A DNA stretch of 64,000 bases from Humulus lupulus (taxonomy: Eukaryota; Streptophyta; Magnoliopsida; Rosales; Cannabaceae): positions 104,983,970 through 105,047,969 of the forward strand of contig NC_084798.1 in NCBI RefSeq assembly GCF_963169125.1, read 5' to 3'. Both the position numbers and the translations under genes were made by a program. The notes beneath the pieces are model-generated. The model saw nothing but the letters and a program-made list of their open reading frames with translations. It was not told the origin of the DNA and made no database searches. Within the stretch, counting starts at the first letter, position 1; every line of letters begins with the position of its first letter. Shown here one piece after another: positions 1 to 64,000 of this stretch.

Positions 1-1
1 C

Positions 2-229
2 CTTAAGGACGAGATATAATTTCTTCTCCGGTCAGGCAAGTTGTGGAAGTACCGGGCAGAGATACCCCAAGGAGAAGGAGGCAGCAACAATCCTGGTTTC
101 AAACGACAAAGATCTCCATCCTTTCAACCCGGACCTATGGACTTTACCTTAGACACTATATGTGGAGGTCCACACCTGGCTGAGGAAAGCAATGAAACAA
201 GGGAGAGGTATGCTGAGCGGGAGTACTAG
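2..229 (+). pseudogene. gag: Tat-type Ty3/gypsy gag, C-terminal remnant
   Basis: This is the end of a Gag protein from a Tat-lineage retrotransposon cut by the window edge. In frame 2 it starts with LKDEI, an in-frame stop, then FLLRSGKLWKY. This matches the segment after the zinc-finger-like CX..H..C motif in the complete element at 24697-24780. It ends with the GGPHLAEES block, the counterpart of GGPHLAGSS near 25045, which lies just upstream of protease in Tat elements. One internal TAA and the abrupt end at 229 show it is broken. Protease, RT, RNase H and integrase should follow, but noncoding sequence begins at once, so the element has lost pol or never had it. Family assignment is by my own alignment to the copy at 23761. 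Confidence 0.75.
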
Positions 230-507
230 GATCAGAAACCACTAGAGTGGCGAGCATCGAAGGATATATTATTTCTAAATACCGCTTTCAGAGTGGTAGC
301 TTGATTTCGAGTTGTTTGACTTGTTATTTAAGTTTGGTTTATGAGCTGGTTATTTGCTAACCAGTCATTTTATTTTTGAACAATTTTGGTTGTTTAAGAC
401 TCGTTATTAGACATGTTTTGTCCTTTTTAATTTACGAGTAATAAAAGAGAATACGCGCAGCGTGGTCAATTTTTGCTACAAATATGCATGTGTGTTAGTT
501 ATCCAAG

Positions 508-575
508 CAGTGTTCAACTGGTCGGTAAAATCAGACAGTGTTCAACTGGTTGATATGTTCAAGCAGTGTTCAACT
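508..575 (+). repeat. Three spaced copies of a 13-bp motif
   Basis: CAGTGTTCAACTG occurs at about 508, 536 and 563, at roughly 27-bp spacing, with GG and GT-rich spacers. It lies in the noncoding interior of the left Tat element. Function unknown. Confidence 0.6.
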
Positions 576-1559
576 GCACGAATATTTTCCATATATTCTA
601 TGTGTTTAACGAGTAATTAACTGCTCGAACAGATTTGGTCAAGTAGCAAGTGACTAAGGATCTTTCAACCCTCAATCACCTGGGGGGCACATGGGGTATA
701 CTGGTATATAATTTAACACAGGCAATAAGAGCACAAGTTAATATATTTTTTTTTAGGCTGACTTGTAAATTTTTGAAGTCCAAAAAGGCCATTAAGCTAA
801 CTTGTTTGACAAAGCTTAAGTAACTTGGAATTTTTTAAAATTTCAAGTTAGAAGCAGATATTCGTGTGACAATAAACATTATGCTCATAAAATGTTAGAG
901 CAATAAGAGTGTGAGAAAGTATACTTAGTATGGACTTATGAAATGTCTAGAATTTCTAAGTTAGAAAACTAAGTACTCATGCGAAAATATAAGGCATACA
1001 TCAGTGTGACTTTACTATTCACAAAAAACTTATAACTTTTTAAGTCTAAAAAGACTTAGAATGTTTGAAGTTAACAAAGAAAAGTAAAGTATAAATGCCA
1101 ACAGCTCGGCTGTACGAGAAAAATATCAAAGCTGCTAAGCAACGATTGTCTTCACAAGAAAATAGAGTAAACTACTGGCCAGGTACAAAGTTTAGCTGAT
1201 CAGGTGCAAAGTTTTCCTGGTCGGGAGAGCAGATACAACTTCCCTAGTCAGCTGAGCATATATCACTGGTCAGGTAGGAAACTCTGTTGTTGAGCATGAC
1301 TAACAACAACGAGTCCTTGGAGTGAATCAAACAAACATGAACAAATGAATGCAAAGTAAATACTACGTAGTGAAAAAATGTCTTTGAGAAGAGAAGTCAA
1401 TCTTTCCCAAGATTGATTGAGAGAAATCGATCTCTCAAAATACTTTTGGGAGATTCAAACAAGGTGTTTTGATGGTTTTTGGAGAGATAAGTTTTAGGCA
1501 TATGCTTGAGTAGCTATGCCATATGCCTGATCGGTTGGGTGATGATCGAGCGGATGCCG

Positions 1560-1775
1560 AGCAGTCGGGGGGGCGGCATCCGAGCAGCTGGAGCTGCGTG
1601 TTCGAGCGGTGTGCGCTGCATCTTAAGGGTGGCATGCTGCGTTCGAGGGGTGGCATGCTGCGTCCGATCGGTTGGCTGTGTGTCCAAGGCAAGGGCATGT
1701 TCGAGCAGCTGGAGCTGGCGTCTGAGCGGTTGGAGCTGGCATCCGAGTGGTTGGAGCTGACATGTCCGATCGGTT
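1560..1775 (+). repeat. GC-rich degenerate tandem repeat
   Basis: Units of about 21-23 bp built on GGAGCTGGCGTCTGAGCGGTT recur, clearest at 1709-1775, with looser copies further left. The repeat keeps several frames open on both strands, so the ORFs here are products of the repeat. Confidence 0.6.
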
Positions 1776-2203
1776 AGCGCAAGTGACTGAGCGGATTGGG
1801 CATGACCGAGTGGCTTAGGCGTGCATCCAAGAAAATTGGTGGTGACCGTCTAAGCAGCTTGGGGCATACCCATTGTCCGAGCGGTTAGATGAAAATGGCC
1901 GACTGGACATACGCATATTTTCCAACAAACCATTTATCACGTATGCATTCAAGGGCCAAAAAAATAATGACCAATTGGCTATAAGGTCCGAAAGGAGAAT
2001 AAATCTCAAGGGCATGGGGCACATGCATGTTTTCTTACTCGTGGTCGATACTACAACAGGATCAAAAAATAGAATTTGAAGAAATCAAAAGACAAGTTCA
2101 ATCGTGGGTTTACGTGAAAGTTATCGACCAGATGGAAGTTTTTGGATGACCTCAAAAGCATTTTGTTAGAAGAAAAGTTTATTATGTGAGTATATCATAT
2201 AAT

Positions 2204-2219
2204 AAACTTGGGGGGCAAA
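2204..2219 (+). promoter_or_regulatory. Polypurine tract before 3' LTR
   Basis: AAACTTGGGGGGCAAA directly precedes the LTR start TGTTATCC at 2220. It is the plus-strand priming site for reverse transcription. The Tat copy at 35501-35512 has nearly the same tract (TTGGGGGGTAAA) in the same position before TGTTATCC, which fixes orientation and boundary. Confidence 0.85.
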
Positions 2220-2340
2220 TGTTATCCCCAAAAATTGGAGTTCGACAACGTGGCAATAGAAATGACAAATGGCAAGGAATAGTTGGGTGATCTGGCTTAG
2301 GAGTGACCCGGTAGACCAGTGAAGAATTTTGACTGGCCAG

Positions 2341-2640
2341 TCACATGTTTATCTGCCCAGGCATGACCATGTCCGACTAGTCATGTGTTTGTCTGCCCAG
2401 GCATGACCATGTCCGACCAGTCATGTGTTTGTCTGCCCAGGCATGACCTTGTCTGACCAGTCACATGTTTGTCTGCCCAGGCATGACCTTGTCCGACCAG
2501 TCATGACCATGTCTACCCAGCCAAGTGCATGTCTGCCCAACCAAGTGCATGTCTGCCCAGTTAAGTGCATGTCTGCCCAACCAAGTACATGTCTGCCCAG
2601 TTAAGGGCAAGTCTGCCCAGTTAGGTGCGTGTCTGCCCAG
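2341..2640 (+). repeat. U3 tandem array: 40-bp units then 20-bp units
   Basis: Four 40-bp units start at 2341, 2381, 2421 and 2461, each with GTCTGCCCAGGCATGACC or a close variant and a GACCAGTCA-type block. From about 2501 the period halves to 20 bp, with seven copies of GTCTGCCCAN plus CCAAGTGCAT-like sequence up to 2640. The array lies upstream of the TATA box in U3, where such repeats can act as enhancer-like elements. That role is inference. Confidence 0.8.
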
Positions 2641-2875
2641 TGAAAGTTTGGCCGACCAGCCTGAATGTGATATGGATCGACTAGACAGAGCAGGGCTACA
2701 CAAGAGATCCCAGAAACGGTTTCAACAAGAATCGGTCTTGGCTTGTGCGGGAATCTCTCAGTTTATCCCATGAATATAGTATATTGTTATATTATGAATA
2801 ATATTGTAAATTAAATATAATGAGAATAACAAAATATCCCAATTATGGGGAGATACCATCTGTACGATCCTGAGC

Positions 2876-2884
2876 CTATAAATA
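2876..2884 (+). promoter_or_regulatory. LTR TATA box
   Basis: CTATAAATA inside GAGCCTATAAATACAAGG. The same motif sits at 63031 in the related LTR. It is the likely core promoter that separates U3 from R. Confidence 0.65.
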
Positions 2885-3358
2885 CAAGGCTTATGGCATC
2901 ATAAAGAGGATGGGGGAACTTTTGATTCGAATTCTTATTTTCTAGAAAGAGAGAGTACGTGTATTTGAGAGAATTCTTGTATTCTTGTAATCTGCACTAA
3001 AGAAACTCAGTTGACTCAGGTTCATCTGATCTTGAGTGCAGATCCATAATCACAACTCTAAGTGGATTAGGCTATTACCAATACATTGGGGCTGAACCAC
3101 TATAAAAATCGTTTGTGTTGTTTATTTCTCTTGAAAGTTTTTGTTGCTTTTGACGTCTACACGTCGTTGGCCAAAAACGCGGTCAACAATACCCTATACC
3201 ACTTTTACACAATCAACACTTGCTAAATTACAAGAATGAAATGAAAAAACTGATACAATGTTTAAAATAAGTGGCAACCCTTTATTATTCAAATTCAAAT
3301 GAAATGAAATGGCTTACAAAGAACAAAACTCATTAAATCTAACAAAGACATCCTATTA

Positions 3359-3500
3359 CTAATGATACTTCGTGAGATGTAGAGCGTTACAAGTTTGTGG
3401 AACCAATTCTCCACTTAGCTGAGCTAGTTTGAAGGTTCCTTCCCATAACATCTCCATGATCTGATAGAGTCTTTCCCAGTTTGGTTCCAGTTGAATTTCA
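3359..3500 (-). pseudogene. pol: Tat-type integrase C-terminal tail
   Basis: Reading the minus strand gives a PNWERLYQIMEMLWEGTF segment followed by a NALHLTKYH-type end and a TAG stop at 3359-3361. This matches the tail of the Tat polyprotein at 28870-29001 (PN.EGPYEV... NAEHLHRYYH, stop). Only this tail remains. On the right it runs into chromovirus LTR sequence near 3505. On the left, 3189-3358 is its post-pol flank, into which the element ending at 3188 inserted. The piece is too short to assign further. Confidence 0.7.
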
Positions 3501-3509
3501 TTAAAATAA

Positions 3510-5591
3510 GAGTTTGATACATGGGATCCCAAAATTAATGTTTATATGGCGGTTACAACCTCAAAAGAAATACAATAGAAGCAGCCTAAATGGAAAAACA
3601 CAAATTTTGGCTCTAGTCCCTGTAATTCCCTCGGCCGTGGCAGTCGAGCAGCTGCTGATGTACACACCGCTCCCAAAGCTCTCCAACTCATGGTTGGTTC
3701 ATCTTTCCTTTTCCTTTATCTACACCATGTAGCACCCATGAGCCAAGGCTCAGCAAAAAAACCATAATCCACAAGCATAAATAACAATAGAGTGTACATA
3801 GTAAACTTTAGAACAATCAGTTCAATTAACAGCAGAATACAAGTGCTAAACTAGGAAACAATAATGGTTTAATACAAACATATAAATCAATCTTTATACA
3901 CATAAATAGGTGTTAGCGTCCTTAGGTCTAGCCCTTTGGTTATTTAGTGAATCCCTGCTCGCTTAGCCTGAGTTGCGTTCAGTATGCTCAACATCAGCCC
4001 TGACTCCCTTAGGTCGTACTTTCTCATCACACATAATAGATATACAGGTTACAGAACACATATCTTCATTTTCAAGGGATTGCAGTCCCATTCATAGTTT
4101 AGGTGTAGTTTTCTTACTTCGAGTCCTAAACGGAGGTTGTGGAGTGGTCCCGAGCACGATCCTCAATCCCGAGCCTTAACGGTAACCCTAGTCAGAAGTG
4201 ACAATGGATAACTATTAAAATCGAATCCAATTAAATGTTTTGGAATCAAATACAAGCCTCCGGGACCCCGAATTCTACTAAACCGGGTAGTAGAATTCGT
4301 CTCGAGTGCTTAGGTTTCAATCCCCGAGCCTCCCCGAGGCTAAAAACCAATCTTGGCTATGGCTGCCTAGGCGGGCCACGACCTGGCCCTAAGGGTTGTG
4401 GCGCGCCCTAAGTCAGAGCTGCCAGCCTCTTGTCCCAGGGGGAGGCGGGCCACGACTTGCCCTCTAGAGCCATGGCACACCCACAAGTCAGCAAGCCCCC
4501 CATGGCCTTCATGGGCACATGAGCCGCGACGCCCATTTACTGGGACGCAGTGCACCCCCATGAACCTAGAAATCCCTGAGTTTCTCAGCACTTTTCCCCA
4601 ACTTAACTCAACAAATACCCCTTGAACCCTAGAACCAAACCCGAAATTGAGTCTAGGACTCTTAACCACACATCCTAGGCATAAAAATCACCCAAAATCC
4701 TACTGCAATTACCATCCCAAATCAGCAATCAATCAACACTCAAAACCCCAGTCAAAACACATCCTAACAATCTGAATTTCCAAAAGAATCAAGACAGAAT
4801 TCGTACCTTTGTTAATAGCCTCAATCCTCATCAATTCCTTGACTATCCCTAGCTTACTATTCCCAGTTTCCCAGCTTAAAACCAAGCTTTCCCTTCAACT
4901 GCTTCCTTAAACTTCCAAGCTCAAGAGAGAGAGAGAGAGAGAGAGAGAGTGTGTGTGTGTGTGTTTTAGAATAATCCTAATGGTTCTGGTTATTTCCTAT
5001 AGTCTCAACTGAGTATATCCCTTAACTAAAAAAGACCAAAATGCCCCTAAAATCAACTCGGCCCTTTAATTGCCCTTAAGGGTAAAATGGTCATTTGCCC
5101 TGTTACCCGCAATTTCCTCGAGTTGTCCTACCAATTCCCAATTAATTATGACATGCCTCACTAATTATCAAATACTTACCCATTACTCAACAAATCCCAA
5201 ATATACTTTAAATTTCCCAAAATACCCCTAGGCTCACCCCAAGCAGGGTATTAAACCATGTTGTGACTATTCCGCTAATTCGGTCACTAGGTTCGCCTCG
5301 AGCCGTATACTGCAAATATATCCACATAATAATGTGGTCCCAACCATTTAACACATATAATCATATTTATGCCCTCAACGGGCGAAAATTACAGATATGC
5401 CCTTATAAACAAGAACAGGCCCACATGAATATTTAATACTAAAAAAATGCATATAAATATATATTCATAGTCATATAAATCATGCACACATAGTCACGCA
5501 TTTATTCAATTAATCACACATATATTCAAACATGCCCTCCTGACACGCTAATCAAAGCACTAAATCTTATTAGCATTTTTGGGACATTACA
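3510..5591 (-). mobile_element. Chromovirus LTR A, left end truncated
   Basis: This is a 2.1-kb piece of the Tekay-type LTR family seen also at 6768, 9402, 16150 and 51942. Shared landmarks in order are an ACATGGGATCCCAAAA block, CACC.TGTAGCACCC.TGAGCCAAGG (here near 3724), AATATATCCACATAATAATGTGG (5315), and CTAATCAA.GC.CTAA..CTTATTAG just before the end. The right end CATTACA, read on the minus strand, is the U3 start TGTAATG. It is followed by a minus-strand polypurine tract (5592-5606), so this is the 3' LTR of the pol remnant to its right. About 170 bp of U5 are missing. Confidence 0.75.
4924..4964. repeat. Compound microsatellite (AG)n(TG)n
   Basis: About 13 AG dinucleotides run directly into about 8 TG dinucleotides inside LTR A. 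The LTR E copy has a weaker GA-rich stretch at a similar place (44210-44255), so the array probably grew from an LTR sequence. Confidence 0.9.
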
Positions 5592-6740
5592 ACTATCCCC
5601 TCCTACTGAAATTTTTTTCCTTGAAATTTACCTGAATAACTCAGGATATTGATCCTGCTCAATTGACTCTAGCTCTTAGATCGCTTTCTCGACATTGCAA
5701 TTCCTCCACAAGACTTTTACTAGAGGAATCATCTTGTCCTCAGAACCTTATCCTTCCTATCTAGAATCTGAACTAGTCACCCCCTCATACGATAAATCGA
5801 TCTGTAGTTCCAAATCCTCAAATCCCAATACATGGGTCGTATCCGAGACATACTTTTGAAGCATTGAGATGTGGAATACGTCTTGAACCCTTGATAATGA
5901 TTGTGGCAGAGCCAATTTGTAGGCTACCTGTCTGATCCTCTCCAGGATCCCGTAAGGTCCTACGAATCATGGGCTCAACTTGCCCATTTTCCCAAATCTC
6001 CTCACCCCACACAACTTGCCCTCCATGTCCGTACGATTAGGGTCAGCGTAGCTTTTTTGTCTGCTTTACGAAGCGAGCATTCGAGCTCGAATCTTCTCGA
6101 TAGCTTCATTAGTCTTCTAAACCATCTCCAGTCCCAAATACTTCCTCTCCCCCATCTCATCTCAATGAATGGGGGATCTACATTTCCTTCCACACAACAT
6201 CTTATATGGAGCGACTCCAATCATTGATTGATAACTATTGTTATATGAGAACTCAATCAATGGGAGGTACTTACTCCAAGACCTCTCAAATTCTAGCACA
6301 CATACTCTAAGCATGTCCTCCAATATTTGAATTGTCCTCTCAAACTTCCCGTCTGTCTGAGGATGAAAGGTTGTACTGAACTTCAGCTGAGTCCCCATAG
6401 CCTTCTGTAAACCACCTTAGAACTTGGAGGTAAATATGGGATCTCGGTTTGATACTATAGTCTTAGGAACCCCGTGGAGACATACAATCTCCCTAACATA
6501 CAACACCGCATACTGATCCACAATATAGGTCGTCCTCACTGGTAGAAATTGAGCTGACATAGTATACCTTTCTACTATCACCCACATCGAGTCATGCTGC
6601 CCACTGTCCTTGGTAAAGCTCCCACAAAATCCATAGTAATATCTTCCCACTTCCACTCGGGAATACCCAAAGGTTGTAACAACGCCGCTGGTCGCTGGTG
6701 TTTAGCCTTAACGTACTCAAAGGTTAAACACTTGGCTATG
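5592..6740 (-). pseudogene. pol: Tekay-like chromovirus pol, integrase to chromodomain
   Basis: This is a decayed minus-strand polyprotein end, read right to left. 6417-6656 holds the first part of the integrase core (SMWVIVERYT, HGVPKTIVSNRD). 6162-6398 holds the second part (FHPQTDGKFERTIQILEDML, SYNNSYQS, GRKCRSPI). 5818-6010 is the integrase C-terminal region, and 5610-5810 is a chromodomain remnant (IPLVKVLWRN, ELES, QYPELFR). Several frameshifts and stops break it. It matches the better-preserved copy at 11723-12512 and 9179-9400. A polypurine tract (AGGAGGGGATAGT on the minus strand) and LTR A follow. The catalytic E context (KFERTIQ) is visible; the reading frame is not functional. 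Confidence 0.85.
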
Positions 6741-6767
6741 TATTATGCCCTCCCGGCACATTAATCA
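6741..6767 (-). repeat. 27-bp scrap of chromovirus U3 at a junction
   Basis: ATTATGCCCTCCCGGCACAT followed by TAATCA matches the U3 segment found about 30-60 bp inside the right end of every chromovirus LTR here. It lies between the integrase remnant and LTR B, with no LTR terminus on either side, so it marks a deletion or illegitimate join. Confidence 0.6.
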
Positions 6768-9163
6768 TGTACTGCCCTGGATAGCCAAGACCGTTACACT
6801 ATGTGTTTATAAAAGTGCTAGACTTGCTAATCAAGACATTTAATTAAAAACGTGTTACTAAAACTATAATGGAACTAGGGTTAAAAGATTTTGGTCTCAA
6901 GAGCAGCATTTCTTATAAATAACATTTTCTGTTTACACGGGATCCCAAAAATAATAAGATTATAACCATTTACGAAGATTCAAGATTTAAATACAGTAAT
7001 TAGCCATTCTAAGGCAAAACAGACTGTTAGGCATACCTTGTCCTAATCCACTCCTCGGCCATGGCGACCGAACAACTGACTATGTACATTCAGCCCTGCA
7101 GCTCTCCATCTCAGGATTGGTCCAACTTGCCTTTGCCTATACCTGCACCACGTAGCACCCGTGAGCCAAGGCCCAGCAAGAAAACACAATAACAGAGCTT
7201 AAACAATCAACAGACAATCCAATATCTCATATCACATAAACATGTTCTCAACAGTTTAAGCTTTTATGATAACCAAGTACTCAGCATACCAAACATATCA
7301 TCTCATATCGATAATCAATTTACAAATGATAACTAGAGTTAGCGCCCTTAGGCGGCACCCTCTGTTTATCCCACTGACTCCGACCCGCTTAAACTAAGCT
7401 CAGTGAATATTAAGCTGTCCTCGGTTACAAGTGGCCAAGCCGCGCCCTGTGCACAAATATTGTATACGGCACCCTTAGGCCGTTTATCACATGTCCCATG
7501 GCATAATACCATCTATGACATTATACAGATATCGGGAGCACTTAGTCCCATCACAAACATATAACCAGGTGCAGTTTTCTTACCTTTAAATTCGCTAGCT
7601 TCGTTCACTTTGATCCTTGAGCATGATCCCTCTTGAGCCCTAGCGCACACCTAATCACAACCATAGGTCAGAATCACCACCAAACCTCAAGTCCGAAACC
7701 TAACCTCGGGACCAATCCCGAGCCCTCGGGAAGCCCCAATTCCACCAAACGGGGTGGTGGAATCGAACCCCGAACCCCAGGAAAAAACCCTTGAAAATAA
7801 CTCAAAAACCCCTTTCTGGAAACAGGGTAGCGCTACAGTGCTCTAAGTAGGGCGCTACAGCGCTACAAACAGAGCCCAAAATCGTCCCAAGGCATTTGGC
7901 CTAGCGCTACAGCACCCAAAGGCTAGCGCTAGTCACAGAACAACTAATGCTATTTTTCCCTCCTTCGACTTTCCCCGAGCCAAACCTTACCAAAACTTCT
8001 CCAAACTTCCACCAAACCTAGAATCAAGCTTACTAACATGTCTAACTCATCCCAAGCATCCCAACTATACAAAACTTAAACTCATGCATCCCTAAACTCA
8101 AAATTCACCATGGTTGAACCTCAAATCCAGAAACTTCAACAAAACAACCAAAACATAAGAATTTAGAGCTAGAATTTCATACCTTTAATGGGGATTCGAC
8201 CTTAAGTTAGCCTCTACACCTCCTTGGTTTACTCCTCCTCAAACCCTTACCTTGAATTCCCTAGAGTTCCCATCAAATTCAGCTAGACATCACAGTTCAA
8301 TACCAAAACCAGAAACTGAAGAAAACTTCAAAGTCTTACCTCAACTGAATGAATTGCTCTGCCAATCCCTCAAGCTAGAACAGGGATCCTAGCCTCTAGT
8401 TCTTGCCCAAACTCTTCCTGAGTTTCTGCTCCAAAAGACCTCAAGAATTGATGGGGAAAAGCCAAACCAACCTTGAAAAATACCCTGTTTTCTTTTCCCG
8501 TTTCTTTCCCTTCTTTTTCTTTCTTTTCTTTTCATTCTTTCCTTCAGAGTTTCCAACCTTTTCTACATTTCCCACTAAGGCATGAAACCTGAGTTATACC
8601 TATCCTTATATTCCAAATGACCACAATACCCTCCCCTTTAATTCTAAATCTTTTAATCCATCTAGGGGCATTTTGGTCATTTCACCCAATTCCCGCTAAT
8701 TCCTCGAGTGTCTCTAATATTTTCTGCTTACTTATCGATACCTAATTAATCACCAATTATATTCCTCAATGTCAAAATTAAACCCAATATATTCTCTAAA
8801 TTCCTAGAAATACCCCCTGACTCGTCCCGAGCCAAGTATAAATCCCCGCCGTGACTTTTTTGCTAACCCGCTCACTAGGATTGTCTCGAATCACAGATCA
8901 CAAATATATCCACATAATAATGTGGTCTCGACAATTTATGACATATATAGACTGTTATGCCCTTAACGGGCCAAAATTACAGTTATGCCCTTTCTAACCT
9001 AATCAGGGCCTACATGCATACTAATACACATAGTCATGCATCTCAGATATTCAAATAGTCATATAGCATACTTTTAATCATTAAATCACATATATTCCAA
9101 TTATACCCTCCCGGCACTCTAATCAAGGCCCTTAAGCTTTATTAGTAAATTTGGGTCGTTACA
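6768..9163 (-). mobile_element. Chromovirus LTR B (3' LTR of the main Tekay copy)
   Basis: The 2.4-kb LTR begins TGTACTGCCC (a variant of TGTAACGCCC) and ends GGGTCGTTACA, giving TGTAACGACCC as the minus-strand U3 start. A polypurine tract (9164-9178) and the chromodomain of pol abut it on the right, so it is the 3' LTR of the minus-strand element whose gag starts at 16050. Inside are the family landmarks: GGGATCCCAAAA, CACGTAGCACCCGTGAGCCAAGG (7149), and ACATAATAATGTGG (8913). Identity with LTR D is clearly lower than expected for a recent pair, so either the element is old or the pairing is wrong. Confidence 0.75.
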
Positions 9164-9178
9164 ACTATCCCCTCCTAA
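9164..9178 (-). promoter_or_regulatory. Chromovirus polypurine tract
   Basis: The minus strand reads TAGGAGGGGATAGT directly before TGTAACGACCC. The same tract precedes LTR A at 5592. It is the plus-strand primer site of the element. Confidence 0.8.
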
Positions 9179-9400
9179 TGAGTATTTCGTCCTTGAAATT
9201 TACCTGAATAACTCAGGATATTGATCCCGCATCGTTGTCTCAAGCTCCCAGGTCGCTTCCTCAACCCTACTATTCCTCCACAATACTTTAACAAGAGGAA
9301 TCGTCTTATTCCATAATACTTTATCTTTCCGATCCAAGATCTGAACCGTTTGCTCTTCAAAAGCCAAATCTGTTTGTAACTCCAAATCTTCATACCTCAA
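9179..9400 (-). pseudogene. pol: Chromovirus chromodomain end of pol
   Basis: The minus strand encodes a chromodomain: a VQILDRKDKVLWNKTIPLVK stretch, then KVLWRNSRVEEATWE and DQYPELFR. In chromoviruses this C-terminal module tethers integrase to heterochromatin. The aromatic and acidic positions of the fold (W in VLWRN, EEATWE) are present. It is separated from the rest of integrase (ending at 11723) by a solo LTR. The reading frames on the two sides are in phase once that insertion and one copy of its 5-bp duplication are ignored, so the split is secondary. Confidence 0.9.
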
Positions 9401-9401
9401 T

Positions 9402-11722
9402 TGTAACGCCCTGGATTACCAAGACCGCTACACTGTGTACTCATAAAGGTGCAAGACTTGCTAATCAAGTCATTATTTTAAAAACGTGTCACTAAACATG
9501 TAAGTGCTAGGGTTAAAAAGGTTTTGGTCTCAAAAGACTCATTTTATATAATTAAACTGTTATATACATGGGATTCCCAAAAGACCAGTGTTTAAAAGCT
9601 GGTTTGCAAAACTCAATAGTTAAAAGTAAACATTAGCCATACTAAGGAAAAATACAAGGTTCTGGTTCTCTTGTCCCTGTAATCTCCTCAACCGTGGCAG
9701 TTGAGCGGCCTGCCATGTACAATCACCCTACAGAGCTCTCCAATCAAGCTGATTGATCTTGCCTTTGCCTTTACCTGCACCACGCAACACTCGTGAGCCA
9801 AGGCCCAGCAAGAAAACAACATACACAACATATATAGCAATCTCAAACAGGTATTCTAGTAAGCATGTTCAGTTGTTCAATCCATAGCAAATAAGCATAC
9901 TCCAGGGTACAAACAACCTCATTTACATTTAGATTATACAACAATCTCATCTATAGCCAAATACAATATTCAATTTACAAAAATACTAGGGCCGACACCT
10001 TAGGCCGCACCCCCTGTTTAACCCACTGACTCCGGCCCGCTAAAACCGAGCTCAGTGCATAATAAGCTGTCCTCAGATACCAGTGTCCAAGCCGTGCCAA
10101 TCGCACAAGTTAACCGTGGCACACTTAGGCCGTCGGTTTACAATTTACATGGCATAATACCATTCTTTCAATCATATATATTAGGGAGCCCTTAGTCCCG
10201 TTCAAATATTCAACCAGGTGCAGTTTTCTTACCTTTAATCTTCACGGTTTTGGATTACAAGCAACACCCCTCAAGCACGATCCATTCCTGAGCCTAAGCC
10301 TTTATCACCTAGTCACAACCAAAGCATAGGGTCTCATTAAAACTCCAGTTAGGGTTTTCGGTCACAAAACTAACTTCCAGGAAAACAAATCCCACCAAGC
10401 ACGGTGGTGGAATGGTTCCCGAGCTTCCTATGCCCGATATAAGTCCTTAAAATCCTCAAAAGATCAAGTGGGCAACCAAGGCCTATGGCCCTTGAAGCTT
10501 ACCCGCGACCTTAGCCTCAAAACAGAACCAAGGTCACCCTAGCAAAGACCCGCGCCGCGGCCCTTGCATGGGCGCTGCGGCGCTCACTCCTGGCCGAGCC
10601 TCCTTGGCTCATTTTCAACCTAGGGTCGCAGCGCTCTAGAATAGAGCCGCGGCCCTTCCCTTCGTGCCCAGAAAACTCACCATTTTAAAACACAAAACCT
10701 CAGCCAAAATCACCCCTAAGCTCCCTACTTCAACACCCAACATCTCCACAACTTATTACATAACTTATGCTACACATTTCAACAGTAATCCAGCCCAACA
10801 CACTCTAGAATTTTCTTTTAAATCTCTGAAACCCAAGGACATAAACACCCAAAACTAACCAGTCAAGAACTCAAATTCAAACCTCTAATTCATGGAGTAA
10901 AGCTTACCTTAATAATAGAACCTTTCCTCTATCCAAAGTCCAGCTGATTCCCAAGGTTTCCCAGCTCAATTCCACCCTAATCAATAATTTGACAACACCT
11001 CAATAACTAGTTGATATACAAGGTTAAACTTAAAAAAAATACATGGATTAACCCTTACCTTAGTCTTGATTTAGTCCTGGATTGTTCACTGAGCAAAGCC
11101 TCAAAATTACCCCTGAATTCCTCTGAGTTCCCAGCAATCTACAGCTCCAATTTCTCAAGAATTTTCCTCTGTTTTCCCCTTGAGTGTTTCGTGAGTGAGA
11201 AGACTAAACTGAGGAAAGAAAATAAGGTCGGTTTATATTTCTTTTAAGGGTTTCCTTGTGTTTGTCTTATCCACTAAGTTAATTCCCAAAGCTTGGGGTG
11301 TCGGAATCGTCCCCTAGGCTAAAACGGTAAAATCCCCCAATATTCCCGCCTAGACATCCTAACCTCAAATATATCTCCATATATTTATTTTCATGACCCG
11401 ATAGTCTAAATCGCTACCCGATACCTAAAATACCCCTGACTTGTCCAAAGTCATATCTTAAGTCTCGTTGTGACTTTTCCCGCTATCTGACCCTAGGATC
11501 GTCTCGAGTTGCGCTTTATGAACCTGCCCACATAATAATGTGGTTCTCACATATATCACATAAATATTTCATATCATCACATAATATCATTAATTATCAT
11601 ATAATCATCATTAATCACATATTCACACATTTAAGTCAATAATATTCACTCTAATCCCATTTATGCCCTCCCGGCACACTAATCAAGGCCCTAAGCCTTA
11701 TTATCAAATTTGGGTCGTTACA
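9402..11722 (-). mobile_element. Solo chromovirus LTR C with target duplication
   Basis: This is a complete 2,321-bp LTR from TGTAACGCCC to GGGTCGTTACA, flanked by perfect 5-bp duplications TCAAT at 9397-9401 and 11723-11727. There is no interior, so it is a solo LTR made by LTR-LTR recombination after insertion. It interrupts the chromovirus integrase/chromodomain junction. Minus orientation is inferred from the U3 start TGTAACGACCC at the right end. It carries the family's landmark blocks (CACCACGCAACACTCGTGAG near 9778; ACATAATAATGTGG near 11530). It contains no gene. Confidence 0.93.
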
Positions 11723-12512
11723 TCAATACATGAGTTACATCTGAGATGTACTTCCGAAGCATAGAGACATGGAAGACGTCATGGACTCCTAACAAAGATG
11801 GCGGTAAGGCTAACCTGTAAGCCACCTGACCAATCCTTTCCAGGATCTCAAATGGTCCAATGAATCTAGGGCTTAGCTTGCCATTCTTTCCAAACCTCCT
11901 CACTCCCCGCAATGGTGAAACTCAGAGAAACACATGGTCCCCAACCTGGAACTCCACGTCCCTACGCTTAGGATCAGTGTAGCTTTTCTGTCTGCTTTGA
12001 GAGGCGAGCATCTTAGCTCGGATCCTTTCTATAGCTTCACTTGGCCTCTGAACCATATCTGGTCCCAAATACTTCCTCTCACCCATCTCATCCGAGTAAA
12101 TGGGTGATCTACACTTCCTCCCATACAACATCTCATAGGGAGCCACTCCAATTGTTGATTGGTAACTATTGTTATACGAAAATTCAATCAACGGAAGGTA
12201 CTTACTCCATGAACCCTCAAAGTCAATCACACACGCTCTAAGCATATCCTCCAACACCTGAATCGTCCTCTCAGACTGTCCATCAGTCTGAGGATGAAAG
12301 GCTGTACTGAACTTCAACTGAGTTCCCATAGCTTTCTGCAAACCACCCCAAAACTTGGAAGTGAAGATAGGATGCCGGTCTGACACTATAGACTTAGGAA
12401 CCCCATGGAGACGTGCGATCTCCCTCACGTACAACTCAGGATACTGACCCACAGTATATGTCGACCTTATTGGAAGAAAATGGGATGACTTGGTGTACCT
12501 GTCCACTATCAC
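11723..12512 (-). pseudogene. pol: Chromovirus integrase core and C-terminal region
   Basis: This segment integrates cDNA in the intact family. The minus strand starts with VIVDRYTKSSHFLPI and continues through HGVPKSIVSD (second catalytic Asp), FHPQTDGQSERTIQVLEDML (catalytic Glu) and GRKCRSPI. It then gives the C-terminal region ([28 protein letters not shown]). A TGA at about 11919-11921 splits VFL from VSPLRG, where intact relatives carry Arg, so CGA to TGA. A TAG at 12513 replaces the Trp before VIVDRY. The first catalytic Asp lies in the upstream segment ([10 protein letters not shown]). The reading frame continues into the chromodomain at 9400 across the solo LTR. Confidence 0.92.
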
Positions 12513-13300
12513 CTACAACGAGTCATGAAGCCCCACTGTTCTGGGTAAACCTCCCACAAAATCCATAGTAATGTCCTCCCATTTCCACTCGGGAATACCC
12601 AAAGGCTGAAGCAACCCTGCTGGTCGCTGATGCTCAGCTTTCACATGCTGACAAGTTAAGCATCTGGCTACGTACTCCACCACATCCTTTTTCATCCCGG
12701 GCCACCAATATAACGTCCGTAAATCCTGGTACATCTTCGTGGTACCCGGATGAAGCGAGTATGGCGTCGTATGAGACTCATCTAGTATCTCACATCTGAT
12801 CTCCTCATCAGCTGGAACACATATCCGTCCCTGATACCGAAGCAAACCAACCTCAGCTATAGAATAGTCCTTAGCTACTCCTGCTAAGACATTCTCTCTA
12901 ATCCCTTGTAGTTGAGCGTCTGCCAACTGTCCTTCTCTGATCCGCTCTAGCAGGGTCGACTGCAGAGTAATATTGGCCAACTGGCCTACCACCAACTCTA
13001 TCCTCGCTCTGACCATCTCATTAGCTAACTCCCTTGAGATCTGAATGGAACTATATAACTGACCTGGGCCTCTCCGACTCAATGCATCTGCCACCACATT
13101 GGCTTTCCCTGGATGGTAAAGAATATCACAATCATAGTCCTTTACCAACTCAAGCCAATGCCTCTGTCTCATGTTCAGGTCCTTTTGTGTAAAGAAATAC
13201 TTCAGACTCTTATGGTCAGTGTACACCTCGCACTTCTCCCCATTTAAATAATGTCGCCAAATCTTCAGTGCGAATACCACTGCTGCCAACTCCTAATCAT
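12513..13300 (-). pseudogene. pol: Chromovirus RNase H and integrase zinc-binding region
   Basis: The minus strand encodes RNase H ([69 protein letters not shown]). After a linker comes the integrase HHCC finger (H..H about 30 residues before CLTCQ) with the usual [10 protein letters not shown] block between, then [10 protein letters not shown] with the first integrase Asp. A TAG near 13291 stands where relatives have the Gln of HDQELAAV. A second TAG closes the segment at 12513. Otherwise the stretch is open for 258 codons. Confidence 0.92.
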
Positions 13301-13483
13301 GGGTAGGATACCGATGTTCATACTCCTTCAGATGTCGTGATGCATAAGCTATAACCTTCTCATTCTACATCAACACACAGCCTAAACCAACCTCAATGCA
13401 TCGCAGTAAACAACAAACTTCCCTTCCCCCGAAGGAAGACTCAACACAGGCGCTGTAATAAGTCGTCGCTTTGGAAACTGTCT

Positions 13484-14439
13484 TCACACTTGTCTGACCA
13501 GAAAAACTTCAAATTCTTCCGTGTCAATTCTTTCATCGGTGTCGCTATCTTCGAGAAGCCCTATACAAACCGTCTGTAGTAACCTGCCAAACCAAGAAAA
13601 CTCCTCTGAGGCATTCCTTGGCCTCGGCCAATCCCTAACCGCCTCTACCTTAGATGGATCCACCTTAATCCCATCTGCACCCTCTATATGTCCAAGGAAT
13701 GTCACTTCTGGTAACCAAAATTCACATTTCTTAAACTTGGTGTACAACTGATGCTCCCTCAACCTCTGAAGAACCTGTCGAAGATGAAGCTCGTGCTCTG
13801 CCTTTGAACCGGAATACACTAAGATATCGTCGATGAAGACAATAACGAACTGATCCAGAAAATCCTTGAACACCTTATTCATTAGATCCATAAAGGCTGC
13901 TAGGGCATTGGTCAAACCAAACGACATGGCCAGAAACTCGTAGTGCCCATACCTCATTCGGAAGGCCGTCTTCAGCATATCCTCATCCTTGATCCTCAGC
14001 TGGTGATAACCAGAAGTCGATCAATCTTTGAGAACACCGTCTTACCCTGCAGCTTATCGAACAAGTCATCAATCGTTGGTAGGGGATACTTATTCTTGAT
14101 AGTAAACTTGTTCAATTCCTGGTAGTCTATGTACATTCTCAAAGTCCCATCCTTCTTCTTCACAAATAAAACTGGAGCACCCCATGGCGAGTAGCTAGGC
14201 CTGATAAAACCCAAATCCAGAAGCTCCTGCAACTGCATCTTCAATTCCTTCAGTTCCGCTCGTGCCATCCTATATGATTCCCTCGACATTGGCTCTGTCC
14301 CTGGCACCAACTCAATGACAATCTGAATCTCTATACGCGGCGGTAACCCAGGCAAATCCTCAGGAAACACATCCAAGAACTCGCGAACCAGTCTGGTCTC
14401 CTCCGGTCCAACTGGCGAAACTCTGGTGGTATCCACCAC
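13484..14439 (-). pseudogene. pol: Chromovirus reverse transcriptase
   Basis: The minus strand gives the RT palm and fingers in two frames. 13996-14439 holds [36 protein letters not shown] and [16 protein letters not shown]. 13484-13978 holds [20 protein letters not shown], the catalytic box [13 protein letters not shown] at about 13805-13840, and [19 protein letters not shown] small indel near 13990, in the usual [10 protein letters not shown] motif, shifts the frame. Another near 13600 breaks the thumb before the RNase H part. 13301-13483 is the degraded link to RNase H. FIDD keeps both catalytic aspartates. Confidence 0.92.
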
Positions 14440-14466
14440 ACTAGCCAGAAAGCCTATGCATCCACC

Positions 14467-14900
14467 CTATAACAAGTCTCTGGCTCTCAACACCGATATC
14501 CTGGGTACGCGGGGTCCATGCACCGCTCCCACAAAAATAAAGGAATCCTTGCCCTCTGGCTCAAAAGTCACCATCCTCTTCCTGCAGTCAATGGTAGCTC
14601 CATATCTAACCAGCCAATCCATACCTAGAATCATATCAAAGTCCTCCATATTCAACTCAATCAAGTCTACTGATAACTCCCTACCATCAACTATCACTGG
14701 TAGTGCTCTAATCCACCTCCTAGACACTACTAGTTCCCCTCTAGGAAAAATAGTCCCAAACCCTAAAACACAATACTCACTAGGTCTACAAAGTTTATCA
14801 ATCACCTTACTAGAAACAAACGAGTGTGTAGCACCAGAGTCAATCAATACAGTAAAAGGAGTGCCAACACTAGAAAGCTGACCTGTCACTACCGAGGGAC
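14467..14900 (-). pseudogene. pol: Chromovirus aspartic protease
   Basis: The protease active site reads VLIDSGATHSFV on the minus strand at about 14815-14853. It is followed by the flap region and a typical NMEDFDMILGMDWL end block, which precedes a CRKRMVTFEPEG stretch. It processes the Gag-Pol polyprotein in intact elements. It is in frame with gag above it (open from 15798 to 14467). A TAG at 14467-14469 separates it from RT, which resumes in the same frame. Confidence 0.9.
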
Positions 14901-16050
14901 TAGCCTCGGCCTCCGCCTGCGTCAGGGTGAACACTCGAGTTGGAGTCAAGCTGCCCACCTTCCCCGCATCTTTCTTCTTCACTGTCGGGCAATCTATCTT
15001 GAGGTGTCCCACCACCCCACACACATAACAGGCCTTAGCCTGACACTTGCCCGGATGGCGTCTTTTGCACCTTGTACACTCAGGATAAGTCCTCCATGTA
15101 TCACGGCCTCCCTCACGGCCTCCCTGAGTACCCCGACCTCTCCTATTAGGGCCAGGAGCAATCGAAGCATCAGGGGTCTTCCTCTTTAATTTATTGGGGC
15201 CTCCGTCCCTACCAAAACCAGCATAGGGAGGCACCGCCCTGTGGCCCTCCCGCCTCACTGCACTCTCTCTCCATATCTTATTCTCCGCCTCCTCAGCAGT
15301 AAGAGCCTTTCCTACAGGCTGGGCATAAGTTGTCCCGCCAGGAACTATTGTAATCCTCACATCACGAGCAATCATAGCATTAAGCCCTCTAATGAATCTG
15401 TCCCGCCTAGCTGCATCAGTAGGCACAAGATCTGATGCGAACTTTGCATGTTTGTCAAACTTCAGGGAATACTCTGTAACTGTCATACTTCCCTGAACTA
15501 ACCCCACGAACTCATTTACTTTCGCTACCCTGATGGCAATATTATAATACTTCTGACTGAACAAGTCCTTGAATCCTTCCCAAGTCAAAGCAGTAATATC
15601 TCTGGTCTGTGATGCCACCTCCCACAAGATTCGGGCATCCTCTCTCAGCATATATGTGGCACAGGCCACTCTGTCATGTCCCTCTACCCTCATAAAATCA
15701 AGAATGGTAGTAATCATGGTCATCCACTGTTCAACCTTCAGTGGATCGGGTCCTCCCTCAAAGATCGGGGGCTGCTGCATTCTGAATTGCTCATACAACG
15801 GTTCCTACTTGTTCCCAACCTCAACTGGCTACACAATAGGTACCACCGCAGGTGGCACAATGGGGGAAACACTCCCAGATGGAGCCTGCTGCCACAAAAT
15901 TCGAATCTGTTCATATTGGCTCTATAGTCGAGCCTGCATATCTGCCATCAGCTGCTGCCAGTTCTCAGGGACTGGCGGAGGGGTCTGGCCCTGATCATCA
16001 TCTCTAGTCCCGGACCTGCCGGCTAGTTGCGTAGATTTTCTTGGACGCAT
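14901..16050 (-). pseudogene. gag: Chromovirus gag
   Basis: Gag packages element RNA. The likely start is the ATG at 16050-16048 (MRPRKSTQLAGRSG), followed by stops in the first 85 codons. The frame then opens at 15798 with IFEGGPDPLKVEQWM, LREDARILWEVASQ, FKDLFSQKYYN and QGSMTVTEYSLKFD, the retrotransposon gag domain. It ends in a zinc knuckle CYVCGVVGHLKIDC at about 14990-15032. No primer-binding site is seen to the right of the start; 16051-16149 does not match a tRNA end that I recognise, so the leader is probably deleted. Length and order match Tekay/Del chromoviruses. Confidence 0.9.
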
Positions 16051-16149
16051 AATTATCCAAGTCAATCTGCAATCAACGACTCGGCAATCAGACTATGATG
16101 ACAGGGTAATAATCCTGTCATGATCCATCACAGGAACTCCAATCATTCA

Positions 16150-17613
16150 CAAGCATTGTTAATCAAGTCGTTTAGTTGAAAACGTGTCTCTAAGACCATT
16201 AATGAACTAGGGTTAAAAGCTTTTGGTCATAAAAGATACATTTCATATATATAAATAAACGTTTTTTACATGGGATCCCAAAAGAAATAACGTTTGAAGG
16301 ACAGTTTACAAAATTTCCAGAGTATAAACATTAATTGGCCACTCTAAGGGCAAAACAGACGTTTAAGGTCCTCCTGACCCTGTCCCTCCCTCAACCGTGG
16401 CGGCCCAGCAGCTGATCATGTACATTCCGCCTCTAGAGCTCTCCAAATCAGGGCTGATCAAGCTTACCCTTGCCTTTACTTGCACCACATAGCACCCGTG
16501 AGCCAAGGCACAGCAAGAAAACTGTACTATCACAACATGAACAACAACAATAATCAAATAATCTATAAGCACAACCGTATACTCAGTAATTCATAGCATT
16601 CACATAATCAGAAATTTAGTATACCAAGTTCATCAAATCAATATTGATAACCAGGTTATTTATTAATCAAGTTCAACGCCCTTAGCTCGCACCCTCTATT
16701 TACCCCACTGATTGAGGTCCGCTTAAACAAAGCTCAATGAATATTAAGCTGTCCTCAGCTACCAGTGGCTAAGTCGCACCCTGAGCGCCAATATAAACTC
16801 TGGCACTCTTAGGCCATTTGTTTTATATTCACATGGCATAATACCACCTTACATAATGCATATAAGAATAGGGAACCCTTAGTCCCGTCATAAACTCACA
16901 ACCGGGTGTAGTTTTTTACCTTTAATTCCAAGTGTTCTGATTATGAGAGATGACCCTTGAGCACGATCCCTTTCTCGAGCCCTAGCTTACACCTAGTCAC
17001 AACCAAGATAAGGGATTCCATAAATAATAATTGGATAACGATTTCCAGGCCAAGTTCTAGCCTCCGAAACAACGAATTCCACCAAGCACAATAGTGGAAT
17101 CGATCCCGAGCACCCTAGGTTAGGTTCTCGCACCTAAAACCTCCTTAAGGCCAAAAATTCCCTTAAGATTTGCGGCCCTAAGCCCTCTATGATGTGGCCC
17201 GCCTCCATCCAGAGGCCCAGCCTCACCAAACAACAGACACGGATGCGGCCCAGCACTCCCCATGTTGCGGCCCGCCATTCTTCCTCAGCTCCCACCTGCT
17301 CTAGAGGGCTACGCCACATTGAGTCGCAGCCCGACCCCTTCAAACCCAGAAAAATCACCATTTCTAGCAGTTAAACCTCACTCAATCCAACCCAAAACCA
17401 TCCCAAAACATAAATTGATTAACAAAAACACTTTAACACATTCCCAGCAGCAAAAACCAACAAAATCCTAACTTAGAAACTCATCAAAATCCCACTTCAA
17501 TCCTTGAAACCCAAAAGCTTATAAACCTCTTAGAATAGACAGAAATTCCCAGAATTCTGATGCTATACTATAATTAAAAGATTACCTTCACTGAAGAACA
17601 AGTCCACCAAGTA
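16150..17613 (-). mobile_element. Chromovirus LTR D, U5-side part
   Basis: Family landmarks appear in order: AATCAAGTCGTTTAG (16157), ACATGGGATCCCAAAAG (16269), and CACCACATAGCACCCGTGAG (16483). The LTR stops at 17613, where the CACTA element begins, and resumes at 42425. The two parts add to about 2.3 kb, the family's usual LTR length. It lies just outside gag of the minus-strand chromovirus, so it is probably its 5' LTR. The first ~57 bp and the leader are missing. Confidence 0.75.
17611..17613. repeat. CACTA target-site duplication, left (GTA)
   Basis: GTA directly precedes CACTACAAG at 17614, and GTA at 42425-42427 directly follows the other terminus. A 3-bp duplication is the CACTA signature. 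It is short, so it supports the call only together with the termini and the split LTR. Confidence 0.75.
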
Positions 17614-18010
17614 CACTACAAGAAAAAATACTTTCAATAAGACTGAAAAAGTATTATTAAATATATACCATAACACTTTTTGATGTGTTAAGGAAAGCGG
17701 TGTTATAGTTGGTTTGAGCACTTTGCATAACACTTTTTCATAGTTATAGACATGGGTTGTGGTATAGCCTACGATAACACTTTTGTTGTGTTATTTTAAT
17801 AGTTAGATAAGTTTTTCATTATGTTATTTATAAATAGATTATATAACACTTTTTCATACTTATAAAGTAGTGTTATGATACACTTTATAATAACACACTT
17901 TCTGCATTATAGAAAATAGTTTGCATTACATAATTTTATGCTTATAAACTAGTGTTATTGTAAAAGATACAATAACACATTTTTTTGTATTATTCATATA
18001 TTTGGATAAG
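17614..18010. repeat. CACTA left terminus and subterminal repeats
   Basis: The terminus is followed by at least seven copies, in both orientations, of an ATAACACTTTT/AAGTGTTAT-like motif (for example 17668, 17728, 17773, 17839, 17885 and inverse GTGTTAT at 17700, 17868, 17951). Such arrays bind transposase in En/Spm elements. Confidence 0.8.
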
Positions 18011-18892
18011 CTTGAATTATTATTATATAAACCTGTACATTATAATTATTTTTAATTGCTTTAATTCAAACCCGCTTTATTTAATAAACTTAAGACACCC
18101 TTAACATTGTACAAATATATTTTTCAGTACCAATTATATAGTACATAACATATATAACCAAATAATTGTGTCAAAATACATTCAAGATTATCTAAAAGAC
18201 AATCCAAAAGTCTTAAGATATTCAACATTTCCTAATTAACATAAACAAAACATTCTCACAGTAGTCAACAAAATAGTCGTAAACAGTTGCATATTCAAAA
18301 GTAAAGGTAGGAATTCATGATCTTCCAAATGTCGGCACACCAAAGCCTTCCAAATCATATTTTCTTTTGCACTTCACTTGTTGAATCTGGTAAATAAAAC
18401 TTACAAGAAAAACTAATGAGGTCATGAAATATCATATCATTCATCTAAAATAGTCAATAATATCATGACACGACCAACTTTACAATAATTGAGTTTGAAT
18501 AATAATGAAATTATTATATTACACACATTACTATAACTATCTATACTCAAGTGACCTTAGAACTTTAATTAAATGGTGCATAATATTAATTCAAATTAGC
18601 CACATTATCATTTTGTCTTTCTCATCTTCCCTATCAAATTAATCAAATAATACTATCATAATCTTGGATTGCATGTCGGTTAATGGTGAACAAGCATTTA
18701 TATAATCAAATAACCAAATAAATACCTCTCGAAATAACCTTTTGAGAAGGTCATACAATTGTTGAACCAACAACTTCTCGTATATTTTGTAAATGCATCC
18801 TCATCTGTATTATCAAACCACAGGCCAACTTATTGCTTTACACAAAACACTTCCCAAAAACAAAGGCAAAGGGTTGTGTATGCAGCTGACTC
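18011..18892. other. CACTA interior, no gene seen
   Basis: AT-rich sequence between the subterminal repeats and the UPS 3' end. It may include the 3' untranslated region of the captured UPS gene, since the UPS stop codon lies at 18893-18895 on the minus strand. Nothing else is recognisable. Confidence 0.4.
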
Positions 18893-20329
18893 CTACTTTC
18901 GATGCCCTGATGATGCCATAAGAACAACAACAACCACAATAAACATAGAAAACATACTTACTAGCAATATATATGTTCTTCTTGATGATTTTCTGTATTC
19001 TCCAAACAAAAGAATTCCCCAGAAAGTGCTTACTAGTGGAAGTGCCTGCCAATCATCACCCCAAAAAAGTCTATATTAGTATGTGATGCACATTTTGGTT
19101 CAGTTGAAATTTTGCACAAACAAGTTTATCCAACAAAAGAGAAGTTTGGAATCAAGACAAAAAAATATATTTGAACCAACCTAAACAGCATCTGCTACAG
19201 CATACCCTGCAGCTTGGCCTCCCATGAATTGGAGACCATTGCCAAACCCGCAGAGCAAACCGGCCATTAAGGCCCAGCCTCTGCCATTCTATTCATTCAT
19301 ATAAGCCTTGAATAATGATTTGGGTTAGTCCAACACAGGGTAGTAAAGGAATGTGATGTTGAGGATTATAGCAAGGACAAAAAAAGATATTGAGAAGTAA
19401 AAGAATGCAGTGTAAACAACCAAGTGAGGAACCCCGTCTTTCAATGTATGCCATTGATCATTTGTTGCCAAGTTGAATGCTGGTGAGAATAGAGAAAAGC
19501 GAACACCAGCAAAGAAACATATGGACAGTCCAATGAGAGTGATTTTCTCAAACACCTGTAGCAAGAGTTATAATTATTAATTGTGATAGAGAATCTGAGA
19601 TGTTTGGATTTGAATGTCAGGTGATGAACCTCCAAATATTGTTGTGTAGTATTTTTGCAACACAAGATTATCATTTTTCATCTAAATGTGAGAATTTTAA
19701 TTGATTTTCCATACTAAAAATTATTGCCTCTTACAGTGCCATATATAGTGGTACAACTAGTTTTCTGCTCATTCTCATTATCCTTAAGTGAACCATCAAA
19801 CAAAACAATTTAAGTAAAAATTGCATCACTCAACAAGCTCGATGATTTTCTTTTTAGAAATGAATAAAAACCAGATGATTCTTAGATAACCTTAACATTT
19901 AATGAACGAAACATACCCTTCTTTAGATGAAAAACCTTCAAGCTTTTCTTTATTATCAGTTGCATTAGATGAGTGGACAGCACAAGCAAGGCAAACTACA
20001 ACCAAGAAGCAGCCAATGCCATGGAAAAGGATCTCAGCTCTATTAATTCTATCGTCTAAAAAGTAATTCAAGGTTGTTCCTGTCACCATTAAAGATCGTA
20101 ACAGAAGCAAAAAATTCAGTATCTATAAGAGCAACACAGACAAACATCAACATTTAGAAATGGTCAGAGAGAGAGAACGAAAGAAAGGACCTATAACAAC
20201 TGTTATGCTTGCAGTGATCACTTCTGTGACTGACAAGCCAACAAAAGCCCAAGCATACCGAGTTGGGAGATTTCCAAGGCTAAGTACCACCCCTCCTGCC
20301 ATTACAAACATCACAGAAGGCCAATTATC
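18893..20329 (-). pseudogene. UPS: Captured ureide permease (UPS) fragment, four exons
   Basis: Plant ureide permeases are membrane proteins of about 400 residues that import allantoin and uracil. Minus-strand exons with GT/AG borders are visible: 20329-20191 (DNWPSVMFVMAGGVVLSLGN, VGLSVTEVITASITVVI), 20079-19917 (GTTLNYFLDDRINRAE, VHSSNATDN), 19555-19181 (FSLFSPAFNLATNDQWHTLK, FGNGLQFMGGQAAGY) and 19045-18893 (ALPLVSTFWGILLFGEYR, VLMASSGHRK, stop). The last exon runs to the natural C-terminus. Phases agree across the first junction (VI|G). Exon 3 has a frameshift after YYPVL, a TAG in the middle (tag for Trp) and a TAG at its end where Gln is expected. The first ~80 residues are absent. Exon structure means it came from genomic DNA, not mRNA. 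Confidence 0.88.
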
Positions 20330-21923
20330 CTGCACCAATCACCCTAACATGAATCAAAACCAAATACATACAATACAATACAACTCCATTATGGCAAACA
20401 GATGAAATTTTGATTATGTTGTGTTCCTTATCACTGGTCTCTCAAACAGCACCACATTCATCAGAGAGAATAGAGAATGAATGAACTAAACTTTATCCAA
20501 ATATATGCAAGTGTTGAATATTTGTGATTCAACACTTGTAATGAGCTAAAAAATACAATCAATACTGAACTAATCATGAGAAGGAGCAGCCAAAAGAATT
20601 ATAAAAAAAAGAGGGAAAACAAAAAACAATGGATTCTAGACACGTCTCGTAATAATTAGACATTTTTATTAAACTTCATGGAGACAAGACTATCACAATA
20701 AAATTGTCTAGCAATATTTTTATCTCATTTTCTTATCATTACCAATATAATAAAATATAAGCTTTTGTAACTATTCTCTCCAAAAGCACCACATTCTTTT
20801 CATGTTCTTCAGTATTATTTAAAATAACAAAAAACAAATAGTAAAATATTTTAAAGAGTTAGTTCTAACTTTTAGCTTATAGCTTCTATAACCTCTGCTA
20901 AATTGATTTTCAGCTCTATTAAGGTAAAAAAAAAAAAAGAGGAACAGAAGCTTCTGTTTTGGAGGTAATCTCTGAAAATTACAGAGGCCAAAAAAATATG
21001 ACAGAAGCCTTTGGCATGCCTTATTAATCAATGGTGGTCATTATCGAGATGGTATCATCATAGGAAGGAGCACCATCACACTGTACTACATGGTATTATC
21101 AGCATTCCTTTGTGATTAAATAATAGCATTTCACACTTCCAAACATGCCCCCTGTGTGATCGCTGCCATCACACACACATAAGAGTACTTAAGAGAAAAT
21201 GAATTGGATAAAATAATCTCTGTAAATCTACCAGAGATATGAGACTTTATTATTTATAGTTGAATAGTACAAAGATATAAAGAGAGGGAAAAAGGAGCTG
21301 GAAACCAAGAAGTGATTAACAGAAAACTAACCACACTAATCAACTAACTATAGCTGAACCTATATTACAGTTAGAGCTAACTAACTACATGTGCTAAAAC
21401 TTAAGCCCAAGCAAAACAAGAAAAACCACCCATTTTGTTGGGATATTTAAGCCATAGCAAACAATCAAAGTGACTCCTGACTTAAAGGGTGGTGATAAAC
21501 CATTTTGCAGACAGAGATCATCCTATGCCTATGACGATTCTCTTTCACTATCAAATGGTCGGGCTACCGATTCTTTGATGTCATTGTCGAATCCAATGGT
21601 GCTTGTTCAGCAATGACAATGGTCATGGAGGGACCTGTAGTGGGGGACTTCCTAAACTAAAGTGATAACTTAACACTAACTTAACTTAACATACAAGGTC
21701 AAATCAGAGAACACAAACAAACAAAAAAATCAAGAACAACACCATAAGAGGGCAATCTTTTTCAATAATCAAATTGTTCAAGTCTGAAACCACAAAGATA
21801 AATATTTTAAAAAATGAAAATGGGAAAGGAGTTCAAATCCATTACAGTTGTACAGGGGCAAATATATCTAGCATTTTATCTTAAGTTATAGAATATATGT
21901 ACCTTTATGCATGAGTTTTATAA
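20330..21923. other. CACTA interior, no gene assigned
   Basis: About 1.6 kb of AT-rich DNA. A short A-run (20930) and a T-rich stretch are present. 21520-21660 is less AT-rich and could be one more captured exon, but I cannot match it to a family. The 5' exons expected for UPS are not seen here. Confidence 0.4.
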
Positions 21924-21928
21924 TTGAG
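21924..21928. repeat. Tat element target duplication, left (TTGAG)
   Basis: TTGAG immediately precedes TGTTTACCGAG. An identical TTGAG at 36114-36118 follows GGATAACA. This fixes the outer borders of the nested Tat element despite its rearranged LTRs. Confidence 0.88.
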
Positions 21929-22679
21929 TGTTTACCGAGTTTTTCGGAAACGAATACAAATAAAATAATAAAAAGATAAGAACTGTAGAAGTGCAGAAAT
22001 ATAAATAGACAAATAGGTTTTTTACGTGGTTCAGGCGTTAACGAGCCCTAGTCCACGAGTCGATGTTATTATACTTGTAGAGAATTACAGTAAAATGGCT
22101 GGTGTACAAGAACCTCACAAACTCACAGTGTTTCTCTCGAGTTCTCTAGAAGAAGACGAAGCTAGAGAGATTTTGGCAGAGTTCTTCCTATGTCATCTCT
22201 TCTTTTTTTTCTCTCCTATTGCAAAATGAGGAGGTCTTTATAGCTAGAGTTTTGGATTAGGGTTTTACTCTGCCCCCATGAGTCTTAATTACACCAGCCA
22301 TAAATAGGGGATACAATTACCGTAGTCTCCTGGCTACCAGGTTCTATGTGGGTATATTTACATGAAAGTATGGGGAATGTAAAAAGGCAGCTGTCTTTTC
22401 CAGGCTGTCAGCGGAACAGTAGGCGAGAAGGTACTTTTAGGCGTGCTGGGATGTGTGCGGCCTCGACCTGTCGGGCGTGTCAGGCGGGATCCTGTGTCAG
22501 GTGAGTATCATTCCAACTATGCCTCCTCCATGACTTGACCGCTTGGTCTTCTTCCGTGCGAGGCACGGAACTGTATCCGCGAAGATACAGAGTATTTGTC
22601 TATTTATATTTCTGCACTTCTACAGTTCTTATCTTTTTATTATTTTATTTGTATTCGTTTCCGAAAAACTCGGTAAACA
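21929..22679. mobile_element. Left composite LTR (U5 ends in inverted repeat)
   Basis: 21929-22015 and 22593-22679 are perfect 87-bp inverted repeats (TGTTTACCGAGTTTTTCGGA ... and its complement). The right copy is the normal U5 end before the primer-binding site. From 21929 to about 22588 the sequence is the reverse complement of an LTR, including a minus-strand TATA box and the hairpin TTCCGTGCGAGGCACGGAA (22552-22570). The junction near 22583-22592 lies beside a CTGTATC/GATACAG microhairpin. Confidence 0.85.
22236..22242 (-). promoter_or_regulatory. TATA box of the inverted LTR segment
   Basis: The minus strand reads AGCTATAAAGACC. In the restored LTR order this would lie upstream of the U5 part. 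In the present arrangement it points leftward, out of the element and towards the captured UPS fragment. Confidence 0.55.
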
Positions 22680-22682
22680 TTT

Positions 22683-22701
22683 TGGTGCTTTCATTGAGAG
22701 C
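22683..22701 (+). promoter_or_regulatory. Primer-binding site
   Basis: TGGTGCTTTCATTGAGAGC starts 4 bases after the LTR end. The same 19 bases (one mismatch in one case) follow two other Tat LTRs here, at 63348 and, on the minus strand, 46262-46244. It is not the initiator-Met tRNA complement common in other LTR elements. I cannot name the tRNA. Confidence 0.7.
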
Positions 22702-22744
22702 TGTAGGGAGTTGTTAGTCAGCTCTTTTTCTGCGTACTGAAAAG

Positions 22745-23718
22745 ATGGTGACTACGAGAAAATCCGCGGTTGACAAGAATGCTAGGGTCAACCCCGATAC
22801 TATGATGGAAGATGCGGTACAAAACGAACCCTCGGCAGCCCAGACCGAAGGAGAAAGTACCCACGACTCGGACTACCAAGGTGAAGACCCGACATCCCGC
22901 CAGGATCGGGTCAGTACTGAAGATACGACATACTTAGAAAACGAAGAAGAGTATGTCCGAGACAGTTACTACAAAGACGGCTACTACTACGAGAAGGATC
23001 CAGAACTGGTCCAAGTAGCCAAAGAACTGGTGGCCACTAAGGCCAAGCTCGCTGAGCAGGAGCGCGTCTCCGGAAAAATGCAGCGCATGATGGAGCGCCT
23101 CCAAAGTAAGTTCGGAGATCTAGGCGACTCGGACGAGGACGCCTCTGTTTTAGGTGGTGCTGATGCCACCATGCCGGATCCCGCCGCTGCTGGACCATCC
23201 AAAGCCGCCCCTAACAAGGGCAAAGAAAAAGTTGGGGAGCCTGTGCGCACTAACGCCCCTGCACCTCCTAAAGGCGTGAATCAACAGGCCGATTGCCCCC
23301 CCCCCCTCGCGCGCAGAAGGCCTCTGGCGCTTCTAAGCCCAGACGTCCTTCAGCCCCAAGGGGGCACTCTGTGCCTAAAGGGCCTGGTGCTAAGGCACCC
23401 AGGCCTAGGGGAAGGAACAACCGCCCCAGTGATTCCATCAACCAGGACGGTCGGGCTGCGGACACGCACTCCGAAGATTGCTGGTCCACGGTGGACCTAA
23501 GGAAAAGATTGGAGGCCAAGTACAAAAAGGCCAAAGGAGAAAAGGCCCGGCCTCGCGGAGATGACCTGCGAAATCATCTCAACGACAAGCTCCGGGGACG
23601 TGACCTCCCGGAGAGCGATACAAAGAGGCTCGAGGAACAGATCGCTGCCTTGACCAAGCTGGTCCGGAAGCAAAGTGGGGCCCTGTCAGACTCTGAGGAA
23701 GAAGACCCGGAACCATGA
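22745..23718 (+). pseudogene. gag: Tat gag, N-terminal region
   Basis: The ATG at 22745 opens MVTTRKSAVDKNARVNPDTM, matching the start style of other Tat gags here (MVVTRSM.. at 46200). It encodes an acidic, Pro/Ala/Lys-rich region with a coiled-coil stretch (LVATKAKLAEQERVSGKMQR). A run of 11 C at 23296-23306 marks the switch from frame 2 to frame 1; the protein continues as [16 protein letters not shown]. The frame-1 part runs to a TGA at 23716-23718, after which the same frame reads on into the gag core. The C-run suggests slippage; whether biological or assembly error cannot be told from sequence. Confidence 0.8.
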
Positions 23719-25180
23719 ATTCGGAGGATCGCGGAAACGCCCCTCCCGGAGAACTTCAAAATGCCTCACATAGAATTATATGAGGGGAGGACAGACCAGC
23801 GCACCCATCTAGCTAAATACAACAAGATGATGCAAGTGGCGCGCGTCAGTGAGGATGCCAAATGCATGTGCTTCTCACTCACCCTTACCAAGTCCGCGGA
23901 AGACTGGTGGAAAAAATTAGCTCCCGGATCCATCCACAGTTGGAAGGAGCTACAGTCTGCATTCAGGAGGCAGTTCATTGCTGCCCGGGACCACGACATG
24001 GAGGTTGGTTCCTTAACCAACATCAAGCAGCTACCCAATGAGAGCCTCAAAGCTTTCATTCAAAGAATGATGGAAGCTGCTGCTAAGACCAAGGTCAGCG
24101 ATGACATGAAGCTGATCGCCCTTCAATCGGGGCTTGCCGTCGGCTCCCTGCTATGGGGAGAAATGCAAAGGAGGCGAGCAGAAACTCTGTCCAAATTCAT
24201 ATCAAAAGCTCAAGGAATCATCAACCTTGAAGATGCCTACCAACAGGCCTTTGGAGTTCCCCCAGCTCCGACGACCTCCGTGACTGCACCGAGCTTTGCT
24301 TTGCAAGCTCCCGTGCCAGCCCTCACGCTTCCAGGAGCCCAGGTCACTCCAAGCGTGTATGGACCTTCCGCGTCTGCTCAGACGCCGAGTCAAACCCATT
24401 TCTCTGGGTACGGAGCTGTACCAACCGGATGTAGTATCGCTCCCAGCCTGTCGCAACCGCAAGCGGAAGGCCCAGAACAAAATCTGAGCCAATCGCGGAA
24501 TAAACGAGGCGGAAGAAACTCCAACCGGGGGGACCATTCAAAGAAACCCCGGAAGAACTATGAGCCCAAGTTCACGGAGTACACCAGTTTGATAGACTCG
24601 CGAGAGAACGTCTATCGGGCGACCTGTAATATGGCCAACTACCGGAAGCCCCCGAAAGTGTCTCACGGAGGAAGGCGTCCGCGAGACTCCAATAAGAGGT
24701 GTGAGTTCCACGGAGACGTGGGGCACACCACAAACGAATGCCTTCAGCTGAAGGATGAGATCGAGTCCCTGGCAAGAACGGGACACCTCGGTCAATGGGT
24801 GAGGATACCCATAATCTATCCCGGACAGGGAGTAGTTCACGGAGCTGCGTACTCTCCGGGACAGAGGGGGACCGCTAGCGCTCCTGGAGCCGGTCACCCC
24901 CAAGCTCCTGGATCTCAGTTCCCAGCACTTCCTGCTCCGACCTCTCCGGCACCCATTGCCATGTTGACTCCAGGACCCAGAAAACCTTATCCGCCTAGCC
25001 TTGCTCCGCCACCCGTTGACGGACACGTGGTCACCATTTCCGGAGGACCGCACCTTGCCGGAAGCTCCCGCAACTCCCAGAAAAGGTACTTGAGGGAGTT
25101 AGAACACACCGGGGAGATGTGCGCCTTGGTTCAGTCACCTGCTCAGCGTCCCCGATTGATGGATCTTCCCATCACCTTCA
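23719..25180 (+). pseudogene. gag: Tat gag, capsid core and zinc-finger-like region
   Basis: Frame 1 encodes the retrotransposon gag domain: [60 protein letters not shown] and [15 protein letters not shown] (about 23761-24080). A Pro/Ala/Gln-rich linker follows, then [14 protein letters not shown] (about 24699-24742), a CX..H..H..C motif in place of a standard zinc knuckle. The GGPHLAGSS block near 25045 precedes protease, as in the remnant at 2-229. The frame stays open from 23719 through RT to 26667, which indicates a single Gag-Pol frame. Confidence 0.93.
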
Positions 25181-25640
25181 CGGAAGATGACGCCCGACAT
25201 GTGCATTTCCCCCACAACGATCCCCTCGTCGTGGAAGCCCAGATCGCCAATAAGAAGGTGTCACAGATCCTAGTCGATAATGGAAGCTCCGTCAACATCC
25301 TCTTCAAAGCTGCCTTCCACGCGATCGGATTAACCGAGACAGATCTGATCCCATGCCCCATCCAGCTTCAGTGGTTCAATGGGGATGCACTCATGCCCTT
25401 AGGAAAAATTCAACTTCCAGTCACCCTCAGAGGAGACAGCGACGCTTGTGCCTTCAAGCACTGCACATTCGTGGTGGTCGACTGCCCCACGGCGTATAAT
25501 GCCATCCTAGGCCGATCGGTCCTAATCGATGTTGGGGCCATAACCTCGATACGCCACTTATGCTTGAAGTTTCCATGCGACAACGGGCGCATCAGCACTC
25601 TCCGGGGAGACCAACGAAGTGCACGAAGCTGTTATAACGT
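25181..25640 (+). pseudogene. pol: Tat aspartic protease
   Basis: The active site [13 protein letters not shown] lies at about 25267-25305. DNGSS in place of DSGAS/DTGAT is the usual Tat form. The second part has [18 protein letters not shown], the conserved ILGR end of the fold. In frame with gag and RT. This module itself shows no stop. Confidence 0.92.
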
Positions 25641-26763
25641 CTCCGTCCGATCCGTCTACACGGTCCAGGAGGCGATTGTTGCCACACCTTTGGCAGAGGA
25701 TTTACCAGAGACTGGGGGTGCCCAAGGGGCATACGTTGATGAACTCGACCCTAGAGTGGGGGTCGAGAGGGCGATAGAGCCGATGGAGAAAGTCGAAGAG
25801 GTGATCCTCAACTTGGAAGATCCCACCAAAGTCATTCAGGTGGGGAAAAACCTTCCATCGGCCATTCGAGAAAAGATCGTGGCCACTGTGAAGAATAATC
25901 AGGATATCCTGGCATGGTGCCACGCTGATATGACGGGGATTAATCCTAATGTTGCGTGCCACACACTCAACATAGACCCATCTGCAACTCCAGTTCGCCA
26001 AAAGAGGAGGCCGTTAGACCCAGTAAGGGCCGAAGCAGTCAAAGCTGAAGTGGACAAGCTGATGTCCATAGGCTTTCTCCAGGAGTCACTCTATCCCGTG
26101 TGGTTGGCCAACCCGGTTCTGGTCCCAAAACCCGATGGATCCTGGAGAATGTGTATTGACTTCACGGACCTGAACAAAGCCTGCCCAAAAGACTGTTTCC
26201 CTCTTCCTCGAATCGATCAGATGGTAGACGCTACTTCCGGGTATGAACTCTTATCCTTCATGGATGCATACTCCGGATACAACCAGATCAAGATGCATGT
26301 CGCGGACCAGGTACACACCAGCTTCCTCACGGACAAGGGTGTCTACTGTTACGTGGTCATGCCATTCAGTTTGAAGAATGCTGGGGCGACATACCAGCGT
26401 CTAGTAAACAAGATGTTCAAGGATCAGCTGGGGAGGAACATGGAGGTGTATGTAGACGATATGTTGGTGAAATCCAAGACCTCCGGGGACCACAGTGACG
26501 ACCTTGAGGAGGCTTTCGCCGTGATCCGAAAGTACGGAATGAAACTGAATCTGAAGAAATGTACTTTCGGGGTCTCGTCTGGGAAGTTCCTCGGTTTCAT
26601 TGTCAGCTCCCGCGGAGTGGAGGCCAACCCTGAGAAAATTAAAGCGTTCATAGATATGCCTTCTCCCTGAAAGCATAAGGATGTCCAAAGCGTTACCGGA
26701 AGGATAGCTGCTCTCAGCCGCTTCGTATCTAAGGCCACTGACAAATGTGTCCCCTTCTTCAAT
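25641..26763 (+). pseudogene. pol: Tat reverse transcriptase
   Basis: Motifs in order: [71 protein letters not shown], and the catalytic box [13 protein letters not shown] (about 26440-26472), then [22 protein letters not shown] keeps both aspartates. A TGA at 26668-26670 follows DMPSP. Relatives carry Arg there, so CGA to TGA. The frame then continues through a thumb-like GRIAALSRFVSKATDKC. Confidence 0.94.
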
Positions 26764-27690
26764 GTGTTGCGAGGAAACAAGAGGTTCGAGTGGACCCCCG
26801 AATGCGAAGCAGCCTTCCAACACCTCAAGGAACATCTAACTCGAGCTCCCATTCTATCCAAACCTGTCGAAGGAGAGGCGTTGTTCTTGTACTTAGCTGT
26901 GACAAAGCATGCCGTAAGTGCCACTCTCGTCCGGGAAGACGGCCATCTCCAACTCCCTGTGTATTATGTGAGCAAGAGGTTACTGGACGCCGAGTCCAGA
27001 TATACAATGATCGAAAAACTCTCCCTCTGCTTGCTAATCGCTTCGCGGAAGCTAAGGCCCTATTTCCAAGCGCACACCATTAGAGTACTCACCAACCACC
27101 CTCTCCGGCAAGTCCTGCAGAAGCCTGAGTCTTCTGGCAGATTACTTAAATGGGCCATGGAACTGAGCCAGTTTGACATCCACTACCAGCCACGTGTTTC
27201 CATAAAAGGTCAAGCTCTCGCGAACTTTATTGTGGAATGCTCAGGAATGAATGACCTCCCGGAAGATCCTGTCCCGGAACTTCCCACATGGAAAGTCTAT
27301 GTAGACGGAGCCTCAAATGAAAAAGGAGCTGGAGCAGGGGTTATCCTAATTTCTCCCCAAGGACATCAGCTCCAGAGCGCCATCCATTTCGCGTTCCCAG
27401 CATCCAACAACGAGGCAGAACACAAAGCCATGCTAGCTGGATTACAACTGGCCAGAGAAGTCGGAGCCCAAAAAATCGAAGTATACAGCGACTCCCTACT
27501 TGTGGTAAACCAAATATCCGGAGAATACCAGACGAAAGGCGAAAAAATGGTTGCTTACGTGTCTCTCTCCCGCGGCCTCCTGTAGCATTTCAAAGGCTAC
27601 CAAATCCGCCAGGTCCCCCGGGACCAGAATTCACTCGCGGACACACTGGCCAAGCTTGCAACAGACCCGGAGATTGAACAATATGGCCTA
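26764..27690 (+). pseudogene. pol: Tat RNase H plus second (aRNH-type) RNase H
   Basis: The first RNase H region has LFLYLAVTKHAVSATLVRE, YYVSKRLLDAESRYTMIEKL and LKWAMELSQFDIHYQPR. A second RNase H follows: KVYVDGASNEKGAGAGVIL (first Asp), NNEAEHKAMLAGLQLA (Glu) and KIEVYSDSLLVVNQI (Asp), with a final ADTLAKLA Asp block after a stop. A second, archaeal-type RNase H between RNase H and integrase is a known trait of the Tat/Ogre lineage. TAG at 27583-27585 replaces Gln (CAG to TAG) before HFKGYQIRQV. The frame is unchanged on both sides. Confidence 0.92.
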
Positions 27691-29001
27691 GTGCCCATCG
27701 GGCACTTAGAAGCACCTAGTACTGAGACACAGAGGGTAAATGCCATCATCGACCATTCCCATTCCTGGATAGGACCCATCCTCAGATTTCTCACCACCAG
27801 AGAGCTCCCCACTGATAAAGCTGACGCAAGAAAGCTCCAATATCAAGCTCCCAGATACGTGGTTATGGATGGAAAGCTTTACCGCAGGGGGTTGTCCATA
27901 CCCTTCCTTTGGAGTGTTGCCGGAACCGAAATCAGCACCATCATCCATGAGATTCACGGAGGCTACTGTGGCAACCATACCTCCGGGCTGAGCCTCTCCA
28001 AAAAGAACCTTCGTCAAGGATACTTCTGGCCCACCATGAAGAAGGATTGTGTGGATTATGTCAGAAAATGTGAGCAGTGCCAGAGGTACGCCAAGGTTCT
28101 GCGAGCGCCGCCTACAGAAATTACCTTAATGACCAGCCCCTGGCCGTTCGCCGTTTGGGGCATTGACCTAGTAGGTTCCCTTCCAACTAGAAAGGGTGGA
28201 GTGAAGTATGCCATAGTCGCGGTAGACTACTTCACCAAATGGGCTGAAGCTGAACCTATGAACACGATCACGTCTAAGAAAGCACTGGACTTTGTCATCA
28301 AGATTATAGTGTGTCGTTTTAGGCTTCCACATAAAATTGTGTCCGACAACGGGAAGCAATTTGATAGTGAACATTTCACAAACTTCTGTGCTTCGCATGG
28401 AATCATCAAAAGCTTTTCCGCAGTCGCCAGACCTCAAGCCAATGGGCAAGTGGAGGCAGTGAACAAAATTTTAAAGACCACGTTGAAGAAAAAACTCCAA
28501 GCATGCAAGGCTCACTAGCCGGAAGAGCTCCCACGAGTACTTTGGGCCTATCGCACAACAGAGAGAACTTCGACAGGGCACACACCTTACTCCATGACCT
28601 TCGGTTGCGAGGCCGTCATCCGAGTAGAAACTATGATCACCTCTCACAGGCAGGACACCTACGACCCTACCCAGAACCACGCCCTTCTCCAGGAGTCCCT
28701 GGACATGATCGAAGAGCTCCAGGAGCAGTAACAGGTTCAACTCAAAATGTACCAAGGCAAGATAGCCCGACACTTCAACTCAAGAGTCAAGAGCCGTACA
28801 TTCGAAGTTGGGGACCTTGTCCTACGGAGAGTATTTCCTGCAACGCAGGATCCGGGAGTGGGAGTCCTCGGACCCAACTAGGAAGGCCCCTATGAAGTCC
28901 AAGAAAAAGTGGGCCATGGGACGTATCACTTAAAGAGACTCGACGGATCTAAAGTCCCGCGCGCCTGGAACGCGGAGCACCTCCACCGTTACTATCATTA
29001 A
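27691..29001 (+). pseudogene. pol: Tat integrase
   Basis: The zinc-binding region is HEIHGGYCGNHTS then YFWPTMKKDCVDYVRKCEQC (HHCC). The core follows: WGIDLVGSLP (first Asp), HKIVSDNGKQFDSEHF (second Asp) and ARPQANGQVEAVNKILK (Glu). TAG at 28516-28518 stands for Trp of a HWPEELP-type motif. After it the same frame gives VLWAYRTTERTSTGHTPYSM and the C-terminal region, with TAA at 28729-28731 (Gln) and TAG at 28879-28881 (Trp). It ends naturally with NAEHLHRYYH and TAA at 28999-29001. No chromodomain is present, as expected for Tat. Confidence 0.94.
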
Positions 29002-29499
29002 GCCCCGGACTATCTAGTCGAAAGTCCTTGGTGGACGTAGCAAAAATGTAAAATATGGAGATAGTCCTCCCAGCTGTAAAACACATGCCTAACAGGCTAA
29101 TTTAATAAAACACGGAGAGTTTCACTCCGCTTTTACTGCATTTTTTATCCCTTTGTTCCAAGCTGCGTTTTAACAAGTGACCACGCGGTCCGGAGACGTC
29201 CGGACCCCACGCTCACTTGGGGGGGTATACATGGCTAAGGCATAGCCATAAGCCCCTTGAACAAAACATAAAGCATTGTGTTTGAAATTTTTAAAATTGA
29301 TTAAGCTTAGGTTGATTTGTTGCCATGAACATATTTGCATTACGTGTCATGTGTGCATTATGTGGTTATGTGAAAATTGCCATGAAAATATCTGCCATTA
29401 TGCATCATGAAAATTATCTCCTGTGTAGCCCAGCGATGAACAAGACTGGAGGTTGGGGCACATTCAGAGAGCCATGCCGAAACACCCCCAACTTCCTGA
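29002..29499 (+). other. Noncoding region after Tat pol
   Basis: No coding sequence. It includes GC-rich 29180-29235 with a G-run (CACTTGGGGGGGTATACATG near 29215) that resembles a second polypurine tract, but no LTR start follows. 29236-29499 is AT-rich. Confidence 0.5.
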
Positions 29500-29524
29500 C
29501 AAGTCCTTCGCAGAATACTACGCG

Positions 29525-29965
29525 TCCACTGAAAGCTTTGCTTCGCAAGCTTCAGCTCCGGGTCTCATAAAGTAATGCATGACAAGATCCGCGACTGCTG
29601 AGAGCTTTACTTCGCAAGCTCCAGCTCCGGGTCCCGCAAGGCGAAAGATGGCAAGATCCGCGACCGCTGAAAGCTTTGCTTCGCAGGCTTTAGCTCCGGG
29701 TCTCACAAAAAAAAATGCATGGCGAGCTACTCGACCACTGCAAACTTCGCTTCGCAAGCTTCAGCTCTGGGAGCAAATATAATCGATCCCCCAATTACAG
29801 CAGGCCTTGCTTCGCAAAGCCCCTGCTCCAGGATTGCACATGGTAGGCGTGACGATTTCCTCGACCGCAACGAACTTTGCCTCGTAAGGCTTCATGCCAA
29901 GTCCCTGAAGTCGGCCACCGTGAGGTCCGCAACGACAGTTAGTTTTGCTTCGCAAAGATCTAGCC
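29525..29965 (+). repeat. Tandem repeat, unit about 69 bp
   Basis: CTTCGCAAGCT and close variants recur at 29541, 29610, 29679, 29750, 29810 and 29947, with a weaker copy near 29877. Flanking blocks GATCCGCGAC.GCTGA.AGCTTT and AGCTCCGGGTC repeat with them. The first three intervals are 69, 69 and 71 bp; later units are diverged. The array lies between pol and the antisense gene. Confidence 0.85.
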
Positions 29966-30513
29966 CTAAGTCTAGCAACGCGCACCAAAAGAACTCCCGT
30001 TCCGGCACCATCCCGCGGAATCGTATTAAGTGTTGGCCTCGTAAGCTTTGTAAAGATCACGATGGGAAGATGCAACGGGTCTCCTTAGCCATCCCAGCGA
30101 ACGGTATAACTACAAGTCCCGGGATTGGCTATTTACCTTAGGAAAGCTGAGTACGATGAAAGAGGGAGTCTGGTCGTTGGAACCAGGAACCCTCCGTAAC
30201 CTAGAAACTACGTGGGAAAAGACATAAGCCGTTGGAGCTTTAAGTTAGAAATGCATAGGTTCTGGCCGTTGGAACCTAAACCTCATGCGCCCCTACAGCA
30301 ATTTCTATCGTATAAAAGTCTCTACCCTAAGCACAAAATTAAACAAGGAACTCAGCAGGAAAGGAAAGAAGAAGTCTACAATTATGACAATGAAGGCCCT
30401 GCGGACCGGACATCTGTAATTCCCGCAATTAAAAAAAAAAGAGTACAGGGAGCTTCGCCCCAAAGGAAAATAAAGAAAAAAAAAATTATTATTACACAAA
30501 GAATAAGACCCCT

Positions 30514-33500
30514 TCAAGCACTGGGGGTGGCAGCGGCTTCCACGACCGGGGTCTCGGAGATAGCGATTTCAACTGGGGCTGGCGGAGTCAGCTCATTGGA
30601 AGATGGAACGTCATCAATGGCAAGTTCAGAGGTCCCCGCCTCTTCGGGATCTTCTGCCTCAGGGACTCCAGCAGGCTCGTCGATGTTATAAGTCTGGACG
30701 TACACCTCTGGGCTTTGATCCCACGCCTGTATCTTTTCCCTCATGGCGGCAGCGTCCTCTCCCAGGTAGCCTACTACCTCCGGGTTTATTTTCCAAAGTT
30801 GGTGCATGAGGACCACGCGAGATAGATTAATCATTTTATTCAGCACCACCTCGGCATCTTCCTTCTCCTTCAAGTGCTCTGCCTCAGAGGTCGCCAGCTT
30901 TGCCTCCGCGACAGCCAATTGAGCCCTCAGTTTTTCCAGCTCGGCCTTGGATGCATCCCGCTCTCCCTTAAGGGAATCAATCTCCTTGCGTTGCACCTTA
31001 TTTTTATCCAGCAAGGATTGCTTCTCAGTCACATGTCCCCTAATAGTGAATTACAAAGCTCCAATCTGTTTATCCTTCTCAGCGAGTCCCAACTCCTGCA
31101 TAGACGCGAGATCCTTGCTCCTCTTGTGATCTTGCTCCTCCTCGTACAGATTATTCTAAAGAATGGCGTATTCCTCGTTCTGCTTAAGGAGGAGATTGTT
31201 TTTCAATTGCAAGCGGGCATCCAGGGTGTCCTTCTCCCCCCTGGCCTGGGATAGCTCTTCCTGGAGCTTGGAGTTCTTGGCCTTCAAGTCATCCGACCGC
31301 TACTTGAACTCATTCTCCGCGCTGGCCCGGTACTCTTGATATTTGGCAAGATATTTCTTGTCCGCCTCTTCTTCAGCCGTGCGCCGGGCCTGGTTAATCT
31401 TCTCCACAGCCTCCCCCTTTATGCTCTCGACCTGTTGAGTCAGTTTCTGCTTCTCCGCCTCCAAGGCCTGGCGAGCCACCTGGCTCTCCTCCAGCTGAAC
31501 CAGAACTGCACCCACCTCCCGGAACGAGCGTTCCGCGATGAGAGAGGCCTGCGAGGAAAGACAACAGAATGAGTTAAGCAGAACCAAATGTACTAAGACA
31601 ATTGATCTCAGAACATAACAACTGACAGCTTACCCCAGAAAGTTGCTGCTTTACGGCATGTGTCAGCAACAGCGGGTCCTTACTGCTACTGATGGCCCAT
31701 TTCTCAGAATTGAGCTCGCACAAGCTCAGGGCCATGTCCTCCATCATCTCCGCTCCGAACGGCGCCAATGCACGTCCGAGCCTAGGCACCAGCCTCTTCT
31801 CCAAGGCTGGGCCATCCAAAACCGCTCCAGCCGGGTGAAGGGATCTCACCCCCTCTGCCAGCTCAGCTCTCTTCACGGTAGACAGGTTGTCTGCCCTTCC
31901 CTGAGTAACAGCCTTCTCGGCCTCCAACCGCCTCTTCAAAAAATTATCAGCCCATCTTACACCCTCCAGGAGGGCAGCGGGGAAACGGGTTGGTTTCTGA
32001 GGGAAGTGGAACTTCAGGCCAGGCTGAGGAAGGCTTGTTTGTTGAGAAAGTGGAAGAGAAGAAGAAGAAGGAGACCCCGAAAGGGTGGACTCCCTTTGGA
32101 CTGGAGGAGGAAGTAGATGGGGTATTAGGGACGGTAGCGAAGACACTACCGCCCCGGTTTGTTGTTGCTGCTGATGTTGCTGTTGCTTTTGCTGCTGCTG
32201 TGGCTGTGTAGATTGTCTTTGTGGTTGTTGTTGTTGTTGCTGTTGCTTTTGCTGTTGGAGTTGTGTTTGCTGCTGGGTGGTGGTAGTCTGGTGGGGACTG
32301 CGTGCAGCCCGGAGGTCTCCATCACCTCCGGGAGAAGAATGTCTAAGGCGTTTCTTCTTTTTGCCCTCAGCCTCTCCTCCGGGGCGCTTGCTCACCCCGG
32401 CCTTCTTCGCGGGGAACACAAGACCTTCCCCATCGCTGCTACTGCTCGAGACCACCATGTTCTCGGAAGGCCCCTTGACAGGAGGCTTCTCCACCACGGG
32501 CATGATTGACCTCTCCACCACCGGAGACCCTTGCGCCTCGCCACTTGTCTTCTTGGGTGTGGCAGATTTACCTCCCCTACCAGCTCCGGCCTTTCGTCTT
32601 TTCCCCTTGGATGGGTCTTGGCTGGTGGCGGCCTTCTTGATAAGTGAGGTAGATCTCCCCAACATCTTTGCTTCAGGATGTTCTGTAAGAAATGTACGAA
32701 GCAAGGTTAACCAATCGGCAAGTAATGTGAAAAAAGATAAGCAAAAAACAAAACAAGCAACAACATAAGACACAAACAAGTCCACCAGCAGGGAACAAGA
32801 AACAAAAAAGAAAAAAGTTTGAAAGGGACGACCATGCACGAGAAACGTGGATGGCCTTCCCCGAGCAAAACAAGACACCGCTTCCTGCTCCAGGAAGCTC
32901 CCGTACTCCTTGAAGTCTGGGAATGACATGCTGAGGGAAGAAGGATCAACAATGGTGACACCTTCTGGCAGACTACCGTCACTCAAACACCCGAGGAGCT
33001 CATCTACCCTATCGCAATATCTGTCAAAGGGTATCCTACGCGGATCTAGCCTAAGGAAGCGGGGATCGAACCCCACCTGAGAAGTCCGGGAAACCTCAGA
33101 CAGGCTGGGGGTGTGGATCAATCGAAAACTAGTCTTATCTCTCCCGGAGGTACCAGCTCCCGGAGTCCCTTCATTGGGATAAGCTGCAGCGTGGCGAGCC
33201 TCGATTTCTTCTTCCTCCGACTGGGGGTCAGGGAACCTCTCCTCCCAACTGGGGGATAAATTATTCTCGTCCTGGGCCACCTGGCAGATCACCTTGGATA
33301 GCTTCAGGGCAATCTGCTCCCGGACGTCAGCTGACACCTGACTTTGCCCCCTGCCACTCACTGGCTCAATATTTTGGAAAGAGGCAAGTAGCCTATACTC
33401 CCTCAAAGATTTAGTGGTCACAAGTCCTTCCACCTTCAGCTCTTCCTCCGAGAGCCCCTCGTAGAAGTTTGACCTCCTTATCATCTCCGCACAGCGAGGT

Positions 33501-34295
33501 GTCCGCGGGACGGCTTCTGTAAAATCCAAACGCGAGTGTTAGAGATCCTCCCGAAAGGCAAACCAAACGTAAAGAAACAAAGTTAAAAAAGAGAGGAAGG
33601 AGCACTTACCAGGGACTTTGAAGTCCAAAGATAGAGCTGACACCCTCTTCAATGGGAAGCCAGTCGTCAAGAACCAGTACTCCCGGAGATCTGGAACCCT
33701 CGCGGTATGACATGTGGGGCACATCACGTCCGGATACCTCTCCAGCCTATAAAACCCCACTTTGTCTGCATGACCTCTCATGGGCTGAGACTTCAGCCCA
33801 TAGAAGTATAGCACCTCCTCTGGGGTAGGGGCCTCCAGGTTCCTGGACTTGCAAAAGATATACCACCCCGCTAGAAGCTTGTAGCTGGGGGGAATCAACT
33901 GGAAGGGAGCAATCCCCGCCTTCACGCAGAAGTTGGCAAAATAACTTCTTAGGGGCAAGTGTGCCCCACACACTATGTGTGCCCAACTCTAGGCACCAAA
34001 ACCCTCGTGACTCTGACTGGCAGACTCACCCAGCACCGACAGGCGGTGCCACATCAGGCCTGGGATGTTCTTCAGACCTGCCTCTGAGGAATACAGCTCC
34101 AACATGCCGTAGTTCCTAAGCAGGTTCGGCTTCTGGTCCATCTCCCAGATGGAACTGTTGATAGTCGGTGGGCTAGCCGAGGCCACCTTAGTTTTTGCTT
34201 TCCCCTTTGCGCCGGCAACAGGGGAACCTTGCTCCTGGGCAGATTCAGCCTCTACCACAGCGATGACTTGTTCCTTTGAGGTGCTCGTCACTGAG
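30514..34295 (-). pseudogene. Antisense intron-containing gene of the Tat element
   Basis: A minus-strand gene lies between pol and the 3' LTR. Visible exons: about 34295-33610, 33516-31634 and 31548-30514. Intron 33609-33517 has GTAAGT...TTTTACAG, and phase is kept (P-G|E-A-V-P). Intron 31633-31549 has GTAAGC...CTCGCAG. A further acceptor TTTCTTACAG near 32681 suggests another intron at about 32830-32681. Exon 1 encodes AHLPLRSYFANFCVKAGIAP, FQLIPPSYKLLAGWYIFCKS and a CPTCH motif. This resembles the plant 'putative gypsy type transposon' domain (Pfam Transposase_28). Exon 2 has a Gln-rich tract (about 32160-32280). The last exon is a coiled coil (SLKGERDASKAELEKLRAQL). In-frame stops near 33986, 31300, 31155 and 31050 break it. 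Function unknown; Grande/Ogre-type elements also carry antisense or extra ORFs. Confidence 0.78.
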
Positions 34296-35500
34296 CAAAA
34301 GAAACAAAGAAGAAAACACTCCAAGCAGTCAGCACCCTTGCCATACCCTAACGGTATTAAAGGCGTCGGAGAGACCCTCCCCGAAAACTGCTTGGAGAGG
34401 CTCCCACCGAGCTTGCCGAGGGGCTGGCACCATGCCACCCGGAGGACAGCAAGGAACCAGATTCAAACTTCGAGCCTAAGCCCGCCGAGAGAAGTGTTTT
34501 CCCAGGGGAAGACACCCTAAAGGCGTTCACGCTTATGCCCTAAAATAACAAACCAGAATTACACAAGCAGACGAGAAACAACTTTCCAAAAGCAAATCGT
34601 CAAAGCATGCAAAGAAATGACTTATTGACTCGCATCAGTCACATGCCTATCGAAGCCCTATTCACGCATGCATAAAGATGACACCGGCTAAAAACTCAAC
34701 CCTAACAACTACCAACAATCTGAGGTTTAGAAGGAAAAAGCAAAGTAAAAATACTTACTGGTATTCGAGTAGTTGAAGATTGATGGAGTAACCGGGTCAC
34801 TACACCGCACGAACGCGTGAAGTAAAGGCTGCAAAGACAAGCAATGATTCAAACCTAGAACTTTGGCGATCAAACCTACTGCCTAATCGAAAGAAAAGTT
34901 TCTGGATTCCTTACCAAAAGAAGTGGCGAATTCGAAGGAAAGGAAGCTTGGAAGCTTGAGAGTTCGAAGATTTGGGAATCTGAGAATCTGAAAGCTCGAG
35001 AATTTGAAAGCGTAAAGAGGAAGAAAGGTCAGTTCCCTCGTTTTTATAGCAAGAACAAAATCGTTTCGAATTCCACAAATGGACGGTCCTGATCTTCCCA
35101 TACCGCATGCATCAAATCCAACGGTTGGGGATGAAGCGCCGGTCCCATTTAAGACTCCTCGGATGGGAATAAAGTATTTATTTCCCATCGTTATACCATC
35201 TCGGGCCCAGTGCACCATTAAATACCGTCAAATCACTACTCAGACGCCTGACGCACGTACACTCAGCCAGTCTCCTCACGCACAGGTCTTGGTCACAGAG
35301 CCATTCCCTGCATGACGCGTGGCCCTTGCCACACTTGAGTACTTGAGTTCAAACAGAAGAAATTTCCTTTTTTTTGTACTGACACTCAGGAGGGAAAAAG
35401 GAACCCTTCCAGGAACGCAGGAGGTGACCCCTCGCCTAATCTAGAGACCAGAACACTCGGAGGACTATACAAGCTCCCGGACCTCTCAAGCCCCGTGACC
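34296..35500 (+). other. Region between antisense gene 5' end and PPT
   Basis: No protein gene I can support. It should hold the promoter and 5' leader of the antisense gene: the minus strand has TTTTGCTCAG near 34296 as a probable acceptor, so an upstream exon may exist near 34440-34900. Short repeats of a GAA..CTTG..AG kind occur at 34930-35000. Confidence 0.45.
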
Positions 35501-35512
35501 TTGGGGGGTAAA
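35501..35512 (+). promoter_or_regulatory. Tat polypurine tract
   Basis: TTGGGGGGTAAA immediately before the LTR start TGTTATCC at 35513. Same arrangement as 2204-2219. Confidence 0.88.
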
Positions 35513-36113
35513 TGTTATCCAGATTTCCGGATAGCGTTTAGATGGATAGCCTCGGGGAACCAGAATTATCAAAGTCTTTCACGATAGGAGACCAGAGCTC
35601 GCGGATGGACAGAAAGGCTCCGCCTCTCCCGTTTAGTGTCCAGCATACTCTTTCCAGCAATCGCGACCGAGAAGGGATATCCTTCGGGGAAGGTCCTTCC
35701 AGGAGAAGCTCTTCGGGTTATCTTCGCGGATACAGTTCCGTGCCTCGCACGGAAGAAGACCAAGCGGTCGAGTCATGGAGGAGGCATAGTTGGAATGATA
35801 CTCACCTGACACAGGATCCCGCCTGACACGCCCGACAGGTCTTCTTCCGTGCGAGGCACGAAACTGTATCCGTGAAGATAACCCGAAGAGCTTTTCCTAG
35901 AAGGACCTTCCCCGAAGGATATCCCTTCGGGATTCCGGGAGAATTGACGAGCTTCTGGGTCGCGATTGCTGGAAAGAGTATGCTGGACACTAAACGGGAG
36001 AGGCGGAGCCTTTCTGTCCATCCACGAGCTCTGGTCTCCTATCGTGAAAGACTTTGATAATTCTTGTTCCCCGAGGCTATCCATCTAAACGCTATCCGGA
36101 AATCTGGATAACA
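35513..36113. mobile_element. Right composite LTR, near-perfect 250-bp palindrome
   Basis: 35513 onward starts TGTTATCCAGATTTCCGG. Reading back from 36113 on the minus strand gives the same start, and the two match almost base for base over about 250 bp. One difference is about 28 extra bases in the right arm (35925-35952 region). A loop of about 80 bp (35764-35842) contains GACACAGGATCCCGCCTGAC, which matches 22485-22510 of the left LTR in inverse orientation. The right arm is an LTR U3 start pointing left. A transcript through it would fold into a long hairpin. Confidence 0.88.
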
Positions 36114-36118
36114 TTGAG
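36114..36118. repeat. Tat element target duplication, right (TTGAG)
   Basis: TTGAG directly after GGATAACA, identical to 21924-21928. Confidence 0.88.
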
Positions 36119-37267
36119 GCCCTGTTATTTGTTGTATAAGAGAATATTTTTGTTGCTAGGCATATATTGCTTCACTTCATATACTTTGCTATATTATTAT
36201 TTACATTTTATCATAATTTTTTTTGACAAAGGTCACATGGCCTTTTATTATACTGTAAGTATGACAAAAATATGAATTTTCACTTATTCCACTACAATTT
36301 ATCAATTCAACTTTTGTCATCATCTTTGAATTACACTATTTAACTTCTTCACTTTACATTTTTTTAAAGAGAGTATTTATTCGGCCCTCAAACAATAGAA
36401 TTAGAATCTCATTTTGGCCTCAAGACCTTCAAATGTATGGTTTTACTACCAGAGACCAAAAATTTTTTTGTCAACAATAAAATAAGGGGCTAAAACATTA
36501 TTAGAATGGTAAAATGAGACACTTGAAAGTCAAAAGGGCCAAATTTAGAATGTTAGTGCATAAAAAAACAAAGGCAATGGAGACCCGGGTATATCCACAA
36601 TAGCGAAAAACCACAGCCAACAGCAGATCATAAAAAGTTCTGTAATGCTATTTTTTAATGCAAAACGAATGTCTATAGTATACACTTTTAAAGTCTAGGT
36701 ATGCAGTATGCACCTTACAATTGAATTATTTGCTAATCCATGAACAATTTAAAAAAGTTAATTGAAGTTTGCCTGAGAACTAATGAGACAAGATAAGGGG
36801 AAAAACTAAATAAATAAATTCAATACCTTCCAGGAGTTCACGAAGTGGGGTTGGGGCCGATTTTTTTCTGGGTGCGATGGAGCTCTCGATGTAGGAGTTT
36901 TCTTGGAGACACACTCGTGTTTGAGCTTTCAATTGTGAAGTTGTAGCCAACTAAGTTGCTTCATATTATCCAAAACAAAATAAAATTAATTAATATTAGT
37001 ATCCATGTTAGCTTATTCATTAAATGAAAAGAAGAGTAGCAACAAAACTAGTAAACTACTAACCTATGGAAGTAAACAAAAGTATTAATGATACAATAAG
37101 AAATATTACTGACTATCCCAATTGAAAACAGAACATAGAAATTTCAAGGTAAACCCAAATCAATTAACAGCAAAACCCACATACAAATATCCAAAATAAA
37201 ACAGAAGCTACAACAAAAGAGCCCTAAAATACCAAAGATATAAGAATAAACTGAAAAGAAAGACTAC
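36119..37267. other. CACTA interior, possible unassigned exon
   Basis: Mostly AT-rich. On the minus strand 36960-36829 is open and ends LRELLEG with a donor-like GAAG|GTATTG. It looks like an exon from another gene but matches no family I can name. The remainder shows nothing. Confidence 0.35.
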
Positions 37268-37395
37268 CAGAACTGGTAGCTTCATCTTTTGGTTCGAGAG
37301 CGTCAGAGGCCAAAGGTGAAGAAACTCGGCGTATTTATGAGCTCCCTCGTTTGTCTTGTCAAGCTGCAAGACCAAAGGTCGCCTCGTCATGATCC
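37268..37395 (-). pseudogene. DRP1: Captured dynamin-related protein (DRP1-like) exon
   Basis: After an acceptor TCTGCAG, the minus strand encodes GIMTRRPLVLQLDKTNEGAH and KYAEFLHL. This is the P-loop-proximal GTPase segment of plant DRP1 proteins, whose usual form is GIVTRRPLVLQL followed a few residues on by EYAEFLHL. DRP1 proteins act in membrane fission at the cell plate and in endocytosis. After EFLHL the match to DRP1 stops. The next bases read plausibly in another frame (ASDALEPKDEATSSG), so the exon seems to be fused to sequence from a different source before the donor GTAGTC at 37267. The P-loop itself is not present here. Confidence 0.75.
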
Positions 37396-38546
37396 CTGCA
37401 GATTTTCCAATCCAAATTCCATTATATATCCTTGCTAAAACAAAATAGTAAATAAGAAGAAAAAAGATACAAGAAAATTAAACGATAAAAATAGTAAATT
37501 AGAAAAAAAAACAAATACCTCACAAAATTGTTCTTTCTTCAGCTGGGATTAAATAAAGAGCATGGCCATGTATTTATATAGACTTTCTACTATCACTCTA
37601 TAAAACAGAGCATAATTTGAGTAAGTTGATTGAAAAGAGCAAAAGATATACAACAATTAAACCTACCCATTTGAACCATATTACATATAACTAATGTTAA
37701 AACTTACCAAACTAGAGAAATCAAACTTAAATCCTTATTACACATAACTACATAATGGTAGAACTTAAGTTTATTGCAGTATTTCTTGATACTAGATATG
37801 ATAATCAATTAGTGAACCTTAATCAGTAACATCAGCTGCAAAAATAGCTTAAGAAAAACTTGTTAAGAGCTTACAAAGAGATTCGAAATGTGGTCTTTCA
37901 TTGTATCAAATAAGCAGCATTATCCTTTTCCACAAATATTCAAATAAGTAGCTATATTTTAGGCACAACTTTAGGACATTCATAAACAAAACGAATCAGA
38001 TTGGCATGGAATACTTGAATGTTTAACATGTCTTTATAAATTATAGTATACTTTATAATAATACTTTTTCGGTATTATATAAAGTAGTTTACATAATACA
38101 ATTTTATACTTATAAGTTAAAAGAAAAAAAAAATACAATACCACAAACACTAGTTGATAATTAATACCTTGGCCAAGCTTAAACTTGAAAGGAATCCTCT
38201 ATAATGGCTGGAATTGAACTTAGTCCCATTAAGCAAAGTTTCAGTGTAATGAGGCGCTACACTAGCAGAAGGGGACATAAGTTAACTTTATAAATCCTTG
38301 TCAAGCTTCAACATCATAATAATGATGTTTTAAACAACATCATAGACTTGGCAAATTTTTTGCACAACTGAAAAGAATCAATGAATATAAAACCATAGAA
38401 CCAGTTTCCATTGTACATACTTAGAACTTAGAAGGATAAATTTAATATGACATGACATTTATACAATTAACCAAAGATTAATAGTGATGGCCAGTCTCCA
38501 CCTAGTGACCATGTAAAAGATACAAATCTGAAAACATAATACATAC
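37396..38546. other. CACTA interior with a second subterminal-like block
   Basis: AT-rich with no coding match. 38035-38140 (ACTTTATAATAATACTTTTT, then TTATATAAAGTAGTTTACAT) is a diverged direct copy of 17875-17960 in the left subterminal region. This suggests an internal duplication or a nested CACTA end. Confidence 0.5.
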
Positions 38547-39794
38547 CACGGTTTGCAATTTCTGTATCTCAGCAGCCTGACCAGTGAATCTAGCGAATAG
38601 AGTTTCACACTCTTTCACCTGATGCACAAAAGTCATCACAAGCCCAATGATAACATCCAATAATTTCACCACATGAAAAACATGCTCACCTTCCTGTCAA
38701 GAATGCTAGAAAGAAATTGCACATCAGCCCTCAAAGAATGAACATCTGAAGCAGTTTCTTTATGTTTTCGCAATTGGTCTTGCATGTTTTCCATTTCCAC
38801 AGGAAAGGAAGACACCAAGGCTTTAAATTCTGCAATGATTTCTTTTCTTCCTTAAATAATAATTCTTCCATCAGAATTAAAGAATAAAGAGAGGCATTGG
38901 CTTGCAATAAAGCTTCAGGTTTCTTCTAACCAGGTTCTCTTGAAGCATCTTCCACCTTTGTTTCAGTCATCTTTCTCTCATCGTACTGCTTCTATATTTC
39001 TATCCTAAGATCTGAAATCTTTGAATTCTCAATTGCAGCAGACAAAGGAAATCAATGACATCACTTTTAACACTGAGTTCCCTTTCCTTTAAGACAAGAA
39101 TATCCTTCTCAGCCTACAATCTCCAATGAAAACATTATTGTTAGCATCAGAATGACTTCTTAGCAAAAAATGGTAGATAAAAGGCATAAATAAACTACCG
39201 ACCAGTTACAACCTGAAGTTTCTCATACGAAGCCTGATACTCAATAACTTCAGATTTTGATTTTTCTATTTGATCTCTCACTAAGAGGTAGGCTTGGGAA
39301 GAGGAAATACATGCTACATTCTTCAATTTGCTCTATCCATTTGTGAGAAGAGTTACAATTAGTGAAATGATATTTTAAAGTAATAAAACCAGCACATACA
39401 AAAGACTAGTTATACATTAAATTGACCTGCAAATTAGATAATTGCTGCAATATATGTACTCTCTCTTCATGAAGACCTTTTATTTCTTCAAGCCGGCAAG
39501 AAGCTTGATCCTGCAGAGCTCAAATCAGTTAGAATGGATTACCCTCTACGAAAGATTAATTTACAAAGGTAAGTGTTCGAAAGAAAGGTAATTACACTAC
39601 CATTAATTCTTTAAGAGTAGTCTCCATATCTTGTATATCCTTTACTTTATCTTTGACTTTGTCACTACTAACATGCTTGTTCCCTAAATTTAAGACAAGA
39701 AAGCCTGCCACTTTTGCGGCATCTCTCCGAGCTTTGAGAATCGCTAGTTTGCAATTACTCTCTTCTAGTTAAGCAACTCTATTTTGTAACTCCC
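38547..39794 (-). pseudogene. HUB: Captured HUB/BRE1-like E3 ligase fragment, six exons
   Basis: HUB1/HUB2 are plant RING E3 ligases that monoubiquitinate histone H2B; this piece is from their long coiled-coil middle and has no RING. Minus-strand exons: 39794-39601 (LEESNCKLAILKARRDAAKV, LGNKHVSSDKVKDK), 39510-39427 (DQASCRLEEIKGLHEERVHI), about 39333-39213 (ACISSSQAYLLVRDQIEKSK), 39113 to about 38865 (AEKDILVLKERELSVKSDV, then frameshifted), about 38860-38691 (GRKEIIAEFKALVSSFPVEM, SDVHSLRADVQFLSSILDRK) and 38618-38547 (VKECETLFARFTGQAAEIQK). Most borders keep GT/AG. Exon 4 has stops and a shift. Exons keep genomic order. Confidence 0.82.
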
Positions 39795-40386
39795 CTTCAT
39801 AAAACCAATGCACATAACATTAGCTTCACTAAACATTCAGTTATCCTCCAAGACAATGAAAACTATAAACAACTAAACAAAAATTCTCCATATTTCAGCA
39901 AGAGAAAACCAACCCTTCAACTTATTCCATTGTATCCATTTATGAAGAACTTTAAAATACAACAATGTTCACTTGAAATTAGCTTTTGTTTCAAACTTCA
40001 GTTACATCAACTTATCAAGTGACCAAAAGATTCCCTAAATTACTATAAATTATGATCATTCGAAAGTTCTAATGTATTACATGAAGGATTTGAAGTTGAG
40101 GTTCCTATGAGTACCAATATGGAAGCATATTCATTAAAAAGGAAAAGATAATATACTAATCTGGCACTTCATTTTTAGACCAAGTTACAAATACCAAATT
40201 GCTTCTCACAGATTGGCCAACCAACACGAGTGGGTGCTGCCCCAACTTAAAACCAGAGTAGTAATACTTTTCTTCTTTTAGCTGGACAATAACAATGGAC
40301 TCCTTGGGGCCTATATAAAGTTATCAGAGGTAAGAAAATAAATTTAACTGTTTTTAGTACGAGACTAATGAAGATGTACAAGTTAC
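39795..40386. other. Junction between HUB and KUP fragments
   Basis: AT-rich, no coding match. Minus-strand intron-like sequence follows the KUP donor at 40386, with no next KUP exon. Minus-strand 40386-40247 stays open by chance as read-through of the intron. Confidence 0.4.
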
Positions 40387-41629
40387 CTAATGCATTTCCC
40401 ATGTGTTTAGTGTCTCTAAATCCAATTTTTACAGCAATGCAAAGGATCATGAGAATCCAATTGATCTCTGGAATATATATCTGAACATGAATCTTGTCAG
40501 AAGTGTGAACGACCTTGACCCTTGGGAAGCAACCAATCGACTGGCTTTGGTTTATGATAGAAAATGTTCCATTGATGATTGCTTGGCTTCCAACAACTGA
40601 AGCAAGAATAGCTACAACAAGAACTGGCCACCTTACGCATTCTACATTCAAAAAAATTTATAGACATCATATCTTTCGTAATGAGTACTTATACCAGTCA
40701 CTTTTCACAACAGAAGTTTGAAATAATAATATTAAAGAATGAGATGTGAAGTTTAATTTTCTTTAACATCATCTATCGAATGCTAGGAGAATCTGGTGAA
40801 TCCTAGTTTTAATTTATTTCAACTTGTCAAAGCTGGCCCAACTAGAAATTAAACAACAATACTTCATACAAAAGGGAAGAATGGCCTTTACCAGGAACTA
40901 AGACATAAAAACTGATACTATGTTTGGAGTGGTGATGATGTGATAAATAAGCAGCTTCGCCCATGTATGCCAAAATAAGTGCTGGATAAACCAGAAAGGT
41001 GAAAGCAATCTGCGGTAGGAAAATACATTGGGAGTTGAAATTTGCTTGTTAGATTAGACATCCACTGAAAATGAGATTAAAACAAGATAAAGTACTGTTA
41101 TAATGATGTTAAAAGTTACCTGAATGGCCGCATATGAGAAGTGTCCAAGATCAGCAAACATAGCCTCTGAGCCTGCAAAAGCACACGTATTCATTAGTGG
41201 CATATAATAACACATAAAAATCTGACAACAGCTTATGTCTTAATAAAGGTCATTCATAACTTATCAAACATGCAAAAAAAAAAAAATTACAAAGAGCTCT
41301 GTTTTCTTTCCTAAGAAAAATGACTCAAAATATTATGTGTGTTCTCCTATTTTACCTGTTATGCACAGTAATATTCCACCTAAAGACATTCATCCACTTA
41401 TCCTTCTCTTCTTCAAGAACTTGAACATGTAATATGGGGAAATAGCTTGAATAAAAAACACAATCCAGACCCAACCCACGATTCCGCAAAAGTGAGACCT
41501 CACACAAACCACATTAGATAAGAAAAAAATCCATATTCGATAGAGAAACTTACCAAGTGCGAGCCCTGAACCCAAGTCGTCGTCCACAGCGTGCCGAGGT
41601 GAAGAAGAAGAAGAAGAAGCCATCGTCAC
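40387..41629 (-). pseudogene. KUP: Captured KUP/HAK/KT potassium transporter fragment with chimeric first exon
   Basis: KUP proteins are plasma- or vacuolar-membrane K+ transporters of about 780 residues. Minus-strand exons with GT/AG borders: 41629-41554 (MTMASSSSSSPRHAVDDDLG, not KUP-like), 41445-41356 (ISPYYMFKFLKKRRISG, stop, MSLGGILLCIT), 41172-41120 (SEAMFADLGHFSYAAIQ), 41009-40892 ([20 protein letters not shown]) and 40641-40387 (RWPVLVVAILASVVGSQAII, FSIINQSQSIGCFPRVKVVH, YIPEINWILMILCIAV). Phases agree at all four junctions. The only nonsense codon is a TGA where Trp is expected in exon 2. This is roughly the central fifth of the protein (a few membrane segments), so it cannot transport. 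The Ser-rich first exon appears to come from another gene. Confidence 0.87.
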
Positions 41630-42014
41630 TATCGGACCCTGTGAAGACCCACTATGCGTCGAGGAGGAGAAGGATTCATCATCACCAAATCTTTTGGTTG
41701 TAAGTTAATTGAAAAAACTAAAAAAGTATAATGAATGGAGGTATGGATGGAAAAAAGATGATAAATGGTATAAATTACAAAGAGTAAAAAAACTTGGAGC
41801 ATCAAATTCTCAGACTTAAATCAATTAAAAATGATTATAGATGATAAAGACTTGTAGAAATGTTCATTAATAAACAATAAGAGAGAATGAGACGTTTGGC
41901 AACAGTAGTTTTTAGGCAGCCACCGTTGTGAAGTCCATGATGATTGACGCTTGCCTTGAGTAGACCCATCGCTTATTGGAGTAATTTGGTCTGTCACTGA
42001 CTGTAAAAGTTTGT
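41630..42014. other. Junction between KUP chimera and DCD fragment
   Basis: 41640-41700 on the minus strand (GDDESFSSSTHSGSSQGP) may be part of the chimeric first exon or its leader. The rest is AT-rich and unassigned. Confidence 0.35.
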
Positions 42015-42255
42015 TGCTTTGTTTTTGTGCCCTCATTCGGATTTGATTTGGGAACTCTTGTTCCCAAGAAAATGAAGAAATTACAAGAAGAAGAAGAAGA
42101 AAAATGTGGTTTCATATTCATGTGCAATGGCTCAACCAAACCCCAATGCTGTCTTTACTGTGTTTTCGGGCTACTCATGGTGCAACAAGAAGTTGTCCTT
42201 CAGGATCAAACCGGGTGCCAAGCTTTTTCTTTATGACTTTCGCGCAATAAAGATA
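42015..42255 (+). pseudogene. Captured DCD-domain fragment
   Basis: The plus strand encodes GFIFMCNGSTKPQC, then after a one-base shift near 42200, RIKPGAKLFLYDFRAIKIY. Together these match the DCD (development and cell death) domain, with its FMCNS.TKP.C start and KPG.KLFLYDFDL core. It is the only captured piece on the plus strand. It covers about half of the domain. The remainder runs into the CACTA right end. Confidence 0.68.
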
Positions 42256-42299
42256 TATGTTTTAAGACCATTTTAATTTTCAGTTTCAATTTCCCTCTA

Positions 42300-42424
42300 A
42301 TTAAATTCACTACCCACCTCTTACACTATAGCACATTATATGTCCCATTTTTTTAACTAGCTTTTATAATACTTTTTCAATAGTCTTATAACCTGTGTTG
42401 TGAAAAGTTGTTTTTCTTGTAGGG
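42300..42424. repeat. CACTA right subterminal region and terminus
   Basis: Contains ATAATACTTTTTCAATAGTC (42367), the inverse of the block near 17635-17660, and ends TTTTTCTTGTAGGGG. The last bases differ from the canonical TAGTG by one T to G change, which could weaken excision. Confidence 0.8.
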
Positions 42425-43270
42425 GTAGCTGCTGAGCTAATTCCCAAATCCTTAGCCTCAAATCAATCTTCAATATCAAGAACCCAAAAACACTTAGAAC
42501 CTAGCCCAAAACTACAAAATTTATTGACCAAGAATGTAATTCAAGACTTACCTCAATTCTTGATTGAATTCTTTAGCTAACACTTGAGCTAATCTCCAAA
42601 GTTCCAACTCAAATCCCTGAGTTTCCAGCCAAATCTCCGTTTGGTTTCAGTGATTTCCTTGAGAGAGAGATAGAAGAGATAGAAGGGTCAGTTGAGGTGT
42701 TTCCACTGTTTTCCTTAGTTTTGTCTAATCTGTCCTTAGTAAATTAAATTAATCCCAAAGCTCGGGGTACCAAAAACGTCCCCAAGGGAAAAATGATAAA
42801 TTTCCCCAGTATTCCCTCCTAAGCTTCCTAACCTCAAATATATCTCTAATTATTTATTTCCATAACCCGATAACCCAAATTACTGTCTAATACCCAAAAT
42901 ACCCCTCGACTCACCCCGAGTCAAGTATTGGGTCCCGTTGTGACTTTCCCGCTAACTTGCTTCCTAGGATCGCCTTAAGCTGCACGCTGCAAATATATCC
43001 ACATAATAATGTGGTCTTCACAATAATAACATGTAATTACATTCATATCCTCAACATGCTAAATTACTAATATGCCCCTTTAAGCTAAACACGGCCTACA
43101 TGAATGCTAATACTCGTAGAATTGCATTTCATATATCCATATAATCATATAAGCATTGTTATCACGGAATCATGCATTAAAATCATTTAAATCACATATA
43201 AGCCAATTATGCCCTCCAGGCACACTAATCAATGCCCTTAAGCCTTATTAGGGAATTTTGGGTTGTTACA
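42425..43270 (-). mobile_element. Chromovirus LTR D, U3-side part
   Basis: Continues LTR D after the CACTA element (GTA duplication at 42425-42427). It holds AATATATCCACATAATAATG (42990) and CACACTAATCAATGCCCTTA, and ends GGGTTGTTACA at 43270, the U3 start on the minus strand. It abuts an RT fragment of another chromovirus, into which it inserted. The 5 bases on its right (AGTGA) do not match those left of LTR B (AATCA), so the outer flanks are rearranged or the LTR pairing is wrong. Confidence 0.75.
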
Positions 43271-44040
43271 AGTGATCAATCGTCGCTTCAACTCCTGAAA
43301 ACTGCCATCACATTTGTCTAACCATGTGAAACTCAGATTCTTCCTTGTCAACTTAGTCAATGGTGTGGAAATCTTTGAAAACCTTCCATGAACCGTCTGT
43401 AAGATCCTGCTAATGAAAGGAAACTCCTAACCTCTAAGGGGTTCCTTGGCCTCGGCCAATCCCTAACTGCTTCTACCTTGGTCAGATCCACCTTAATTCT
43501 ATCACCACTAACAATGTGTCCAAGGAATGCCACTTCTAGCAGCCAGAACTCACACTTCTTAAATTTAGCATCCCTCAACCTCTGTAGTACCAGTTAGAGA
43601 TGTTGCTCATGTTCTGCCTCTAAACGAGAGTAAACCAGGATGTCATCGATGAAAACAATCACAAACTGATCTAAGAAGTCCTTGAACATCCTTTTCATCA
43701 CATCCATAAACATTGCTAGGGCATTGGTAAAACCAAACAACATGACCAAGAACTTATAATGCCCATACCTCGTATGGAAGGTCTTCTTCGGAATATCCTC
43801 GTCATTGATTCTCAGCTGGTGATAACCAGATCGAAGATCGATTTTCGTGAATACTGTCTTACCCTACAGTTGGTCGAATAGGTAATCTATCCTTGGTACA
43901 GGGGACTTTTTCTTGATAGTCAACTTGTTCAACTCCCTATAGTCTATACACATTCTCAGAGTCCCATCCTTTTTCATCACAAATAAAACCGGAGAACCCC
44001 ATGGCGAGAAGCTAGGTCTGATAAACCCCAAATCTATTGT
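43271..44040 (-). pseudogene. pol: Chromovirus RT fragment
   Basis: Minus strand, broken frames: RT fingers/palm near 43780-44030 (GSPVLFV-type, LNKLTIKKK), the FIDDILVYS box near 43625-43650, then [40 protein letters not shown] and FMEGFQ. It ends in the thumb region at 43271 where LTR D begins. It is homologous to 13484-14439 but a different copy, with separate stops. No RNase H or integrase continuation exists on the far side of LTR B; only an integrase remnant (5592-6740) does. Confidence 0.88.
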
Positions 44041-44867
44041 CACCTGCGTAAATTAAGTTGGAATCTTACCTGAATTAGTAACTGAAACTCCTCAGAATCC
44101 TCTGACCGTCTTTAACCTAGCCTTTCCTCAGCTTGACTCAGCCTAAAACCAGTTTAATTCCTAGCTTGATCACCTCTATTTCCTTCAATTTTAAAGTACA
44201 AGGAGAGGGAGAAAGAGAGAGAGGGTACGTGAGTGAGAGAGGTGAGGGAGAGCTAAGTGTTTCCACCACTTTCTGGTTAGTCCCAAGTGTTTTGTCTAAG
44301 TTTACCCTTTGCTTAACAAAATACTATTTTTGCCCTCACAGCTTATTCATCCTCAAATAGTTCCTAGGGGTAAAATTGTCATTCAACTCTCGGTTCCCGC
44401 TAATTCCTCAAGTGTTCCTAATATTTACCCATTAATCCCATCATTCTAAATAATTATCAAATCCTTATTCAATATCAAATAATTCCAAAAATATTCTCCA
44501 AATTCCCAAAAATAACCCTAGGCTCCCATCGAGCCGGGTATTAAACCCCACTGTGACTATTTCACTAATACGCTCACTAGGATTGTCTCAAGCAATATGC
44601 TGCAAATATATCCACATAATAATGTGGTCTCAACAATTTATCACAAATAACCACATTTATGCCCTCAATGGGCCAAAATCACAAATATGTCATTATAAGC
44701 TATAAAAGGCCCACATGCATATCTAATACTCATAGACATGCATAACACATATTCATATAATCATATTAATCATGCATTTAACCATTTAATCACACATGTA
44801 CCAATTATGGCCTCCCAGCATGCTAATCAAGGCCCTTGAGCCTTATTAGTGATTTTGGATCGTTACA
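44041..44867 (-). mobile_element. Chromovirus LTR E, U3-side part only
   Basis: Shares GCAAATATATCCACATAATA (44601) and the CTAATCAAGGCCC..CTTATTAG end with the other LTRs; ends GGATCGTTACA at 44867. The left two-thirds are missing. Instead it joins directly to the RT fragment at about 44040, so a deletion fused pol to U3. On the right it interrupts a Tat gag. Confidence 0.75.
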
Positions 44868-46200
44868 TCTTTTTCCAAGAGGATCAATGGTTCCATTATA
44901 TGTGGGCATAGTTGGCATCCTAAAGCCAACAGGATACGAACTTGTTGCAATGTGAGGAGGAAAAGGCTCAAGCTCCTCATCAGAATTGCAATCATCTATA
45001 TTTTTCCCAGACAAGAGCCTCTTCTTTTTCTCCTCCACTAGGGCTAGCCATTCGAAGACTGGATCCTTCGTCTTAAGGTTATTTGGGAGCTGGTGTTGTC
45101 CCTCCAAGGTTGTGCTCAATTAGGCGGGACGTTCCTATTGTCACGCACCATAGAAGGATCTCCCTTGTTCTGAGTATAGCTCAAATCATCATAGCGAGCT
45201 AATTGTCTTCTTTGTGTGTTTAGATGATAACGCAAGTCTAACTGTGGATTGGAGTGCAAGCTTTGAGCTGAACTTAACTGATTTGTCAAATTACTTTCGT
45301 GTCTATAGGAATTCATGTTACGGGTATTCCCGGTCCTGCCCCACGATGGATCTTCATCCAATAACTACCATCCATGAAGCTTACTGCTCGTGGTTGAGGT
45401 CGAGCTAGATTATTAGTGTGAGATCGTGAGGCATATGTGTCTTCTGCGGGTATAGAATGTCTCCTTTCATTCATGCACCATGAAGCATTCCTCTATGGGA
45501 TTGGTGGTGTTGGATGACGAATAGGTGAGGAAGTATTCGTTATTGGTGAAGCAATTTGTGTCCCTTCTGGGTGGACCCGATTAGCTCGCCCATTGTCTAC
45601 TCTGATTTCCCAAGTTGGTGGCAACACAGAGTTATTGCGTGGTACCTGAGCGGCTGGCGGAGACACTGGTGGATTCATAAAGATCTCCGCCCTTCTCAAT
45701 GTAGTATCAGCTCGCCCTGCCTAGCTAGGCTGATTTTTGTGAGTGTGAGCTGCTTGTCAATTCCTGTGGTTATTATCAAGAGGATTGTTCCTAGGAGTCT
45801 GTTAAGAGAATAAAGAGCTTCGTGTTAGTGTTCTGACGAAATGACTTACATTAGGTCGATTATTTCAGTGGGACCTACTTTACCTTCTTCTGACATTCTC
45901 GTCGGTTGTAGGAGGACATAAGAGGACGTAATCAAGCCATGATCTCATCTATTCACTTGTTAGCCTGGGCAACGTGGCTCCTTAGCTAAGCATTCTCCAT
46001 TTCAATGGTGTTTAGGTACCTAGGATTAGGATACGGTGGGCATGAGGCAGAACTTCCAGTATCGTCCTGGTCCACGTGTTGTTTTCCAAGATGGCGTTGT
46101 GCGGACGTACTCTCCCCAGTTGGAATGGCTGTACGTAGACCTCCATGATCATCAGGCAACTCCATTTCATTGTTGCGCATGGAACGAGTAACCACCATGA
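44868..46200 (-). pseudogene. gag: Tat-type gag, N-terminal part
   Basis: The minus-strand ATG at about 46200 opens MVVTRSMRNNEMELPDDHGG, followed by an acidic Ser/Gly/Pro-rich region with stops. 45119-44868 gives PVFEWLALVEEKKKRLLSGK and then PVGFRMPTMPTYNGTIDPLG, the start of the Tat gag core. LTR E cuts it there. Middle stretches (45493-45699, 45116-45361) are open in pieces. It lies in the proper place next to a primer-binding site and an LTR, so it is the 5' end of a minus-strand Tat element. Confidence 0.75.
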
Positions 46201-46243
46201 TGATTGCTGGGTTAAATATCATGAAAGATTTCAAGCTTAAACT

Positions 46244-46262
46244 GCTCTTAATGAAAGCACCA
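46244..46262 (-). promoter_or_regulatory. Primer-binding site of minus-strand Tat element
   Basis: The minus strand reads TGGTGCTTTCATTAAGAGC, starting 4 bases after the LTR end (TGTTGACGC on the plus strand at 46266). It has one mismatch from the sites at 22683 and 63348. Confidence 0.75.
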
Positions 46263-46265
46263 ATC

Positions 46266-46930
46266 TGTTGACGCAGTTTTTTGCCAATAGAGGATTTTGA
46301 AATCTGAAATAGAGACATTAAGCTTATTGTAAACCTAATGTAAAGAATTATAAAAACACCAACAAGTTACATGGTTCAATGGTTAAAATCCACGTAGTCC
46401 ATGAGTCACTATTATTGATTTGTTTAGGAACCCTAGATGGAATCATTTATGACAATTTCAGTAGAGTTTTTAAATACAGAATGTCATTCCCTTTTACTAT
46501 CCATCACCCTTGTATTTATTGGGAATTATGGTGGACAATATTGGGTAACTATACTATAAATGGTAATGTACAATATTGGGTAACTTCCCAGATTAATGGA
46601 CATTTAAATATTCTAATGAAGTCTATTGCTATTTACATCAATCAATAGATGTATATAACGATTGCATGCATATATTGCACATATCGGTAATCCGAGTCTG
46701 TAGTGATTCTCCCATGTACTTCATTGAACCACCCCAAGCTAAATTCCATTCTTGAGCAACACATGATTGGAGCAGGATGGCTTGACTAAGATAATGATCT
46801 GTCTTGATGTAGGCGATCTAAATGATGGGTACCTCAATCTCTGTCATTTACATCTCCAATGGTCTAGAAGATTCTTGGTTGTTGCGGACTCAGGAACATA
46901 GTCTCGAGCTACTTGGTCCTGAGTCAACAA
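46266..46930 (-). mobile_element. Tat-type LTR F (right border uncertain)
   Basis: Starts TGTTGACGCAG next to the primer-binding site, which defines its U5 end. It contains TTACATGGTTCAATGGTTAA and CCACGTAGTCCATGAGTC near 46370-46405, similar to TTACGTGGTTCAGGCGTTAA and CCCTAGTCCACGAGTC at 22022-22060 in the nested Tat LTR, where the segment lies in the same (U5 to U3) sense. No U3 start or polypurine tract is found; sequence resembling another gag begins by about 46930. Confidence 0.6.
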
Positions 46931-48051
46931 AACATCTCTGAAGTCTTGCCTCCTTTATTTATTTTGCGCCGGTTGTACCCCAAGCTAGATGGTTGAGCTT
47001 GTGTATTTAGGTACAACATCCTCATTTTCTCTTGTTGTTTGAGTTATTAGTCGGTCTTCAGTTTCCTTGATAACCTTGTCTTCTTGTGTTTTGTTTAAAC
47101 TTAGGAGTATATCTCCATCCTGGTTTGTTTTGGCTAAATTGAAACTATCCAACATTGTTAGTGTTTTTCTTCCTTTCCTCTTGTTTCTTCAATTATTTTC
47201 TTATTGTTCCAGCCCATGACTCCTGGCAAGTATCATGTTCAATTGTCTATACATATGACTTTGGACCAGTTTATTTGGTGTCTACAAAATTTACTATATC
47301 TCTCCTAAGTCCTTTCATAAATATCCATATTTTGGTTGCTTCAGTACTTACTATGCAAATCCATTCCAGTGCTTCAACGAGCCTTTCTTAGCAAAATCAT
47401 TTACTTTGTGATAAATTACCGCTTTATTACAATACTTAGAATTGAACAGGGTTTAGAACTATGTCCACTACATCTCCGCCACCACAAAACATTTCTTTAC
47501 CATATACTACCAAATTCTAGCATCTTGACTAAGCTTATAGACTATGCATTTCACCTTTTCCTACTAAGTAATTTCAATGAAGTAAAAAATATTCTCTGAC
47601 ATATTGATCCAGTCTTTAGTTACTAATGGGTTAGTAGTCCCCTCAAAAGTCAGAGGATTTTCTTGCCAAATCTCTCAGAGATAGGCCTTACAGAAGTCGC
47701 GACAGGCACCACAGCTGGTGGGTCAAGTTGTTGCACTTCTTGTAGTAGTTCTTGGTCTTGTTCTTTATTAGCAGGTTGACCAGGGTTGTTCTGGACATTA
47801 TTGGGTGTTGGCTGAAGTCGTTGAAGCAGTGCTTCGAACATTTGTGCTTGATGAGCTTCTGCATCCTCTTGTATTTTTCGACCTTGTTCAATTTGAATCG
47901 CTTGACCTTCCATCATTTGATGCATTTCATCAATTTGTTATGCAATTCTTGAGGCTTGAGCAAGTACATGAACTTGCTCCATCCCAGCTTGTTAGGCTTG
48001 AGGCCTAAATCCAAGCCCCGCTAATCATACTGCTAGGGTGATTGGAGCCAT
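46931..48051 (-). pseudogene. gag: Ty3/gypsy gag of a different family, heavily decayed
   Basis: The minus strand from an ATG at about 48051 has a Gln-rich coiled-coil stretch (47925-47650: MHQMMEGQAIQIEQGRK, LLQRLQPTPNNVQNNPGQ). After a frameshift comes LTFEGTTNPLVTKDWINM and further down IWIFMKGLRRDIVNFVDT, the retrotransposon gag core of chromovirus-like elements. Stops and shifts are frequent. No pol follows, and no LTR is recognised on its right. Confidence 0.65.
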
Positions 48052-50340
48052 TTAAATCTACGAAAGAATACACTCATATTTTCAGGAGAATAATTGGATT
48101 AAGACCAATGCAAAGTGTAACCACTAACACAACAAACTAAGCAATAATATCACTCCAAACACACTCATTAACATTCAAACACTGTTACACTTCCATTTTA
48201 ATTCGTCTTAAGTACACACGTAAAAAGATTAGTCTTAACTTGATTTGTTCATATATAAGAGAAATTTACATAGTTATCCTAACTATAGGCTTAGGGTCTC
48301 CTCTTTGGTCTACCATAACCATTGCTATCTCAACAATAATGCCAAAATATTGTGTGTCTTGGCTACTATATGAAACTAGTATCTCCATGTTGGAGTCTCC
48401 CTCATTGTCTTCCTCGGGGTCCTCATTAGAGTCCTCTTAAGGATCTTCCTTAGGATCAACCACAACTCCAAGATTCTCTTCGTTGCTATCAGCGACGTGT
48501 AGACTAACGAACTTAATCCTATACTCCATGGGTGTCCCTAAGTCATGGAAGACTAGTGCTAAAGGTTTTGACACAAATGAGAGAAATGAGTGGAAGGTTT
48601 TGACACAAATGAGAGATAATGGGAGATAGAGAGAATGGGAAGCTAGGTGATGGAAAAAGAGAAAAGTGAGGAAATCTCCTTTTTTATTCTATCTTTAATA
48701 AAAGCTTACCACTTACCACTAATGGTACTTACCCACCATAAAACTATCACCTCAAAATAGTTTAATTCAACTTACCCTAAGGTAAATAATAAATGGTGAC
48801 ACCCAATTTTATTAATACACTATAGTTTTTTTGTGGAAAAATTAAATTTCCACACTTAGGCTTATTTAAGCAGTTTCTCATTAAAATACACTATAAATTC
48901 TTTTTCCAAGAATTTATTCAAACAAACAATCAGTCAATATTTTTTTAATAATTTTATTCCCAAAATATTTTTGCAATAAGTGTTTTCCTTAAATTTTATT
49001 ATCTGAGATTTTTCTCTTAATCGAGGTTTTGGAGTTCGGTTAGGAACCCAAAATCTTGATTTCCTCGCAACTACTCCTACATATTTTTGGATAACAATCA
49101 CCTAAAGCTTTCAAATATTTTTCTATGATGTAGTAGACCTTCAAAGTTATGAGATGAAAATTGATCTTATCTTGCCAATGAACAAAGTTAGAACCACCAA
49201 ATCAATATAGCCTCAATAGATCTTGGGACATGAATTTGAGTGCTGAGATTGAGGAACTTTCTTGCATGGTGTTTAGGTATAAACAATTTTAGAAGATACA
49301 TCTAGGGTTTGGAAATAGATCTTTTTGATGGTTGAGAGTATAGCTTATTAACACAATAAGAATATTGTAATTTACGAGAATTAATCTCAATACACAATGG
49401 AAGAGTAATACAAATATGATCAAGATGAAGAAATGACATTTTTAGAGAAAAACCCTAGTTACTTAAAATCATCAAGTTATGATATTATGAGACCAAACAA
49501 TGGAGATGAACATGAAGGCTTGACACATTATAATTGTTGTCCAAAAAACTCTATTCCTAGCCTCCCATAAGAGATTGCTTGAAGCTACTATAATGGTGGA
49601 ATGAGTTTGGGATTAACAAGTCTTGGTCTTCAAAGAAGTCAAGCTTTCTTGATGAAGATCTGAAAGAAAAATAGTAGTGTCTGTGAGTTAGAAAGAGATG
49701 GGTTTTAGAGGGTGTATAGTGATCAATTCACCAAAATCTCAAATGAGCCCCTTAAATAGTGTAGGAATCGTCATTAATGTTAACTAATGAGATTAGAGAA
49801 TTTTAAAATAAGTTTTGAAGCCAAAAACATGTAACTATACGGGTCCGTACGAACAACACATGCGACACGTGGGGTTTACTACATGTAAGCGATGCATTGC
49901 CCTCATGCAAGCGATACGTCACCTATCTAGGTTTTTGTAAGATAGGCAATGGATTTCCTCTCAACATCGGATGCAACGCCTGCTGCACTAACTTTTGACC
50001 CCGTACATAAACCCAATACACCTCAAAATACCTCCAATTTTTTGGGAACTCTTATATACTCTATAGAAACACCTTGGAGCCAAAAAGATAATTTTAAGCG
50101 TCGACAACAAAAATCAACCCGCTCTTGTTGACTTTAGTGAAATCTTTATGGTTTTGCACCTCTTTGTACATAACTAATTTCACCATGTATATAACCAATC
50201 CTAACACAGGGTCGAGTATGACCCGCCCCAACTCATCTGGGGTGGGCTAACTCGAGGAGTCTTAACGAGACAGGGTGGGTCAGATGTCCAACTCGAGGAA
50301 TTGCGATGGGTTGTAAGGAAAATTGGTGAAGTCAAAAATA
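48052..50340. other. Unassigned AT-rich stretch, probably LTR/leader debris
   Basis: No supported coding sequence. 49640-49760 has a minus-strand TATA-like CTATTTAAGG context upstream of a transcript-like block, and 48790-48830 could be an LTR edge, but I find no matching termini or target duplication. 50200-50310 is GC-richer with repeated AACTCGAGGA. The short ORF at 48240-48440 has no match I know. Confidence 0.4.
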
Positions 50341-51681
50341 GGGAGCTCTACTAAACCCATGAAATGAGAACCTTTTCTCACCCATCATTGCCAGTGCGCA
50401 ATTTCTTGATAACTTCATACTTCTGATGATGGCAACATACGATGGAATGGGAAACACCTTAAAACACATTAACAACTTTGAGATTAAAATGGAAAAACAC
50501 AAGGTTTCAGACAATGCAAAATGTAAGGTTTTTCTAGCTACTCTTATTGGGGCCGCTGAGCAATGTTTCTGAAAGTACCTCCTAAGATAAATCAACTCTT
50601 GGGAGTAGCTCACCAAAGATGTTTATGAGCAATTCTACACTGCATGTGTTCACCCAGTTGAAGCCAACCACCTCTCCAATGTGATGCAAGGTGAGAATGA
50701 GACTCTAAAGGACTACATCATGGGATTCCAAGATGAAGCTACTCATGCTAAGACAGTTGGCGATGAAGGGAAGCTGATGGAAGTAATGGCATGCATTAGG
50801 GTCAAAAGCCCTCTGTGTAATAGTTTAACGAAAATGTCAGCGAGCTCAATGTGTGACTTCCTAGATCACACTAACAAGTATATAAAGCACGACGAGGCCA
50901 CAAAGAAAATAGAAGCAACCAGAACTAGCGACCACGACAAGAAGAATCCTGAAGATCATAAAGGTAGCGAGAAAAATGACAATGGGAAAAGAATGAGCAA
51001 CCATCTAGTGTCTCACCAACAAGGGCATGACAAAAATAAGCCCAAGCAAGAGGAAAAACAACTCAAGTATGAGTTGTGATTTACTAATTACACCAAAAAT
51101 CATGCACCATACAAAAAGGCCACCACCTATGAAGAAAGATTCAAGTAAGCGGGACTAGACCAAGCACTGTCATTATCATAAAGATCATGGCCACGAGTCC
51201 GACAAGTGTCGCCAATCAAAAGATAAGATACAGTTCCTATTCAGAAAGGGTCAGTTGGCTCGATACATGGACCGACGCCAAGGGAAGAACCTAAACAATG
51301 GTCAAATGATGGGGAACAAAGACAACAATTGCTGCCCAACCGACCACGGTCTCCAACCTATGTTGACGAGGTACCAGATGCAATAGTGACTATGATCACA
51401 ATATGTGGAGAGCAACAAGTGTCGAGAAAGATGCATGGGTGAGTTACGCCACGAGCCAAATGACATGATGACCAATGAAGAGACACCAAAGAAGGTCTCG
51501 TGCATGGAAAACCAAGACATCACCTTCACTACCAAAGACTAGAAGCATGCCCGTTACCAACATAATGATCCCCTCTTTATAGCAACTCAAATCACTAATC
51601 TAAGGGTATTGAGGGTGTTAGTCGATAATGGTAGCTCCATCAACATTCTATACAAGTCATGCTTGGAAAAGATGAACTTAT
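50341..51681 (+). pseudogene. gag: Tat-type gag and start of protease (plus strand)
   Basis: In one main frame: MATYDGMGNTLKHINNFEIK, KVFLATLIGAAEQCF, QFYTACVHPVEANHLSNVMQ, NETLKDYIMGFQDEATHAKT and SLTKMSASSMCDFLDHTNKY. Further on, HYHKDHGHESDKC (about 51170-51210) is the zinc-finger-like motif and is followed by QLARYMDRRQGKN. Near 51610-51680 [15 protein letters not shown] is the protease active site. Stops occur at 50570-50620 and after 51079, and shifts occur later. A copia LTR cuts it at 51682. Confidence 0.85.
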
Positions 51682-51936
51682 TGTAGGAAATACTTATTGC
51701 AGAACCTTTATTTATTTACATGCAATTTACATATTATCAAACAAACATGCAAATTCCTAGAACATGCTCTTATGAAATTGATATAAATACTGAGTAATAT
51801 AAAAACATACATTGCGCAGCGGAACTGGAACAACTCATTCATTCAATCTCTCTAACCCTTGATTCCTTTCTATAGCAGAGTCTTATCAAGAGATTGGGAC
51901 AGGTTTCTCAAAACCATGCATTCTACATGCCTCACA
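51682..51936 (-). mobile_element. Copia LTR remnant (left)
   Basis: Starts TGTAGGAAATACTTATTGCA and matches the first ~230 bp of the LTR at 60994 (ACATGCAAATTCCTAGAACA, GGAACTGGAACAACTCATTC). After AGAGATTG the match ends. The U3 side next to pol is missing. It is the 3' LTR remnant of the minus-strand copia element; solo LTR H was inserted just after it. Confidence 0.8.
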
Positions 51937-51941
51937 ATTAT

Positions 51942-54253
51942 TGTAACGCCCTACTTCCTTAGAGTCGTTACTAAGTGAGTTTAAAAACGTGCTTTCATCT
52001 CGCTAATCGAGGTTTTAGATTAAACAGTGTAATTAAGATATAAATAGAGGAAAAACCTTAGAAATAGTAATTTCCATAGAAAATCATAAAAGGTTTACAC
52101 TTGGGATCCCAAAATACAGTTTAGAAATGTTTACAACATACTAACTAAACCAAGTCAACTAGACGACAAAATCAGAGTTTATTTACAAGCATCTCCCAAA
52201 ATCCTCTGGCCGTGGCAGCCAGGCTGGCCAAACATGTACTCGCCGCCCCACGCCTGCTATACTCATGGTTGGTTGATCTTCTCTCTCCTTACCCTTACCT
52301 GCACCACAGAGCATCTGTGAGCCGAAGCCCAGCAAGAGAACCCACAAACAGATAACATATGCAACACATATATCAAGCATATAAAAAGGCCACCAATGGC
52401 CAAACACATACGACCTAGTCGTCCCAGGCGTTTACCAAGCCCTGGGTTCGTGGACCATGCCGTGAGGATATCCCAGGTATCCTTCTAGGGACTCGCCCTG
52501 GAAACTCGCACTCCACGTGCTCAACGCTACTCCCGGCCCCTTGCCGTTCTCGGCTTTGCACTCAACGTGCCCAATGCCGTTCCCGGCCCTTCGCCATTCT
52601 CGGTCCACACCGTTCCCGGCTCAAGCCGACCATTCACATCATAATATACATAGCATAACAAGCAAGTATAGAATTCTAGCATAATCAGATAAAGGGCTAC
52701 GCCCCACAGTTCTAACATATTGGGCTCGGCCCTGCATATCAAATCATTCAAACGCACTGGGCTCAGCCCTGCATATCAAACCATTCAAACGCACTGGGCT
52801 CAGCCCTGCATATCAATTCATGCAAACACATTGGGCTCAGCCCTGCATATCAATCCATTCAAACACACTGGGCTCAGCCCTGCACACAAGCTCCATGGGA
52901 ACAAGGGTTCTCTTACCTGAGTTCCGAGCTTTCTGAGCACCGATGCCCCGAGCACAGTCCTCCAACGTGAGCCTCGCCGAAACCCTAGTCACAACACATT
53001 AACAATGTCCAGTCATCAAGTTCTAATCCAATGAATAACTTCGAGCCACAACCCTAACCTCCGGGACCTTGAATTCTATCAACCCGGGTGATAAAATCCA
53101 TCCCGAGCCTTAACCATTGAATTCCCAAGCCTAAACACCCTTAAAAATGCAAACTGGCACTAAGGGTCGCGGCCCCACCCTCAAGAGGCGCGGCTAGCCT
53201 CAAAACAGAGGCTAGCACCACACTGACCCCCACACGGGCCGCGGCGCGCATGAACCTCTCGGCCCCCCATGGCCGCGCGCGCACACGAGCCGCGGCGCAC
53301 CGCTCCTAGGGCCGCGACTCTCACCACTGAACCCAGATTTTCCACCATTTTTCCACAACTTTCCTCAAGCTAATTCACCCAAAACTCAACTATCAAACCC
53401 ATATACTTAACACATACATACCAGCTCAATATCAACACTAAAACCCCATCAAAATCTGCTCCGAAACCCAACTAAAATACTCAAGAACATATCAAACTTA
53501 ACTAGCATGCATATTCTAGCAAACCAGTAACAATTCTCAACATAATCCCAACAATTAAAGCTTACCTTGCTGAATTCAATCCCTGTAGTTGATCTTTAAG
53601 CCTTAAGCTTCAAGGTCCTAGAATATCACAGCTGAATTCCCCTAGACCTTCAAGTTGATTCCCTTAGTTTTCCTTGTGTTTATCTTAGAGAGTGAATGAG
53701 GAAGGAAGAGATAAAACTATCCTTAGCTGAAAGAAGAGAGAGTAAGTTGGTTTCTATAGCTTCTAAATATTTCCCCTTTTTGTTTTATTTGACTTAAGTC
53801 TAAAGGGTTACCTCAAGGCTCGAGGTACCAAAACGTCCCTGAGGGCAAAGTGGTAAATTTCCCCAATATTCCCGCCTAGACATTCTATCCTCAAATATAT
53901 CTCCAAATATTTATTTTCATGTCCCGATAATCCCATAACACCTAGTACCCAAATTACCCCTCGACTCACCCCGAGTCTGAATCTCAACCCCGTTGTGACC
54001 CTCTGGCTAAGCGCTCCCCAGGACTGTCTCGGATCGTGCTACACAGACATATCACACATACGATATTTATCACATTCATGCCCCTAATATCCAGACGGGG
54101 CCCACATGCACATTTAACTCACTAAACATGCATCACTATCATATATTCACATTAATTCACCCATTAACATATTAAAGCATATTAAATCATTTATTGCCCT
54201 CCAGGCACACTAATCAAGGCCCTAAGCCCGATTAGCAAATTCAGGTCATTACA
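51942..54253 (-). mobile_element. Solo chromovirus LTR H with target duplication
   Basis: Complete 2,312-bp LTR from TGTAACGCCC to AGGTCATTACA, flanked by ATTAT at 51937-51941 and 54254-54258. It belongs to the same LTR superfamily as A-E (ACACTTGGGATCCCAAAATA at 52096; CACACTAATCAAGGCCCTAA near the end) but is a diverged subfamily with its own internal repeat array. No interior remains. Confidence 0.92.
52719..52890. repeat. 37-bp tandem repeat inside LTR H
   Basis: Units begin at 52719, 52756, 52793, 52830 and 52867, an exact 37-bp period, each with TGGGCTCAGCCCTGCATATC. The core GGGCTCAGCCC is itself palindromic. The related LTRs B, C and D lack it. Confidence 0.9.
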
Positions 54254-54258
54254 ATTAT

Positions 54259-56880
54259 GCTCTCTGCTTATATCTTTGTAAAGGGATATGAAAGATTGCC
54301 TTCCAATGCTATCTTCTTCACCTTCACGTCACGCCTTCACCACACATCCTCGATAATGTGGTACTTTCTCTCTATACTCTTTGCCCTTTTATAGTTTCGA
54401 GGTTCTTTTCAATTTGCTATTGCCTCATTACCGTCACTAGAAAAAAATGAGTGGTTTATCCATTTCTGGAATAACACCGAGATCCCTATAGAACTTCCTC
54501 AGCCAGACTATTTCATTAGCTGCCATAGACGCAACTATGTACTCAGCCTCCAAGGTGGATTTGAAATAGTAGATAGCCTAACGCTTCTCCCAATCATAGC
54601 TATTGAGATGGCAGACAACCTATCGCTTCTCCAAATCATAGCTCCACCCCAAAGAGTAAACACTTTTTTCACAAGTAGACTTCTTGTTATCAACATCTGT
54701 CCAAAATCTGAATTGTAGAGCCTAACAGGTTCAAAGATCCACCTAAAAATACTAACCCATAGTCTCTAGTCCATCAAAGATATTGACCCCCTCTATTGTT
54801 CATTTCCAAAGTTTTACTGACACGTGCTCACCACTCCCAATGCATAGCAAATCTTCAGTCACAGTATACTACATAGCATGCATTAGATTTCTAATTGGAA
54901 AAGCATAAGGAATTCGTCCCATCTTTTCTTTCTCTTGAGGAGTCTATGGAGACTGCTGCTTAGAAAAATAAATTCTATGTCAAGATGTTATACATCCTTT
55001 CTTGGAATTTGTTACAAAGTAACGAACAAGCACCTCACTAAAGTAGGTTGCTTGAGTTAGAGTCAAAATTCAGTTATTTCTTTCCCTGATGTTCTGGATA
55101 CAAAGAACATGACTTACTTACAATGAATTCTGGAATTTCATTTCCTGTCATTTCTTTATGTCTGATAGTTTCTTGACATTGTTTCCAATGAGTAAGATAT
55201 CATCTACATAAAGGATTAAGAACACAACAATATCTTTTCCATAAGTTTTTAAACACAAGGGTTGACTACATTTTGTTCAAAACCACAGGTCTTAATGTTT
55301 CCATTTAACCTTAAGTTCTAGGAGCGCGAAGCTTGTTTAAGTCCCTAGATTGACCAACTACTTTAAATCCTCCTGATTGATCCATTTTAATTGTCTCATC
55401 AAGATAGCCATTAAAAATGACTCGTTGATGTCCATTTTCCTTATCTCTTAATCAAGAGTTGTGGCTATGGATAAGAGTATACTAAATGAATTTTAACATG
55501 GCTACTGGAGAAAAAGTTCTCTCTAAGTCAACTTTCTCTCTCTGCCATGAGTCGAGCCTATAATGTCTCGACCTTTCCATTAGCTCCTATATTCTTCTTA
55601 TAGATCCACTTGTACCCCATGGGCCTCAAGTCCAATGGCACATCTACAAGATCTCAGACAAATTAAGAGTACTTAGACTCTATTTCTTGGTACTTGGCTT
55701 CGAGTCAAAGATCCCTTTAAGACTTACCCATTGCCTGTTTAAAAGCCAACAGATCATCGTTACTTGTGTCCCCAACCAGCTTGTCGGTTTCACTATTCAT
55801 TTCATAGGTATCGTATTCCGAGAAACCCTCCCACTATGACGAGGCATTGTAACTTTCTGACTTTGATTAGTTGTTTCTAAATCTACCTTGTTTTCATCGA
55901 CTTGCGTCGGTGGATGGAACAATAGTTTATCATTTTTCCATCTAATACTATTTTGCTATGAGACTTGAAATTCATTATGTAGTCGTTATCCATAAAAAGT
56001 ATCATTTGTAGAGAAAAACACTTTCTTGTCTACTAGACTATAAAACAGACCACCCTGAGTACCTTAAGAATAGCCATCAATCAATTAAACCTCGGATCAT
56101 TGTTCTAGTTTTCAAACCTTTTTCCTCAGGTCATAAATAGGACACCCCCAAAGTCCATCATGACGTAAATCAGGTTCACGACCATTTCATAATTCTAGTG
56201 GTGTCTTGAAGACAGCTTTTGAGACGGCACAATATTTTAAAAATGTCACATGCGGTCTAGGTAGTATGTCTTCATAAAAGATCTGGGTAAGAAGTTGGTA
56301 GAGTTGAATAGCATGTCATAGAACACTCATTTTCATAAATGTTTGATTCACACCTCTCAGCAACATTGTTCTATTGCGAAGTCCTTGGGACAAATGCTTT
56401 AGAAAATTCTCCAAGGCCAATTAAATGATCTTGGTTCTGATTATCCAAATATCCTCCACCCTAATCAGATCGCAAGATCTTTAACGTTTTACCTAATATG
56501 GTTTTAAAGCCATAGCAATGAATTCTTTGAACTTCTTAACAAACTCGCAGAATTCCTATGCCTTAGGTACTTACAGGAGTCTCTAGAGAAATCGTTGATG
56601 AAGGTGATTAAATACTCATAACCACCCCTCACTTGAATATTCATAAGTCCCCAGACATTTAAACATACTAGCCCTAGTGGTTCTTTGGCCCTTTCTCCTA
56701 TCACAGAGAATGGACGCTTTGTCATTTTGCCCTCGAGGCTAGATTCACAAACAAGTAGGTCACCCTAGGTGAGTTCCCTCAAAGGCACAACCTTTGTTAG
56801 TCTTTGAATCCTATCAAAGCAAATATGACCAAAGCGAAAATGCCAAAGGTACGCCATTTCTAACGTTATTGACCTTTTTT
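54259..56880 (-). pseudogene. pol: Ty1/copia pol: integrase, RT, RNase H
   Basis: Minus strand in copia order. 56880-56500: end of the integrase finger region and core, with KMTKRPFSVIGERAKEPLGL, VWGLMNIQVRGGYEYLITF and INDFSRDS. Then a long, stop-ridden integrase/RT link. Around 55213-55184 is the RT catalytic box ILYVDDILLIGN. About 54620-54265 is RNase H: STLEAEYIVASMAANEIVWL, RKFYRDLGVIPEMDKPL and SIERKYHIIEDV. The copia order INT-RT-RH distinguishes it from the Ty3 elements around. Many stops and shifts show long decay. Lineage within copia is not assigned. Confidence 0.88.
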
Positions 56881-57320
56881 CGTTTAATGGTCCTAGATGT
56901 AGCTATCTTAAACAACTCATTATTTATAACATAGGGTTCATTTAGTTGCAATAGGTATAGCCTGTTTTTCATACATCCACCCCACAATTCACATCCATTT
57001 AAAGAAATAGGATTTTATTACTTGTGAAAGTAACTACAAATTGTTGTTGATGTAATAAGAAAAATTGAAATTAAAAATGTCCATTGAAAAACGGAATAAA
57101 ATAAAAAATTTAATAAAACAATATATTTATTTCCAAAATTCATTCAAGCTCATCATTTTGCCTTGTTTGATATGAACAACCCTTGATGGATTCCAAGTTG
57201 TGGATTTTTATCCTTCATGGCTTTCACATGCATCCAAGACAAATTTAATTTTCTTGGGTTCCATATGCCTTTACTGCTGGGCAATCTAGTTCCAATTCCC
57301 AATCTCCTTGCAGTTGGAAA
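56881..57320 (-). pseudogene. Copia gag/pol link, highly decayed
   Basis: Minus strand between integrase and the solo LTR J. Near 57316 the minus strand may be a degraded gag zinc-knuckle region, but the match is poor. 57060-56890 is low complexity. Protease is not recognisable. Confidence 0.4.
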
Positions 57321-58580
57321 TGTAATTCTGTTTTTAGTAATTACCAAATTAATTAAACCAAGTAAATTAATTGAAGTGCGGAATGGTAATTAACTGTTTA
57401 CACAAATTACAGTTTTGTCGGGACAGAAACCAAACTTGTCACAACAGAAACTGAACACAATAAAAAGACAATGCAAAACAATAAAGAACACGAAGAATTT
57501 TTACAAGGTTCAGAAACCCTTTCGGATAACCTACTCCTTGGGGCCACGCCCAGAGAATAAAACCAATTAATAAAGAATCACAAGTACAAAAACATTGACT
57601 TAAACAAAACAAGACTCCCTCTTGAGATTTGCCGCAACTTGTTGTACTTCTCTTCACTAATCTGATCTTGATTGAAACGCTCAACCACTTGAACTCCCTT
57701 CAATGGACATCGAGTGCTTGCATCCTCCCGATGCAAGGCTTGTAAAAAATCTTCTCCCGAAGACTATAAATGTTGTGTTCAAATTACAATGTGTATTCAC
57801 TCATGAATATGGTATAAACTCACCACTAAAAACTAAACACACATAATTCTACAAGATCACGTGAATACTTATGATCTTGAATACAAAGAGGAACTCTCAC
57901 AAATATTACAATAAAGCTCACGAATAATGCACCAAAGAGTTCACTTTTCTCACTACCTTTAGAGCCCTATTTATAGAGTCTTTTCGTGCTCACAAAGGCA
58001 GAGAAGGAATTCTTCTAATAAACGCAAGAATCACAGTGGTTATTCTTGATTGATGAAGAGTTGCCTTTTTTAGAAAATGCTGATCCGACAGATGCGATAT
58101 CGGTGGGGACAGCTCAGACCTGTGTCGAATCAAAAACAAGCTCAAAAAGGAAACAATAATTAATGACATTAAGAACCAGTTTCCTGATTGCAATCCTTGA
58201 GCTGCATGAAAATATATCAGCAAATAATCCAAAAACAACTTTGGGTAAGTACCGAATATTTGCAATAAACTTTGTTTCCTTTATAAACAAAATGAGACAA
58301 TATGTGCTAAATAAGGAAGCACATTATTGACCAAAATTCACACAAAAGGAAAGAGGATTTCCAAAAATTGAAATAGGAAACCAAATATTTCTGAAAATTA
58401 TAATAAGGGAAACCAAATAATTCCGAAAAATATAATAAAGGAAAACAAATATTTCCGAAAATTATAATAAAAGGAAAACAAATATTTCTGAAAATTATAA
58501 TAAAAGGAAACAATTAAATCAACCAATTTATCTTTTAAGAAAAAGATATTTCTATAAAAATGCCAATTATAGGATTTACA
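57321..58580 (-). mobile_element. Solo LTR J with target duplication
   Basis: 1,260 bp from TGTAATTCTG to GGATTTACA with TG...CA ends and inverted TGTAA/TTACA tips. Perfect GGAAA duplications lie at 57316-57320 and 58581-58585. A minus-strand TATA box TATAAATA at 57975-57968 gives the orientation. The block TTTTTACAAGGTTCAGAAAC (57498) resembles the R/U5 motifs of other LTRs here. A U3 tandem repeat lies at 58376-58508. Family unknown; it does not match the copia LTR at 60994. Confidence 0.88.
58376..58508. repeat. About 33-bp tandem repeat in U3 of LTR J
   Basis: Four units built on GGAAAACAAATATTTCCGAA plus AATTATAATAAAA. The repeat creates a Phe/Tyr-rich open frame on the minus strand (58307-58655), which I regard as spurious. 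Confidence 0.85.
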
Positions 58581-58585
58581 GGAAA

Positions 58586-60993
58586 CACTCCCATTTAATG
58601 TACTTATAATCAGGCATTGCTCCAAGAAACTTTGTAACATTTGGTGCCTTGCCAATGGACTTCTTATTCTTTTTGTTTGAATTTCTTCCTCATTTTCTCT
58701 TCGAATAAGAAGCTTAAAGTAACTTCTCCTTGAGCTTGTTTAGTAGTATTAGCATCGTTTCCTTTGCTCGAACCACCATCAACAATCCTCTTTTGAAAGA
58801 TTTGGTGATCGTTGCATAGGAAAAATAAGAATATCTTTGATTATCACGAACTCGATGTTGTCCATAATCAACACGATGTTGATGTTGGACAAACATTTCC
58901 TGAGGTTCTCACCATTAAGTAACCTTTTAAAGATTAGAGAGAGTATGAGGTGGGAAGCCTAGAGCTATGATTATCAATTAAGTAGAAATCAAAGCATTGT
59001 TTGACAAACATTTAGTCATTAAATTTTTTAAAATATCATAACATACAAAATGTTTTGGGATAAGTAAAATACTAAAACACTTATCTTCTATTTCTTAGGT
59101 ACTTTAACTAACCATGAACCCATGTGTCCCGGTAGGCGAGAGTCACAAATATTGACTTAGTTAAATAGAGAAACATCTCAATTAATAAAACTACATAGAC
59201 TTTTATTAACTACCTATTCCATCTGATCAAAGTAATGAAAACTCATGTGTCCTGATAGGCGAGAGTCACAAATATGTCTTACTTTATGAGTTTGATCCAC
59301 GGTTTCGATTATTATAGATTTAATTCCTATAGTCACCGTAGGGATGAGTCTATAGAAGGTCCATCTACAACCATCTATCCTAAGAAATTTAACCATGTTA
59401 AGAAGTCCAGTGAACACCTTCCATATGGAGATGAAATCAAAGCGCCATGAGACCCCACTGAACTCTAACCTTGTTAAATCAACGGTGGAGATCGAATTCA
59501 ACTTTTTCAAACTCATTATTAAAAATTTTAGTATTTTATTCTTTTTGAAAAATATCAACTTAGGTTTGCCAAATTATTAAAATAATTAATAAACCAACTT
59601 AGGTTTGCCAAATTATAAAATAATCAATAAACCAACTTAGGTTTGCCAAATTATTAAAATAATCAATAAACCAACTTAGGTTTGCCAAAATAATAAAATA
59701 ATTAATAAACCACAGTTTATAATTTTTCCATTAATTCTGAAATTACCATTGAAAATTAATTCAAAAAATAGAATTAATATGTTTCTAATCAATTATTAAA
59801 TCCAACTAAAAAAATATAACCTAATACAATTAAGTCGAACTTAGGTAAATGGACCTTGACAATTCAAGCTTGCATAGAGGACAACTGGGTTCAGTATGTC
59901 AGAACCACTACTAAGGCTCCCTAACTTCCACACAAAGTCCAAAAAGACAGGAATTTGAACATTCGTTTTATTAATTGTTATTAAATTGATTAAGCATAAT
60001 CTAGTAATGCAAAGAAAATGGGTCTTCACAAGTGGAACCATCCACAAGAGAGGAATTTAAACTTTACACGATCAATTGGGCCAAATAAAACCAAACATTT
60101 TATGAAAGTTTTATTTGATTTTTCCCATATTTTTCAAACACAAAAAATGGGCCATCATTATACTTATATTTAAAGCCCAAATGCAAAAAAAAAAAAATTA
60201 TTAATAATGATGCTTGATATGTTAATAATTGGATGGGTCTAACATGTTACTCTATAAGCATGTATTATTAAATTATGCAAACATACCACAATAATATACT
60301 ATTTTGTAAAATACCATAATTAATTACCATAGAATTCATGAGACAAAATTCAATATAATTAATCAAACAAGTTGCAAAATATCAAATTAATTAAAATATA
60401 ATTTATCAAACAAAATTCAAATTCAAGTAATTAATTTAAACTAGGCTATTAAGTTGTTAGGAATGACAAGATATTTTATTTTTAAATATTTTTACCAATT
60501 TTAAAATATCAGAATATTTTTAACCAAATTTAAAATATCTAAAATATCTAGAATTATCTAATAACCAATTATAAATATTTTAAACAATAAAAATATCTTG
60601 AATAATCAGATAACTAATTTTAATATTTCAAACTTAACAACACAAAATATCCAATATAAAAAAAAAAAAAAAATTTAAAAATTAATTTTTTTTTGTGGAA
60701 AAACCTGTTGCGGGCCTGGTGTACGAATCCGTACGGATGTCGTACGACCCCGAGGTCCCAGTGGCTTTTTCATGCGTGCCTGACACGCATACTACCCAAT
60801 CAGTCCAAAAAAAAAATTTAAATCTACCCATTTTTTCAATCCCAAAACAACCAAATTATTGCTAAATTTACATAACAACCCGTAAACATGCACCAATAAC
60901 ATGTACCATCAAACTAACACCCTAATATATCAATCAATTTCATATATGTTCATTCATGAAAATAAACTAGCAACCTATGGCTCTTAGGCCAAA
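58586..60993 (-). other. Copia 5' internal region (gag debris and leader)
   Basis: Expected to hold gag, but no domain is recognisable. 58714-58896 is open on the minus strand with a basic sequence of unknown identity. 59110-59300 has a near-duplicate of GGCGAGAGTCACAAATAT (59137 and 59260). 60180-60700 is very AT-rich with long A/T runs. 60712-60770 is a GC-rich island with repeated GTACGAATCCGTACGG-like sequence; a similar phrase occurs at 49840-49855. Confidence 0.45.
59556..59710. repeat. Tandem repeat, four units of 38-39 bp
   Basis: CAACTTAGGTTTGCCAAA begins units at 59556, 59595, 59633 and 59672, each followed by an AT-rich ATTAAAATAATCAATAAAC spacer. Confidence 0.9.
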
Positions 60994-62750
60994 TGTAGGA
61001 AATACTTATTGCATGATCTTTATTTACTTTCATGCAATTTACATATTATCAAACAAACATGCAAATTCCTAGAACATGCTCCTATGAAATTGATATAAAT
61101 ACTGAGTAAAGTAAGAACTTACATTACGCTACGGAACTGGAACAACTCATTCCTTCAATCTCTCTAACTCTTGATTTATTTCATTAGTAGAGTATTATCA
61201 AGAGATTGAACTAGATCAGCAACACAGACTTCCTCACCAAGCCTTTGATAAACCTAGAACTAGTGTGGACTGGTTCTCAACACATGAGATAGAGATCTAG
61301 AAGAGAAGAAGAGATATTGGCTAAAAAAGGATTAGATTGTCTAGGTTTTCACTTACCCAATGAATCAACTAAGACTGACTTCCTTATGAAAACCCTAGAT
61401 ATCATATTCCTTATATAGGAAACTTAATGGGCTTTATTTAAATTTACATTAATTAAAATAATAAACAAAAAGATAAAATCCTTGAGCTCCCACAAATGGA
61501 CTTGGGCCCAATTTCTTTGTTTTGAATTTAAATCCCAATTGGGCCTAAATTCAAAAGCTTTTATTTATTTTAATTAATTAATTAAATCCTTATTCAAATT
61601 CACTAATTATAATTTCAAACTTGATTTAATATTATTTATTTATGTTGACACCAATTTATCAATATTAATAAATTTACCCAAAGATTCTCTTTTATTCTGT
61701 AAATCTCATATCTCTGTAAATTTTCCAAAATTGACCTAGTCAACTTTAAAAATCATAATTGATAACTAAATCAATTAATTGAGAGATTCTAGATGATTTA
61801 CTCAAAGGTGATGTGGGGACCATGGATCCATGAAATCAAGCTCCAACAAGTTACCGTTAATTTATTTACGAATAATTTCACTACCTTATTAATTCCTCGT
61901 GACTCCACTATAGACTCAGAATTGAACTCTTGAATTCATAGAACGTATTTTCCAAACCATAAATATGTTGTCCATTGTTATAACCATTATAGATAGTCAA
62001 TCCTCTATCGATGACTTACTAACGAGCTGGGTGCAAATTATTATCCTTAACTCCCACTAAGTTCCTTGTAAATGATATTTTTGTGAACTTAATCACAGAA
62101 ATGAGATCTCAATCATTTAACCTTTTGAACAAAATAATTAAGGAAATCATCTTTTCACTTTTCGTACAAAAGTTATAGATTTCATATCTATGAATAATAC
62201 TCCAACTCAATTACACTACTTAATCTCCAAGATGCAAGTATGGGCTAGACCGTAGGGTCAGTTGGTAACGAACAAGTTAAAAGATTTAAATAATATAATT
62301 AGCAGAATATTATCACTCAGAATTAAGATCGACTTAACCTATGGTCAACGTTGTGACATTGATTAGATTTGATAACAATGATACTTATTTATCAATCAAT
62401 AATCAATATCGGTCCTAGTTCGATGTAACCAAATACATCTAATCTTATCTACTTGGTCAATGCTTTGGAAAAGACATCACACCCAGAATGTGTAAGTAGA
62501 TCGTATCGTAGATTGCCTAATCAGTGAAAATCCAATGCACTGATCTAATCTTAGGACTCGTTCTTTTGAACATATAATTACAGCTATAATCCATTGTGAC
62601 CTAGTCACTATAATTGTAACTATCCATATGCTCAGGATTTTATCAATGTATGTATTATTTTAATAATCATGTAATAAAACAAGCAAGCAACACGGTTATC
62701 AAAATAAATTATTTCTACTACTTTTATTGACAATATGAAATCGTGTTACA
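60994..62750 (-). mobile_element. Copia LTR (5' LTR of the minus-strand copy)
   Basis: Begins TGTAGGAAATACTTATTGCA, identical in its first 20 bases to the remnant at 51682, and probably ends CGTGTTACA at 62750, giving TGTA...TACA ends (1,757 bp). The end is inferred from the TG/CA rule and from the start of the Tat LTR next to it. Flanking 5-mers (CTTAT left of 51682; TGTTG right of 62750) do not match, so a flank has been rearranged or the right border is slightly off. Confidence 0.7.
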
Positions 62751-62753
62751 TGT

Positions 62754-63344
62754 TGTTATCCAAAAAACAGACATGAATGACGTGGCAAGTGATTCCCGGA
62801 CACGTGGCTGACACTTGGCGGAATTCTGCTAGGGTATTGACTAGAAGAGATGTTACAAGTAAAAGACAGTCGAAGCTTACCCGCGACCAATGTGGTCGCA
62901 GGTTCCGCGTGCCTCGCGATACTTTTATAAAGATCTTAGTCAATCCCGAAATTGACTCCCATGATTTCCTGAGTATCCGATTATTTAGGAAAGAATATCT
63001 ATAACAAATTAATGTAATCCCCCTTGAGCCTATAAATAGAGAAAGATAGCTCAAGGAAGGGACTTTTGGTTTTTCGAATTATTTGAGACTAGAGTGATTC
63101 TATTTGATACATTGTCTTGTTCTTTAGAAGGGAGTGAAACTCATTGAACCCTAGTTCTTTAATCACTTTTTTGAATCCTATATCAATAACAATTCAAGTG
63201 GACGTAGGTTATTACCAGATTCTGGGGCCGAACCACTATAAACCTTTGTGCTCTTTATCATTTCGCCATCACATTCTTTCTAACGTGTTTGTCCACATCA
63301 GGAAAATTTGACTCCGTGTCAGTTGGCCAAATTCTGGGTCAACA
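62754..63344 (+). mobile_element. 5' LTR of right Tat element (591 bp)
   Basis: TGTTATCC to GGTCAACA, followed at once by the primer-binding site. It is homologous to the left LTR 2220-3188 in its ends, in TGACGTGGCAA-like and TATTACCAGATTCTGGGGCC blocks and in the promoter, but lacks the 300-bp U3 repeat array, which explains most of the length difference. Confidence 0.85.
63031..63038 (+). promoter_or_regulatory. LTR TATA box
   Basis: TATAAATA within GAGCCTATAAATAGAGAAAG, in the same context as 2876. Confidence 0.65.
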
Positions 63345-63347
63345 TTC

Positions 63348-63366
63348 TGGTGCTTTCATTGAGAGC
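63348..63366 (+). promoter_or_regulatory. Primer-binding site
   Basis: TGGTGCTTTCATTGAGAGC starts 4 bases after the LTR end and is identical to 22683-22701. Confidence 0.75.
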
Positions 63367-63392
63367 TTGATACGGCATCGTTGAGAAGATCA

Positions 63393-64000
63393 ATGGCGAA
63401 AACTACCAGGAAAACTGGACAGGCGGCCGGCGCTGCACCATCTAACCCGCCTCCTCCTCCTCCTCCAAACGAGGCTGAAGATGAGCCACATTTGGAATTG
63501 GATGAGGAAGAAATGGACGACGTGACGTTGAAGAGTACCCTAGGGGCATTGCATGAGGAGCGGGCCAATCTAAGGGCCAGCCAGGAAAGTACTGCCGAAA
63601 TCATGGCGCGGCAGCAGCAGGAAATTGAGCGACAACTCCTGGAGCTGAGTGAAAGGCAGGCGGAGATGGACCGTCGCTAGAGGGAGGCCATGGCAGCCCT
63701 CGATGCAACCTTACAATTGGCTAGGAATCAGGCTGCACCTGCTTCGCAGCCTGATCAACCCGCGGATGGGCCACCCCGGATGGGCCACCCAAGAGGGGTC
63801 CCAATCCTAGCCCGCCTATCCAACCTTCGAGCCCACAAAGACCCGAGCAGCCACCGGCGCCTCAGGACAATGTCCCGCTAGGGGACCTTAAAGCACAACC
63901 TCCATCTCAAACTGGTTGCGGCAATCCCCCGCAGCAGAGGCAGAATAGGACCGGGCAGCAGCCTCATAGTCCTAGACGCCATAGGGGCGATGAGCCAAAC
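63393..64000 (+). pseudogene. gag: Tat gag, N-terminal part (runs off window)
   Basis: The ATG at 63393 (MAKTTRKTGQAAGAAPSN) is the first after the primer-binding site. It encodes a Pro-run, an acidic block (EDEPHLELDEEEMDD) and a coiled coil (EIMARQQQEIERQLLELSER). A TAG at 63678-63680 stands for Gln (CAG to TAG), and the frame reopens directly. A 14-bp tandem duplication (63763-63776 and 63777-63790, CGGATGGGCCACCC) then shifts the frame; the natural continuation is the Pro/Gln-rich PSPPIQPSSPQRPEQPPAPQ. The capsid core would lie beyond the window. Two disabling changes make it a pseudogene. Confidence 0.8.

Follow-up and report, generated by a model that had tools for sequence, protein, structure and literature searches.

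A CACTA-type element of hop that holds fragments of five genes and is probably a stepwise-built composite

Chromosome 6 of hop (Humulus lupulus) carries a CACTA-type element, flanked on both sides by the target duplication GTA, in which fragments of five genes are found: those for a ureide permease (UPS), a dynamin-related protein (DRP1), a HUB/BRE1-like protein, a K+ transporter (KUP) and a protein with a development and cell death (DCD) domain. The element spans positions 17614-42424 of the window, the whole stretch of 64,000 nucleotides that was analysed (Table 1). Taken as a whole, the explanation that we consider very probable is that of a Pack-CACTA element whose cargo was built stepwise, joined by fusion, transposed, and kept without a selected function.

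Table 1. Positions of the element and its parts in the window
Feature	Position	Strand	Basis or remark
Target duplication GTA, left copy	17611..17613	.	matches 42425-42427
Left CACTA terminus with subterminal repeats (ATAACAC/ATAATAC type)	17614..18010	+	family search and motif count
Probable own gene, last exon remnant (..VKCKRKYDLEGFGVPTFGRS)	18318..18386	-	P0018 tail, 82.6%
Probable own gene, preceding exon remnant (..NIREVVGSTIV*PSQKVI)	18734..18840	-	by-eye match to P0018
UPS (ureide permease) fragment with introns	18896..20338	-	P0134 residues about 77-180 and 221-397; three stops
TTGAG target duplication, left	21924..21928	.	single TTGAG in empty chromosome 9 copy
Nested Ty3/gypsy LTR retrotransposon (gag, protease, RT, two RNase H, integrase)	21929..36113	+	later insertion, not cargo
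LTR regions of nested retrotransposon	21929-22679, 35513-36113		
TTGAG target duplication, right	36114..36118	.	
DRP1 (dynamin-related) exon fragment	37313..37435	-	PDB 3t34 DRP1A
Module common to UPS-lineage elements C28m and (to 37767) C3	37578..38270	.	
Putative fusion point, UPS-lineage / HUB-KUP lineage	38267..38270	.	homology limits
HUB/BRE1-like fragment with introns	38544..39795	-	BRE1-like protein match
KUP (K+ transporter) fragment with introns	40189..41215	-	Pfam; frame shift near 40310 in window copy
Short first exon MASSSSSSPRHAVDDDLGSGLALG (MASSSS..)	41549..41623	-	hop model P0018 joins it to KUP
DCD (development and cell death) domain fragment, frame-shifted	42105..42258	+	PF10539, below cut-off
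Right CACTA terminus	42295..42424	-	weaker relatives in C3, C7, C28b
Target duplication GTA, right copy	42425..42427	.	matches 17611-17613

All five genes of the load first proposed from the letters were recognised by Pfam, PDB or protein match. For example, UPS matches PF07168 at 80-129 bits (Pfam, four frames scanned) and KUP matches PF02705 at 110 bits (Pfam). The HUB query, 253 aa joined from exons, matches plant BRE1-like 1 at 63% and gave no hit in the PDB. DRP1 takes its identity solely from a match of 41 residues to DRP1A (PDB 3t34, E 2.7e-7), its frame showing no Pfam family. The DCD domain scored 25.8 and 14.5 bits against PF10539 in two frames, both below the cut-off of 27.8. No source gene was identified for the short first exon. 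Introns are retained in the UPS, HUB and KUP fragments, and as far as its sequence can be read the cargo is a set of genomic copies, introns included. The idea of exons with introns, taken from genomic DNA, was upheld for these three genes, but the UPS frame of the window copy has three in-frame stops, so that 'open exons' is too simple a description of the fragments. The HUB fragment of the window copy also has stops, and its KUP fragment has a frameshift.

A single gene-rich element of 24.8 kb, one of the candidates considered, was ruled out, since 14.2 kb of it is a younger nested retrotransposon. The original prediction had read 17614-42424 as one gene-carrying CACTA; the element is real, but over half of the interval is this later insertion, and without it the element is about 10.6 kb. 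The insertion has the order gag-pro-RT-RH-INT and a 5-bp duplication, with a weak protease match (16.9 bits vs 24.3). It is absent at the same point from the copy of the element on chromosome 9 (C27).

A genome search with the left end of the element, as had been suggested, found relatives that share this terminus. The best 40 of 1213 candidates scored have 94-100% identity, and all 18 other loci fetched (left ends only) have their left boundary within 8 bases of 17614. UPS adjoins the left arm in four of these loci; the other 14 diverge between 18349 and 18784. Among five other copies read further, the UPS piece is present in four (C27, C3, C28m and C7) and absent from C28b. The chromosome 9 copy holds nearly all of the window cargo at 95.9% identity over 9824 aligned bases. 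Its divergence from the window is uniform (95.6-96.8% in four blocks), and both 41700-42161 and the final 31 bp are missing from it. Of the five, C3 alone showed a 3-bp duplication, its own GGA. In C27, C7 and C28b the right end is shortened or degenerate, and none was found for C28m. Both ends and the full set of five fragments have been seen together once, C91 being the same locus as the window.

HUB and KUP pieces occur widely in the genome. HUB pieces lie in at least 39 distinct places (window included, duplicate contig left out), KUP pieces of about 390 bp or more in at least 19 (window included), and the two together in at least five. Some HUB copies lack about query 53-482. Some of the other HUB or KUP copies may be donor genes.

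The cargo has a mosaic junction. Homology to C28m stops at 38270, and homology to three other loci starts at 38267 (L046), 38278 (L044) and 38319 (L047). To the left of 38267-38319 these three loci differ from one another and from the window. At 38041-38115, inside the element, lies a 75-bp copy of the subterminal repeat of the left end. The window element thus has the look of two lineages, one bearing UPS and the other HUB-KUP, fused near 38267; replacements within a single ancestral element could also give such a mosaic. Another reading, unlikely in our judgement, is that a single ancestral element took all the fragments in one large event and that the copies with a subset are deletion derivatives. 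Divergence between the two copies that have almost all of the cargo is indeed uniform, and internal deletions are common, both in HUB copies and in C28m and C3, which lack about window 18660-18750. However, beyond the break L046, L044 and L047 carry different sequence and no simple gap, and C28m and C3 have in common about 3.3 kb of other cargo that is missing from the window. Nothing was recognised by eye in this extra cargo in the listed C3 reading frames.

With stepwise capture and fusion, the explanation that we favour, the cargo would have been assembled piece by piece, in an order that we infer from the copies. A UPS-carrying lineage would have amplified, and HUB and KUP pieces would have multiplied in different contexts. 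Neighbouring elements would then have fused, as the mosaic junction and the internal subterminal-repeat fossil suggest, to give the composite. This composite would have transposed at least once, the chromosome 9 copy being identical to the stated degree throughout.

Several hop gene models, all of them predictions in public databases, match the cargo. P0004 and P0009 ('isoform X2') are KUP-HUB models, P0170 is a 'ureide permease 1-like' model, P0018 consists of KUP and probable transposon exons, and P0007 of HUB and a kinase. This suggests that several hop database 'genes' (ureide permease, two BRE1-like, potassium transporter) are transposon cargo, and cargo annotated as genes bears on hop gene counts and family studies.

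Most likely the cargo is passive baggage without a selected function, although it may be spliced into chimeric transcripts. No sign of selection was found in UPS exon and intron identity, which are alike in five copies, or in KUP-HUB dN/dS, which ranges over few sites from 0.46 to 1.44 in six pairs (0.77-1.11 in four of them). That some fragments are working chimeric genes, formed by exon shuffling and selection with the transposon as a vehicle for new proteins, is improbable. The gene models speak for it, as do L046 and L047, in both of which the four KUP-HUB exon stretches that were compared are free of stops. Against it are the stops and the frameshift of the window copy, the stops in KUP and HUB of C27, dN/dS values near 1, UPS exons no better conserved than introns, and the fact that the supporting models are predictions. 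It would likewise be surprising if the composite lineage were an exon-shuffling system that repeatedly puts KUP exons before HUB and before the element's own 3' exons, with some loci making stable KUP-HUB or KUP-transposon proteins.

The left arm looks as if it keeps remnants of a probable gene of the element's own. The tail of P0018 matches the last exon remnant, and it also matches all five other element copies compared (C27, C28b, C28m, C3 and C7). In the preceding exon remnant a stop stands at the position of a W in P0018, and this part was matched by tblastn in C28b and C27 only. In keeping with what had been claimed, no transposase (TNP2, PF02992) was recognised in the listed frames of the element, a subset of which was scanned with Pfam. 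Transposase_21 is found elsewhere in the hop genome: the best 150 of 8572 candidates scored are all above the cut-off, most of them in open frames of more than 500 aa. Among the matches listed, none was linked to these termini as an autonomous partner. The element is probably non-autonomous, and its movement would depend on CACTA transposases encoded in the same genome and acting in trans.

The ends themselves are unequal in quality. The left end, at 17614, is CACTACAAGAAAAA; the right end, read inward from 42424, is CCCTACAAGAAAAA, whose first 14 bases contain one mismatch, inside the CACTA word (CCC in place of CAC). The 12-mer CTACAAGAAAAA, on either strand, has exactly two occurrences in the 64 kb, and these are the two element ends. 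These termini and the two copies of GTA bear out the matching CACTA ends and duplication described from the sequence. The subterminal motif is present in 12 copies in 400 bases on the left (shuffle mean 0.55; reached by none of 300 shuffles). On the right it is present in one copy, which is not above chance (reached by 24 of 300 shuffles for the last 130 bases and by 30 of 300 over the last 400). The flanks 16785-17502 and 42458-43209 both align to a retrotransposon sequence that runs unbroken in L004, the joint not being base-exact, and by this alignment the insertion site is within a retrotransposon. It is very improbable that the two ends are unrelated and flank a gene-rich stretch by chance, weak and atypical as the right end is: GTA stands at both sides, the flanks belong together in L004, and C27, on another chromosome, carries this stretch from the shared left end up to 31 bp short of the right end, apart from 41700-42161.

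The proposed search for intact parent loci was answered for UPS. An intact UPS1-like protein, P0134, is annotated on chromosome 3, a contig of 289,954,511 bp, and is 93% identical to the joined UPS peptide of the window; it is the likely UPS donor and the only donor found. Neither of the two outcomes named beforehand as refuting the reading was encountered in the hop genome. That the genes are resident at this locus was rejected, since chromosome 9 has this cargo again and chromosome 3 an annotated, intact relative of UPS.

A comparable soybean element, Tgm-Express1, was reportedly first described in 2005. This CACTA element at wp, 5.7 kb and in a gene intron, contains exon and intron stretches from five host genes that are unrelated to one another (UP, CDC2, FPK, M and CS) and gives chimeric transcripts by RT-PCR (PMC1947982). 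Membership of the CACTA superfamily, five host genes and an origin from genomic DNA, as told by introns, are common to both. Unlike it, the hop element is about 10.6 kb long without the nested retrotransposon, lies within a retrotransposon, carries other genes and has relatives with overlapping cargo. The five-gene load had been thought possibly new; the gene set is, but because Tgm-Express1 already has five host gene fragments the word is limited to that set. No CACTA gene capture in hop, and no CACTA load of these genes, was found in open-access titles and abstract openings.

The 'Jozin' CACTA-like elements of Chenopodium have captured gene fragments near one end, as the hop element has captured fragments, and transposase domains have been described in them, whereas none was seen in the hop element (PMC8978399). 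Pack-TYPE elements are non-autonomous, have family TIRs and carry genic pieces from several loci, and they grow by fusion of neighbouring insertions to AB-type elements (PMC8903248). The hop element resembles them in being non-autonomous, with family termini and pieces from several loci, and its growth by fusion would be similar. The hop family lets the steps of capture, fusion and loss be followed, and so offers a useful case on which to test the neighbouring-insertion model of gene capture. Maize Pack-CACTA elements reportedly hold the most distinct loci (PMC8903248), so the number of genes in the hop element is to be expected. PIF and Mariner Pack-TYPE elements average about 310-535 bp (PMC8903248), and the hop composite is larger than these examples.

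The window lies on hop chromosome 6 (224.07 Mb), and the CACTA element with gene pieces that was noticed there is confirmed; the original prediction about its nature is supported with amendments. The genome searched comprised 2,478,267,529 bases in 121 contigs; the available text on the published assembly, drHumLupu1.1, gives 2,488.10 Mb and 319 scaffolds (PMC12171724). The CACTA termini and GTA target duplication that had been claimed are present at both ends (see the table), and the 12-mer common to the two ends has no further occurrence in the window. A subterminal motif occurs 12 times in the left 400 bases (shuffle mean 0.55; equalled in 0 of 300 shuffles). The last 130 bases contain one copy, a number equalled by 24 of 300 shuffles, which makes the right end the weaker of the two. 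Both flanks align to retrotransposon sequence that is unbroken in L004, a hop locus that is a diverged relative, where the alignment does not fix the exact joint to the base.

Features of the element and its nested retrotransposon (window coordinates)
Feature	Position	Strand	Detail
Left end	from 17614		CACTACAAGAAAAA; GTA immediately outside
Right end	inward from 42424		CCCTACAAGAAAAA; GTA immediately outside
Cargo, right to left: short exon, KUP, HUB, DRP1, UPS		minus	
DCD fragment		plus	
Nested retrotransposon	21929-36113		TTGAG on either side
Retrotransposon frames	23.7-28.5 kb		gag, weak aspartyl protease match, reverse transcriptase, two RNase H, integrase
LTR regions	21929-22679 and 35513-36113		
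Inverted repeat, first LTR region	21929-22015 vs 22593-22679		87 nt, 100%
Inverted repeat, second LTR region	35504-35674 vs 35952-36122		96%
Antisense frame 3' of integrase	31574-33538	minus	654 aa
Antisense frame 3' of integrase	33539-33988	minus	149 aa
Inner copy of left subterminal repeat	38041-38115		75 bases, 80% to 17873-17947
Putative fusion point	near 38267		AGAA common to both sides
KUP frame shift	near 40310		

The left terminus, with which a genome search for related copies had been suggested, belongs to a family. With the first 397 bases as query, the 40 matches scored of 1213 candidates were all 94-100% identical. Twenty loci were fetched: the window, one duplicate of it and 18 others. 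In 18 of these 18 the alignment starts no more than 8 bases from 17614, with different sequence directly outside. Homology continues into the UPS piece in four (L003, L005, L011 and L018) and ends between 18349 and 18784 in 14. The copy C3 has its own target duplication, GGA; none could be shown for copies C27, C7, C28b and C28m, in which the right end is cut short, degenerate or was not located. The duplicate, C91, is a 53.6-kb unplaced contig 99.98% identical to window 15535-64000 (the right three quarters) and therefore a haplotype or assembly duplicate; as a second insertion it was rejected, since it repeats the same locus.

The five plant gene pieces proposed as cargo were borne out by Pfam, PDB and protein matches, with the DCD piece below cut-off. 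The ureide permease (UPS) piece has four frames with 80-129 bits to PF07168, and the K+ transporter (KUP) piece scores 110 bits to PF02705. The DCD fragment reaches 25.8 bits to PF10539 (cut-off 27.8) and goes on in a second frame (14.5 bits). For DRP1, 41 residues match DRP1A in PDB (E 2.7e-7); the frame has no Pfam match. The joined HUB peptide is 63-64% identical to plant BRE1-like 1 proteins over its full length. Introns are retained in the UPS, HUB and KUP pieces, so the cargo came from genomic DNA, as had been suggested. At seven places elsewhere, one part of the KUP query stops at about 1223-1276 and another begins at about 1219-1269, with 0.86-2.8 kb between them; this spacer is missing from the window (40180-41640) and C27 copies.

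The five-gene load was thought to be possibly new. Soybean Tgm-Express1, described in PMC1947982, is a CACTA element of 5.7 kb; it holds exonic as well as intronic stretches from five unrelated host genes, which are spliced into chimeric transcripts. A CACTA element with five host-gene pieces, as in the hop window, is therefore a known kind; what is new, as far as the open-access literature searched goes, is the hop gene set and the composite family.

A copy with nearly all of the cargo, C27 on chromosome 9, contains window 17614-41699 and 42162-42393. Four blocks up to 41699 are 95.6, 96.1, 96.8 and 96.0% identical (9824 bases; K2P 0.042). At substitution rates of 1.3e-8 to 6.5e-9, the two would have diverged about 1.6-3.2 million years ago. 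C27 carries two private insertions, at 20666 and 36374 in window coordinates, and lacks the nested retrotransposon: its sequence is unbroken where the latter sits, with a single TTGAG. Without the retrotransposon, the CACTA element itself measures about 10.6 kb.

In the copies C3 and C28m the UPS piece is followed by about 3.3 kb of common cargo and then by window 37578-37767 or 37578-38270. The 3.3 kb, missing from the window, is 94-96% alike in L033:3777-7790 and L036 (C28m 4594-7842), and inspection by eye of the frames listed for C3 showed no recognisable gene. UPS is the sole recognised cargo of C7, which is about 4.2 kb long, and C28b departs from the window sequence at 18783. HUB occurs in at least 39 distinct places including the window and without the duplicate contig (58 rows, from the best 40 of 53 candidates), in 10 of them with only about 238 bases. 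KUP occurs with about 390 bases or more in at least 19, including the window (45 rows, from the best 40 of 116 candidates). The two are found together in at least five places, on chromosomes 6 (the window), 9, 1, 2 and 5. Donor genes may be among the HUB or KUP places.

The UPS-lineage copy C28m matches the window up to 38270, and L046 (chromosome 1) matches it from 38267 to at least 41286, so that a fusion near 38267 is inferred. The match begins at 38278 in L044 and at 38319 in L047, and leftward the three loci differ. A UPS-lineage element would thus have joined a HUB-KUP-bearing lineage. The subterminal repeat at 38041-38115 looks, from its sequence, like the fossil of an inner CACTA end; the neighbouring-insertion model, which is set out in PMC8903248 (section 9) and PMC13317346, would leave such a fossil.

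For UPS, a likely intact parent was found among annotated hop proteins. The best full-length match is P0134, an intact hop UPS1-like protein of 397 residues annotated on chromosome 3 (289,954,511 bases). Over residues ~77-180 and 221-397 of P0134 the window piece shows 93% identity; the first ~76 residues and ~40 internal ones are absent from it. Hemp protein P0135, at 97%, is nearer to P0134 than the captured piece is, which fits decay after capture and also leaves room for a donor other than P0134. Elsewhere in the hop genome, at C3:10843720-10845119, there is a further KUP gene, whose exons are in order and 74-89% identical.

The reading frames are variously damaged. Window UPS has three in-frame stops, all in one exon; that exon has one stop-free frame in C27, C28m and C7 (shifting near the exon start in C7) and is frameshifted in C3, and other UPS exons are damaged in C27 and C28m. 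Window HUB contains stops, and C27 has one stop each in KUP and HUB; among the four KUP-HUB stretches compared, L046 and L047 have none. UPS exons and introns have diverged alike (93.3-95.3 and 93.7-96.7% identical; five copies, ten pairs). Exon dN/dS for the six pairs of four KUP-HUB copies is 0.46, 0.77, 0.82, 1.10, 1.11 and 1.44, small-number values with 5.5-11 synonymous changes per pair and stop codons excluded. In these small samples, nothing in the sequences points to selection for protein function in the UPS or KUP-HUB cargo.

In the hop model P0018 (chromosome 4), a MASSSSS.. exon is followed by KUP exons, a middle part without Pfam match, and a tail, which matches the window left arm (18386-18318) at 82.6% and left arms in five of five other copies compared; an earlier piece matches C28b (87.5%), C27 (80%) and, by eye, window 18734-18840. 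Judged by these alignments, the tail may be read as the 3' end of the CACTA element's own gene, which at a guess is TNPA-like. A genome-wide search for the transposase family PF02992 found 8572 candidates; all 150 scored were above cut-off, most with open frames of more than 500 residues, and none among the matches listed was tied to the termini of the window element.

The retrotransposon appears to have been rearranged. Its LTR regions differ from one another, are each bounded by inverted repeats, and have a 123-nt part in common in inverted orientation only; in C28m (24030-24919) the two outer LTR halves are joined as a single stretch. The interior seems to have been flipped between the LTRs once the retrotransposon had inserted, since TTGAG is intact. 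The two antisense frames have no Pfam family above cut-off.

Several hop gene models, all of them database predictions, appear to lie on cargo. By tblastn against nine element and locus sequences, P0170 ('ureide permease 1-like', chromosome 5) matches the C7 element best, with a first exon 100% identical. The KUP-HUB models P0004 (LOC133817850) and P0009 (BRE1-like isoform X2) match L046 (KUP exons 99-100%) and L047 on chromosome 5 (KUP exon 99%), respectively. P0018 and P0007 agree with cargo loci by chromosome only. P0007 (chromosome 6) links HUB exons with part of a protein kinase (PF00069, 48 bits), which is probably one more combination of captured pieces.
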